Assembly (NCBI GenBank): GCA_949949035.1
Contig: CATLHJ010000007.1
Location: 1 to 43,574 of the forward strand
Direction: 5' to 3'
DNA: 43,574 bases
Source: an uncultured Clostridia bacterium
GTDB taxonomy: Bacteria; Bacillota; Clostridia; Christensenellales; UBA1242
Position 1 is the first letter of the stretch; the number at the start of each line of letters is the position of its first letter. Of this stretch, positions 1 through 43,574 are shown one piece after another. The notes beneath the pieces are model-generated. The model was given only the letters and a program-made list of their open reading frames with translations. It was not told the origin of the DNA and searched no databases. Both the position numbers and the translations under genes were made by a program.

Positions 1-127
1 GCGGTGAAAGAGTTTTACGTAAATTGCACCAACCACGTTTACGGCGAGTGGCGAACCACCACGCCGGCGACGTGTACCACGGAAGGTGTCCGCGAACACA
101 CCTGTACGGGTTGTGGTCATACCGAAA
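1..127 (+). repeat. 127-base terminal inverted repeat, left arm
   Basis: Bases 1-127 equal the reverse complement of 43448-43574 without a mismatch; base 128 is the first difference. The repeat lies inside the surface-protein gene. Confidence 0.95.
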
Positions 128-669
128 GCGAAGTTATCCCCGCCACGGGACACGATTACCAGATCGCTGACGATGTGCCCGCTACCTGCACGGAAGCCGG
201 TTATACGCGTTACGAATGTACCCATTGCCACGACGATTACCAAACCAGCGGAGCAGAGCAAAAACCCTTGGGACACGAATACTTATCAAAAAACGACAAG
301 ATAAAACAACCAAGTTGTACCGATGTTGGGTATACTACTCACATTTGCGAACGGTGCCAACACACTTACCAAAGCGATTACGTACCGGCCACAGGTCACA
401 ATTACGGCACGTGGACAACCACCGAACCGGCGACCACGGAGCACGCTGGCGAACAAAAACGTACCTGCGAACACTGCGGCGCCGAACAAGTGCGTACTAT
501 ACCGGCCTTGGCGGGTACCACTACCGACGGCGGTAAAGACAACACCGCCCCCTTGCTGTGGGGCATTATCATTGGGGTAATCGCGGTACTGGCGGGCTGC
601 GGCGGTCTGGCGTGGCTGCTGATCGTCTTGTTCAAACCCAAAAAGAAAGAGAAAGTCGCCGCGGCGTAA
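1..669 (+). CDS. Cys-rich repeat surface protein, membrane-anchored, 5' truncated (left copy)
   Basis: The reading frame is open from base 1 and the protein lacks a signal peptide, so the true start lies outside the window; GTG at 4 is only the first possible start codon. The visible 222 codons hold about four modules of roughly 35-45 residues with the pattern PATCT-x-G-x(5)-C-x-x-C-G ... PATGH, each with paired CxxC-type cysteines. A hydrophobic segment of about 24 residues (near residues 180-205) and a Lys-rich tail end the protein, which fits a cell-surface protein held by a C-terminal membrane anchor. Such modules are frequent in surface proteins of gut Clostridia; their function is not known to me. 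The DNA is visibly richer in G+C than the neighbouring genes. A second copy lies at the other window end facing inward; ends match, the middle differs. Confidence 0.75.
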   Translation, partial: AVKEFYVNCTNHVYGEWRTTTPATCTTEGVREHTCTGCGHTESEVIPATGHDYQIADDVPATCTEAGYTRYECTHCHDDYQTSGAEQKPLGHEYLSKNDKIKQPSCTDVGYTTHICERCQHTYQSDYVPATGHNYGTWTTTEPATTEHAGEQKRTCEHCGAEQVRTIPALAGTTTDGGKDNTAPLLWGIIIGVIAVLAGCGGLAWLLIVLFKPKKKEKVAAA

Positions 670-734
670 TACAAACAGAGTAGAGCAGACCGTCAGCGTA
701 CAGCGTAAACTTGCCGCAAGGTGACAAATTACGA

Positions 735-764
735 TTGACAGGCTATCCGATATTTTGATATAAT
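735..764 (+). promoter_or_regulatory. Promoter of tRNA-Asp
   Basis: Consensus TTGACA (735-740), 18-nt spacer, consensus TATAAT (759-764). The tRNA begins 12 nt after the -10 box. Confidence 0.85.
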
Positions 765-776
765 ATATATAAATTT

Positions 777-853
777 GGCCCGCTAGCTCAGTTGGTTAGA
801 GCGCATGCCTGTCACGCATGAGGTCGACAGTTCAAGTCTGTTGCGGGTCGCCA
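777..853 (+). tRNA. tRNA-Asp (GTC)
   Basis: The 77-nt sequence folds as a cloverleaf. The 7-bp acceptor stem pairs GGCCCGC with GCGGGTC (one G-U). The anticodon stem CATGC/GCATG encloses CTGTCAC with anticodon GTC. The T arm carries TTCAAGT between GACAG and CTGTT. The 3' CCA is encoded. It is transcribed alone from its own promoter and is followed by a hairpin terminator. Confidence 0.97.
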
Positions 854-863
854 AACCACACAA

Positions 864-892
864 AACCTGTCTAAATTAAGGCAGGTTTTTTA
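864..892. terminator. Bidirectional terminator between tRNA-Asp and tspO
   Basis: A 9-bp stem (864-872 with 879-887, one G-U) and 6-nt loop are followed on the + strand by a run of six T. On the minus strand the same stem is followed by TTTTGTG, so it can also end the converging tspO transcript. Confidence 0.8.
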
Positions 893-900
893 TTGCTTGT

Positions 901-1422
901 TTAGTTTAGTAAGGCAACACCCATATTCAAATACAAAGCGTACAGTAACCACATTACATACACGGTGAAAATAATGCCGGCCGCCAAATGGGCAGTGTAA
1001 TAGCGACAAGTAACTACTGTTGCCGACATCAAATTCAGTACTAACCACGCGATTGCAAAAATTACCAAATCCAAGCGAAAAAAGAACAGTGGCCACAGCA
1101 TATTAAAAAACAAATGTATGCCGTAAATAATCATATCGTTACGTCGGCGCTTGGGGTCTTGGTCGGCAATAAAGACCAAGAAAGTGGCTGTACCGATAGC
1201 AATATACAAAATCGTCCAGACCAGTGGAAAAACCCAATCGGGTGGAAAAGCAGGGGGCTGCTGATAACCGTCACGCATCTTGCCACCTAATAAACTGCCA
1301 GCCACTCCGACCGCTAGCGTGATGCCGATAATAATTGCGGCAATCGCCCATTTGGGCAACGGCTTTTTTTGTGGTTGTATTCTGTTTTGCATTAAATTAT
1401 TCATCAAGTATATTTTTGCCAT
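901..1422 (-). CDS. tspO: TspO/MBR family tryptophan-rich membrane protein
   Basis: The 173-residue protein has the family layout of five transmembrane helices. Near residues 57-76 it has PPAFPPDWVFPLVWTILY, the Pro/Trp-rich loop that runs into helix 2 in TspO/MBR proteins; FNMLWPLFFF follows near residue 106 and a W-x-L-Y-A-x-Y-L-N helix lies at the end. The family (bacterial TspO, mitochondrial translocator protein) sits in the membrane and binds porphyrins; its role in bacteria is debated. Length is slightly above the usual 155-160, so a later ATG (codon 7 or 12) may be the true start; none of the candidates has a clear Shine-Dalgarno sequence. It is a lone gene converging on tRNA-Asp and divergent from proS. 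Confidence 0.88.
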   Translation of the reverse strand: MAKIYLMNNLMQNRIQPQKKPLPKWAIAAIIIGITLAVGVAGSLLGGKMRDGYQQPPAFPPDWVFPLVWTILYIAIGTATFLVFIADQDPKRRRNDMIIYGIHLFFNMLWPLFFFRLDLVIFAIAWLVLNLMSATVVTCRYYTAHLAAGIIFTVYVMWLLYALYLNMGVALLN

Positions 1423-1550
1423 ATTCAGTGGAAGTTAAGCAAAATTGTGCGACAAAGTCCTGTTTATAAATACACAACAAGATGTTTCAGAGTAGCCCCA
1501 AACATTGGCAAAACAGCGTCGTTTTATAAACTTTTTTACTATTTTGCCGA

Positions 1551-1596
1551 CGTCGTAAAACTTCGCAAAAGAAAACTTTTACGAAGTTTTACGACG
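1551..1596. repeat. Long near-perfect hairpin between tspO and proS
   Basis: The 21-nt arms 1551-1571 and 1576-1596 are inverted copies with a single mismatch around an AAAA loop. Neither strand has a terminator-like T run after it. It lies in a 265-nt gap between divergent genes, so it ends neither gene. No open reading frame or second copy was seen in the window. Confidence 0.8.
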
Positions 1597-1650
1597 TAAG
1601 GGATGACAAAAACAAACTGGGCAAAATTTTTATCGGAATTATTTTATAGG

Positions 1651-1679
1651 TTGTAACAAATCGGCGTTTGTTGTATAAT
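1651..1679 (+). promoter_or_regulatory. Promoter of proS, leaderless layout
   Basis: TTGTAA (1651-1656), 17-nt spacer, consensus TATAAT (1674-1679). The ATG follows after 8 nt, so transcription should begin almost at the start codon. No Shine-Dalgarno sequence fits in between. Confidence 0.75.
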
Positions 1680-1687
1680 GGATTTAT

Positions 1688-3328
1688 ATGAAAACTACTA
1701 TCATACTCGATAAGAAATTTGATAAAAAAAATACTAAACCCGTGACGGAAAAAAGCAATAAAATAACACAGAAGTCTATCAAGGCTACGAAAAATATGGT
1801 TATGGCAAAACCTGTGGCAATTTCTAACAAAATAGTGACAAAATCTGTACAACAAAAATCAGTAAAAACTGTTACAAAAACCGCACTAAAAACTGAAAAA
1901 AAATTTGTCGAAAATATTACCGAAATATTAAAAGACTTCCCCAAGTGGTATACAGACATTGTCCTAAAAACTGAACTTTGCGATTACGGACCGGTAAAAG
2001 GCACAATGGTAATTCGGCCGTACGGTTTTGCGTTGTGGGAAAATATCAAAAATGAATTAGATAAGCAATTGAAAACCCAAAATTACCAAAATGCTTATTT
2101 CCCGATGCTGATTCCATCGTCTTTTATTGAACGCGAAAAAGAACACGTGGCGGGATTTGCTCCGGAATTAGCTACGGTAACGCACGTGGGCAATGAGGCT
2201 TTAAGTGAAAAATTGTATCTCCGCCCTACTTCGGAAACGATTATCGGTAATATGATTGCCAAGTGGTTACAAAGTTATAAAGAGCTCCCTATGAAAATTA
2301 ATCAATGGTGTAACATTGTACGTTGGGAAAAAACAACCCGTCCATTTTTGCGTACCAGTGAATTTCTATGGCATGAGGCTCATGCCGTTTATGCCGACGC
2401 CAAGTCAGCCAAAACTGGTGCTTTGGACGATTTAGTATTGTACGAAAAGTTTATGCGCGAATTTTTAGCAATTCCTGCCTTGATTGGCCAAAAAAGTGAA
2501 AAAGAAAAATTTGCAGGAGCAGAAATTACTTACGGAGTTGAGGCGATGATGAAAGACGGTAAAAGTTTACAAGTCGGTACCAGTCATTATTTAGGACAAA
2601 ATTTTAGTAAATCATTCAACATTAAATTTCAAGATGATAAAAAGACCGAACGTTTCGCCCATACCACCAGTTTTGGTACTTCTACTCGACTGATTGGCGC
2701 TATTGTAATGACGCATGGCGATGATCGCGGTTTGGTTTTGCCACCACGCGTAGCACCGATCCAAGTCGTAGTTGTACCGATTGCTCAACAAAAACCCGGA
2801 GTCATGAATACGGCAAAGAACATTCAACGTAGTTTAGCTAACTTGCATTACCGCGTGACAATTGATGATAGTGACAATACACCCGGTTGGAAGTTTAATC
2901 AATGGGAAATGAAGGGGGTTCCGGTACGAATTGAAGTTGGCCCGCGCGATATTGAAAACAATGAATGTCAAGTCTTCCGTCGTGATTTATTAACCAAAGA
3001 AACTATCCGTTTAAACCGTGTAGAAGGTTACGTTGCGGAATTATTAGAAGATATCCACCATACGATGTTGGCTAACGCTACCCAAAACCGCGACAAGCAC
3101 ATCAAACGCGTCAAGACCTTCCCTGAACTGAAAAAAGCCATCAATGCCGGTAATTTTGTGTCGGCGCCTTGGTGCAATTGTACCGATTGCGAAGAAAAAA
3201 TAAAGACCGAAACTAATGGTGCATCTACGCGAGTGATGCTGTTTAATACTACCCCCGAAAAAGGTGCGGTTTGCGTAAAATGCGGTAAACCCGCCAAAGT
3301 TGAAATTATTTTTGCGAAGGCATATTAA
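1688..3328 (+). CDS. proS: Prolyl-tRNA synthetase, archaeal/eukaryotic type, with a basic N-terminal extension
   Basis: Class II synthetase that charges tRNA-Pro. The catalytic core begins near residue 78 (PKWYTDIVLK, YGPVKGTMVIRPYG) and includes LRPTSETIIG (motif 2 region), RTSEFLWHEAH and the motif 3 region THGDDRGLVLPPR. It is followed by the anticodon-binding domain and a C-terminal zinc-type domain with Cys pairs (WCNCTDC, CVKCGK). It ends in AKAY; a C-terminal Tyr is a hallmark of the archaeal-type (ProS3) enzyme. At 546 residues it is about 70 longer than usual because of a Lys/Ser/Thr/Val-rich, low-complexity head. The ATG at 1688 is supported by the promoter 8 nt upstream; ATG 1796 would remove part of the head. 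tyrS follows 12 nt later, so the two form an operon. Confidence 0.95.
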   Translation: MKTTIILDKKFDKKNTKPVTEKSNKITQKSIKATKNMVMAKPVAISNKIVTKSVQQKSVKTVTKTALKTEKKFVENITEILKDFPKWYTDIVLKTELCDYGPVKGTMVIRPYGFALWENIKNELDKQLKTQNYQNAYFPMLIPSSFIEREKEHVAGFAPELATVTHVGNEALSEKLYLRPTSETIIGNMIAKWLQSYKELPMKINQWCNIVRWEKTTRPFLRTSEFLWHEAHAVYADAKSAKTGALDDLVLYEKFMREFLAIPALIGQKSEKEKFAGAEITYGVEAMMKDGKSLQVGTSHYLGQNFSKSFNIKFQDDKKTERFAHTTSFGTSTRLIGAIVMTHGDDRGLVLPPRVAPIQVVVVPIAQQKPGVMNTAKNIQRSLANLHYRVTIDDSDNTPGWKFNQWEMKGVPVRIEVGPRDIENNECQVFRRDLLTKETIRLNRVEGYVAELLEDIHHTMLANATQNRDKHIKRVKTFPELKKAINAGNFVSAPWCNCTDCEEKIKTETNGASTRVMLFNTTPEKGAVCVKCGKPAKVEIIFAKAY

Positions 3329-3340
3329 AAGGTGATACCC

Positions 3341-4576
3341 ATGAAAAGATATGATGAATTATTGTTTAACCGTTTTAACGAGGATTGGCATCAATTACCG
3401 ACCGCTAAAATGCTATCGTTATTGCGGGTTAAGACGCAGACTACCCTGCCCTCCCAAATTGATATGGCCCGCATGAAAGGTAAACTCAAAGTAAAATTTG
3501 GTATAGACCCAACTGGAGCCGAAATCCACATTGGCCATTTGTGTCCAATATTTTGCTTGAATATTTTTTTGAAATGTGGGCATCACGTAGATTTCGTAAT
3601 TGGCGATTTTACGGCTCGTATCGGCGACCCCAGTGGGCGTAATACTGAACGAGCGATGATTACCGATGAACAAATTGCCAGCAATTTTGCCACCTACACC
3701 AAACAAATTGCCCCTTATATCGATATCAACCAACTGGCGGTACATAAAAACAGTGAGTGGCTATCTAAATATTCATTAAGTGAATTTTTGTCGGTTCTAC
3801 AACGTATTAAATTGTCGGTCGCCACTCAAAGGGAAGATTTTCGTAACCGTATCGAAAATGTATCTTTAGCAGAAGTGACTTACGCAGTATTGATGGGGTT
3901 AGATTCGGTTAGTTTGCAAGCAGACATTGAGTTAGGCGGCCTTGATCAAACTTTGAACTTTTCACAATGTCGTTTGGTGCAAGAAATTTATAACCAAAAA
4001 CCCGAACAAGCTTTCGTAACTCCAATTTTAGAAGGATTAAGTGGTGATGGTCGTAAGATGAGCAAAAGTTATCACAACTACATTGCTGTATCAGCCAGTG
4101 CCGAAGAAAAATTTGGTAAGTTTATGTCTTTGCCTGACAATTTATTGCTGAAATATTATCAAGCATTTGGGTATTTATACGAAGAAGAAATACCAGATCT
4201 TGTGGCCTTTATACAAGAGAATCCATTGGAAGCAAAAAAGCAGTTGGCGACTTATTTTGTTGCATTGGATGGCAATAATTTAGCCATTGGGCTCACGGAA
4301 CGCGAAAAGTTTGAACGCAAGTTTTCTAAACGAGAGTTAACTGCGGATGATTTCGTTAAGGTTGTTGTTCCTGCCCCAACGAACATTATTAACGCTATTT
4401 TTGCGTCTGGTAAATTTGCGTCTAAAAGTGAGATAAAGCGGTTACTGACTGCTGGCGCAGTTACCAATATCGACACCAAAGTTAAATTGAATGCCGATTT
4501 CATTGTGACAAAAAATGTCAAAATAAAAGTTGGTAAATTGAATATCTTTCAAATGGAGGTAAAAAATGAACGATGA
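3341..4576 (+). CDS. tyrS: Tyrosyl-tRNA synthetase
   Basis: Class I synthetase that charges tRNA-Tyr. KFGIDPTG comes just before HIGH at residues 63-66, and GRKMSKS (KMSKS near 239-243) closes the active-site loop. The C-terminal S4-type RNA-binding domain starts near residue 340 (KFASKSEIKRLLTAGAV). The 411-residue length is normal. The ATG at 3341 is chosen over GTG 3332 because a GGTGAT Shine-Dalgarno site lies 4-5 nt upstream. It sits 12 nt after proS and overlaps the next gene by 11 nt, so the three are probably co-transcribed. The KMSKS form places it in the TyrZ-like branch rather than the KFGKT branch. Confidence 0.96.
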   Translation: MKRYDELLFNRFNEDWHQLPTAKMLSLLRVKTQTTLPSQIDMARMKGKLKVKFGIDPTGAEIHIGHLCPIFCLNIFLKCGHHVDFVIGDFTARIGDPSGRNTERAMITDEQIASNFATYTKQIAPYIDINQLAVHKNSEWLSKYSLSEFLSVLQRIKLSVATQREDFRNRIENVSLAEVTYAVLMGLDSVSLQADIELGGLDQTLNFSQCRLVQEIYNQKPEQAFVTPILEGLSGDGRKMSKSYHNYIAVSASAEEKFGKFMSLPDNLLLKYYQAFGYLYEEEIPDLVAFIQENPLEAKKQLATYFVALDGNNLAIGLTEREKFERKFSKRELTADDFVKVVVPAPTNIINAIFASGKFASKSEIKRLLTAGAVTNIDTKVKLNADFIVTKNVKIKVGKLNIFQMEVKNER

Positions 4577-5681
4577 ACGAATTAAAAAACTGGCACACAA
4601 TTTAATTAATTATAGTTGCGGTTTACAGAAAGGGCAAAATATTATTATTGAAGCGAGCGTTGAGGCGCGTCCGCTGGTTAAGGAATTGGTACGCCAAATA
4701 TACGCACTTGGCGCGCATCCGTTCGTGCGTTTAAGTGACAGTGAAATCTCCCGTGAAGTAATGATGGGAATGGACGAGGAACAAGCTAAGCGTTCTTGTC
4801 GCTACACATTACCAATGTTTGAAGACGCGGCGGCTTATATTGGCATCAGTTCATCCTACAATAAATTCGAGTCCGCCGATGTACCTAGTGACCGTAAAAA
4901 AATCTACAGTAAATTTTACAGTAAACCAGTACATATTGATACCCGCGTTTGTAAAACGAATTGGGTAATTTTGAACTACCCTAATCCGGCTTTGGCACAA
5001 TTAGCACAGATGTCGACCGATGTCTTTGCCGATTTCTTTTTTGATGTTTGCACTTTGGATTATTCCAAAATGGATAAAGCGATGCGTAACTTAAAGAAAT
5101 TGATGGAAAAAACTGACCGCGTGCGTTTAGTGGCACCTGATACCGATTTAACTTTTTCCATTAAGGGGCAACCGGCGATTATTTGTTCGGGGAAATGTAA
5201 TATTCCCGATGGTGAAATTTACACTTCACCAATTAAAAACTCAATAAATGGTAAAATTAAATTTAATATTCCTTCATTGTACAAAGGCATTATCCATAAC
5301 GATATTACTTTGGAATTTAAGGACGGTAAAGTAATCAAAGAAAGTTCATCCAATACCCAACAACTGACTGCAGAATTGAATGTTGATGCTGGGGCTCGCT
5401 ACGTCGGTGAATTCGCCTTGGGCGTAAACCCGTTTATTACTAAACCAATGTACGATACTCTGTTCGATGAAAAAATGTCTGGTTCCATTCATATGGCTTT
5501 GGGTAACGCGTATGATGATGCTCCGAACGGCAACGTCAGCCAAAATCACTGGGATATTGTCTTGTCAATGACCAATGAACATAACGGTGGGCAGATTTAT
5601 TTTGATGACGTATTAGTGCGTGATAATGGTCGTTTTGTCTTACCAGAATTACTATGCTTGAATCCCGAGAATCTGCGTTAA
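4566..5681 (+). CDS. M29 family aminopeptidase (aminopeptidase T/AmpS-like)
   Basis: A 371-residue metallopeptidase that removes N-terminal amino acids from peptides in the cytosol. Family signs are the N-terminal LINYSCGLQKGQNIII, the metal-binding stretch CNIPDGEIYTSP (Glu ligand), GEFALGVNP, SIHMALGNAY, NHWDIV and a final D-D-V-x-V-R-D-N-G-R-F. Length matches the family. The start has an excellent Shine-Dalgarno site (GGAGG, 6 nt upstream) inside the 3' end of tyrS; the genes overlap by 11 nt. Its stop overlaps the stop of the converging sodA-like gene by 4 nt, with no terminator between. Confidence 0.92.
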   Translation: MNDERIKKLAHNLINYSCGLQKGQNIIIEASVEARPLVKELVRQIYALGAHPFVRLSDSEISREVMMGMDEEQAKRSCRYTLPMFEDAAAYIGISSSYNKFESADVPSDRKKIYSKFYSKPVHIDTRVCKTNWVILNYPNPALAQLAQMSTDVFADFFFDVCTLDYSKMDKAMRNLKKLMEKTDRVRLVAPDTDLTFSIKGQPAIICSGKCNIPDGEIYTSPIKNSINGKIKFNIPSLYKGIIHNDITLEFKDGKVIKESSSNTQQLTAELNVDAGARYVGEFALGVNPFITKPMYDTLFDEKMSGSIHMALGNAYDDAPNGNVSQNHWDIVLSMTNEHNGGQIYFDDVLVRDNGRFVLPELLCLNPENLR

Positions 5682-6316
5682 TTTAGTCTTTCGCTAAATT
5701 TAACCCAGTCGACGATATTCCAAAAATCATCTAGATATTTTTGGCGATCATTTAAGTGTTGTAAGTAATAGGCGTGCTCCCAAACATCAACGCATAAAAT
5801 CGGCGTTACATTATTGGTTAAGGGTGTTACTTGATTGGCCGTTGTGACAATGTCTAAATTACCATTGGCTGTCTTAACTAACCACGCATACCCTGAACCA
5901 AACACACTCAACGCCTTAGCAGTGAATTGTTCTTTCATGTTTTTCCAACTGCCAAAGCATTCGCTAACTTTTTTGGTGGCTTGCGGGGTAATGCCAATTA
6001 CAATTTGCCCAGTGGCTGGGCGCAATTCGTCAAAATAGAAAAAGTGGTTGTACACCCCGCCCGCATTGCGTAATAGCAGTTGGTCTTGGTTACTTTCGGC
6101 ATAGGCGATTAGTTCCTGTAAAGTCATACTTTGCAAATCGGGTCGTGCTTCCAAAATTTGGTTTAATTGATTGATATAATTTACCAATAGTCGGTCGTAA
6201 TGCGCGTACGAAGTTTTGACGTCAATATATGGTGCCAAGGCGGTAAAATTGTAAGGTAATTTAATGTTTTCGAACGGGTAAGTCATTAGTTCCCAATTTT
6301 GTGTTAAATTTTCCAT
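5678..6316 (-). CDS. Fe/Mn superoxide dismutase
   Basis: Converts superoxide to oxygen and hydrogen peroxide. All four metal ligands are visible: His39 (S-Y-A-H-Y), His in NHFFYFDEL, and Asp and His in DVWEHAYYLQ. GSGYAWLV is the usual GSGWAWL segment. A gapless match to the E. coli SodA N-terminus shows that the second-shell His30 and His31 are both Leu here (Leu43, Leu44), while the gateway Tyr is kept. The ATG at 6316 is preferred over 6322 because AAGGA lies 5 nt before it. The metal (Fe or Mn) cannot be assigned safely. It follows the transglycosylase gene by 34 nt on the same strand. Confidence 0.93.
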   Translation of the reverse strand: MENLTQNWELMTYPFENIKLPYNFTALAPYIDVKTSYAHYDRLLVNYINQLNQILEARPDLQSMTLQELIAYAESNQDQLLLRNAGGVYNHFFYFDELRPATGQIVIGITPQATKKVSECFGSWKNMKEQFTAKALSVFGSGYAWLVKTANGNLDIVTTANQVTPLTNNVTPILCVDVWEHAYYLQHLNDRQKYLDDFWNIVDWVKFSERLN

Positions 6317-6350
6317 AATCATCCTTATGACGGAAATTGTCGAAAGTTGC

Positions 6351-6851
6351 CTAAATTCTACCGCGATAGAATTTTACGCTTTTTTGTACCTTGGCAACGT
6401 AAGCATTAGTTTCGGCAAAAGGACAACTGGTTAATTCTTTAACTTGTTGCTCGTTAAGCCAACGGGTAACATTGCCCTCTCCCGCATTGTAGGCAAATAA
6501 TGCTGTATTCACGTCGCCAAACTTATCAATTAAATACGCTAAATATTTGGTACCAACCGCAATGTTCTCGGCAGCATTAAACAAATCACAAGGTTTATCG
6601 GTTACGTATTCAGCGGTCGAAGGTAAAAGTTGCATTAGCCCTATTGCGTTTTTTGATGAAATTTTGTTTTTATTAAATCCACTTTCGGCATTGATTACCG
6701 CAGCAATCAAAGCCGGTTCAACGCCATATTCGGTGGCCGCAGCACTGATTTCACCAGTGTAACGTAACGGGAAAAGTAAATAAAAAAGACAAAACCACAC
6801 GCCAACCAAAACTACCGCAACAACTATTGTTCCAGTTAATAACTGTTTCAC
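6351..6851 (-). CDS. Membrane-anchored lytic transglycosylase (SLT domain)
   Basis: A 166-residue enzyme that cleaves the glycan backbone of peptidoglycan outside the membrane. An N-terminal transmembrane anchor (about residues 7-29) is followed by the SLT domain: NAESGF with the catalytic Glu, AIGLMQLLPSTA, and ALFAYNAGEGNV. Start is GTG. A -10-like TACTAT (6858-6863) ends 6 nt before the GTG, resembling the leaderless layout seen elsewhere, but no convincing -35 box is present. It begins 16 nt after the stop of the ABC permease and could instead be read from that operon. Confidence 0.92.
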   Translation of the reverse strand: MKQLLTGTIVVAVVLVGVWFCLFYLLFPLRYTGEISAAATEYGVEPALIAAVINAESGFNKNKISSKNAIGLMQLLPSTAEYVTDKPCDLFNAAENIAVGTKYLAYLIDKFGDVNTALFAYNAGEGNVTRWLNEQQVKELTSCPFAETNAYVAKVQKSVKFYRGRI

Positions 6852-6867
6852 TAATTTATAGTATTTG

Positions 6868-8385
6868 TCATAAACGCTTAAAAATGCGTTTACCTAGGGT
6901 TAATGTCAACGTCACTACTACAACTGCTAGTAGGACAATGATGATTAAGGGAATTAACAACGCCCATATTATTGGTAGACTGCTGGTAATAAGTTCAAAA
7001 TATAAATAGCCTAGCAACCCCACCAAGACCATACCACCAAGCATCATAATAAAACTGCTCATACTCTGTTTGATAACGGCAGCGTCACTTTCGGCGTTGA
7101 ATTTAGGGAATAACAAGTTTATCAATACCCCACCAAAAGCCACAATTACGTTGATTGCAACCGGTACCAAAAGTAACGAAATAAAATACAATACGTCAAA
7201 ATGTTTAATACATTCCAAAACAATGCTGCAAATGGTCATTAGTGGGCTCAACAACAACACCCCAAATACCCCTTTGGCAGACAAAACAGTAGTTTGTTTG
7301 ATGGGCATACTTTTTAATATCCAAAATTGTTTGCCTTCTAATGAGATAGAAAACGCGGTCGGATAGGTTAAAATAGTCATTCCTGAAAACAATGCCATAA
7401 TGATAAAACACAAGCCATTATTGTCTAAACCAAGCGTCTCTAATAATGGATTAAACGGGTCAAACAATAACCAAATGGAAAAGGCAACAATGGCAATCGG
7501 GCCTAATAAAGTATTAATCATCAATACGGTTGAGTTAAGGTAACGGTTGGTTTCATTTTTCAATAGCGAACAGAAGGGCGTAGTTTTCTTGCTGACAAAC
7601 TTTACAGTTTTGGTTGCGTAAGTTCTGGCTTCACGATTCATTAAAATCGTAAATAATCCTACACCCAGCGCAAAAATCGCAACTGCCCCGCCAATCAGCG
7701 TTAACATAAACCAAGGATTAAAAGCTAAAAGATAATTAACGGTGCGCAACATAATTATTGGGTCCAGATTGAACATGAGGTATTCATATACAAAAACCAG
7801 TGCTATTAATAGGCTGATAGTAAAAATGGCTTTAACTACGTTTCCGTATTTGAAATTAGGTAAACACAAAGTGGTAATAAAATCAATAATGTAAGACAGA
7901 CCAACGGTAAGCAAGGGAATCATTAACACGGTAACAACGTTACCGATTAAGGCGACGCCCGAAAACGGTGTATAAGCCATAAAAGCGACAATACTGGGGA
8001 CAATGGTTAAGATTACAATAATTAAATTGAGTAAATATCGCGATAAAGCTTTGGCCACCATAATTTCACTTTTTTTGATAGGCATAGCTAATAGTAATTC
8101 GGTATCGTTGGCCCGTTGTCCACCGGTTATAGTTTGGAAAGCGAAGCAAACCGTCAAAAAGATGCCCATAACGTAGCCAGTTCCTAAAACTAAGGCCGTG
8201 AGCCCAGTGTCCGCATATCCCTTTGTGAACAACATTTGGCAATAGGTTAATAACGCAAATAAGGCAACATACAACAAAACGATTACACCGAAACCAAGTG
8301 TGCCTTTAACGCGTGAACGTTTGCCACGTAGCCCCCCTAACCCGCTTATTAGGTAATTTTTGGTTAATAGATAAATATTACGCAT
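6868..8385 (-). CDS. ABC-2 type exporter permease
   Basis: A 505-residue protein with about twelve predicted transmembrane helices and a basic cytoplasmic start. It contains a family-like segment near residues 110-125 (MPIKKSEIMVAKALSR), which recurs near residue 345 (MPIKQTTVLSAKGVFG), indicating two related halves. The start overlaps the end of the ATPase gene by 8 bp, and a GAGG Shine-Dalgarno site lies 9 nt upstream, so translation is probably coupled. It should form the membrane part of the exporter with the neighbouring ATPase. The substrate is unknown. Confidence 0.85.
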   Translation of the reverse strand: MRNIYLLTKNYLISGLGGLRGKRSRVKGTLGFGVIVLLYVALFALLTYCQMLFTKGYADTGLTALVLGTGYVMGIFLTVCFAFQTITGGQRANDTELLLAMPIKKSEIMVAKALSRYLLNLIIVILTIVPSIVAFMAYTPFSGVALIGNVVTVLMIPLLTVGLSYIIDFITTLCLPNFKYGNVVKAIFTISLLIALVFVYEYLMFNLDPIIMLRTVNYLLAFNPWFMLTLIGGAVAIFALGVGLFTILMNREARTYATKTVKFVSKKTTPFCSLLKNETNRYLNSTVLMINTLLGPIAIVAFSIWLLFDPFNPLLETLGLDNNGLCFIIMALFSGMTILTYPTAFSISLEGKQFWILKSMPIKQTTVLSAKGVFGVLLLSPLMTICSIVLECIKHFDVLYFISLLLVPVAINVIVAFGGVLINLLFPKFNAESDAAVIKQSMSSFIMMLGGMVLVGLLGYLYFELITSSLPIIWALLIPLIIIVLLAVVVVTLTLTLGKRIFKRL

Positions 8386-9079
8386 TCAAAAATACCTCTT
8401 CCAGACTCTTATCGGCTTTAATGTCTTTCATGGCGCCACTCTTGATGATAGTTCCGTTTTTGATAATCACTACTTTGTTACAAATTTTTTCGGCAACTTC
8501 CAAAACATGGGTTGAATAAAAAATCGCCCCACCATTTTTAACAAAGTCGTTCATTACTTCTTTTAAAATAAACGACGCTTGTGGGTCCAAGCCAACAAAT
8601 GGTTCATCTAGAACCAATAATTTGGGATTACGCATAAACGCCGAAATTAAGACCAATTTTTGTCGCATTCCGTGAGAATAGGACTTAATCATAGCGCCTA
8701 AATCTTGATATAAATTCCATTTTTCAGCATACAATTTAATGCGGGCGTCGCGGTCAGCCGGAGAAATGTTGTAAACGGCCGCCACAAAATTTAAATATTC
8801 AATACCGGTTAATGTGTTATAAATATCGGGATTGTCGGGTATGTAAGCAGTTATTTTTTTACACGCCAAGGGGTCTTGTTTAACAGAAATGTTATCAATT
8901 AAAATTTCACCTTCGTTAAAATCCAATGTTCCAACGATACAGCGTATTGTTGTGGTTTTCCCGGAACCATTCGGGCCAATAAAGGCGCAGATATCACCGG
9001 GAGCCACTTCTATGTTGAGATCTTTAGCACCAACCTTACCATTTGCGTAAATTTTGGTGAAATTTTTAATTTTTAACAT
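8378..9079 (-). CDS. ABC transporter ATP-binding protein
   Basis: A 233-residue nucleotide-binding subunit that powers export. Walker A is GPNGSGKTT, the signature is SYSHGMRQK, Walker B is LLVLDEPFVGLDP, and the H-loop His is in YSTHVLE. The start is set at 9079 (MLKIKNF), not the upstream TTG, because TACAAT ends 5 nt before this ATG. It is most like the ATPases that pair with ABC-2 permeases, and the permease gene overlaps it by 8 bp. Confidence 0.95.
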   Translation of the reverse strand: MLKIKNFTKIYANGKVGAKDLNIEVAPGDICAFIGPNGSGKTTTIRCIVGTLDFNEGEILIDNISVKQDPLACKKITAYIPDNPDIYNTLTGIEYLNFVAAVYNISPADRDARIKLYAEKWNLYQDLGAMIKSYSHGMRQKLVLISAFMRNPKLLVLDEPFVGLDPQASFILKEVMNDFVKNGGAIFYSTHVLEVAEKICNKVVIIKNGTIIKSGAMKDIKADKSLEEVFLNA

Positions 9080-9084
9080 AAATA

Positions 9085-9113
9085 ATTGTAACAAGATTTC
9101 AATTTGCGCACAA
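9085..9113 (-). promoter_or_regulatory. Promoter of the ABC exporter operon, leaderless layout
   Basis: On the minus strand TTGTGC (9113-9108), 17-nt spacer, TACAAT (9090-9085), then 5 nt to the ATG at 9079. There is no Shine-Dalgarno sequence. Confidence 0.65.
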
Positions 9114-9124
9114 GAAAAATTTCA

Positions 9125-9161
9125 TAAAACAAAAATGTTCGACGATTTGATTCGCCGAACA
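9125..9161 (-). terminator. Terminator of the beta-lactamase-like gene
   Basis: Arms 9136-9144 and 9153-9161 pair over 9 positions with one mismatch. On the minus strand they are followed by TTTTTGTTTT. The site lies about 125 nt after the stop of the serine hydrolase gene. Confidence 0.7.
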
Positions 9162-9286
9162 ATCACCATTGCCTTCGGTTGTCCAGTTTACACTCACCTT
9201 ACTACCGACTCTTATGTGCGTATGGTAAATTATTGTACGTGACTTTTTGAAAACAAGCAAACGATTTTTACTAGCGAAATGCTGAC

Positions 9287-10822
9287 TTAATCTGCGGTTA
9301 AAATTTTTGCCCCAATTACCGTCATTGGAATTTTTTCGTTCGGGCTTAAATTACTTAAAATTACAACACCTTTCTGCTTGTCTTGTGTGAAACCGAGATA
9401 ACTGTTAAAATTGGTAGTGCCACCATTATGCCAAATAATTCCGTTTTTATCATCACGCAGCCAGGTCATACCGATGCTGTCTATGCGAATATTCATTTTT
9501 TCATAAGTTGGATTATTGGCCTCAACATCTTTGATGTTAGATATCGTTTGCGACGCGTAAGGCAAATCATCTTTCAGATACATTTGCATGTAGTTAGCCA
9601 TATCATTGATGTTTGAAATAATACTGCCGGCAGGAATGTAGCCGTCGCTTTTGCCCCACCGCCAATAGTTGGTTAAGTTCCCGTTTTGTTTGGCGACCAC
9701 CGTTTGCGATAGGTTAAGTTCGTTTTGTATATATTCGTTCATCAATTCGGTAAAGTCTTGCCCGTAAATTTGTTCTAATACCAGCCCCACTACGGCAATG
9801 CCAAAATTAGAATAAACGAAGGGATAATCTTTATCGACCAATTTAACACTTTTAACTTTGGCTAAGATTCGGGCTTTCGTTATCCCATAAAAATCGTTTG
9901 CAATGTGAGCAAATTTGTTACCAAGCATGGACACTTCAAAATAATAAGGCGCATAACCAGCGGTATGGGTCAACAAACGCTCCAACGTGGGATAATATTG
10001 ATTCGTTGGTAAGTCTAAATATTGTGCAATGTCGTCGGTTAAACTCAATTTACCTTCATGCACTGCTTTGGCGCATAATAGCCCAACAAAAGTTTTGCTG
10101 ATTGAACCGATTTCGTAATCGTAGATGGCGTCCTCTTCCCCATTAGCACTGTAGGTATGCAACGTGACATTATCGTTTTCGATTATGGCGACACTAATTT
10201 TATTGTTTTTGTCGACACAGTCGTATTCCAGCATTTCGGCAACGGACATTTTATCTAAGTTAGATAATTGACTAATTTGGTACCCCAAAATGCTACCATA
10301 AGTACCACTAATTAAAAGAATTAACGACAGAATAAAGGTGATTACCGTAACCCAACTATTGCGTTTGATTTTAAGTGATTGATCGACAACGATACCGTTT
10401 TTTACTGAAATTAAAATATGGGTTACTGAAAAAATAATTGCCGCAACGAACAGAGGTATGTTGCCCAGCATAATACCCGAAAATAAAAAAATAAAGGCGG
10501 GAATGAAGGACAATAACAGCGCACGTACAATGTTAGGTCTTTGCCATAGAATTAGCCATACTAGGCAATAGGCTATGACCAAGACAGTATTGACAACAAT
10601 GTAGATAACATTGGCTCCGGGAAAATAAAACCCCAGCCAAGTATAAGGTATGTTAAAGACCATTAAAAACATACAGCCATAACGACCGATTTGTTCAAAG
10701 ATGATTGCTATTTTGTTTAGATAAGTATTCTTGAACCCATCCTTGTTTTTTAGGGCAAAAATAATGTTTGGAATAATTATTACTAAGACAAAAATCAACC
10801 CAAGATAATTGAACCAAGACAT
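9287..10822 (-). CDS. Membrane serine hydrolase of the beta-lactamase/DD-peptidase (class C) family
   Basis: A 511-residue protein. The first ~175 residues hold about five or six hydrophobic helices; the rest is a penicillin-binding/beta-lactamase domain. The three active-site elements are visible: S-x-x-K as SISK near residue 240, Y-x-N as YSN near 337, and HNG near 466, where most relatives have KTG or HxG. This set fits class C-like esterases, D-amino peptidases and PBP4*-type proteins; true beta-lactamase activity is not implied. The start is placed at ATG 10822 rather than 10828 because TATAAT ends 8 nt before it. A terminator follows at 9125-9161, so it is a single-gene unit. Confidence 0.88.
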   Translation of the reverse strand: MSWFNYLGLIFVLVIIIPNIIFALKNKDGFKNTYLNKIAIIFEQIGRYGCMFLMVFNIPYTWLGFYFPGANVIYIVVNTVLVIAYCLVWLILWQRPNIVRALLLSFIPAFIFLFSGIMLGNIPLFVAAIIFSVTHILISVKNGIVVDQSLKIKRNSWVTVITFILSLILLISGTYGSILGYQISQLSNLDKMSVAEMLEYDCVDKNNKISVAIIENDNVTLHTYSANGEEDAIYDYEIGSISKTFVGLLCAKAVHEGKLSLTDDIAQYLDLPTNQYYPTLERLLTHTAGYAPYYFEVSMLGNKFAHIANDFYGITKARILAKVKSVKLVDKDYPFVYSNFGIAVVGLVLEQIYGQDFTELMNEYIQNELNLSQTVVAKQNGNLTNYWRWGKSDGYIPAGSIISNINDMANYMQMYLKDDLPYASQTISNIKDVEANNPTYEKMNIRIDSIGMTWLRDDKNGIIWHNGGTTNFNSYLGFTQDKQKGVVILSNLSPNEKIPMTVIGAKILTAD

Positions 10823-10830
10823 ATACATAT

Positions 10831-10859
10831 ATTATACGAACAAAAAATGCCCTAGGCAA
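10831..10859 (-). promoter_or_regulatory. Promoter of the beta-lactamase-like gene, leaderless layout
   Basis: Minus strand TTGCCT (10859-10854), 17-nt spacer, consensus TATAAT (10836-10831), 8 nt to ATG 10822. Confidence 0.75.
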
Positions 10860-10898
10860 ACAAATTACCGCAATTGCTTATATCAGTGATAAATGTTG

Positions 10899-10927
10899 TT
10901 GCGAAGATAACAAAGTTATGTTATAAT
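10899..10927 (+). promoter_or_regulatory. Promoter of tRNA-Tyr
   Basis: TTGCGA (10899-10904), 17-nt spacer, consensus TATAAT (10922-10927); the tRNA begins 12 nt later, the same distance as for tRNA-Asp. Confidence 0.75.
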
Positions 10928-10939
10928 AAATTTATCTTT

Positions 10940-11025
10940 GGAAGGGTTGCAGAGCGGTCAAATGCTACGGACTGTAAATCCGTCGTCTTACGACTTCGAT
11001 GGTTCGAATCCATCCCCTTCCACCA
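10940..11025 (+). tRNA. tRNA-Tyr (GTA)
   Basis: An 86-nt class II tRNA. The acceptor stem GGAAGGG pairs fully with CCCTTCC. The anticodon stem ACGGA/TCCGT encloses CTGTAAA with anticodon GTA. The long variable arm CGTCTTACGACT is typical of bacterial tRNA-Tyr. The T loop TTCGAAT is present and CCA is encoded. Confidence 0.97.
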
Positions 11026-11037
11026 ATATCGTTAAAG

Positions 11038-11064
11038 AACGAACCGTGTGAGGTTCGTTTTTTC
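11038..11064 (+). terminator. Terminator of tRNA-Tyr
   Basis: An 8-bp perfect stem AACGAACC/GGTTCGTT (11038-11045, 11052-11059) with a 6-nt loop is followed by a T run. Confidence 0.85.
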
Positions 11065-11138
11065 ACTTTTTGCACACGTCGCTCGTATAGTCGACACACC
11101 CGCCGCCGCGCCTTTTTATTTTTCACGGTGTAATATGG

Positions 11139-11167
11139 TTGAAAATATATGTCGTTTGTAATATAAT
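11139..11167 (+). promoter_or_regulatory. Promoter of the DUF3592-like gene
   Basis: TTGAAA (11139-11144), 17-nt spacer, consensus TATAAT (11162-11167). A short leader with AGAGG leads to ATG 11191. Confidence 0.7.
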
Positions 11168-11190
11168 TTTTGTTAGAGGTAAATTACTTT

Positions 11191-11691
11191 ATGAGTGAAG
11201 TTGTTACGTCATATTCGCGAACACGAACGGCAAGCAAGAAAACTTTTCTCTTTGTATTTTGTATTTGTTTTTTTATACTATGCGGAATTGCTATCGGCTG
11301 TTTTGTCGGATTATTTCAAGCAAAACACTGTCAACAAATGATTGCCGACGGAAAAACAGCGACGGCGGAGATATATAATTGCTATCAAGACAGCGGATTG
11401 GGACCGAATGCATGGAGATGCGCTTATAAATATATCGATGAAAACGGCACAGAATACAGCGCTACTTTGGCGATGTCATATAAAACTAGAGAAGAAGGCG
11501 AAAAATATATAGGCGAAAAGATCGAAATTTATATTGACGGAAAGGGCGGAAGTTTACCCGTCGGGGAAGACCCAAATATCGGATATGCCGAAACTTGGGT
11601 TATAATTTCTGTTATACTGGTTTTCGCCGATACGGTTGGAATTATCGTAACATCCGTTAAGATTCATAGAAATAAACAAAAACAAGCATAG
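11191..11691 (+). CDS. DUF3592-like membrane protein
   Basis: A 166-residue protein with two transmembrane helices (about residues 18-42 and 135-157). The extracytoplasmic stretch between them fits the DUF3592 pattern: GKTATAEIYNC, a Y-K-Y-x-D-E-N-G-T-E-Y strand pair, and a G-E-K-I-E-I-Y-I segment. Function unknown. ATG 11191 is chosen over an upstream TTG because AGAGG lies 10 nt before it. Arg codons AGA and Gly codons GGA are used more than in neighbouring housekeeping genes, which suggests acquisition from elsewhere. Confidence 0.65.
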   Translation: MSEVVTSYSRTRTASKKTFLFVFCICFFILCGIAIGCFVGLFQAKHCQQMIADGKTATAEIYNCYQDSGLGPNAWRCAYKYIDENGTEYSATLAMSYKTREEGEKYIGEKIEIYIDGKGGSLPVGEDPNIGYAETWVIISVILVFADTVGIIVTSVKIHRNKQKQA

Positions 11692-11706
11692 GTTTATTCG
11701 TTTTAG

Positions 11707-11829
11707 GTTACTGCTTCTCCACCAAGTAGTGAGATATTAATTGGATTTCACAAGTATAAAACAGCCTTGGAGAATTTAGAAAACAAATACCACAACGATG
11801 GTGGCTATAAAGTTTCACAAATTTTATTC
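11707..11829 (+). pseudogene. Possible 3' remnant of a protein gene
   Basis: After a stop at 11704-11706 one frame stays open for about 40 codons to TAA and reads like a hydrophilic C-terminus (...FHKYKTALENLENKYHNDGGYKVSQ...). It has no ATG, GTG or TTG start and no promoter of its own. I do not recognise the parent family. It may be a deletion remnant or chance. Confidence 0.25.
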
Positions 11830-11842
11830 TATAACCAATAAA

Positions 11843-12244
11843 TTATTGTGGTTTTTGTTGTTTGCTTTCGTGCGTCCTGCTTTGACGTTGTTGTAGTGAT
11901 TTTTCTTTTGACAAACAATACTGGTGCTTAATAAAGACAATTAAAATTATCAATAATAAAACGGTTATCGTTACCCCCGCAGCACACGAAATAACCAGCC
12001 ACCAATTAACATTTTCTGTTTTAATGATTGTTGTTTCAGGATCAGAAATTGGCTCTAAAGATTCGTTATTATTGATTTCGTCGTCAACAAAAGTCAATAA
12101 GTTGTTATTGGTCGATGTCGAATGCGTCATGGGGCGCGTAGATAACAGCAACCCCGATGACGCCACCACCACGACCAATACTGCTACTAACAAAGATGTA
12201 GTGACAATTTTAGCCGTGCGTGATTCTCCCCCAAAATTCGACAT
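11843..12244 (-). CDS. Two-helix membrane protein, unknown
   Basis: A 133-residue protein I do not recognise. Helix 1 lies near residues 15-37, followed by about 45 polar Asn/Ser/Thr/Glu-rich residues, helix 2 (WWLVISCAAG...) near residues 80-104, and a basic Gln/Lys-rich tail. The layout suggests an outward-facing loop with both ends inside. The start is set at 12244 rather than 12262 because a TTGCCA-17-TACAAT promoter ends 6 nt before this ATG; the upstream ATG overlaps the spacer. It is divergent from dapA with 79 nt between. Confidence 0.6.
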   Translation of the reverse strand: MSNFGGESRTAKIVTTSLLVAVLVVVVASSGLLLSTRPMTHSTSTNNNLLTFVDDEINNNESLEPISDPETTIIKTENVNWWLVISCAAGVTITVLLLIILIVFIKHQYCLSKEKSLQQRQSRTHESKQQKPQ

Positions 12245-12250
12245 CATGTT

Positions 12251-12279
12251 ATTGTAATGCATATTTATAAATGTGGCAA
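12251..12279 (-). promoter_or_regulatory. Promoter of the two-helix membrane protein, leaderless layout
   Basis: Minus strand TTGCCA (12279-12274), 17-nt spacer, TACAAT (12256-12251), 6 nt to ATG 12244. Confidence 0.7.
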
Positions 12280-12323
12280 AGGATTTTTACACAAATTTAA
12301 GCGTTATAACCATATAACAAAAC

Positions 12324-13166
12324 ATGCAACTTATTTTTGATGGTGTGGCGACCGCATTGGTTACGCCTTTTGAGCAAGACCAAATTGATTGGGGGCGGTT
12401 CAAAAATTTAATTGAACGTCAAATTAACCAAGGTGTGGACGCCTTATTGTTTTTAGGCACAACCGGAGAAATGCCAACTTTGACGCATGCCGAACGGCAC
12501 GCAGTGATTGACTTTGCTTTGGCAACTGTTGGTAATCGCGTCCCGTTGATTTTTGGTATTGGTGGTAATGACCCAGCGACCATTATTGAGTTAGGCTTAT
12601 ACGTGGCCGAACAAGCCCGTACCGCCGGCGTCTGCCCCGCTATCATGGTCAGTTCGCCATATTACAATAAAGCAACGCCGGCTGGGTTATACGCTTTTTT
12701 CCGAAAAATAACCAATACCATAAAATTACCGACCATAGTCTACAATATTCCTTCGCGCACAGGGGTTAACATCGACCCCACGACCATGGCAAAAATTGCC
12801 CGCTTACACTACGTGGCCGGCATCAAGGAAGCCAGTGGCAATCTTACGCAAATTACCCAAGTTGTGGCGTTGTGCCCGCAGACTGCTGTTTACAGCGGTG
12901 ATGATACATTGGCGTTACCATGCTATGCAGTTGGTTGCCGTGGCATTATTTCAGTAGCTGCCAACTTAGCAGTTGCACCAGTACAAAATATTTATCATTT
13001 GTACGAGAGTGGTCATCCCCAACAAGCCTTAAACTTGTTTATAAGTCAGTTACCTTTATATCAATCTTTATTCCGCGTGGTCAACCCCATTCCTGTCAAA
13101 TGTGAATTAGCCAAAATAGGCCTAATAAAAAACGCATTACGCTTGCCACTGTTACCCGTTAAATGA
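12324..13166 (+). CDS. dapA: 4-hydroxy-tetrahydrodipicolinate synthase
   Basis: Condenses pyruvate with aspartate semialdehyde, the first committed step to diaminopimelate and lysine. LGTTGEMPTLT is the family pyruvate loop (usually GTTGESPTL); VYNIPSRTG carries the Tyr and Arg of the active site; GIKEASGN carries the Schiff-base Lys168. The 280-residue length is slightly below the usual 290. A -10-like TATAAC (12313-12318) ends 5 nt before the ATG and there is no Shine-Dalgarno site, but no good -35 box is seen. The dnaD promoter lies in its last codons. Confidence 0.94.
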   Translation: MQLIFDGVATALVTPFEQDQIDWGRFKNLIERQINQGVDALLFLGTTGEMPTLTHAERHAVIDFALATVGNRVPLIFGIGGNDPATIIELGLYVAEQARTAGVCPAIMVSSPYYNKATPAGLYAFFRKITNTIKLPTIVYNIPSRTGVNIDPTTMAKIARLHYVAGIKEASGNLTQITQVVALCPQTAVYSGDDTLALPCYAVGCRGIISVAANLAVAPVQNIYHLYESGHPQQALNLFISQLPLYQSLFRVVNPIPVKCELAKIGLIKNALRLPLLPVK

Positions 13167-13172
13167 TATACT
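13143..13172 (+). promoter_or_regulatory. Promoter of dnaD-dnaI, inside the end of dapA, leaderless layout
   Basis: TTGCCA (13143-13148), 18-nt spacer, TATACT (13167-13172), then 7 nt to ATG 13180. Confidence 0.75.
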
Positions 13173-13179
13173 ACGGTTG

Positions 13180-13899
13180 ATGGGAACAGTCTCTTTTTCG
13201 CGTGGTTATATGACAACCGGTTACACCAATATTGCCAACCTTTTTATGGAAGAACACCTGCCCATGGCCAATGGCGATTGTGTACGGGTTTATTTGTATG
13301 GTTTATATTTATGTCAAAATGCGAACAGTGCTGATAACACTTTGGAAAACATGTCGGCTAAATTAGGTATTCCTGTTGCCAACATTAAAGACGCCTTTGA
13401 GTATTGGGAACAGCAGGGTTTAGTGCAAGTATTAGATACTGTACCACTGGAAGTTAAATATTTACCAATTCGCCCCCATTCCGCAAAAGTACGGGCCTTA
13501 CCGCAAGGCAAATACGACGATTTCAATACCAAGGCCCAAGCCATTTTAGACGGACGCATGATTACTACTACCGAATTTCATGAGTACTACGCGTTTATGG
13601 AAAGTATGCACTTTGAACCCGACGCGTTATTGTTGGTGATAAAAAACTGCGTGCTATTAAAGGGGTTCACAGTGGGTTACGCCTACATCCTAACGGTGGC
13701 CAAGAATTTAGCGTACGAAGGACTGACTACCCATCAGGCTGTCAGTGACAAGTTTGCTGCTGCCGAAAAAGATCATAACGCATTGGCGGAATTGATTAAA
13801 GGTATTCGCAAAAAGAAACCCGCCACCAAAGATTTCATCAAACACAGTTACTCGGAAGAAGTATATAAGGAGAAAGATATTAATGACATCGAATTTTAA
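13180..13899 (+). CDS. DnaD-domain replication initiation protein
   Basis: A 239-residue protein with an N-terminal winged-helix region (about 25-100: LSAKLGIPVANIKDAFEYW is the recognition-helix-like part) and a C-terminal DnaD/DnaB2 domain (about 120-205) ending in the family segment YILTVAKNLAYEG. In low-GC Gram-positive bacteria DnaD and DnaB proteins remodel the origin and load helicase together with DnaI. The downstream overlapping dnaI gene supports that role. ATG 13180 is preferred to the TTG at 13177 because the -10 box ends 7 nt before it. Whether it is the DnaD or DnaB orthologue cannot be told. Confidence 0.85.
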   Translation: MGTVSFSRGYMTTGYTNIANLFMEEHLPMANGDCVRVYLYGLYLCQNANSADNTLENMSAKLGIPVANIKDAFEYWEQQGLVQVLDTVPLEVKYLPIRPHSAKVRALPQGKYDDFNTKAQAILDGRMITTTEFHEYYAFMESMHFEPDALLLVIKNCVLLKGFTVGYAYILTVAKNLAYEGLTTHQAVSDKFAAAEKDHNALAELIKGIRKKKPATKDFIKHSYSEEVYKEKDINDIEF

Positions 13900-14596
13900 C
13901 GAATACCAATTAACTTTGCAAGCACGTAAGAGTCGCAAATTTAAGGAACTAGACGACAAAGTCCGTGCTATGACAATTGCTTTAGGTAGGGGTGATAAAA
14001 CGGTCAATCAGACTGAATACAAAAACTTGGTTAAGTTACGCGACCAAGAACTGCAAGCCTATATCAATAGTGTTACGCCCCCTGCCCCGCAGTTTGATCG
14101 TACAATTTTTCAAAAACTTGATTCAACGGTTACTAAAAAGTTAGACACTTATATCGCAAAATTCCCTAACACTAAACTGAAAAATATAATTTTAATGGGC
14201 GGAACCGGAACCGGTAAAACTTATTGCGTAAAATTGGTAACATTTGAAATACGGCAAAAAGGTTATTCGGTAAACTTTACCAGCACATATAATTTGATTA
14301 AGCGCATGAAAGATAATTTGTATGGGCAAGACGCTTCGGCACCCGCCGAATTTATCAATTGCGACTTATTAGTTATCGACGACCTTGGTACAGAACCGAC
14401 CATTAACAATGGTGACGAATTGTTATATACCGTCATTAACGAGCGCTATACGAACAATAAAGCCATTATCATTACCACCAATTTAGACAAAAAGCAAATC
14501 GAAACCCGTTATGAACAACGGCTATTTGGTCGCATCTTTGACCAAAACCGTACCGCGGAAATTACTTTGAAAGGGAAAGACCTCCGCATAGAGTAA
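13883..14596 (+). CDS. dnaI: DnaC/DnaI-type helicase loader ATPase
   Basis: A 237-residue AAA+ protein that loads the replicative helicase. Walker A is GGTGTGKT (106-113), Walker B is LLVIDD (162-167), sensor 1 is IITTNL, and the arginine-finger/sensor region is YEQRLFGRI. The N-terminal ~75 residues are helical and would contact the helicase. The start has AAGGAG 10 nt upstream inside dnaD; the genes overlap by 17 nt. The last 35 nt overlap the 3' end of ruvC on the other strand, with no terminator between. Confidence 0.9.
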   Translation: MTSNFNEYQLTLQARKSRKFKELDDKVRAMTIALGRGDKTVNQTEYKNLVKLRDQELQAYINSVTPPAPQFDRTIFQKLDSTVTKKLDTYIAKFPNTKLKNIILMGGTGTGKTYCVKLVTFEIRQKGYSVNFTSTYNLIKRMKDNLYGQDASAPAEFINCDLLVIDDLGTEPTINNGDELLYTVINERYTNNKAIIITTNLDKKQIETRYEQRLFGRIFDQNRTAEITLKGKDLRIE

Positions 14597-15062
14597 ACGC
14601 GTGCGTTAAGGCAATCGCCAAAGCGTCCGCCGCGTCGTCGGGTTTAATTTTTTGTTCTTGGTTAAGAATCTTGCCCACTGCGGTTTGGATATCTTTTTTC
14701 TTGGCCTTGCAAGTGCCGGTCATTGCCATTTTAATGTGGTTAGGTTTGTAATTGAAAACTTCACCGTGATAATAGGTTGCTCGCATTAGGGCAATACCCC
14801 GTGCCGCCGCAACTTTCAGTCCTGTCGTCACATTAGCGGCAAAAAATAACTCTTCAATCGCAATGTCATCGGGTTGATATTCTTCGAATAACGACGCCAA
14901 GTCTTCATTGATTTTACACAGGCGTTGACCAAAGTTTTGTTCTTTATCGGTCTCAATAGCACCGTAATCAATTAAGTTAACTTCTTCGCCAGTCAAGCGG
15001 ATAACCCCCCACCCCATGATCCCAAAGCCAGGGTCAATGCCCATAATAACTTTATTCGGCAT
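14562..15062 (-). CDS. ruvC: Holliday junction resolvase RuvC
   Basis: Cuts four-way DNA junctions during recombination. A 166-residue protein of normal size. Catalytic residues are visible: Asp10 in MGIDPG, Glu in AIEELFF, and the Asp pair in KPDDAADALAIA. ATG 15062 (MPNKVIMGID) is chosen because a longer N-terminus would break the family start. It overlaps the yebC stop by 11 nt, so translation may be coupled. No ruvA or ruvB is in the window. Confidence 0.93.
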   Translation of the reverse strand: MPNKVIMGIDPGFGIMGWGVIRLTGEEVNLIDYGAIETDKEQNFGQRLCKINEDLASLFEEYQPDDIAIEELFFAANVTTGLKVAAARGIALMRATYYHGEVFNYKPNHIKMAMTGTCKAKKKDIQTAVGKILNQEQKIKPDDAADALAIALTHAFTLCGGLSLSK

Positions 15063-15765
15063 TGTGATAAACCGCTTGCACATCGTCGTTGCTTTCCAAA
15101 TTGTCAATCAGTTTTTCAAAACTGGCGTTTTTGTCTTCAGGTATCGCTACGGTCGAGGTTGGCACCCACTCTATGTTGGCACTTTCGGTTTTAATGTCAT
15201 GTTGTTCCAAAACAGCCAACACAGCATTAAAGTTTTCGGGTTTAACCGTAATGGTAACCAACCCCTCGTCGGTAGTCATGTCTTCCAATGGACTATCTAA
15301 TAAAACTTCCAACAGTTGATCTTCGGTTCGATTGGCTACATTGATGACCCCTAGGCGATTAAACATAAAGGATACTGAACCAGAAACCCCCAAGGCACCA
15401 CCCGCTTTGTCGAAATACGAGCGTACATCACCAGCAGTGCGATTTTTGTTATTGGTCAGGGCTTCAACGATTACGGCAATTCCCGCCGGACCATAACCTT
15501 CGTAAATCATTGATTCGTAATTGTTGTCGCCACTATCGCCCAAGCCTTTAGCAATCGCTCGCTTAATGTTATCATTCGGCATGTTGTTGCTTTTGGCTTT
15601 GGCAATGACTTCTTTTAATTTGCTATTATTTTCGGGGTCACCGCTGCCACCCAATTTAACTGCAACCATAATCTCTTTACCAATTTTGGTATAGACATTA
15701 CTGCGTTCTGCATCCGCCAAACCTTTTTTGCGGTGAATTTTACTCCATTTGTTATGTCCACTCAT
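15052..15765 (-). CDS. YebC/PmpR family protein
   Basis: A 237-residue protein with the family start SGHNKWSKIHRKKG and the segment YEGYGPAGIAVIVEALTNNKNRT. Members act as DNA-binding regulators or, for some YebC proteins, help ribosomes pass difficult sequences such as Pro runs. The ATG overlaps the end of the trmH-type gene by 14 nt and has its own TTGCCG-17-TACAAT promoter 7 nt upstream, so it can be expressed apart from the ribosomal operon. The neighbour ruvC is the usual partner in many bacteria. Confidence 0.95.
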   Translation of the reverse strand: MSGHNKWSKIHRKKGLADAERSNVYTKIGKEIMVAVKLGGSGDPENNSKLKEVIAKAKSNNMPNDNIKRAIAKGLGDSGDNNYESMIYEGYGPAGIAVIVEALTNNKNRTAGDVRSYFDKAGGALGVSGSVSFMFNRLGVINVANRTEDQLLEVLLDSPLEDMTTDEGLVTITVKPENFNAVLAVLEQHDIKTESANIEWVPTSTVAIPEDKNASFEKLIDNLESNDDVQAVYHNAE

Positions 15766-16384
15766 AGAATTTATTGTAACACATTATTATTGCTCCGGCA
15801 ACTGCTACGTTTAATGATTCACAGCCCGAGGCCATCGGGATAGTAAACACCTTATGCGGTAATTGGTATAATGCAGGATCAATGCCCTGACCTTCGTTCC
15901 CCAAGACTATCCCAAAATTTTTTTCCTTAATGGGCTGCGGTTTACCACCACTGATGTCAGCAAGGTAATAGGTGGCGTCAGTTGGTAATTTGTCAATTTG
16001 GGTATCTATAATATTCAGTTGTAATCCCATACCACTGCTGGCGCGAATAACTTTCGGTGAATAAGGGTCTACGCATCGCAATGTGTAAATTGTCTTAAAC
16101 CCAAAAGCAAGTGCTGTCCGCAAAATAGTTCCCATATTGCCGGGGTCCTGGATACGGTCTAATACCAAAAAAGGCGTAGTGGGGAGCGTCGGTTGCGGAA
16201 TTTTGGCAACCGCTACCCGACCGGTATAAGTTTGCAAATTTTTCAAATCGTCGTGTTCAAATACTTTTACCACTTTGTCGAGATTGTCATTGATAATTTT
16301 TTCGCCTTCCAAAATACATAAAGAAAACTCCTGCCGATATTTTTTGGCCAGAAGTTTCTTTAATATTTTAGTATTGATTTCCAT
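15752..16384 (-). CDS. SpoU/TrmH family RNA 2'-O-methyltransferase
   Basis: A 210-residue SPOUT-fold enzyme that methylates ribose in rRNA or tRNA with S-adenosylmethionine. The three family motifs are visible: LDRIQDPGNMGTILRTA, VLGNEGQGI, and IPMASGCESLNVAVAGAI, which form the knotted cofactor site. The first ~95 residues are a short substrate-binding part. It follows rplT by 6 nt, a common place for this gene in Bacillota. The exact target nucleotide is unknown. Confidence 0.92.
   Translation of the reverse strand: MEINTKILKKLLAKKYRQEFSLCILEGEKIINDNLDKVVKVFEHDDLKNLQTYTGRVAVAKIPQPTLPTTPFLVLDRIQDPGNMGTILRTALAFGFKTIYTLRCVDPYSPKVIRASSGMGLQLNIIDTQIDKLPTDATYYLADISGGKPQPIKEKNFGIVLGNEGQGIDPALYQLPHKVFTIPMASGCESLNVAVAGAIIMCYNKFYEWT
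15773..15801 (-). promoter_or_regulatory. Promoter of yebC-ruvC, inside the trmH-type gene, leaderless layout
   Basis: Minus strand TTGCCG (15801-15796), 17-nt spacer, TACAAT (15778-15773), 7 nt to ATG 15765. Confidence 0.7.
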
Positions 16385-16390
16385 TAAACC

Positions 16391-16744
16391 TTACGCCAAG
16401 GCTTCTTTGGCTTTAATAACCAAAGCGGTAAAGGCTTGTTGATCATTAATGGCCAATTCTGACAAGGCTTTGCGATTGATATTAATTTCGGCTTTCTTCA
16501 AACCGTCCATCAAACGGCTGTAAGTAATGTCGTTATTGCGAGCGGCTGCGTTGATACGGGCAATCCACAGTTTACGGAAATCACGTTTTTTCAAACGGCG
16601 ACCGACGTAGGCGTATTGACCCGATTTCATCACTTGTTCACGAGCGACACGGTACAAAGTCGATTTGGAAGCACGGTAGCCTTTCGCCAAGTGTAACACT
16701 TTGCGACGCTTCTTTAAGGCATTGACACTGCGTTTAACTCTCAT
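16391..16744 (-). CDS. rplT: 50S ribosomal protein L20
   Basis: A 117-residue primary rRNA-binding protein of the large subunit. The start [29 protein letters not shown] segment, [19 protein letters not shown] and [10 protein letters not shown] are diagnostic. A strong AGGAGG site lies 9-10 nt before the ATG. L20 is the known autoregulator of infC-rpmI-rplT in low-GC Gram-positives and would act on the leader at 17487-17635. Confidence 0.98.
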
Positions 16745-16932
16745 TTTTGAATTAACCTCCTAATCGTTTTTTCTTCTGATTTGCTGACAGTCGAACCGTG
16801 ACGTAACTTGCGCTTACGTTCCCTTTTCTTTTTATTAAGGATGTGGTTCTTGTTCTTCATAGTGCGCTTAATGTCGTTTTTGCGAGCATTAAAACGTTTC
16901 TTGGCACCACTATGCGTCTTCATCTTGGGCAT
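16741..16932 (-). CDS. rpmI: 50S ribosomal protein L35
   Basis: A 63-residue large-subunit protein. It starts [14 protein letters not shown], the invariant L35 start. ATG 16932 is chosen over 16938 because the family starts there and AAGGAG is 9 nt away, while it would be only 3 nt from the upstream ATG. It overlaps the rplT start by 4 nt. Confidence 0.97.
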
Positions 16933-16946
16933 GATCATTCTCTCCT

Positions 16947-17486
16947 TTATTTTTTCTTTTTCGGTGCCAACATTACCATTATGTTAATGTTACGCCCCGG
17001 TACACCGGATTTAGCAACCGGTGTTTCAATGTCGGCGATGTCTAACATTCTTTCAGCAAACTGCGTAACCACAGCAACACCCTTATCGGCCAGCATCGTT
17101 TTACGTCCCCGAATACGGTTAATACAAACCTTAACCTTATCACCATTTAGAATACATTCGCGTGCTTTGTTTAATTTGAAAGCAATTTCATTTTCTTGAA
17201 TGGCAATGGAAAGTTGCACTTCTTTAATATCAACCATATTACGACGTTGTTCTTTCTTTTGCGTTTTTTCTTTTTTAATTTGCTCGTAGCGGAATTTTGA
17301 ATAATCAATAATTTTGGCTACGGGTGGTTTGGAATTTTCGTTAATTAAAACCAAATCCAAACTAGCATTATCGGCTAATTTCAACGCTTGAGCCAACGTG
17401 ATGATACCTAACATTTCGTTATCCACACCAATGACCCGCAATTCTGGACAAGTAATTTCGCTGTTAATTTTCAGTTCCTTAAAAAT
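16947..17486 (-). CDS. infC: Translation initiation factor IF-3, ATT start codon
   Basis: Binds the 30S subunit and checks start codons. The 179-residue protein has the N-domain (INSEITCPELRVIG, then ALKLADNASLDLVLIN and PPVAKIIDYSKFRYEQ) and the C-domain ending near GRNINIMVMLAP. The family reading frame continues upstream of the first standard start codon (TTG at 17441) to ATT at 17486-17484, which has GGAGG 9 nt before it; further up there is an in-frame TAA. An ATT start is known for infC in E. coli and B. subtilis, where it lets IF-3 repress itself. Confidence 0.95.
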   Translation of the reverse strand: MFKELKINSEITCPELRVIGVDNEMLGIITLAQALKLADNASLDLVLINENSKPPVAKIIDYSKFRYEQIKKEKTQKKEQRRNMVDIKEVQLSIAIQENEIAFKLNKARECILNGDKVKVCINRIRGRKTMLADKGVAVVTQFAERMLDIADIETPVAKSGVPGRNINIMVMLAPKKKK

Positions 17487-17635
17487 GTTAAATTACCTCC
17501 TTTAAATGAAAAAAGAAGTGTATATAACCACTTCTCTGCATCCACAAAAAATTTTGGGGGTAATTTTTTGTTGAAACCTTCCCGCACATAAGAGAGGCAA
17601 GTAAGGTGAGAAATAGTCATTCCTTCTTTTTTTCA
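17487..17635 (-). promoter_or_regulatory. infC-rpmI-rplT leader with attenuator (L20-leader-like)
   Basis: About 150 nt separate the predicted transcription start from infC. The leader holds a G/C-rich part (around 17580-17600), then a terminator hairpin just before the infC Shine-Dalgarno site. Position, operon and terminator match the L20 leader of Bacillota, in which L20 binding favours termination. I infer the class from context; the covariance model was not run. Confidence 0.6.
17505..17535 (-). terminator. Attenuator in the infC leader
   Basis: Minus strand stem AGAAGTG/CACTTCT (17535-17529 with 17520-17514), 8-nt loop, then TTTTTTC. It ends about 8 nt before the infC GGAGG, so it decides read-through into the operon. 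Confidence 0.75.
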
Positions 17636-17641
17636 ATTGTA

Positions 17642-17669
17642 ATTATAGCATATAATACAAAAATGTCAA
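17642..17669 (-). promoter_or_regulatory. Promoter of infC-rpmI-rplT
   Basis: Minus strand consensus TTGACA (17669-17664), 16-nt spacer, consensus TATAAT (17647-17642). In contrast to many genes here it drives a long leader. Confidence 0.8.
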
Positions 17670-17699
17670 TAGTCAAATGATTTTTTCTTGTAAAATTTT

Positions 17700-18641
17700 T
17701 TATTTTAATTTGGGCTCCTTACCATAATCTTGTGTATGGTCAGGTCTTAAATTCTCTGTCGAGAAGTTATCGTTCAATTTGGTTAATTTGGCACGTTGCA
17801 GTCTGGTACTTTGTTGCAAGTCATACAAAAATTCATGATTCAAATACTTACCAATCGTGAATTTGTCCGTGTCTAATTCTTGTCCCTCTGCCGGGTTACA
17901 ATATGGTAATTTTTGAGCATAAAGGTCAAAAGGCATAGCCAACATCATGTCTAAACATTGAATGCTGCCGTCTTGACAACGCATTGCGGGAATGGGTTCA
18001 ATTTGGAATTTGTACTCTTTTCCCGAAAGACATTTTCCTGAATCATTAAACTCTCCTAAAACTGATCTAAACCTGTCTGGTTGAGTTGCCCAATATTTTA
18101 TGAGATATTTATCTGCTTCCGCCATACAAGGAGTGTTAATAATTGCCTTATACCTTGGATTCAATAAGTGATAGTACATTTTAATATTTGCCGTATTATC
18201 GTTCTTGTGTTGAGTATTCATGTGCTTTTTGGGCCAATGGGTAAGTTGCTCTTTGAAGGTCAAGAACGATTTGTTACCAATTTTTTGTATGTTAAACCCC
18301 AAACTTTCTGGATCTTGAATACGTGGCATTACAGCAATACTTCGACAATTAATCTCGGCTACAGGGCTGCCAAAATAACCATCATAAGCCGAATTACTAA
18401 TTCGCACGATAGTTATTCTATCGCGGTAAAAATCACCAATATTACGCGTCCAGGCAAAGCCATAATTGGCAGTTTCACCAATGCGTGAAAAGGTATCTAC
18501 CCCACTTGCCATCGCGAAATCGGACACTTCCGGTAATCCGAGTTCGTTTTCCCGCGAATACGCAATGACTTCATCAATTTCAGTCACACTAGGTAAGGTA
18601 ATTTTACCCCGCTGTTCCATAGCAAACTTATTCCTTTTCAT
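17700..18641 (-). CDS. Unknown protein, partner of the Cys-His-Asp protein
   Basis: A 313-residue soluble protein without signal peptide or membrane helix. I do not recognise it firmly. Residues 30-110 (LPEVSDF..., AWTRN at 63-67, a G-rich strand, VMPRI at 104-108) weakly recall DUF6273-like or C-type-lectin-like domains, which have a W-x-R ... G-V-R-P-A pattern; this is only resemblance. The rest is rich in Cys, Tyr and Asn. Its ATG overlaps the stop of the upstream gene (ATGA), so both are translated from one mRNA and probably work together. Codon use includes more AGA and AAT than in the flanking ribosomal genes. Confidence 0.7.
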   Translation of the reverse strand: MKRNKFAMEQRGKITLPSVTEIDEVIAYSRENELGLPEVSDFAMASGVDTFSRIGETANYGFAWTRNIGDFYRDRITIVRISNSAYDGYFGSPVAEINCRSIAVMPRIQDPESLGFNIQKIGNKSFLTFKEQLTHWPKKHMNTQHKNDNTANIKMYYHLLNPRYKAIINTPCMAEADKYLIKYWATQPDRFRSVLGEFNDSGKCLSGKEYKFQIEPIPAMRCQDGSIQCLDMMLAMPFDLYAQKLPYCNPAEGQELDTDKFTIGKYLNHEFLYDLQQSTRLQRAKLTKLNDNFSTENLRPDHTQDYGKEPKLK

Positions 18642-19387
18642 ATTACTTGTCGCCCTGTCTCATCGGCTGTCCGCGTAATTTGATCCACAAGTTTTGTCAA
18701 GAATTTTGACTGTAACTGATTATTAATTTGTTTTTCATCATAGTGTATGGTATTAAGGTACTGCTCTAATTCTTGTTGAAATTCTATATTGCCAGAAGCT
18801 TCAGCAATACCTTTTACCAAAGGAATCGAAGTTAACAAATCAAGACGATATTTACCGTTAGGTTGGTAATCTTGTAGCGTAATATTCCGTACTTTGTCGT
18901 AGAATTTCTTGTTTTCTGGGATTGCCGCATATTCTGCGTGACTACATTTATGCACATTGCTGACGCCAAAGATTTTGTAATATAAATAAACAGGATACTT
19001 ATATAACATTGATGGGTCGTAAACATAACCGTCTTTTTCAATCCAACCGTGTCCAGATTTTTCCTTACAATACTTCATCTCTAAAAATTTTAGGTCACCA
19101 CGTACCAAGATTGCATCATCAAAACAAAGGAACATAGACAGACTGCGGTCGTAACATTTTCCAGGTCCCGAGATTGGTCGCAAATATTTAATGGTCATTG
19201 AAACTGGTATACCATTAATATAAGTATGATTCATCTGTTTGTAAAATTTGAGGTCGAAAGGTGCAATTGAACCATTTTTTAAACCTTTATACTCTAATTT
19301 AAGCGTCTGTCTGGAAGATAATTCTTGACGAAAGTATTTAAGCAGGTCTTTCGCACCACTGCATATTATAGTCAATTTTTTATTCAT
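18638..19387 (-). CDS. Putative Cys-His-Asp (papain/transglutaminase-like) protein
   Basis: A 249-residue protein. The ATG at 19387 is chosen because TTGAAA-17-TATACT ends 7 nt upstream. Residues 74-84 (GPGKCYDRSLS), 95-97 (VRG), 112-117 (GHGWIE) and 120-126 (GYVYDPS) give a Cys78-His113-Asp124 series in the order and local context of transglutaminase/papain-fold enzymes (G-x-C-x-x-S ... H-x-W-V-E ... D-P). The catalytic role is inferred, not shown. The C-terminal ~70 residues are helical and end in ETGRQVI. A broken paralogue of this C-terminus lies just upstream. The next gene overlaps by 4 nt. Confidence 0.65.
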   Translation of the reverse strand: MNKKLTIICSGAKDLLKYFRQELSSRQTLKLEYKGLKNGSIAPFDLKFYKQMNHTYINGIPVSMTIKYLRPISGPGKCYDRSLSMFLCFDDAILVRGDLKFLEMKYCKEKSGHGWIEKDGYVYDPSMLYKYPVYLYYKIFGVSNVHKCSHAEYAAIPENKKFYDKVRNITLQDYQPNGKYRLDLLTSIPLVKGIAEASGNIEFQQELEQYLNTIHYDEKQINNQLQSKFLTKLVDQITRTADETGRQVI

Positions 19388-19394
19388 CAAATTA

Positions 19395-19423
19395 AGTATA
19401 TAAAATTTCCTTGTACATTTCAA
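19395..19423 (-). promoter_or_regulatory. Promoter of the Cys-His-Asp gene pair, leaderless layout
   Basis: Minus strand TTGAAA (19423-19418), 17-nt spacer, TATACT (19400-19395), 7 nt to ATG 19387. Confidence 0.75.
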
Positions 19424-19498
19424 TATTTAACCGAAAAATTCCTAAAAAATTCTTTTAACCAATTTGCTGTATTTTCCACCGAGTTCAAGTCAAATTTT

Positions 19499-19714
19499 TT
19501 AAATTTGTCGCCCTGTTTCATTGGCAGCCCACATCTTTTGTGCCACAAGTACCGACGCTGAATGATATTGTGCAGCAGCAAGATACTTGTTTAATTCTTG
19601 TTGGAATTCTGGGTTCTTGATGTATTCCGGCGTGGCTTTAACTTCATGGACTCTAAAAAACAGTTCATTTTGCCTACGACCATAAGGTTGTGGTTTTATG
19701 CTGCGAAAGGTTCT
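19499..19714 (-). pseudogene. Broken paralogue of the Cys-His-Asp gene (3' end only)
   Basis: The minus strand reads 71 codons from just after an in-frame TAA (19717-19715) to a TAA at 19501-19499. The product matches the C-terminus of the neighbouring gene: PEFQQELNKYL against IEFQQELEQYL, NETGRQI against DETGRQVI, and a PYGRRQNE stretch against PNGKYRLD. The 5' two thirds, including the Cys and His motifs, are missing. It marks a tandem duplication whose first copy decayed. The stretch 19388-19990 has no other gene I can support. Confidence 0.75.
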
Positions 19715-19754
19715 TTACTCAGGGTTTATGAATGGAACATAATAAGAGAAAGGC

Positions 19755-19785
19755 AAAAAGAAAAAAGCGAAAAATCTTCGCTTTT
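19755..19785 (-). terminator. Orphan terminator hairpin
   Basis: Stem AAAAGCGAA/TTCGCTTTT (19763-19771, 19777-19785), 5-nt loop; on the minus strand it is followed by TTTTTTCTTTTT. No recognised gene lies upstream of it on that strand, so it may end a small RNA from 19786-19990 or be left from a lost gene. Confidence 0.6.
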
Positions 19786-19850
19786 GGTAGCATAACGCTT
19801 GTTTCAAAGAGTTTTCGTTTACGCTCCACAGGCGAAAGATAAATAAACTT

Positions 19851-19915
19851 CTTGTTCAAGACAAGGACACGTCTAACACTTAAAACATTGACACTTGTAT
19901 CAAGACAAGGACACG
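19851..19915. repeat. Paired repeat CTTGT(A)TCAAGACAAGGACACG
   Basis: Two copies (19851-19871 and 19894-19915) differ by one inserted A. Each contains the inverted arms CTTGT and ACAAG. They lie about 80-140 nt upstream of the orphan gene at 19991. Two copies at this spacing fit an operator pair, but no regulator gene is nearby. Confidence 0.6.
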
Positions 19916-19990
19916 CCACAGTGCCAAAATTGAAATTTTTTATTTATTAAAATGTAGCGCAATTTTAATTTTTTATGCAATAATATACTT

Positions 19991-20656
19991 ATGAAAAGAA
20001 AAGTAAGAATTATTAAAACTATAGATTTATGGACAGAGCAATATCCTAAACACCATGAATTAGAGTGCATCAAAGGAGCTTTTATTGATGGATTTGAAAG
20101 TCATGATTTGCCTTATGACAGCATTGAGATTATAAGAAATTGTGAGTGCGTCATTTCTAATAATGCAAATTTAGACATATCAAATAAACACAATGCTGTA
20201 ATTTTTTTCAAAAAGAATACCCCTGTAAGATTACTAGTATTTAATTATCAAGGTGATCTTGATAAGTTGTTAAGTGAGATATTAAAACAAAATGTAGGTT
20301 GTAAATCTCTAAAAGATATTTATGAGCAAAATATAATCTCAATTAAAGCTACTTTACTTAACGAAAATTACGAACAAAACATAAAACCTGAAATTGATGT
20401 TGGGTCTTGCGATTGTTTTGATTTGCTTCAATCAATGCTTGGTGGAAGTTATACAGCAGATAAAACAGGCTTAGGCAACAATAACAATCCTGACTTCGAT
20501 TTTAATTCAAATATACAAATAGAATATATCTTGCAAACAGAACGATATTTATTTAACATCAAACATCAAGGTGCGTACATCAATAAAAAGAAAGATAGAA
20601 TAATTTCAATACAAACCGAAGGAAAAATAAAATTAGACCAAATAAAAAAGAACTGA
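19991..20656 (+). CDS. AT-rich orphan protein, unknown
   Basis: A 221-residue soluble, Lys/Asn/Ile-rich protein without signal peptide or membrane helix. I do not recognise any domain. The DNA is clearly more AT-rich than the flanking ribosomal-protein genes and Arg is often AGA, which suggests recent acquisition. Upstream AT-rich DNA has -10-like TAATAT and TATACT sequences close to the ATG but no clear -35 box and no Shine-Dalgarno site. Paired repeats lie further upstream. It converges on rpsO and shares a terminator whose stem contains its stop codon. Confidence 0.65.
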   Translation: MKRKVRIIKTIDLWTEQYPKHHELECIKGAFIDGFESHDLPYDSIEIIRNCECVISNNANLDISNKHNAVIFFKKNTPVRLLVFNYQGDLDKLLSEILKQNVGCKSLKDIYEQNIISIKATLLNENYEQNIKPEIDVGSCDCFDLLQSMLGGSYTADKTGLGNNNNPDFDFNSNIQIEYILQTERYLFNIKHQGAYINKKKDRIISIQTEGKIKLDQIKKN

Positions 20657-20683
20657 AATATAAACAAATTCAGTTCTTTTTTT
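20644..20683. terminator. Bidirectional terminator between the orphan gene and rpsO
   Basis: AAAAAAGAACTGAA pairs with TTCAGTTCTTTTTT around an 11-nt loop (20644-20657 with 20669-20682). Both strands have a T run after the stem, so it ends the + gene and the converging rpsO transcript. Confidence 0.85.
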
Positions 20684-20706
20684 GCTAATTTCAAAATTTA
20701 TAGTCC

Positions 20707-20979
20707 TTAACGCAATTTTAGTTGTTTCTTTAATTCACGGAATTCTGCCAAGTTGGTTTTTTCTAAGTAATCTAACATACGCTTGCGCTTACCTAACATT
20801 AAGGTTAAGCCACGACGGCTGTGTTTGTCTTGTTTGTGAACTTTCAAATGTTCAGTTAACTCTGCAATACGTTTCGATAATAAAGCAATTTGTACCGCAG
20901 GACAACCAGTGTCGCCTTCCTTTTTCCCGTATTTTTTTACAATTTCCGCAATTTCTGCTTGTGTCATTTTCTGTGACAA
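20707..20979 (-). CDS. rpsO: 30S ribosomal protein S15
   Basis: A 90-residue small-subunit protein. Family segments are [44 protein letters not shown] and the short basic tail. An AAAGGAGG site lies 10 nt before the ATG. Its own promoter gives a leader of about 57 nt. S15 often represses its own mRNA, but I see no specific structure here. Confidence 0.98.
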
Positions 20980-21042
20980 CCTCCTTTTCTTGATTAAAAC
21001 TGAGTAAGAATATTACAATCCAAACACAGTAATAATGTGGTT

Positions 21043-21071
21043 ATTATAGCAAAAACATTGATTGACGTCAA
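21043..21071 (-). promoter_or_regulatory. Promoter of rpsO
   Basis: Minus strand TTGACG (21071-21066), 17-nt spacer, consensus TATAAT (21048-21043). Confidence 0.8.
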
Positions 21072-21074
21072 TAA

Positions 21075-22217
21075 TTACTTTGTCTTTTTAAAATTATTGA
21101 AATTAGCGAAAAACGATGGAACATTCTTTTTCGGTGCCTCAGACGTAGGTTCCTTGGGTTTTTCCACGTTATCAGGATTCCAATTACTTACTTCTTTTTT
21201 AACTGGCTCTTGGTCATTAGCAAATCCAGAGGCGATAATTAAAACTTCTACTTCATCGCCATATTTAGAGTTAATTTCCACACCATATTTAATGTTACAT
21301 CGTTCGTGTACCAAATTACGCACCAACATGATATAGTTAGAAACTTCGGACATGCCTAGGTTTTCACCACTCTTAATACAAATAATCAAGCCCGTAGCAC
21401 CACTAATGCTGGTTTCAATTAAAGGACTGGCAACCGCCTGTTTAATAGCATCTAGCACGCGGTTTTCGCCTTTGGCGACACCAACCCCCATATGGGCCAT
21501 CCCCGCATCTTTCAGAACCGTACGAATATCAGCATAGTCAACATTGATCATCATAGGGTGGACAATTACTTCTGCCAGACCGATTACGCCTTTGCGTAAT
21601 ACTTCATCAGCAATTTTGAACGCATCTTTCATGCTGGTTTTAGTTGATAATCGTTCAACCAATTTTTGGTTGGGAACCACTACATAAGCATCAACAAATT
21701 GTGCCAAATTTTCCAAGCCAATTTCAGCATTTAGCATTTTATGCACACCTTCAAATTCAAAAGGTTTAGTGACAATCGCCACGGTTAAAATACCTAATTC
21801 TTTGGCGATTGACGCCACCACTGGTGCGGCTCCCGTCCCTGTACCACCACCCATACCAGCCGTTAAGAACAGCATATCCGCGCCTTCAATGGCGGTTCGA
21901 ATCTCGTCAGCGCTTTCTTCAGCAGCCTTTTGCCCAACGTTAGGATCAGTGCCTGCCCCCCACCCTTTGGTTGTTTTTTGACCAATACATAATTTTTGTG
22001 AGGCACGATTAACTGACAAAGCATTTTTGTCAGTGTTAATGGCAATAAACTCAACACCTTCTAAATTAACGCCATCTTCAATCATCCGGTTAATACTATT
22101 ACAGCCGGCGCCACCGACACCAACCACCTTGATATTAACGACTGGCGGATTACCGAAAATGTCGTCTAATTGTTTAGCAGTTTTCAATTCTACTGCGGTT
22201 TCTAAATCGTAACTCAT
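21075..22217 (-). CDS. ftsZ: Cell division protein FtsZ
   Basis: The tubulin-like GTPase that forms the division ring. A 380-residue protein. IKVVGVGGAGCNSINRM begins the GTP-binding domain, the tubulin signature GGGTGTG is near residue 120, and NTDKNAL and NVDYADIRTVL follow. The C-terminal linker is about 45 residues, and the end (VPSFFANFNNFKK) is a plausible conserved peptide for partner binding. GGAG lies 8 nt before the ATG. It follows a P-type ATPase gene by 21 nt instead of ftsA, an unusual setting. Confidence 0.97.
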   Translation of the reverse strand: MSYDLETAVELKTAKQLDDIFGNPPVVNIKVVGVGGAGCNSINRMIEDGVNLEGVEFIAINTDKNALSVNRASQKLCIGQKTTKGWGAGTDPNVGQKAAEESADEIRTAIEGADMLFLTAGMGGGTGTGAAPVVASIAKELGILTVAIVTKPFEFEGVHKMLNAEIGLENLAQFVDAYVVVPNQKLVERLSTKTSMKDAFKIADEVLRKGVIGLAEVIVHPMMINVDYADIRTVLKDAGMAHMGVGVAKGENRVLDAIKQAVASPLIETSISGATGLIICIKSGENLGMSEVSNYIMLVRNLVHERCNIKYGVEINSKYGDEVEVLIIASGFANDQEPVKKEVSNWNPDNVEKPKEPTSEAPKKNVPSFFANFNNFKKTK

Positions 22218-22238
22218 TATAACATCTCCAAATTAAGT

Positions 22239-24797
22239 TTAACGCTTTTTATTATTTATGTCTAATAAATTTTGGCTTTTATTGGGCGTGGTTAATTTAA
22301 TGGCTGACAACATTTTATCAAATAAACTGATTAAGGCGTACGCCATGAAAGCCATTAACATAACCATTAAAATATGAGTTTCGCTGGTCAAAGACACCAT
22401 CTTGAACCAATCTGGGAAAAAGCCAACCAAAAGCAGGGAAAGCACTAGCATGGTTACATATAAAATACCGCGGTAAATATTGACGGGACGAATCATGCGG
22501 AATAGCATAGCAAAACCTGTGCTTAACACCGCGTAAATCAACATAGTTTTGAAAGTGTCGGAATCATTCAGCGCAAAGACGTCAAACATGCGGAACAATA
22601 ATAACAAACCAACAAAGAATACCGCAACCAAGGCCGACGCTAGGGCTGTTTTAAGAATATTAAACATAAAATTACCATTAATTTGTTGACTGTTCCGTTC
22701 CAAAGCCAACATAAAGGCTGGTACACCGATAATAAAGATCTCTAACACTAATAAGTTACTAGTGTTAAAAAAGTATTCTCCACCACTGGTAAATATACAT
22801 AAGCAAGTTAGCATAATAGTTAACAGTGTCTTAAACAAGAACAACGATGATGATTTTTGAACATTGTTAACCACACGTCGTCCCTCCAAAACTACTTTTG
22901 GCATACTGGCAAAATTACTGTCCATCAAAACCAGTTGTGAAACGTTGCGTGCGGCTTCACTGCCAGACGCCATAGCAATTGAGCAATCTGCCTCTCGTAA
23001 GGCCAAAATGTCATTAACGCCATCCCCCGTCATTGCTACCATGTGCCCCGCGTTCTTCAGTTCTTTAATCAAAATTAACTTTTGTTCGGGGGTAACGCGA
23101 CCAAAAACCGTGTATTCCTTGGCTGCTGCGCGGATTTCCACCGGTGAAAGACCGTACAATGAAATATACTTTTCGGCACCGACAACCCCTGCTCGGCGTG
23201 CCACCTCGCTAACGGTAATGGGATTGTCGCCCGAAATGATACGAATATCGACGCCGTTGTCAGCAAACCATTTAATGGTTTGTGGTGCTTCACGGCGGAT
23301 ATTGTCTTGTAAAGTAATTAAGGCTACTGGGGCTACGTCGTCAGGCAAAACATCATCTTTAATTTCGCCTGTGGCACGACCTACTGCCAAAACGCGGTAA
23401 CCTTGACTAGCAAGTTTATTGATTATATCGTTCAATTTGCTGCTGATGGTATGCATAATAAATTCTGGTGCGCCCAGAACAAAGGTTCCCATACCCCCGC
23501 CAAAAGTCACTGCTGACAATTTACGTGCCGAAGAAAATGATAAGGTTTTTTTTGCCTTAAAAACACACTCTTGGCCGAAATATTCTTTCAAAGCCACCGA
23601 AGTCTGGTTGTTATCATCCAAAGCAAATAACATGGACGACATGACTTTTTTGAAATCAAATTTTTTTCCTTCGTTTTTAATTGAAATGACGTCCATCACT
23701 TTCATGGTGCCATCCGTGATAGTCCCAGTCTTGTCAAGACACAGAGTATCGACTCGCGCTAACATTTCGATGCAGTATAATTCACGTACCCAAGTGTTTT
23801 CTTTGCCCAAGTTAATCACGCCCACGGCCAATGCCAAAGATGACAACAGAAACATACCGGCCGGAATCATCCCTAGAATTGCCCCGCTGGTTTGGCTGAT
23901 AATTCGAGACACATTGGTGGTCGTAATGTCGGGTTTACCAACCAATTGTAAAATAATTAAAGTTGAAGCCAAGATGACGATAATGATACCAATAACTTTG
24001 ATAATTGATTTTAACGAATTAAACAATTCCGAGCGTGGTGCCACATAACGACTGGCATCTTTGGCCACGGTTTGGATGTAGTTGTCTTTGCCAATTTTAT
24101 CAACACGGTAACGTCCCGTACCACTGACCACAAAAGAGCCAGCAAATAACTTATCACCTTTTTTCTTCTGAATGGCGACTGATTCGCCAGTTAATAAACT
24201 TTCGTTTACTTCAATAATTCCTTCTTGCAAAATACCATCGGCTTGAATTTGTCCGCCCGCGTTCAATTCGACAATATCATCCAAAACAATGTCTTCTGGT
24301 AACAAGCGGTAAGTTTGTCCCTCACGCACCACGGTAACTTTGGCCGAGGCCACAATTGTTAATTTCTCAATAGTAAACTTAGCCCGCAATTCTTGAATGA
24401 TACCAATGGCAATGTTCGCAATAAAAATTAGTAAAAAGAACAGGCTGCTGATACCAATACGTTCTTTGGGAGGTAAACCACCTTGTAAAAATAACATGTT
24501 GAAAATCAAGATGGCACCGATAATTAAAGCCAACATGTTATAAAAGGTAAAAATATTGGTCATAAAAATTGAGCCAATTGATTTAGTAGTACCACGCTTG
24601 ACATAATTAATTAAGCAATCGTCAATACGGCTGTCCACCTGCTTGGCAGTTAAGCCTTCCGCGGGTGTAGGCTTAAAGCGTACAGGGTTGGTTACGGGGT
24701 CAGTTTTCCATTTTTTATCAAATTTCTTCTTGTAAGCATTGATCTCACAACGCTTCTTTTTGGTAAAAGCAGTTCTAATCTCCGTTACTTCGGCCAT
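22239..24797 (-). CDS. CtpE-like cation-transporting P-type ATPase
   Basis: An 852-residue membrane pump. GLTAKQVDSRI and TKSIGSIFMTNIFTFYN near the start recall the CtpE-type branch, known in mycobacteria for calcium uptake. The actuator motif is LTGES, the phosphorylation motif is DKTGTITDG, and the hinge motif is MTGDGVNDILALREADC. About ten transmembrane helices are visible, four of them after the hinge. The ion is not proved. ATG 24797 (MAEVTEI) is preferred to 24806 because TTGCCA-17-TAAAAT ends 7 nt before it. It lies between mutL and ftsZ on the same strand. Confidence 0.9.
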   Translation of the reverse strand: MAEVTEIRTAFTKKKRCEINAYKKKFDKKWKTDPVTNPVRFKPTPAEGLTAKQVDSRIDDCLINYVKRGTTKSIGSIFMTNIFTFYNMLALIIGAILIFNMLFLQGGLPPKERIGISSLFFLLIFIANIAIGIIQELRAKFTIEKLTIVASAKVTVVREGQTYRLLPEDIVLDDIVELNAGGQIQADGILQEGIIEVNESLLTGESVAIQKKKGDKLFAGSFVVSGTGRYRVDKIGKDNYIQTVAKDASRYVAPRSELFNSLKSIIKVIGIIIVILASTLIILQLVGKPDITTTNVSRIISQTSGAILGMIPAGMFLLSSLALAVGVINLGKENTWVRELYCIEMLARVDTLCLDKTGTITDGTMKVMDVISIKNEGKKFDFKKVMSSMLFALDDNNQTSVALKEYFGQECVFKAKKTLSFSSARKLSAVTFGGGMGTFVLGAPEFIMHTISSKLNDIINKLASQGYRVLAVGRATGEIKDDVLPDDVAPVALITLQDNIRREAPQTIKWFADNGVDIRIISGDNPITVSEVARRAGVVGAEKYISLYGLSPVEIRAAAKEYTVFGRVTPEQKLILIKELKNAGHMVAMTGDGVNDILALREADCSIAMASGSEAARNVSQLVLMDSNFASMPKVVLEGRRVVNNVQKSSSLFLFKTLLTIMLTCLCIFTSGGEYFFNTSNLLVLEIFIIGVPAFMLALERNSQQINGNFMFNILKTALASALVAVFFVGLLLLFRMFDVFALNDSDTFKTMLIYAVLSTGFAMLFRMIRPVNIYRGILYVTMLVLSLLLVGFFPDWFKMVSLTSETHILMVMLMAFMAYALISLFDKMLSAIKLTTPNKSQNLLDINNKKR

Positions 24798-24804
24798 AAA
24801 TTTC

Positions 24805-24833
24805 ATTTTATCTTATTATTTACTTTCTGGCAA
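24805..24833 (-). promoter_or_regulatory. Promoter of the P-type ATPase gene, leaderless layout
   Basis: Minus strand TTGCCA (24833-24828, inside the mutL 3' end), 17-nt spacer, TAAAAT (24810-24805), 7 nt to ATG 24797. Confidence 0.7.
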
Positions 24834-26649
24834 ATAAACTTTCTAATTTAGATTTTGTATATATCAGCATAATGGGACGACCATGGGGACATAAAGGTAT
24901 ATTTTTGGTAGCGAAGTAATGATCTAGAAAATATTCAATTTGTTTAGTAGACAAAATATCCCCCGCCCGAATACTGGCCTTACAGGCGTTAGTAGCGACT
25001 TTGTGTTTGATCGTTTCGCTTAAAGTTGTATCGATGATTTCTTTATCATTAAGGATAAAATTCATAAATTCATTGATCGTTTTTTGTTCCATGATTGCGG
25101 GTATAGCCGTCACCCGTAACGCTGTTTCACCAAATTGGTCACATTCAAAGCCAAAGGAAGTCAATAAAGGTTTAATTTGTTCAAATTTAGATAATTCGTT
25201 AGGGGTTAAAGTAATAATCATCGGTACCAATAAAATTTGCGACTTCACCGCCCCGTTGTCGATTTGTTGACGAAACTGGTCGTAATTGATGCGTTCTGCC
25301 ATGGCGTGTTGGTCAACAATTAATAAAGCCTCGGGCGTGCGTACCAGTAAATAAGTTTCAAAGATTTGTCCTAACACCATGTAATTACGCGGTGACAAAG
25401 CGCTGACTTGTTCGACCTCAATTGGCTCGGGGTTAAAAGCAATTTGGTTTAGAATATTCGGTGCCGATTCAACCATATTTGCTGAGTCTTTTAACATATC
25501 TAATGATTGCACTAAAACGGTAGATGCTGTATGTTCGGGGTTAAAAGAAAACCCAGTCAACGGCTTAGTAGTGGTTGTGGACGCTACAGGGGTGGTCGCT
25601 GTGGAACCAACCATTGCTACGTTTTCCGCAGTATTTTCCATTACTGGCTGAGTTATTGCGTTAACTTGTTGCAAGAAGTAAGCATCCATGGTTTGAGCAA
25701 TGGCTTGTTTTAAGAAATAGGCTAGCGCGTTTTTATTTTCAAAGCGGACTTCCTTTTTTTGCGGGTGCACATTGACATCAACTTGCTCTGGGGGAACGGC
25801 TAAATGTAGGACAAATAAAGCGTATTCTTTCGGTGGTAAATAATTAGCCATAGTTTCGTTGATGAACAGTGCTGGCAGGCCACCGCTAATTACGCGCCCG
25901 TTAATGACTATCACTTGTCGTTCGCGGTTAATTTTAGTTAAGTGAGGATTGGATATGTAACCAGTTAAGACCATACCGGTCTTATCGCAATAATTGACCG
26001 CCAAAATTTCCTTCGCATCAACTGCAAAAATATGGCTTATTGCCGTGGCTAGACCTTGTCCATCAAAGTCAAGTAATATTTTACCATCAACTATAAAACG
26101 CACTGTTAAATGAGGATTGGCAAAAACAAAATTGTGAACGACTTTAGTAACATTGTTTTTTTCGGTGTTGGGTGTTCGCAAAAATTTCTTGCGTGCAGGC
26201 GTATTGTAAAACAAGTCGCAAACCCGCACGGTCGTTCCCTGATTGGCACCGACCCTTTTAATTTCGTTACGCTCATTGATAACGGCCGCATAATTTTGCC
26301 CTTGCGGCCTAGAAGTAAATTCGACCCTGGCCACCGCCGCGATAGACGCCATCGCTTCCCCGCGGAATCCCATAGAAGTTATGTGATCAATGTCGTCCAT
26401 GTTTTTAATTTTACTGGTAGCGTGTGGCATAAAAACTTTGGATAAATTATTTTCATCAACACCTTCGCCATCATCAATAACCACTATCTCATCAATACCA
26501 CCATTGGTAATTTGCACGGTAATTTTATGCGCATTAGCGTCCAAAGAATTTTCGATAAGTTCTTTAACAATCGAAGCCGGATTTTCCACCACTTCTCCGG
26601 CCGCTAAACGATTGTATATTGACGGAGGTAAAACATTAATTATTTTCAT
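24820..26649 (-). CDS. mutL: DNA mismatch repair protein MutL
   Basis: A 609-residue protein that links mismatch recognition to strand cutting. The GHKL ATPase domain has AAGEVVENP, ELIENSLDAN, DDGEGV and GFRGEAMASI. The C-terminal endonuclease domain keeps its metal motifs: DQHAMAERINYDQ (usual DQHAxxER), ACKASIRAGD and CPHGRP, so it should nick DNA, as expected for a species without MutH. A Thr/Ser-rich linker lies near 360-430. ATG 26649 (MKIINVLPPSIYNRLAAGEV) is the family start; it overlaps the mutS stop by 14 nt, with GGGAG 12 nt upstream. Confidence 0.97.
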   Translation of the reverse strand: MKIINVLPPSIYNRLAAGEVVENPASIVKELIENSLDANAHKITVQITNGGIDEIVVIDDGEGVDENNLSKVFMPHATSKIKNMDDIDHITSMGFRGEAMASIAAVARVEFTSRPQGQNYAAVINERNEIKRVGANQGTTVRVCDLFYNTPARKKFLRTPNTEKNNVTKVVHNFVFANPHLTVRFIVDGKILLDFDGQGLATAISHIFAVDAKEILAVNYCDKTGMVLTGYISNPHLTKINRERQVIVINGRVISGGLPALFINETMANYLPPKEYALFVLHLAVPPEQVDVNVHPQKKEVRFENKNALAYFLKQAIAQTMDAYFLQQVNAITQPVMENTAENVAMVGSTATTPVASTTTTKPLTGFSFNPEHTASTVLVQSLDMLKDSANMVESAPNILNQIAFNPEPIEVEQVSALSPRNYMVLGQIFETYLLVRTPEALLIVDQHAMAERINYDQFRQQIDNGAVKSQILLVPMIITLTPNELSKFEQIKPLLTSFGFECDQFGETALRVTAIPAIMEQKTINEFMNFILNDKEIIDTTLSETIKHKVATNACKASIRAGDILSTKQIEYFLDHYFATKNIPLCPHGRPIMLIYTKSKLESLFARK

Positions 26650-29002
26650 TTTGCTTTTGTTCTCCCATAATCTTTTTGGCGTTGGCAATAATCGCCGCCG
26701 GCAGGCCCGATAATTGCGCAACTTCAACCCCGAAACTGTTTTGCTCTTCCCCTTTGACAACTTTATGTAAAAACACTATTTGCCCGTTGATGTTGGTCGT
26801 TAACACTTTATAGTTGGCGACTTGTTCGTACTCGTGTCCCAATTCAATCAATTCGTGGAAATGAGTTGCGCATAGGGTTTTGCTGCCAATTTTTTCAATA
26901 ATGTATTGCAGAATAGCTTTGGCCAAAGCGTACCCGTCATTAGTACCAGTACCACGCCCAATTTCGTCTAACAACAATAAACTATTTTGGGTGGCGTTGT
27001 GGACAATATTCGATACTTCGTTCATTTCCACCATAAACGTCGACTTGCCTGTCATCATGTCATCGCTGGCACCAATACGGGTGAAAATGCGATCGGTCAG
27101 TGGTACATCGGCATAAGAACACGGCACGAACGAACCCATGTGAGCCATAATCACGTTTAGGGCGACCGTTCGCATATAGGTTGATTTACCAGCCATATTG
27201 GGTCCGGTAATTAACATCGTAGTATTCTCATTATCTAAATGACAATCGTTAGCAATAAATTGGTTAGCGGCAACCACGGTTTCCAATACGGGATGGCGGG
27301 CATCTTGTAAAGACAAAACCCCTTTTTGATTGATCGTCGGACGAACCCATTGATTTTTGCACGCGAGATAGCCTAAGGTGGCCAAAACGTCAATTACGGC
27401 CACCGCGTCCGCGTTCTGCTTAATTGCCGATATTTGTTGTTTAATGGCTTCTATTAGTTGGTTAAATATTTTTTGTTCTAATTTTACAGCATCACTGGCG
27501 GCACTCAAAATTTTCCCTTCGATATCGCGCAATTCGTCGGTCGTATAGCGTTCAGTATTCAATGTGCTGCCCTTGCGGATATAACGGTACGGAATGTCTT
27601 TCATGGCGTTTAGTGGCATTTCAATATACCAACCGGCTACCCGATTATAGGCAACTTTTAATTTATCCACACCGGTAATCTTACGTTCTTTGGCTTCTAA
27701 TTCTAGTAACCACTTTTGTCCCAAAGTTCCGGCGTTGCGCAATTCATCTAATTCTTGGTTATAACCATCTTGGATATAGTTGCCGTCCGCCAAAATGGTG
27801 GTTGGTTCGGGTTTAATCGCCCGCAATAATAAATCGCGCAAGCCGCTTAACGGGTCAATTTGCCCCACTACCTTTAACAATAATTGGGCTTGGTAATGAT
27901 TCGACACAAATTCCTTGACCTGTTTTAGTAGGGCCAGACTATCCGTAAAGGCAATTAGATCTTTGGGGTTAACGGTACCATTTGCCACTTTACCACCGAA
28001 ACGGGCAAGGTCATTAAAGTTCCCCAGTATTTCACGTAATTCGGTTGCGGTTGCCGAATGGTCAGCAAATTCAGCAACCGCGTCTTGACGTTTCCTAATC
28101 GCATCCGGCACTTGCAGAGGGGCGGTCGCCCAGTCAGCCATTAATCTGGCACCCATCGGCGTTTTGGTTTTATCCAACACGGCCAACAGGCTACCGGTTT
28201 TGGTATTGTGGCGATAGGAAGCCACGATTTCCAAAGTATCACGCGCAATTTTATCCAGAACCATATAATTACCGTTACGGAGTAAGGTAATTTTGGTGAT
28301 GTTTGACAACTTGTTTTTGGCGGTCATCAATAAGTATTCCAACAAAGCTCCGGCCGCATTGATTAAAGGCGATTTTTCCGGAATGTCAAAAACTTCGGTA
28401 GTGTTAAGATTAAAATATTTCTTTACCGTTTGGGTGGCATTTTTGGTGGTAAAAGCATACTCAAAATGTTTTTTGGTAATTACTTCCTTTGGTCGAATAC
28501 GGGAAACCGCATTGTCGTAGCAATCAAATTGTGCAACGTAAAATTCCCCCGTCATAATATCTGCCCAAGCGGCATAAACTGTAGGTTGATTATCGATTTC
28601 GTAGATGCTTGCTAAATAATTATTGCTATCCTCATTCAGCATGGCATCATCAATTACGGTACCACTGGTAATTACCCTTACTACTTCACGATTCATTAAA
28701 GTCTTACCGTGCTGGGTCTTGACGCCGTTTTCATCCATCTGTTCGGCAATGGCGATCTTGTAACCTAATTCTACCAATTTTTTAATGTAAAGGTTGGCAG
28801 CATGGTACGGGACACCGCACATGGGGGCTTTTTCTTCTAAACCGCATTGTTTGCCCGTTAGGGTTAAACCGATAGCCGCCGAAACCTTTTTGGCATCATC
28901 AAAAAACATTTCGTAAAAATCCCCTAAACGGTAAAAAAGAACACAATCCGGATACTGTGCCTTTAACTGCAAATATTTGTTCATCGCTGGTGATATTGTC
29001 AT
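26636..29002 (-). CDS. mutS: DNA mismatch repair protein MutS
   Basis: Recognises mismatches and small loops. A 788-residue protein. The mismatch-reading Phe-x-Glu is in RLGDFYEMFFDDA; Walker A is TGPNMAGKST; Walker B is LLLDEIGRGT; CATHFHEL and ALAKAILQY complete the ATPase. It ends soon after the ATPase (IIANAKKIMGEQ), about 70 residues short of B. subtilis MutS, so the C-terminal tetramer and clamp-binding tail is missing. GGGAG lies 9 nt before the ATG. Confidence 0.97.
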   Translation of the reverse strand: MTISPAMNKYLQLKAQYPDCVLFYRLGDFYEMFFDDAKKVSAAIGLTLTGKQCGLEEKAPMCGVPYHAANLYIKKLVELGYKIAIAEQMDENGVKTQHGKTLMNREVVRVITSGTVIDDAMLNEDSNNYLASIYEIDNQPTVYAAWADIMTGEFYVAQFDCYDNAVSRIRPKEVITKKHFEYAFTTKNATQTVKKYFNLNTTEVFDIPEKSPLINAAGALLEYLLMTAKNKLSNITKITLLRNGNYMVLDKIARDTLEIVASYRHNTKTGSLLAVLDKTKTPMGARLMADWATAPLQVPDAIRKRQDAVAEFADHSATATELREILGNFNDLARFGGKVANGTVNPKDLIAFTDSLALLKQVKEFVSNHYQAQLLLKVVGQIDPLSGLRDLLLRAIKPEPTTILADGNYIQDGYNQELDELRNAGTLGQKWLLELEAKERKITGVDKLKVAYNRVAGWYIEMPLNAMKDIPYRYIRKGSTLNTERYTTDELRDIEGKILSAASDAVKLEQKIFNQLIEAIKQQISAIKQNADAVAVIDVLATLGYLACKNQWVRPTINQKGVLSLQDARHPVLETVVAANQFIANDCHLDNENTTMLITGPNMAGKSTYMRTVALNVIMAHMGSFVPCSYADVPLTDRIFTRIGASDDMMTGKSTFMVEMNEVSNIVHNATQNSLLLLDEIGRGTGTNDGYALAKAILQYIIEKIGSKTLCATHFHELIELGHEYEQVANYKVLTTNINGQIVFLHKVVKGEEQNSFGVEVAQLSGLPAAIIANAKKIMGEQKQNENN

Positions 29003-29024
29003 AAGTATTTTCTCCCGTTACATT

Positions 29025-30032
29025 TTACGACATTTTGCGCATAATTTCAACCAACTTTGTGGCTCTTGCTTTACGTTCGTGTAATGGCACCTGTCCTGCT
29101 AACTTATCCGCCACAGTTCCTGACCGATTACTATAGGGGAAAATATAAGCCGCATCAAATTTAATTTGCTTAACGGTGGCCATTGTCGTTTGAAAGTCTT
29201 TTTCGGTTTCACCGGGAAAACCACAAATAATATCTGTCGTAATGTGCACGTCCGGTAGATACCGACGCAGGCAGGCTATTTTTTCTAGATATTCGGCAAC
29301 CGTGTATTTGCGATTCATCAACCGTAAAATTTTATCACAACCACTCTGCAATGGTAAATGAATGTCACGGGCTATTTTGGGAAAAGCAGCGATTACTTTA
29401 ACTGTGGCTTCATTAAAATCCTTCGGATGCGACGATAAAAAATGTAAAGTAAAATCACCATCTCGTCCGGCAAGATCCGCCAATAATTGCGGGAAATTTG
29501 GATAAGCATTAACATTTTGCCCTAACAAGTAGATGTGTTTGGCGTGGTCTTTAACTTGGTCAAATTCGGCGCTAATTTCCGCATAAGGGCGAATTCGCAA
29601 TTTACCACGGACGAATGGTACAATACAATAACTGCAATAATTCTCGCAACCATACGTGATGTCAATGTAGGCGGTTTCCGTGGTGGTTGGCGGCAAGAGG
29701 CGCAGCGTAACCCCCAGTTTTTCCACAATGTCCATGGCATTCTCTGTCCCTAACTGAAAATCAACGCCGTTAATTTTGCGTTTAGCGGATAGACAACCAA
29801 TCACAGCAATCAACAGTTCGGGCTTGCGTCGTTTCAACTGTTTCGCCAAAGCAATATGTGATAAAATTTTTTGTTCGGCGGTATTACGCACGCAGCAAGT
29901 GTTAAAAATAATTACATCAGCGGCTTCATCGTCAGTGACTAAACAATGCCCCGCCGCCTGCAACTGTTTGGTGATTTTAGCAGCCGTGTTGATGTTCATT
30001 TGGCATCCATAATTCTTAATTACGAAATTCAT
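29025..30032 (-). CDS. miaB: MiaB-type tRNA methylthiotransferase lacking the TRAM domain
   Basis: Adds a methylthio group to the i6A37 base of tRNAs by radical-SAM chemistry. The N-terminal cluster cysteines are Cys10 (YGCQMN), Cys46 (NTCCVRNTAEQK) and Cys80 (GCLS). The radical-SAM cluster is Cys129-Cys133-Cys136 (GCENYCSYC). SSHPKDF and HLPLQSG are family-typical. The protein stops at 335 residues, right after the radical-SAM barrel; the ~60-residue TRAM RNA-binding domain found in MiaB and MtaB is absent, and no continuation is seen in the 22 nt before mutS. MiaB is favoured over MtaB because of TCCVRNTAEQK. It is divergent from pbp1A with a 30-nt gap. Confidence 0.88.
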   Translation of the reverse strand: MNFVIKNYGCQMNINTAAKITKQLQAAGHCLVTDDEAADVIIFNTCCVRNTAEQKILSHIALAKQLKRRKPELLIAVIGCLSAKRKINGVDFQLGTENAMDIVEKLGVTLRLLPPTTTETAYIDITYGCENYCSYCIVPFVRGKLRIRPYAEISAEFDQVKDHAKHIYLLGQNVNAYPNFPQLLADLAGRDGDFTLHFLSSHPKDFNEATVKVIAAFPKIARDIHLPLQSGCDKILRLMNRKYTVAEYLEKIACLRRYLPDVHITTDIICGFPGETEKDFQTTMATVKQIKFDAAYIFPYSNRSGTVADKLAGQVPLHERKARATKLVEIMRKMS

Positions 30033-30041
30033 AGATTACCA

Positions 30042-30047
30042 TATAAT
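30042..30047 (+). promoter_or_regulatory. -10 box of the PBP1A gene
   Basis: Consensus TATAAT 15 nt before the GTG; TTACGA at 30020-30025 is a weak -35 box at a 16-nt spacer, inside miaB. The leader would be about 8 nt, too short for a Shine-Dalgarno site. Confidence 0.5.
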
Positions 30048-30062
30048 AACACAAAATAAACT

Positions 30063-32327
30063 GTGGCAAAACGGAATAAAAAACATTCTTTTTGGCGACG
30101 GCTTTTAGTAATTACTTCACTTTCTGTGTTAGTAGTTGTCATCGGACTGGGAGTTGTCTTGGGGCTGATTTGGCACAGTGAAAACCTCGACCACACTAAA
30201 TTAACCCCACAATCACAAAACGCCATTTTTTACGACCAAAACAACCAAATTATTACCACCCCGACCACCAAGAAATACGCATCGTTAAACGAAATCAACC
30301 CTGCCTGTGTACAAGCCTTTATCGCCGTCGAAGACCGCCACTTTTACGAACATCATGGTTTATCCTACCCACGGATTGTAAAAGCATTAGTGAACAATTT
30401 GGCGGCGGGTTATTCCAAAGAAGGAGCCAGCACGATTACCCAACAATTGGTTAAAAACACCCACTTAACCAACGAAAAAACTTTACAACGTAAAATACGG
30501 GAAGCCGTTTTAGCCTTAAAATTAGAGCAAAGTTATGACAAAGATACAATTTTGGAATTATATTTGAACGCGATCTATTTCGGTAACAATTTATATGGTA
30601 TTGCTAATGCAGCCGAATTTTACTTTGACAAAACACCCGCAGAATTAACCCCTGCTGAAGGTGCCGGTTTGGCGGGGCTAATCAAAAACCCTAGCAAATA
30701 CGATCCAGTAGGCAACCACGACAACTTTGTTACTCGCGCTCATTTAGTTTTACAACTAATGCAAGAACAAGGATACCTAACTGCCGATGAATACACCGAT
30801 GCACTAGCCGATCCACTGACAATTACCACGCCCAAAGACTTGTGGATTGGTACTACCTACCAAACTATGGCCCTGAAAGAAGCCTCACAAATTCTTAATT
30901 TAAGCGAAAGTGACATTATTAACTACGGGTACCAAATTGAAACCTATTACAATCCTGAGCAACAAAAATTAATTTACGACGCGATGAACGAACCTACCTA
31001 CGCCTTAGCTGGTGATAAATTTGCTCTGCTGTCAGCACCTAATGGTCAAGTCGGTGCTTTGTGGACTTCGAACCCCACTTTATTAACTGCTCGCCGTAAT
31101 TTTGGTAGTGCTATGAAGCCGTTACTGGTTTACGCCCCTGCTTTGGAATTAGGGGTTATCCAACCCGAAACAGCCGTAGACGATAGTCCTTTAATTGATA
31201 CCGATTTTAACCCGCATAATTTTGACCAACAATACCACGGCATAGTTACCGCCCGCACCGCTTTGATGCACAGTTACAATGTACCGGCGGTAAAGATTCT
31301 TAACGCTACTACCATTCCTGCTGCGACCGACATCGCCAATAAATTAGGGATGAATTTGACCGATCACGAAAGTTTAGCCATGGCGTTAGGCAATACTAAC
31401 CAAGGTACCACTTTTTTAGAATTAGCCGGCGGTTACCAAACTCTAGCCAATCAAGGTCGTTATTCACCAACGCGCTTTGTGCGCTCGATACGCGACCGCA
31501 ATGGCAACACGGTATATTTTGATTTAACCAACAAATATAATTATGCGCCACAAGCGGTAGCCGAAGATACCGCTTATTTGTTAACCGATATGTTAGTGGA
31601 TACCACGCGTGCTGGCACGGGACGCAAACTATCCTACTTGAATACCGCGATTGCCAGCAAAACTGGCACTACCGAACGCAGTGGTAGCAAAAATAACACC
31701 GACTCCACCTTGGTTTCGTATACCCCCGAACACGTATTGTTAACTTGGCATGGCAATGCGTCAATGCGTCCCGAAAATGATTTACCGCGCGGAGCCACTG
31801 GTGGCGGGAAACTGGCTAACGCCGCTAAACAAATTCACAGTGTTATTTCTGATCCCAGCGTCAATTTTGTACAACCAAGTTCGGTGAAAACGGTACGTTT
31901 GGACGCCGCCGATTACGCTGAACATACCTTACGTTTAGCCAACGCAGCCACTCCTGAACACGAAACCGTGAGCGCCTTATTTGCTAATCGCTACTTACCC
32001 GACACTGTGTCGGAACGTTATTTAATACCGACGACGACGGTTATCAACGGGCGTTTGGGAGAAAACAATTTACCACAAGTTAACTTTGCCACTCTACCGT
32101 ACCAAACGTACAGTATTTATCGTAATAATGTTCTACAAGCCGTCATTGACCACCAAACTGGCGAATACACATATGTTGATAAAAATCCTGAGCCAACAAA
32201 TCTTTACCGTGTTGACGCCGCCTTACCCGACCAAACACCGGTAAGTAGCAACGAAATCACCTTACGTTTACCAACAACTACCCAATACAAAGCGGTTGAA
32301 AGGAAACGTGTGCCGTGGTATTTTTAA
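30063..32327 (+). CDS. Class A penicillin-binding protein (PBP1A-type)
   Basis: A bifunctional cell-wall synthase of 754 residues. A short basic cytoplasmic start and one transmembrane helix (about 14-37) are followed by the glycosyltransferase domain with VEDRHFYEH (catalytic Glu90), GASTITQQLVKN and RKIREAVLALKLE. The transpeptidase domain has SAMK (S-x-x-K), SYN and KTGT. A C-terminal fibronectin-like stretch ends in PWYF. The start is GTG with a very short predicted leader. trmN6 follows 3 nt later. Confidence 0.95.
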   Translation: MAKRNKKHSFWRRLLVITSLSVLVVVIGLGVVLGLIWHSENLDHTKLTPQSQNAIFYDQNNQIITTPTTKKYASLNEINPACVQAFIAVEDRHFYEHHGLSYPRIVKALVNNLAAGYSKEGASTITQQLVKNTHLTNEKTLQRKIREAVLALKLEQSYDKDTILELYLNAIYFGNNLYGIANAAEFYFDKTPAELTPAEGAGLAGLIKNPSKYDPVGNHDNFVTRAHLVLQLMQEQGYLTADEYTDALADPLTITTPKDLWIGTTYQTMALKEASQILNLSESDIINYGYQIETYYNPEQQKLIYDAMNEPTYALAGDKFALLSAPNGQVGALWTSNPTLLTARRNFGSAMKPLLVYAPALELGVIQPETAVDDSPLIDTDFNPHNFDQQYHGIVTARTALMHSYNVPAVKILNATTIPAATDIANKLGMNLTDHESLAMALGNTNQGTTFLELAGGYQTLANQGRYSPTRFVRSIRDRNGNTVYFDLTNKYNYAPQAVAEDTAYLLTDMLVDTTRAGTGRKLSYLNTAIASKTGTTERSGSKNNTDSTLVSYTPEHVLLTWHGNASMRPENDLPRGATGGGKLANAAKQIHSVISDPSVNFVQPSSVKTVRLDAADYAEHTLRLANAATPEHETVSALFANRYLPDTVSERYLIPTTTVINGRLGENNLPQVNFATLPYQTYSIYRNNVLQAVIDHQTGEYTYVDKNPEPTNLYRVDAALPDQTPVSSNEITLRLPTTTQYKAVERKRVPWYF

Positions 32328-32330
32328 GTA

Positions 32331-32972
32331 ATGGAATACTTAAATGATAAGGGGTTATTGCTAGAGCAACCGGATGGACTCTATAAATTTTCCAGTGACG
32401 CAATCGCTTTAGGAAATTATGTTCAATGCCACACCAACGACACCGTAATTGATATTGGCTGTGGTACCGGAGTACTTACTTTGTTAATCGCCGATAATCA
32501 TCACCCACAGTCCATTATCAGCGTCGACATCAATCCCGCGGCAACAACACAATTACGTAAGAACCTTGACCTAAACCGTAAGCGTTTAACCGCGACCAAA
32601 TTCACAGTGATAACTACCGATGCACGCCAGTTACATACGCAGTTACGTAACCAAGTGGCCGACGTAATAGTTTGTAATCCCCCTTATTTCGATACTGGTA
32701 AAAAATCACAGAACGCACATAAAAACTTGGCGCGTCACGATGACACTTTATCGCCAACGGAATTGGCAACTTTATGCACGAAAAATGTGAAATACGGTGG
32801 GATTGTTTACTTTTGTTACCCTGCTAACCAAATTGCCAAAGTTATAACTATTTTTGAAAACGAGAATTTTCGCATAAAAGAAATTAAATTACTTGCCAAC
32901 CATAAAGGTGTCTACTTAGCCCTCTTTAAAGCTAAAAAAGGTGGCGGGCACCATACCACTATGCTTGTTTGA
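32331..32972 (+). CDS. trmN6: tRNA1(Val) (adenine-37-N6)-methyltransferase-like protein
   Basis: A 213-residue class I SAM-dependent methyltransferase. The cofactor loop is DIGCGTGVL, the acidic residue follows in VDINPAA, and the catalytic NPPY is in VIVCNPPYFDTG, typical of N6-adenine methylation. The start LLEQPDGLYKFSSDAIAL matches TrmN6/YfiC. The ATG is 3 nt after the PBP stop. Its 3' end overlaps the converging gene by 14 nt. Confidence 0.9.
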   Translation: MEYLNDKGLLLEQPDGLYKFSSDAIALGNYVQCHTNDTVIDIGCGTGVLTLLIADNHHPQSIISVDINPAATTQLRKNLDLNRKRLTATKFTVITTDARQLHTQLRNQVADVIVCNPPYFDTGKKSQNAHKNLARHDDTLSPTELATLCTKNVKYGGIVYFCYPANQIAKVITIFENENFRIKEIKLLANHKGVYLALFKAKKGGGHHTTMLV

Positions 32973-33387
32973 AAAAATAATCACGGTAAGGACACTGATC
33001 ACATTTACCGTTACCATGTTCATCAACACTGCAAATATTTTTAATAACCGTGTTAATTTCTTGAATCGCATTACGACTTTTTAATTTATTCAAATTAATT
33101 GCTCCACTGGCCAGAGAAACCATTTCGGTGCCAATTTGCCGAACGATGCATGCAAACACTTCATAATCTAAATCAATTTCACCTTGCAAAACAAATTCAC
33201 TAACTGGGCCAGTTAATTGTAATACTTTATTGATCCCATCAATAACCAGCGACAATACTAAGCCTTTTTGGTTTAATGACTGTTTGACCCGCAAATGAGT
33301 TTTATTTTCCGCGGGTCGAATTTCGATAAACCCCGCCACTGCTCCTAATGCATCATATAAAATGATGTTCTTAATGTAAACTGCCAT
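32959..33387 (-). CDS. Unknown protein with a C-terminal Cys cluster
   Basis: A 142-residue protein I do not recognise. Residues 1-95 alternate beta-like strands. The C-terminus has C-x9-C-x2-C (SVDEHGNGK between the first two, then DQCPY) plus a nearby His, which suggests a metal or Fe-S site. A -10-like TAAGCT ends 7 nt before the ATG without a clear -35 box or Shine-Dalgarno site. It follows rsmA by 20 nt on the same strand, which might tie it to ribosome biogenesis, but that is only position. Confidence 0.65.
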   Translation of the reverse strand: MAVYIKNIILYDALGAVAGFIEIRPAENKTHLRVKQSLNQKGLVLSLVIDGINKVLQLTGPVSEFVLQGEIDLDYEVFACIVRQIGTEMVSLASGAINLNKLKSRNAIQEINTVIKNICSVDEHGNGKCDQCPYRDYFFKQA

Positions 33388-33407
33388 TACTTACAGCTTA
33401 ACAAAGT

Positions 33408-34187
33408 TTATTTGTCGAAATTGCCAATAATTTGTGTAATTTGCCAATAATTTGTCGGTGACAACTGTTCGGGGCGCAAACTGGGATCAATTTGAGCTTG
33501 CGTCAATACTTTTCCCGCCAAGATTTTATCACCGTGCAAAACAGCTGTTAAAGCGTTCAACATTGTTTTACGGCGTCCGGCGAAAATACCCTTTACTACC
33601 TGATTTAATCGTGGATCAGTTGGCACATCTTTTTTTATCAAGCACACAAAGGCGCTGTCGACTTTAGGCTGCGGCGTAAACATACGGCGTGGCACCGACT
33701 TAACAATGGTACAATCCGCTAACCACTGGCATGTCACCGATAACGCACCATATTCCGCACTACCGACGGGGGCGACAATGCGCTTGGCCACTTCGTCCGC
33801 CACCAGAATATTCACGTCGGTACAATTTGGTAAAGTTAAGAACTTCAACAACAACGGCGTCGTAATGTAATAAGGCACATTGGCGATTAAACGAAATTGG
33901 CCGTACTGCGCAAAATCGTGTTGTAAAGCGTCACCAAATACTAATTGCACATTGGCGAACGATGCCAAATTTTTTTGCAAAATCGGTATTAAGCGTTGGT
34001 CAATTTCAATGGCACGTACTTGGCAATCGTATTCCGCCAATACGCGGGTTAAAGTACCAGCCCCTGCGCCAACTTCCACTACTGTATCAGTCGGCTTTAT
34101 TGCCAGTTTCCCCACCATTGAACGTAAAAAATTTTGGTCATAAATGAAGTTCTGCCCTAACGATTTTTTATAGTTAAATTCCACCAA
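33408..34187 (-). CDS. rsmA: 16S rRNA (adenine-N6,N6)-dimethyltransferase
   Basis: Dimethylates A1518 and A1519 of 16S rRNA late in 30S assembly. A 259-residue protein with KKSLGQNFIYDQNFL, VVEVGAGAGTLT (SAM loop), IEIDQRL and NVPYYITTPLL (NxPY active site). The start is TTG at 34187 or GTG at 34184; a -10-like TATGCT ends 8 nt before the TTG. The start lies in a hairpin (34181-34210). Near the 3' end a 15-nt sequence is repeated at a 20-nt period. Confidence 0.95.
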   Translation of the reverse strand: MVEFNYKKSLGQNFIYDQNFLRSMVGKLAIKPTDTVVEVGAGAGTLTRVLAEYDCQVRAIEIDQRLIPILQKNLASFANVQLVFGDALQHDFAQYGQFRLIANVPYYITTPLLLKFLTLPNCTDVNILVADEVAKRIVAPVGSAEYGALSVTCQWLADCTIVKSVPRRMFTPQPKVDSAFVCLIKKDVPTDPRLNQVVKGIFAGRRKTMLNALTAVLHGDKILAGKVLTQAQIDPSLRPEQLSPTNYWQITQIIGNFDK

Positions 34188-34210
34188 ACCAGTTTAGCAT
34201 AATTTGGTGG
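34181..34210. repeat. Inverted repeat over the rsmA start
   Basis: CCACCAAA (34181-34188) and TTTGGTGG (34203-34210) are perfect 8-bp arms around 14 nt. One arm contains the TTG/GTG start codons, and the loop holds the presumed -10 box. Confidence 0.6.
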
Positions 34211-34277
34211 TATAAGATAATTTATTTTGCGGAAAATAAGTTATACAGAAGCAACACTTTTTACGATTGATAAAGTT

Positions 34278-34304
34278 AACAGCACTCACTTGAGGGGTGC
34301 TGTT
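34278..34304 (-). terminator. Hairpin at the end of tatD
   Basis: A 10-bp stem (34278-34287 with 34295-34304, one G-U pair) includes the tatD stop region. The minus-strand tail AACTTTATC is only moderately T-rich, so termination is plausible but not certain. Confidence 0.5.
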
Positions 34305-35068
34305 TTGATTTGATAAAAACGCAAAGCATTGTCTCGGGTCAAAGTTTCCACTTCGTCCACGGTTAAGTTCAAAACCAACGCCATTTGCCGAGCGGTATAT
34401 TGAATATATTCAGGACGATTAATTTCCCCACGTTTGGGCACGGGAGCCAAATAGGGTGCGTCGGTTTCAATCAAAATACGGTCACGCGGAATAACCCGCA
34501 AGGTATCGTGAAAGAAACTTTTGTTTTTGTAGGTAATGTGACCACCGAACGCGAAATAAAGTGGTACATCCGCTAAGGCGCGCAATAAATACTGGGCATT
34601 CTCGGCGGTATAACTCATACAATGAATTAAGACTCCGTGTTGCAATTCCGCCTTATGCGCAATTAACATGGTGACAGTATCATCCCAAGCGTCACGAGTA
34701 TGCACTACCAGTGGTTTGGCATACTTGTTGGCCAAAGTAATTTGACTGGCGAAAACACTTTGTTGTGTTGCTCGTGCTGGTAAATCGTCACGATGATAAT
34801 CCAAACCGCACTCACCAATAGCGACAAATTTAGGGTTAGCCAAATTGGCAACCACAAAATTTTCCAAGTCATTAGCGGAATAGGAATCGGCATAGGCTGG
34901 GTGTACGCCCGCCGTACAATAGATACCATCGTGCTCTTGGGCCATAGCAAAAACCGCGGGCAAACTTTCAAAGTCTGCCCCGATTTCAACACCACACGGT
35001 CGATTATTTTGCCAATCGATTTCGGTAATCAATCGCGGATCAATCAAATGGAAATGCGAATCAAACAT
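34286..35068 (-). CDS. tatD: TatD family metal-dependent DNase
   Basis: A 260-residue TIM-barrel hydrolase. Metal ligands appear in FDSHFHL, GECGLDYH, VVHTRD, LIHCMS and ETDAPYL, which is followed by the family segment APVPKRGEINRPEY. Members act as 3'-5' DNases and D-tyrosyl deacylase-like enzymes. The ATG starts 1 nt after the greA stop, so translation is probably coupled. Confidence 0.95.
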   Translation of the reverse strand: MFDSHFHLIDPRLITEIDWQNNRPCGVEIGADFESLPAVFAMAQEHDGIYCTAGVHPAYADSYSANDLENFVVANLANPKFVAIGECGLDYHRDDLPARATQQSVFASQITLANKYAKPLVVHTRDAWDDTVTMLIAHKAELQHGVLIHCMSYTAENAQYLLRALADVPLYFAFGGHITYKNKSFFHDTLRVIPRDRILIETDAPYLAPVPKRGEINRPEYIQYTARQMALVLNLTVDEVETLTRDNALRFYQIKTAPLK

Positions 35069-35069
35069 C

Positions 35070-35549
35070 TCAGCCCGCTTTACTAATTTTTACAATTTTT
35101 AATTCAATCGAACTTACTGGAGTTTTAATAATGGCGACTTCCCCCACCTTTTTACCCAACAGTGCCTTGCCTTTCGGGCTTTCGTTGGAAATGTAATTTT
35201 TTTCAATATCAAATTCCATAAAACCAGTAATCACATAAGTTTCTTGTTTCTTTGTTTTCATGTTTTCTACAGTCACTGCGGTACCCAAGTTAACCTTGCT
35301 GGTGTCAGCAGTTTTATAAGAAAAAATTTTTAAGTGTTGCAAAGTGGCTTCCACTTCTTTAATCCGAATTTCCAAATTATTTTGGGCTTCTCGCGCCGCC
35401 GCGTATTCCGCGTTTTCTTTTAAGTCACCGAATTCACGGGCTTCTTTGATTTGGGCGGCAATGCTGCCACGTTGTGATACTAAATCCGCCAATTCTTTTT
35501 CTAATTTCTTTTTTCCATCAGCAGTTGCATACATTACAATGTTGGTCAT
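35070..35549 (-). CDS. greA: Transcription elongation factor GreA
   Basis: Helps stalled RNA polymerase by stimulating RNA cleavage. A 159-residue protein with the N-terminal coiled coil (GKKKLEKELADLVSQR..., AREFGDLKENAEYAAAREAQ), whose tip acidic residues are D-x-x-E-N-A-E-Y, and the C-terminal FKBP-like domain (YISNESPKGKALLGKKVGE). GGAGG lies 7 nt before ATG 35549, with its own promoter above. Confidence 0.97.
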   Translation of the reverse strand: MTNIVMYATADGKKKLEKELADLVSQRGSIAAQIKEAREFGDLKENAEYAAAREAQNNLEIRIKEVEATLQHLKIFSYKTADTSKVNLGTAVTVENMKTKKQETYVITGFMEFDIEKNYISNESPKGKALLGKKVGEVAIIKTPVSSIELKIVKISKAG

Positions 35550-35583
35550 TACTTGTCCTCCTACTATTTTCTATGAATGGGTT

Positions 35584-35613
35584 AGTTTATGCCCAAAAGA
35601 ACAAATTTGTCAA
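35584..35613 (-). promoter_or_regulatory. Promoter of greA-tatD
   Basis: Minus strand consensus TTGACA (35613-35608), 18-nt spacer, TAAACT (35589-35584). The predicted leader is about 28 nt with a Shine-Dalgarno site. Confidence 0.65.
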
Positions 35614-35623
35614 GAAATATCTA

Positions 35624-35965
35624 TTATGGTAACAAATAAATATCATAAACGCTGGAATTGGGACGCTGTACTTTGTAAGCCAACGTCATAACCAGTCTAG
35701 CGTTGGTTGGTGTTTGGGGAAATAATTCTTGAAACTTGGTACTGGGCGACCACTTATTAACCAAAGTCCGTAAATCACGTTCAATACTTAAACGTGACAT
35801 ATGTAATTTTTGACCTGCCGCAATATAAATCGATTTCAAATTAGTTTTAACTTCGCCCAAGTTACCGCAAGCCTCACATAAAACCGTCGTCAAAATTTGA
35901 AAGCCAATATAATCGACAGGGCATTCGTTAGCAATTAAAAAATCTTCTACATTAGTTTTTAACAT
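35624..35965 (-). CDS. Stand-alone Spo0A C-terminal-like DNA-binding protein
   Basis: A 113-residue protein. Residues 6-72 follow the Spo0A effector domain: the C-P-x-x-Y-I-G-F-Q-I-L stretch matches V-P-x-H-I-K-G-Y-Q-Y-L, and I-Y-I-A-A-G-Q-K ... S-I-E-R-D-L-R-T-L-V-N-K-W matches L-Y-P-x-I-A-K-K ... R-V-E-R-A-I-R-H-A-I-E-x-A-W. No receiver domain precedes it, so control by phosphorelay is not possible in cis. The C-terminal ~40 residues are unlike Spo0A. It follows the HIT gene by 21 nt. A role as transcription factor is inferred. Confidence 0.65.
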   Translation of the reverse strand: MLKTNVEDFLIANECPVDYIGFQILTTVLCEACGNLGEVKTNLKSIYIAAGQKLHMSRLSIERDLRTLVNKWSPSTKFQELFPQTPTNARLVMTLAYKVQRPNSSVYDIYLLP

Positions 35966-35986
35966 TTTTCCCCCAATGCTAAACCT

Positions 35987-36286
35987 TTAATATTTAGGTA
36001 CTAAATGGAAATGCGCGTGCATGATTTCCTGTCCGGCGGCTTTCCCGCAATTTACTTGAATATTATACCCTTGGGGATGATACTGCTTTTCAATTTCCGT
36101 TTTGGCGACGTTAATCAAGGCCCCCGCTGCCGCCCATTCGGTCTCGGTCATGCCGAAAACAGTAGCGGTGTGACGTTTAGGAATAATTAAAGCGTGCCCC
36201 GGTGCCTTAGGAAATTTATCATAAATAAAATAACAGAGTTCGTTCTCTGCTACTGCATTTTTAGCTAAATCACAAAAAAGACACAT
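35987..36286 (-). CDS. HIT family nucleotide hydrolase
   Basis: A 99-residue protein with the histidine triad HAHFHLVP near the C-terminus and the N-terminal CLFCDLAK, a possible zinc Cys pair as in Hint proteins. Such proteins hydrolyse AMP-linked substrates. ATG 36286 is chosen because the family starts with C-x-F-C; it overlaps the end of the methyltransferase gene by 17 nt, and GGGGGA lies 7 nt upstream. It is slightly short for the family (110-140). Confidence 0.92.
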   Translation of the reverse strand: MCLFCDLAKNAVAENELCYFIYDKFPKAPGHALIIPKRHTATVFGMTETEWAAAGALINVAKTEIEKQYHPQGYNIQVNCGKAAGQEIMHAHFHLVPKY

Positions 36287-37127
36287 ACGATGTTCCCCCA
36301 CATGGTAAGATAATTTCTTCTGCCGTTGGCAATCCAATTTCGTAAGTTTGGATTTTATAGTTTAACGCACTCAAGTTCTTTCGCAAAACGTTTTCAATCA
36401 CTGTGGGCTGCACTGACGCCGTATAGTTATTAACTAAAATAAATAATGGTTTAGCGGATAATAATTTCACGCAATTTGCTACTAAACGGTTCAAGTCGTT
36501 TTCTAATTTCCACACTTCGCCATTGGCGCCACGTCCAAAATTTGGTGGATCCATAATGATTGCGTCGTAGTGATTACCACGACGAATTTCACGTTCCACA
36601 AATTTTTGACAGTCATCAACGATATAACGAACACTTGCGTACGGCAAATTGTTTAAGGCCACATTACGCTTGGCGACCTCGGTCATACCACGACTGGCAT
36701 CAACGTGAGTAACCACCCCCCCTGCGGCCGCACAGGCTACCGTGGCTCCGCCAGTATAGGCAAACAAATTCAAAACTTTGGCACCACGGTGTTGTCTTAA
36801 CACATCACTAACCAAGTCCCAATTAACCGCCTGTTCGGGAAAAAGTCCGGTATGCTTAAAATTCATGGGACTAATAATAAACGACAAATTCTTATATTTA
36901 ATCACCCATTCCGACGGAGTTGGCTTTAACCATTCCCACGCCCCGCCCCCAGTAGCCGAGCGTAAATAATGACCCGCGACGTTCGGATAGGACTTAAAAT
37001 CAATTGCCGGTTGCCAAATAGCCTGTGGGTCAGGACGCAATAATATAACCTTGCCCCAACGTTCCAACTTTTCCCCGTTGCCCGTAGCAATCACCGCAAA
37101 ATCACGCCAACTTGACGAGTATTTCAT
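36270..37127 (-). CDS. RlmI-like class I SAM-dependent rRNA methyltransferase
   Basis: A 285-residue enzyme. The SAM loop is VLNLFAYTGGAT, the acidic residue follows in HVDASRGM, and the catalytic motif is MDPPNFGRG. This order matches the COG1092 group (RlmI, RlmK), which makes m5C or m7G in 23S rRNA; the N-terminal PUA domain is missing and the exact target is unknown. The start is uncertain between 37127 and 37136, both inside the ileS 3' end. Confidence 0.85.
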   Translation of the reverse strand: MKYSSSWRDFAVIATGNGEKLERWGKVILLRPDPQAIWQPAIDFKSYPNVAGHYLRSATGGGAWEWLKPTPSEWVIKYKNLSFIISPMNFKHTGLFPEQAVNWDLVSDVLRQHRGAKVLNLFAYTGGATVACAAAGGVVTHVDASRGMTEVAKRNVALNNLPYASVRYIVDDCQKFVEREIRRGNHYDAIIMDPPNFGRGANGEVWKLENDLNRLVANCVKLLSAKPLFILVNNYTASVQPTVIENVLRKNLSALNYKIQTYEIGLPTAEEIILPCGGTSYVSFL

Positions 37128-40119
37128 TCTCCCCATTTCCTTTTTCAATTAGCACTTCGACTGCCAAAACCTCTTGCATAATGCGGGGTTTATAAGCGTT
37201 AGCCGCCGTAAAGGTTTTCTCATCGGCAGTTTTAATCGTTAATTTGATACGGTCCTGTAAATCCAATTTTTGGTTAGCCCGTTCTAACTGGATAGAACGA
37301 ATCAATTCACGAGCAATTCCTTCCAGCATCAAGTCATCAGTAATGATGGTGTCCAAAACCACGGTAGTCGCGCCACTGGTGACAATCACAAAGCCGTCTT
37401 TCGGCGCCAATTTACGTTCAAATAGTTCAGGATTCAAAGGTTCAAAATCAGCCACCTTAATTTTTTGGTTAGTGTCAAAAGCCGCCACATATTCCGGCAT
37501 TTTTTTTGACTTCTGTAACGCTTCCTTCAACTTTTGTACTTTGTTCTTTAAGACCATACCCGCTTTTTTGAAGTTAACCGCCAAATAAGCAACATTAAAT
37601 TTGTTATCGTCGGCGACCAATTCAATGTGCTTCACGTTTAGTTGCTCTTTAATTAAATCACTAAACATTTGAATCGATTCTACGCGGTCAGTTTTCACAT
37701 ACAATTTGGCCAATGGTTGTTTAATAGCAATTTGGTGTTCAGCCCGCAAAGACAAGCCTAAACTGATTATTTCTTGTACGTAGGCTACATGCGGCAACAT
37801 ATCGGTCTTATTTTTGATTTTGAATGGTACGGGATAGTCCGCCAACATAACTGGGCTTTCCCCTTCACCGAAACAATTTTGCCACAAATATTGTGTGTAA
37901 CTGGGCACTAAAGGTGTCAACACAATTACGACGGTGCGTAATGCATTGAACAAACACCAATAAGCATTCATTTTGTCGCGGTCTTCTCCGTTTTTCCAAA
38001 AGCGACGGCGGTTAACACGGATGTAAAAATTAGAAATATTTTCCACAAAGTCATCGGTCAGTTTAACCACTTGGTGAGCCTTGAAATTGTCGTAGGCTGT
38101 GCGCGTAGCGGTAATGTATTGATTGGTCAACTGCATTAACCATAAATCGGTTGGCGATAAATCTTGCGGTTGGTAATTCTTTACGTCGGGTTTATCAATC
38201 ATGGCGTAAGTAGTATAAAAAACGTAAGCGTTCCACAAGGCCAGCAAACGGCGTTTTGCGTCTTCGGCAATATTATCCCCAAAGCGCATATCCAAGGTCG
38301 GATTACCCGAAGCAAACGCGTAACGCAATACGTCTACGCCGTACTTTTGGGCAGCGTCTTCAATGTAAATCTTTTTAGGTCCGGTTTTGGAAAACTTTTT
38401 ACCATCTTCGTCAACCATTGTCGAATAGCCAACCACATTTTTGTATGGTGCTTCACCAGTTAAAACTACCGACATGAATAGTTGGGCATAAAACCATAAC
38501 CGTACCTGCTCTTTCATTTCCAAAACCATGTCCGCCTTAAACTGACCTTTGGGTTTGGTTGAAAAGGGTGCAATGCCGGCGTCCAACCAACAATCACCCA
38601 CCTCGGTCACCCGTTTAACTGGTTGATGACATTTTTCACAATAAATTTCCACACTATCAATGTATGGCCGATGCAAATGTGGCAAAGCATCTACCTTACT
38701 GGGGTCTACCGCCCGGTCGCGTAATTCTTTTTTGCTACCAATCACGTTTAGGTGTCCACACGAACAAGGATAAAACGGCAAAGGTAATCCATAGAAGCGA
38801 CGACGACTAATATTCCAATCCCCCATGTCGGTTAACCATTGACGCATCGATTTTCCCATGAAATCGGGCGTCCAATTTACCGTATCAGTGGCCTTTAACA
38901 AATCTTTCCTGATACTATCCACCGCGATGTCGTACCCCGAAACCAAGCGGAAAATAACATCAGTTTTGCAACGCCAACAGTAGGGGTAGTTATGCGTGTG
39001 ATCGTGATAGTAGTATAAAGTTTGATTGGCTTTTAATTTTTCAAAAACCACCGTTTCACAATTGGTGGTTGATAAACCACTCAACCATTCAAATTCTTTA
39101 CCGAAAACACCGTTCTCGCCAACGGGGATAATCGGCACAAGTCCTAATTCAGTGCCCAGTGCAAAGTCTTCCGCCCCACAACCAGGTGCGATGTGCACCG
39201 CTCCCGAACCATCAACTTCATCAACTTGTGACCACGGCACAATTTGGTGTTCAAAGTTTTGTTTCGCCAACGGCAAGAACGGTTCATAAACCTGACCGAC
39301 TAAATCACTGCCCTTGACTTTTTCCACAACTTTCACTAAATCATTGCGCAAAACTGACAAACGTTGCTCACAAACAATTAACAATTGGGTATCACTTTTA
39401 ACTTGGCACTTACAATAGGTAAATTCAGGGTTAACCGCAATCGCCACATTGGCCGCCAAAGTCCACGGCGTAGTTGTCCACACCAAAATGCGTTCGTCTT
39501 TGCCGACCAGTTTAGCCTTAACAAAAACCGCCTTGTGCGTACGTTCTTTATAACTACCACTCATTTCGTGTTCACTTAAACTGGTGCCACAGCGCGGACA
39601 CCACGGCATCGTTTTATAACTGGACTTTAACATTTTTTTGTTGTTGCAAACTTTCAAGAAATGCCAAATCGCCGTAATATTTTGATCAGAGTTGGTAATG
39701 TAACTGTGCTCCCAATCGCCCAATTCTTCCATTATCTTGCTTTGTTCAGTTTGCAAATTTTTGAAATAATTTACCCGTTCAATGCATTTTTCGGTAAATT
39801 TATCTAAACCGTATTTGGTAATTTCTTGCTTGTCATTCAAACCTAACAGTTTTTCCACTTCGACTTCGACCCACATCCCTTGAGCGTCAAAACCCCAAAC
39901 ATAATCGACTTCTTTACCAATTAAGGATTGATAGCGGTTATAAGCGTCTTTCAGTGTGCGTCCCCAACCATGGTGCAAACACATCGGCGCATTAGCAGTT
40001 ATGGGACCATCCATGAAGTTGTATTTCGGCTTACCTTGATTCTTGGCTTTGATCCGCACCAAAATATCTTGCGGTTCATAATTTCGCTTAAAATCGAAGA
40101 TGGTTTTTTCTTTTTTCAT
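37102..40119 (-). CDS. ileS: Isoleucyl-tRNA synthetase with altered HIGH and KMSKS motifs
   Basis: A 1005-residue class I synthetase that charges tRNA-Ile. The editing domain (VWTTTPWTLAANVA, GSGAVHIAPGCGAEDF), the WCPRCGTSLSEHE segment and the C-terminal part with two D/E/K-rich domains fit a type 2 (eukaryotic-like) IleRS. The active-site signature HxGH is replaced by C47-L48-H49-H50, aligned through the following LKD; relatives with GxHH are known. The second signature reads KFSKT near residue 575 instead of KMSKS. ATG 40119 follows a TTGAAA-17-TACACT promoter by 6 nt. The following gene overlaps its end. Confidence 0.95.
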   Translation of the reverse strand: MKKEKTIFDFKRNYEPQDILVRIKAKNQGKPKYNFMDGPITANAPMCLHHGWGRTLKDAYNRYQSLIGKEVDYVWGFDAQGMWVEVEVEKLLGLNDKQEITKYGLDKFTEKCIERVNYFKNLQTEQSKIMEELGDWEHSYITNSDQNITAIWHFLKVCNNKKMLKSSYKTMPWCPRCGTSLSEHEMSGSYKERTHKAVFVKAKLVGKDERILVWTTTPWTLAANVAIAVNPEFTYCKCQVKSDTQLLIVCEQRLSVLRNDLVKVVEKVKGSDLVGQVYEPFLPLAKQNFEHQIVPWSQVDEVDGSGAVHIAPGCGAEDFALGTELGLVPIIPVGENGVFGKEFEWLSGLSTTNCETVVFEKLKANQTLYYYHDHTHNYPYCWRCKTDVIFRLVSGYDIAVDSIRKDLLKATDTVNWTPDFMGKSMRQWLTDMGDWNISRRRFYGLPLPFYPCSCGHLNVIGSKKELRDRAVDPSKVDALPHLHRPYIDSVEIYCEKCHQPVKRVTEVGDCWLDAGIAPFSTKPKGQFKADMVLEMKEQVRLWFYAQLFMSVVLTGEAPYKNVVGYSTMVDEDGKKFSKTGPKKIYIEDAAQKYGVDVLRYAFASGNPTLDMRFGDNIAEDAKRRLLALWNAYVFYTTYAMIDKPDVKNYQPQDLSPTDLWLMQLTNQYITATRTAYDNFKAHQVVKLTDDFVENISNFYIRVNRRRFWKNGEDRDKMNAYWCLFNALRTVVIVLTPLVPSYTQYLWQNCFGEGESPVMLADYPVPFKIKNKTDMLPHVAYVQEIISLGLSLRAEHQIAIKQPLAKLYVKTDRVESIQMFSDLIKEQLNVKHIELVADDNKFNVAYLAVNFKKAGMVLKNKVQKLKEALQKSKKMPEYVAAFDTNQKIKVADFEPLNPELFERKLAPKDGFVIVTSGATTVVLDTIITDDLMLEGIARELIRSIQLERANQKLDLQDRIKLTIKTADEKTFTAANAYKPRIMQEVLAVEVLIEKGNGENEILVKLA

Positions 40120-40125
40120 ATTTCT

Positions 40126-40154
40126 AGTGTACCCTTTTAATTAATAATTTTCAA
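40126..40154 (-). promoter_or_regulatory. Promoter of ileS, inside the end of the HEPN-CBS gene, leaderless layout
   Basis: Minus strand TTGAAA (40154-40149), 17-nt spacer, TACACT (40131-40126), 6 nt to ATG 40119. Confidence 0.7.
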
Positions 40155-40878
40155 TGATCTTCATTAAGTCCATAATATCGGCGTTAGTCAAGATACCTAC
40201 CGGCTTCTGCATCGCTGTACCGTCAGGAGTTATAATTACAGCCGCAATCTTACGATTGTTATTAAAGATGGTTAAGACCTGTTCAATCGTAACTTGGGCA
40301 TTAACGACGGTGTAATGCCCATTTTGCGGATAAGCCCGCAAGTATTCTTCCACCGAGGTGTGACGAATAAACTCATCCAAACTGCGTGCATCCATAATTT
40401 CATTACCCATGTCTTCAATAAGTTTCCGCCAACGGACTACCCCCACCAAAGTGTTACCCTTGTAGGCAGGAATCGTCCCGTGCCCGGTTTTCCCTGTTTC
40501 CTTAATCAAGTCATACATAGTGCGAGTGGCGTCAATTAAGGTCACCGGTCGCATTTTAATGACATCAATCACCAATGGTGGCGTCGTCACCAACTGCACA
40601 ATTTTTTCCATTAACATCACCACATCAAGGTGCGGTTCGGCAATAACGCGCGTTGAATCGCCACTGTGAATAATGGCGTTGCGCAAACGTGCCATGCTGA
40701 CCAATTCATTTTCGTAGGTCGCTATAACGCGGTTCAGGTCGGCACAGCGGCGAATTAAGTCCGTAAACGAAATAGTCGCCTTATAATTGTATTGAATCCG
40801 TAACGCTTTATCTAGGGTGTTATACGCATCCAAAAAGCGCATTCCCAAAGTCTTTGCGGTGTTGGTTACATTTGACAT
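40141..40878 (-). CDS. HEPN-like domain fused to a CBS pair
   Basis: A 245-residue soluble protein. Residues 1-75 are helical and carry R66-N67-A-I-I-H71, the RNxxxH motif of catalytically competent HEPN RNases. Residues ~98-150 (VTLIDATRTMYDLI ... IPAYKGNTLVGVV) and ~172-240 (YTVVNAQVTIEQVL ... KPVGILTNADIMDLM) are two CBS repeats, which usually bind adenine nucleotides. The inference is a nucleotide-gated RNase or RNA-binding protein. ATG 40878 is chosen over 40983 because TATAAT ends 7 nt before it and the longer form would run into rnr. It is divergent from rnr with a 28-nt gap. Confidence 0.75.
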   Translation of the reverse strand: MSNVTNTAKTLGMRFLDAYNTLDKALRIQYNYKATISFTDLIRRCADLNRVIATYENELVSMARLRNAIIHSGDSTRVIAEPHLDVVMLMEKIVQLVTTPPLVIDVIKMRPVTLIDATRTMYDLIKETGKTGHGTIPAYKGNTLVGVVRWRKLIEDMGNEIMDARSLDEFIRHTSVEEYLRAYPQNGHYTVVNAQVTIEQVLTIFNNNRKIAAVIITPDGTAMQKPVGILTNADIMDLMKIIENY

Positions 40879-40901
40879 AATACCCATTATACACTTATAA
40901 T
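40872..40901 (+). promoter_or_regulatory. Promoter of rnr, leaderless layout
   Basis: Consensus TTGACA (40872-40877), 18-nt spacer, consensus TATAAT (40896-40901), then 5 nt to GTG 40907. The -35 box overlaps the ATG of the divergent gene. Confidence 0.8.
40886..40891 (-). promoter_or_regulatory. -10 box of the HEPN-CBS gene, leaderless layout
   Basis: Consensus TATAAT on the minus strand, 7 nt before ATG 40878; a weak -35 (TTTACT or TTACTC) lies inside the rnr start. It sits within the spacer of the rnr promoter, so the two promoters should exclude each other. Confidence 0.6.
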
Positions 40902-40906
40902 TAGGT

Positions 40907-42616
40907 GTGAGTAAAATAGAAAATAGATTGACCGGCGAACTCAGTGTCACCTTAAAAGGTTTTGGCTTTGTTGATATTCCCAATCAAGAGAACGACATTT
41001 TTATCCCCAAAGATAACTTGAATGGTGCTGTTGATGGCGATATTGTCGAGATTCGTTTCAAGAAGAAAAAATTTAATGGTCGCCCCGAAGCCGAGGTGAT
41101 TCATATTGTTTCCCATAACGCCAAGACCATGGATATGGACACAATCATGAAAAAATATAATTTGTCCAATGATTTCCCATCGGCGGTCATTGCCGAAGCC
41201 CAAAAGGTGGTTAACCTTAACCTTGACGATTGTATGACCAACCGCCGCGATTTCCGTGACTTGCCAGTAATCACGATTGACCCCGCTGACGCCCGCGATT
41301 TGGACGACGCGGTTAGTTTGGTAGAAAATAATGATGGCACCTTGACCTTGGGTGTACACATCGCTGACGTATCCGAATACGTCACTGAAGGTAGCGAACT
41401 GGATAAGGAAGCTTACCGCCGCGGTACCAGCGTTTACTTCCCCGACCGCGTATTTCCGATGTTGCCAACCCAACTGTCCAATGGTGTTTGCTCGCTGAAT
41501 CCCAACGAACCGCGTTTGACGTTGTCCGTTATGATGACATTGGACAAATTTTACAACATCATTGACTACAAAATTAAAAAAAGTATCATTCAAAGTGTAA
41601 CCCGCTTTTCTTATAATGAAGTCCAAGAAATTTTGGATGGCAAAAAACATAAACACCGCGCAATGATTATGAAAATGGCCGAAATAGCCCAAAAGCAGGA
41701 ACAAGACCGTCGCGCGCGTGGCGAAGTCGCTTTCCAAGTTCCCGAACCCAAAATCGTGCTGGACGAAAACGGACAAATTAAAGACGTGTATTCGCAACCG
41801 CACAATTTAAGCCACCGTATAATTGAAACCTTTATGATCATGACTAACGAAGTAGTTGCCGAACATTTTAATAAACTTAATTTACCGTTCGTGTACCGGG
41901 TTCATGATAAACCCGATCCCATAAAAGTTATTCGCTTTTTAAATACCTTAACGCCGTTTGAAATTAAACATAAAATTGATTTTGAACACCCTGATGGGCA
42001 CCAATACCAAGCCATGTTGGATGGTATTACCGACCCTAATGTGAAAACCATTGTGTCAACCTTGGCACTACGTTCCATGCAAAAAGCCAAATATTCGCCC
42101 AACTGCATTGGTCATTTTGGTTTAGGCTCAACCTATTATTGCCACTTTACTTCCCCAATTCGCCGTTACCCCGACCTGCTAATTCACCGTATTATAAAAA
42201 TGTTTTTAGACAGCAAATTGAACAGTCATAAAATTGAAGAACTAAACGATTTTGTAGCGGAAGCCAGTGAACAATGTTCACAAACCGAGTTGTCTGCCGT
42301 GGAAGCCGAACGCGAAGTCGACAACCTGAAACGCGCCGAATACATGCACGCCCATTTAGGCGAAACATTTAAGGGTGTCGTCAACGGCATAACCGATTTT
42401 GGCGTGTTTGTTTACCTTCCCGAAAATACCGCTGAAGGTTTAGTGCGTATTGATAATTTACCCGCTGATAATTACACTTTTAACGAAAACACCATGCAAA
42501 TGATTGGTAAAAAATCAAAAATTCGTATGGGCGACCCGATGGTTGTTACCGTAATTGGTGTTAATTTACGTCGTTGCAAGATTGAGTTCAGTGCTAACTG
42601 CACCCAAACAGGCTAA
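40907..42616 (+). CDS. rnr: Compact RNase R-type exoribonuclease
   Basis: A 3'-5' exoribonuclease of the RNB family, 569 residues. One cold-shock domain (GFGFVDIPNQENDIFIP, about 17-50) is followed by the RNB core with TIDPADARDLDDAVSL (catalytic Asp residues), HIADVSEYV and CHFTSPIRRYPDLLIHR, and a C-terminal S1 domain (FKGVVNGITDFGVFVYL). Usual RNase R proteins have 700-800 residues; the N-terminal helix-turn-helix, the second cold-shock domain and the Lys-rich tail are missing. The GTG start has a perfect promoter 5 nt upstream and no Shine-Dalgarno site. Confidence 0.94.
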   Translation: MSKIENRLTGELSVTLKGFGFVDIPNQENDIFIPKDNLNGAVDGDIVEIRFKKKKFNGRPEAEVIHIVSHNAKTMDMDTIMKKYNLSNDFPSAVIAEAQKVVNLNLDDCMTNRRDFRDLPVITIDPADARDLDDAVSLVENNDGTLTLGVHIADVSEYVTEGSELDKEAYRRGTSVYFPDRVFPMLPTQLSNGVCSLNPNEPRLTLSVMMTLDKFYNIIDYKIKKSIIQSVTRFSYNEVQEILDGKKHKHRAMIMKMAEIAQKQEQDRRARGEVAFQVPEPKIVLDENGQIKDVYSQPHNLSHRIIETFMIMTNEVVAEHFNKLNLPFVYRVHDKPDPIKVIRFLNTLTPFEIKHKIDFEHPDGHQYQAMLDGITDPNVKTIVSTLALRSMQKAKYSPNCIGHFGLGSTYYCHFTSPIRRYPDLLIHRIIKMFLDSKLNSHKIEELNDFVAEASEQCSQTELSAVEAEREVDNLKRAEYMHAHLGETFKGVVNGITDFGVFVYLPENTAEGLVRIDNLPADNYTFNENTMQMIGKKSKIRMGDPMVVTVIGVNLRRCKIEFSANCTQTG

Positions 42617-42619
42617 ATT

Positions 42620-42925
42620 ATGCCGAACGACAAAGTAAAGAACAAATTGCTGATTGCACTATTGTCCATCATTATAACGGCAATAGCAGTTGGGTTATTC
42701 TTTATTGACGAATCATTACCGTGGAATCTTTACAAAGTAGTTTCGTGCACCATTGTCGGCTTGTGGATGTTTTTTATTATTCCAGCACTTCGAAAATCAT
42801 ATTTGCTAAACGCTGATAAATCATTAGCCGAATGGTTTAAGATGGGAATGAGTTTTGGAGCCGGTGGTATTGCCTATCCAATTTTATTAGCCCCCTACTT
42901 TGGGGTAAAATATTATTTGAATTGA
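42620..42925 (+). CDS. Small three-helix membrane protein, unknown
   Basis: A 101-residue protein with hydrophobic segments near 9-28, 38-56 and 74-96 and a basic N-terminus. I do not recognise a family. It starts 3 nt after the rnr stop, so it is co-transcribed. It ends 10 nt before the stop of the converging right-hand surface-protein gene. Confidence 0.6.
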   Translation: MPNDKVKNKLLIALLSIIITAIAVGLFFIDESLPWNLYKVVSCTIVGLWMFFIIPALRKSYLLNADKSLAEWFKMGMSFGAGGIAYPILLAPYFGVKYYLN

Positions 42926-42935
42926 TTGTTTCGGG

Positions 42936-43574
42936 TTACGCTGCAACAGTTTTCTTTTGGCGTTTGGGTTTGAACAAGACGATCAGCAGCCATGCCAGAC
43001 CGCCGCAGCCCGCCAGTACCGCGATTACCCCAATGATAATGCCCCACAGCAAGGGGGCGGTGTTGTCTTTACCGCCGTAGGTAGTGGTACCCGCCAAGGC
43101 CGGTATAGTACGCACTTGTTCGGCGCCGCAGTGTTCGCAGGTACGTTTTTGTTCGCCAGCGTGCTCCGTAGTCGCCGGTTCGGTGGTTGTCCACGTGCCG
43201 TAATTGTGACCTAGTGCGGGTAAATAATTATCTGAGTACTTATAATTACAATATTTACAGATGTGGGACGTATAGCCAATTGTTTCACATTTCGGCTTAA
43301 CTTCGTTGTCGATAAATTCGTGATTGTGTTGACCGTCACATTCTTTTTCGTAACTGTTTTGACAGACCGTACAAGTAAAGGTGGTTGCACCTGTGGTTTG
43401 GTCAAACGTACTTTGGTAATTATGTCCCGTGGCGGGGATAACTTCGTTTTCGGTATGACCACAACCCGTACAGGTGTGTTCGCGGACACCTTCCGTGGTA
43501 CACGTCGCCGGCGTGGTGGTTCGCCACTCGCCGTAAACGTGGTTGGTGCAATTTACGTAAAACTCTTTCACCGC
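42936..43574 (-). CDS. Cys-rich repeat surface protein, membrane-anchored, 5' truncated (right copy)
   Basis: The inward-facing partner of the gene at the left end, again open to the window edge, so its true start is missing. The first ~40 visible residues and the last ~80, including the transmembrane anchor, are nearly the same as in the left copy. The middle (about residues 48-125) is different: a T-F-T-C-T-V-C module and an I-G-Y-T-S-H-I-C-K-Y-C-N module replace the left ones. The tail reads KPKRQKK instead of KPKKKEK. Function unknown; it is probably displayed on the cell surface. G+C is higher than in the neighbouring genes. Confidence 0.75.
   Translation of the reverse strand, partial: AVKEFYVNCTNHVYGEWRTTTPATCTTEGVREHTCTGCGHTENEVIPATGHNYQSTFDQTTGATTFTCTVCQNSYEKECDGQHNHEFIDNEVKPKCETIGYTSHICKYCNYKYSDNYLPALGHNYGTWTTTEPATTEHAGEQKRTCEHCGAEQVRTIPALAGTTTYGGKDNTAPLLWGIIIGVIAVLAGCGGLAWLLIVLFKPKRQKKTVAA
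43448..43574 (-). repeat. 127-base terminal inverted repeat, right arm
   Basis: The partner of bases 1-127. A sudden end at both edges at the same base of a repeated gene is typical of an assembly break rather than a biological end. Confidence 0.95.

Follow-up and report, generated by a model that had tools for sequence, protein, structure and literature searches.

Several genes in a 43,574-nt stretch of DNA (the window) from the 1.09 Mb genome of an uncultured Clostridia bacterium have a sigma-A-type −10 box a few nucleotides before the start codon. The question is whether their mRNAs begin on that codon. The best-known bacterial examples of leaderless genes come from Actinobacteria and Deinococcus-Thermus. 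A first-pass annotation of the window had proposed that leaderless mRNA is frequent in this Clostridia-like genome, and the genome-wide −10 peak described below supports the proposal, with 5′ ends placed by promoter position. The nearest named relatives by ileS are six metagenome-assembled genomes, of which five are labelled Clostridia bacteria and the sixth Prevotella; rumen or cecum is given for three.

Promoter and start layouts in the window

All ten promoter and start strings that the first-pass annotation had fully specified are present with the hexamers, spacers and gaps given there, as is the TATAAT-7-ATG that it described before the CBS-domain gene (Table 1). It had also reported the absence of Shine-Dalgarno (SD) sites and a TTGCC-type −35 hexamer occurring five times. 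None of the ten strings has a good SD site, the best being AGGGTA at 10 nt before ileS (score 1.3), and five of them carry TTGCC.

Table 1. Promoter and start layouts in the window, with start codon positions in brackets and the class score where one was assigned.
Feature	Positions	Strand	Layout	Class and remarks
proS	1651..1690	+	TTGTAA-17-TATAAT-8-ATG (1688)	−10 class, 0.99; predicted leaderless; TIGR00408 proline--tRNA ligase
ABC transporter ATPase	9077..9113	−	TTGTGC-17-TACAAT-5-ATG (9079)	−10 class, 0.99
Beta-lactamase-fold gene (PF00144)	10820..10859	−	TTGCCT-17-TATAAT-8-ATG (10822)	−10 class, 0.99
ORF 12244	12242..12279	−	TTGCCA-17-TACAAT-6-ATG (12244)	Uncertain; without Pfam match, absent from gene-caller output
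dnaD/DnaB_2-like gene (PF07261)	13143..13182	+	TTGCCA-18-TATACT-7-ATG (13180)	−10 class, 0.97
yebC	15763..15801	−	TTGCCG-17-TACAAT-7-ATG (15765)	−10 class, 0.99
infC-rplT region	16391..17441	−		SD-class starts, contrast class; PF05198 and PF00707 for 16947-17441
‘Cys-His-Asp gene’	19385..19423	−	TTGAAA-17-TATACT-7-ATG (19387)	Uncertain; without Pfam or NCBIfam match
P-type ATPase	24795..24833	−	TTGCCA-17-TAAAAT-7-ATG (24797)	
ksgA (RrnaAD)	34182..34196	−	TAAACT-6-GTG (34184)	−10 class, 0.99; absent from the first-pass cases
ileS	40117..40154	−	TTGAAA-17-TACACT-6-ATG (40119)	Weak case
rnr	40872..40909	+	TTGACA-18-TATAAT-5-GTG (40907)	−10 class, 1.00
CBS-domain gene	40876..40891	−	TATAAT-7-ATG (40878)	−10 class, 0.99; divergent from rnr

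Comparison with sister genomes sorted these cases. The rnr layout is kept in all five sisters compared, and the CBS-domain gene has TATAAT-6-ATG in six of six (one aligned one codon off). For ksgA, TAAACT, TACACT or TATACT stands 6 nt before GTG in three of three. In the one P-type ATPase orthologue compared (G009), TATAAT-7-ATG was found, but the start given by the alignment lies three codons further downstream. The choice of ileS as a leaderless example turned out to be poor: its start is of the SD type in six of seven sisters, where an AGGA/AGGG-type SD is present and a good near −10 box is missing, while the seventh (G003) has TAAAAT-6-GTG. Among the cases already described as weaker, the lytic transglycosylase (−10 score 2.8) and dapA (3.2) are indeed weak; the gene at 33387 scores 2.5 here and is backed by near −10 boxes in three of three sisters (scores 3.1–5.3, one aligned one codon off). 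The miaB-like gene (30032), which the first-pass annotation had not listed, is a less exact case with a gap of 10 nt here and in two of two sisters. The PF00144 gene has a second in-frame ATG at gap 2 (10828), and the ‘Cys-His-Asp gene’ has rival starts at 19198 (start model) and 19108 (coding score alone). In the infC-rplT region, where we take 16391-16744 to be rplT, the start model gives SD scores of 0.72 for the start at 17426 and 0.96 for that at 16744.

Independently of any start caller, we counted ORF-opening ATG or GTG codons downstream of promoter-like sites. The window alone has 49 such sites, with nine openings at 5–8 nt against 1.4 expected (Poisson P = 1.6e-5).

A −10 box close to the start codon is frequent throughout the genome

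The same promoter-anchored count over 444 kb of the genome (44% G+C) gave 40 openings at 5–8 nt against 9.2 expected (P = 6e-14), 16 of them at 6 nt and 15 at 7 nt. The genome-wide peak of −10 boxes at 5–8 nt, for which a search against shuffled upstream sequence had been suggested, was found and was gone in three shuffled sets. Motif discovery on the 369 genes of these 444 kb, with no motif supplied beforehand, returned an SD class and a TATAAT class 5–8 nt before the start. In the best three-motif model, SD accounted for 46% and TATAaT, with a gap mode of 6, for 29%; with two motifs, the best model combined SD with a −35-like motif at 30–34 nt, and three of the six two-motif runs shown ended on diffuse AT-rich motifs instead. 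The −10 class makes up about 37% of the 369 genes (CI 32–41%). Start codons were assigned from coding score and signal combined, so that the class is over-called inside operons; at 32331, for example, the ‘box’ consists of the conserved last codons of the preceding gene. Starts chosen simply by coding score with a bonus for ATG gave a weaker result in the same direction, with 49 of 365 genes at gap 4–8 against 12.3 in shuffled sequence.

Class depends on gene position. Of 88 divergent first genes, 56 were counted in the −10 class, and a three-way split gave 61 ‘−10’, 22 SD and five ambiguous. Among 159 genes less than 40 nt behind a same-strand neighbour, the split is 34, 108 and 17, respectively (Fisher P = 3e-13 for the contrast among classed genes).

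Chance TATAAT boxes before ATG in an AT-rich genome, or misassigned start codons, might be held responsible, as the A+T content of the upstream regions is 0.60. The loss of the peak on shuffling and its fixed position at 6–7 nt in the promoter-anchored test contradict this, and the comparisons between genomes given below bear on it further.

Independent promoter marks in the strictest genes

In the 83 strictest genes the gaps range from 4 to 9 nt. A −35 TTG, which was not used in the selection, peaks at spacer 17, with 33 of the 83 genes having it there and 12 at spacer 18; matches at spacers 16–18 number 48. Among the 45 of these 48 hexamers that are listed, 12 are TTGCC and eight TTGAC, so that the recurrence of TTGCC noticed in the window extends genome-wide. 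We see in it a shifted −35 preference; nothing in the −35 hexamers of the strict genes pointed to a separate sigma factor behind TTGCC.

A −10 box 4–9 nt before the start codon would place the mRNA 5′ end at the A or G of that codon, and therefore such mRNAs likely begin there. Very short leaders of about 1–4 nt, which would still leave translation SD-free, are possible though clearly less probable. RNA polymerase chooses its start site within a few nucleotides, and both the range of gaps and the 10 nt of the miaB-like gene are in keeping with such leaders. Transcription usually starts at a purine 6–7 nt behind the −10 box, however, and the mode of 6–7 nt puts the purine of ATG or GTG there. 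Moreover, the base at −1 is T in 54% of the strict genes compared with 28% of 179 SD genes (P = 6e-5), most strongly at gap 5 (15 of 17), and the start codons comprise 77 ATG, five GTG and a single TTG. Both features fit a +1 position on the start codon.

A second promoter further upstream could give leadered mRNAs and leave the near promoter a minor role. We consider this improbable, as an SD core occurs in eight of the 83 strict genes and is missing from 75. Furthermore, the start codons of rnr and its divergent neighbour, the CBS-domain gene, are 28 nt apart, so that an upstream promoter of either would sit inside the other gene.

The class is kept between orthologues

For comparison with sister genomes, start positions were set by protein alignment; matches below 45% identity or 60% coverage, or beginning after residue 12, were excluded before pairing. 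Of 158 pairs, 154 were usable; 39 with an offset start were kept out of the class table, and five of the remaining 115 are ambiguous in our genome. Among 52 pairs with a −10 gene in our genome, the sister orthologue is −10 in 30, neither in 18 and SD in four, whereas shuffles gave −10 agreement for 7.2 of 52 (maximum 13 in 200). The 58 pairs with an SD gene in our genome have 43 SD, 14 neither and one −10 in the sister. Positions 1 and 2 of codons 2 and 3 are 88–92% identical between species, in a comparison that had a start codon in both as its precondition, and identity over the 50 nt upstream of the start is 21–67%. The −10 class is thus kept despite diverged upstream sequence, which argues against chance boxes and misassigned starts.

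Distribution in the family

The comparison with relatives proposed at the outset showed that all six sampled sister genomes share the peak. In eight further genera sampled from the family it is weak or absent. In an rpoB tree (366 columns, 13 rows, midpoint-rooted), which is compatible with a single origin, four genera sharing the trait form a strongly supported clade (our genus, G012, G015 and G023); G020 and G027 have it outside this clade. In the eight SD-type genera the same method gives a background of 0–13%. A near −10 box precedes 156 of 252 divergent first genes in the core clade and 11 of 120 in the SD-type genera. The pooled anchored count for the latter is slightly raised (38 against 27.5, P = 0.03); without G030 it is 30 against 25.3 (P = 0.20), and G030 itself has eight against 2.2.

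Two relatives, G010 (32% G+C) and G022 (26% G+C), show no peak although they are more AT-rich than our genome. A crude count of TATAATN{5,7}ATG against the reversed pattern, scored in 59 and 248 genomes, is also raised in genomes that proved to be of the SD type, such as G010 (112 against 17), and would speak for chance boxes; because G010 has no gene-based peak, the pattern is unusable as an index. Altogether, chance boxes or misassigned starts are a hardly credible explanation.

Because the layout marks one strongly supported clade and two further lineages, we infer that it is derived within an SD-using family; in judging the direction of change, other families of the order were represented by a single genome (G098).

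Ribosome, initiation factors and leader RNAs

The 16S anti-SD is intact. The 3′ end of the 16S rRNA reads GGATCACCTCCTTT, which rules out a non-SD ribosome with a lost anti-SD and a 16S end without CCUCC. The IF3 gene is present. S21 was found in our genome, in 55 of the 59 genomes searched and in eight of 10 in our genus. A search for open frames of ribosomal S1 size (330–410 aa) that match the S1 domain found none in six of six genomes of our genus, in G012 or in G023, nor in the SD-type G010, G017 and G030; the leaderless-rich G015 and G020 have one, and in G027 there is a frame of 402 aa with a single match. The presence of such a frame therefore does not track the trait.

Whole-genome counts, made with stricter filters that lost some weak matches, found no T-box in 13 genomes of the clade. 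G020 is leaderless-rich and has three T-boxes; loss of T-boxes is thus unnecessary for the trait. No Rfam cis-regulatory RNA reached the gathering score in the 444 kb of our genome, which says little since the SD-type genera yielded three matches in 520 kb, all in G019; the T-box counts carry the point. The clade also contains divergent gene pairs with start codons 15–60 nt apart. Lost 5′ leaders would explain both this packing and the absence of T-boxes.

Discussion

The near −10 box is a confirmed, genome-wide feature well above chance. With a probability of roughly 0.9, about a third of the genes, mainly first genes, are predicted to be leaderless through a sigma-A-type −10 box ending 4–9 nt before the start, with inner genes mostly of the SD type. 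The mRNAs would begin with the first base (A or G) of the start codon and would be translated as leaderless messages, as in mycobacteria and Deinococcus, while operon-internal genes would mostly retain their SD sites.

Leaderless mRNA is of a known kind; what is new is its heavy, apparently derived use in Clostridia. Our literature searches brought up no publication that deals with leaderless genes of this lineage. Zheng (2011; PMC3160421) gives mean shares of TA-led genes of 19.2% for Actinobacteria and 39.4% for Deinococcus-Thermus, and the leaderless transcriptome of Mycobacterium tuberculosis was described by Cortes (2013). The present genome resembles these in having start codons just behind a −10 box, mixed with SD genes. 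It differs from those other phyla, described as high-GC, in being a small Clostridia genome of 44% G+C with a full TATAAT and a TTG −35.

Within the Firmicutes, the same survey reports TA-led genes in 56 of 209 genomes (mean 4.2%, maximum 16.6%), mainly Lactobacillales and Mycoplasma (Zheng 2011). These likewise have −10 boxes near starts. The low-level type that they represent is exceeded by the share of about 37% found here, a figure from another method, whose background is 0–13%. For Lactococcus, the −35 box is said to be probably missing (Zheng 2011), unlike the TTG found here at spacer 16–18. The primary promoters of C. difficile and C. phytofermentans, both of the class Clostridia, are of the same general kind as ours. 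Reports list 15 potentially leaderless genes in the former (PMC7438776) and 4% of InterS TSS, generally with an RBS, in the latter (PMC5171806). GeneMarkS-2 is reported to predict leaderless use in 21.6% of bacterial species and for up to 40% of transcripts (PMC9581028); the main text of that article names neither Firmicutes nor Clostridia.

We give about even odds to a broader reading, namely that one family switched, apparently two or three times, from SD-led to leaderless-by-default expression. Transcription starts would have slid onto the start codon, leaders and T-box control would have been discarded in the main clade and G027, and divergent promoters would have been packed together. If this is true, bacteria can return to leaderless initiation, which would then be more than the ancestral remnant that Zheng (2011) sees in leaderless genes. 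In these genomes, starts are likely to be misplaced by gene-finding programs that expect SD sites. With SD-type beside leaderless-type genera, this one family of Clostridia could show how promoters, ribosome and regulation change upon leader loss, and whether such loss can occur more than once.

Promoter boxes beside start codons

All ten promoter/start strings that the first-pass annotation had fully specified were found in the window with the spacings claimed, as was TATAAT-7-ATG at the CBS gene. Profile searches against Pfam and NCBIfam backed the gene names proS, ABC ATPase, beta-lactamase-fold protein, dapA, DnaB_2/DnaD-like, yebC, P-type ATPase and rnr. In the gene called 'HEPN-CBS', only the CBS domain was matched; the open reading frame at 12244 and the Cys-His-Asp gene gave no match. 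Among 38 assigned window genes, 18 have a -10 box 4–9 nt before the start codon and are predicted to be leaderless (-10 class), 16 are Shine–Dalgarno-led (SD class) and four are ambiguous. The draft genome comprises 1.09 Mb in 42 contigs (89.75% complete). Its six nearest named relatives by ileS (78–80% identity) are metagenome-assembled genomes, five titled Clostridia bacteria and one Prevotella, and three of the six titles give rumen or cecum as source.

Further features of the window
Feature	Position (strand)	Observation
Window ends	1–127; 43448–43574	Exact inverted copies of 127 bases; probably a repeat where the assembly broke
Terminal frame	4–669 (+); 42936–43571 (-)	Same GTG-started frame opens both window ends
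proS	1688–1930	About 80 extra N-terminal residues, lysine- and threonine-rich; profile match from residue 82
rnr (RNase R)	40907–42616	Lacks the N-terminal profile part; match from profile position 146 of 711

Three tests with unlike assumptions agree that the near -10 layout exceeds chance. Motif discovery, supplied with no motif and run on 369 genes from 444 kb of the genome, gave as best three-motif model AAGGAG (46%) and TATAaT (29%, modal gap 6); the best two-motif model paired SD with a -35-like motif 30–34 nt before the start, and in the six two-motif runs shown, the second motif was -35-like in three and diffuse and AT-rich in three. When 334 textbook promoters were taken as anchors and gene calls ignored, an ATG or GTG opening a reading frame lay 5–8 nt past the promoter in 40 cases (16 at 6 nt, 15 at 7 nt) versus 9.2 expected from distances of 12–59 nt; in the window alone, the count was 9 versus 1.4. 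A fixed-matrix mixture model assigned 37% of genes (CI 32–41%) to the -10 class and 54% to the SD class. The proposed genome-wide -10 peak at 5–8 nt is present, and is gone in three shuffled upstream sets.

Further marks of a transcription start on the start codon itself were found in the 83 leaderless candidates passing the tightest selection, in which the -35 played no part. TTG stands 17 nt ahead of the -10 box in 33 of them and 18 nt ahead in 12. T occupies the position just before the start codon in 54%, as against 28% in 179 SD genes, in keeping with the pyrimidine–purine step at which bacterial transcription prefers to start. TTG, which would require a pyrimidine at +1, is the start codon of one of the 83. 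Unlike the textbook TTGACA, the -35 of these genes leans to TTGC (21 of 45 listed TTG-type hexamers; TTGA, 12), and the recurrent TTGCC form noted in the window reappears in 12 of the 45.

Divergent first genes of the sample fall mainly in the -10 class (61 of 88; SD 22, ambiguous 5), while genes that follow a same-strand neighbour by less than 40 nt are mostly SD (108 of 159; ambiguous 17), the remaining 34 -10 calls being in part over-calls, e.g. 32331. A leaderless genome should show this split, since a cistron inside a unit can be leaderless only with a promoter of its own.

Conservation in sister genomes

Orthologues of 99 genes were matched in 699 kb, unequally covered, of seven genomes of the same genus (G001–G005, G007, G009), with starts set by protein alignment and upstream signals left unused. 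Start position was shared in 115 pairs, five with an ambiguous start in our genome. In 52 pairs our gene is of the -10 class; the sister start shares that class in 30, is SD in four and shows neither signal in 18, versus 7.2 -10 matches with shuffled sister sequence (maximum 13 over 200 rounds). In the 58 pairs where our gene is SD, 43 sister starts are SD too, one is -10 and 14 show neither signal.

The clearest case in the window is rnr with its divergent CBS neighbour: 28 nt separate the two start codons, the promoters are interlocked, and the layout is kept in 5/5 and 6/6 sisters compared, respectively, which leaves no room for a leader on either mRNA. The GTG-started ksgA has the near -10 layout in 3/3 sisters compared. 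In contrast, ileS is a weak example from the first-pass list: six sister orthologues carry an AGGA/AGGG-type SD (scores 2.0–3.1) and no good box (near -10 scores ≤2.2), while a seventh, G003, has TAAAAT-6-GTG.

Distribution across the family

In the comparison with relatives that the first-pass annotation had suggested, the sisters share the peak, with near -10 fractions, obtained with the same mixture model, of 0.33–0.54 in the six measured. Of 25 other listed family genera, 13 were sampled. Five are leaderless-rich (G012, 0.45; G015, 0.53; G023, 0.33; G020, 0.31; G027, 0.31) and eight are SD-type (G010, 0.08; G011, 0.00; G014, 0.13; G017, 0.07; G019, 0.08; G022, 0.00; G030, 0.10; G032, 0.07). 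Outside the family, G098 scored 0.04 and a 50-kb stretch of Escherichia coli 0.00. Pooled promoter-anchored counts were 162 versus 37.9 expected in twelve leaderless-rich genomes and 38 versus 27.5 (p 0.03) in the eight SD-type genomes (30 versus 25.3 when G030 is left out).

In an rpoB tree (366 columns, 13 rows), the genus forms a clade with G012, G015 and G023 (100/100). Both G020 and G027 fall outside it, so that three changes are needed; a single origin of the layout would still be conceivable. Near -10 boxes precede 156 of 252 divergent first genes in the clade versus 11 of 120 in the SD-type genera. Divergent start codons lie at most 60 nt apart in 23 of 126 clade pairs (one overlapping, -29) versus 1 of 60 in the SD-type genera (p 0.0008), counts that are not independent since some close pairs, such as that of rnr, recur in several sisters.

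Two side observations concern the marker genes. The rpoB pieces of the family's genera are just 41–56% identical, two closer groups excepted, which may reflect either unusually rapid evolution or a family that is drawn too wide. The order holds two unlike kinds of ileS, one 45–62% identical to that of the window (G003, G011–G016, G020) and one 33–36% identical (G010, G017–G019, other families), which suggests replacement by transfer.

T-box leaders

No T-box was found in ten genomes of the genus (drafts 73–90% complete) or in G012, G015, G023 and G027, with stricter search filters, at which weak matches are lost; 21 of 25 other family genomes have one to six. A forecast from these counts, fixed before sampling, named G012, G023 and G027 leaderless-rich and G017, G019, G022, G030 and G032 not. 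It was correct in 3/3 and 4/5 cases, G030 being borderline because of its promoter-anchored count (8 versus 2.2). G020 is an exception (three T-boxes, leaderless fraction 0.31). As the T-box-free genomes mostly form one clade, independent support for the link is thin.

Relation to known leaderless systems

Leaderless genes are already known in bacteria. They occur in 56 of 209 Firmicutes genomes (mean 4.2%, maximum 16.6%), centred on Lactobacillales and Mycoplasma, and bacterial leaderless genes are interpreted as remnants (Zheng 2011, PMC3160421). Mapped Clostridia have few: C. difficile has 15 potentially leaderless genes (PMC7438776), and for C. phytofermentans the figure is 4% of InterS starts (PMC5171806). 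The new part is a Clostridia clade at a predicted share of about 37%, alongside SD-using genera; as our method is unlike that of Zheng and the SD-type background is 0–13%, the true share may be nearer 25–35%.

In the most likely mechanism, sigma-A polymerase would initiate on the first base (A or G) of the start codon, and the ribosome is predicted to bind the mRNA via its 5' start codon. The 16S 3' end reads GGATCACCTCCTTT, the IF3 gene lies in the window and S21 is present in the genome. An S1-sized frame with an S1 match was found in none of six genomes of the genus, nor in G012, G023, G010, G017 and G030; S1-domain matches in our whole genome are two, a 727-aa frame and rnr. Ribosomal protein S1 has possibly been lost repeatedly. 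A missing S1-sized frame was rejected as the cause, since it does not follow the leaderless trait across genera. With translation machinery not visibly changed, leaderless and SD initiation would thus operate side by side. The two coexist in mycobacteria, which the arrangement predicted here would resemble.
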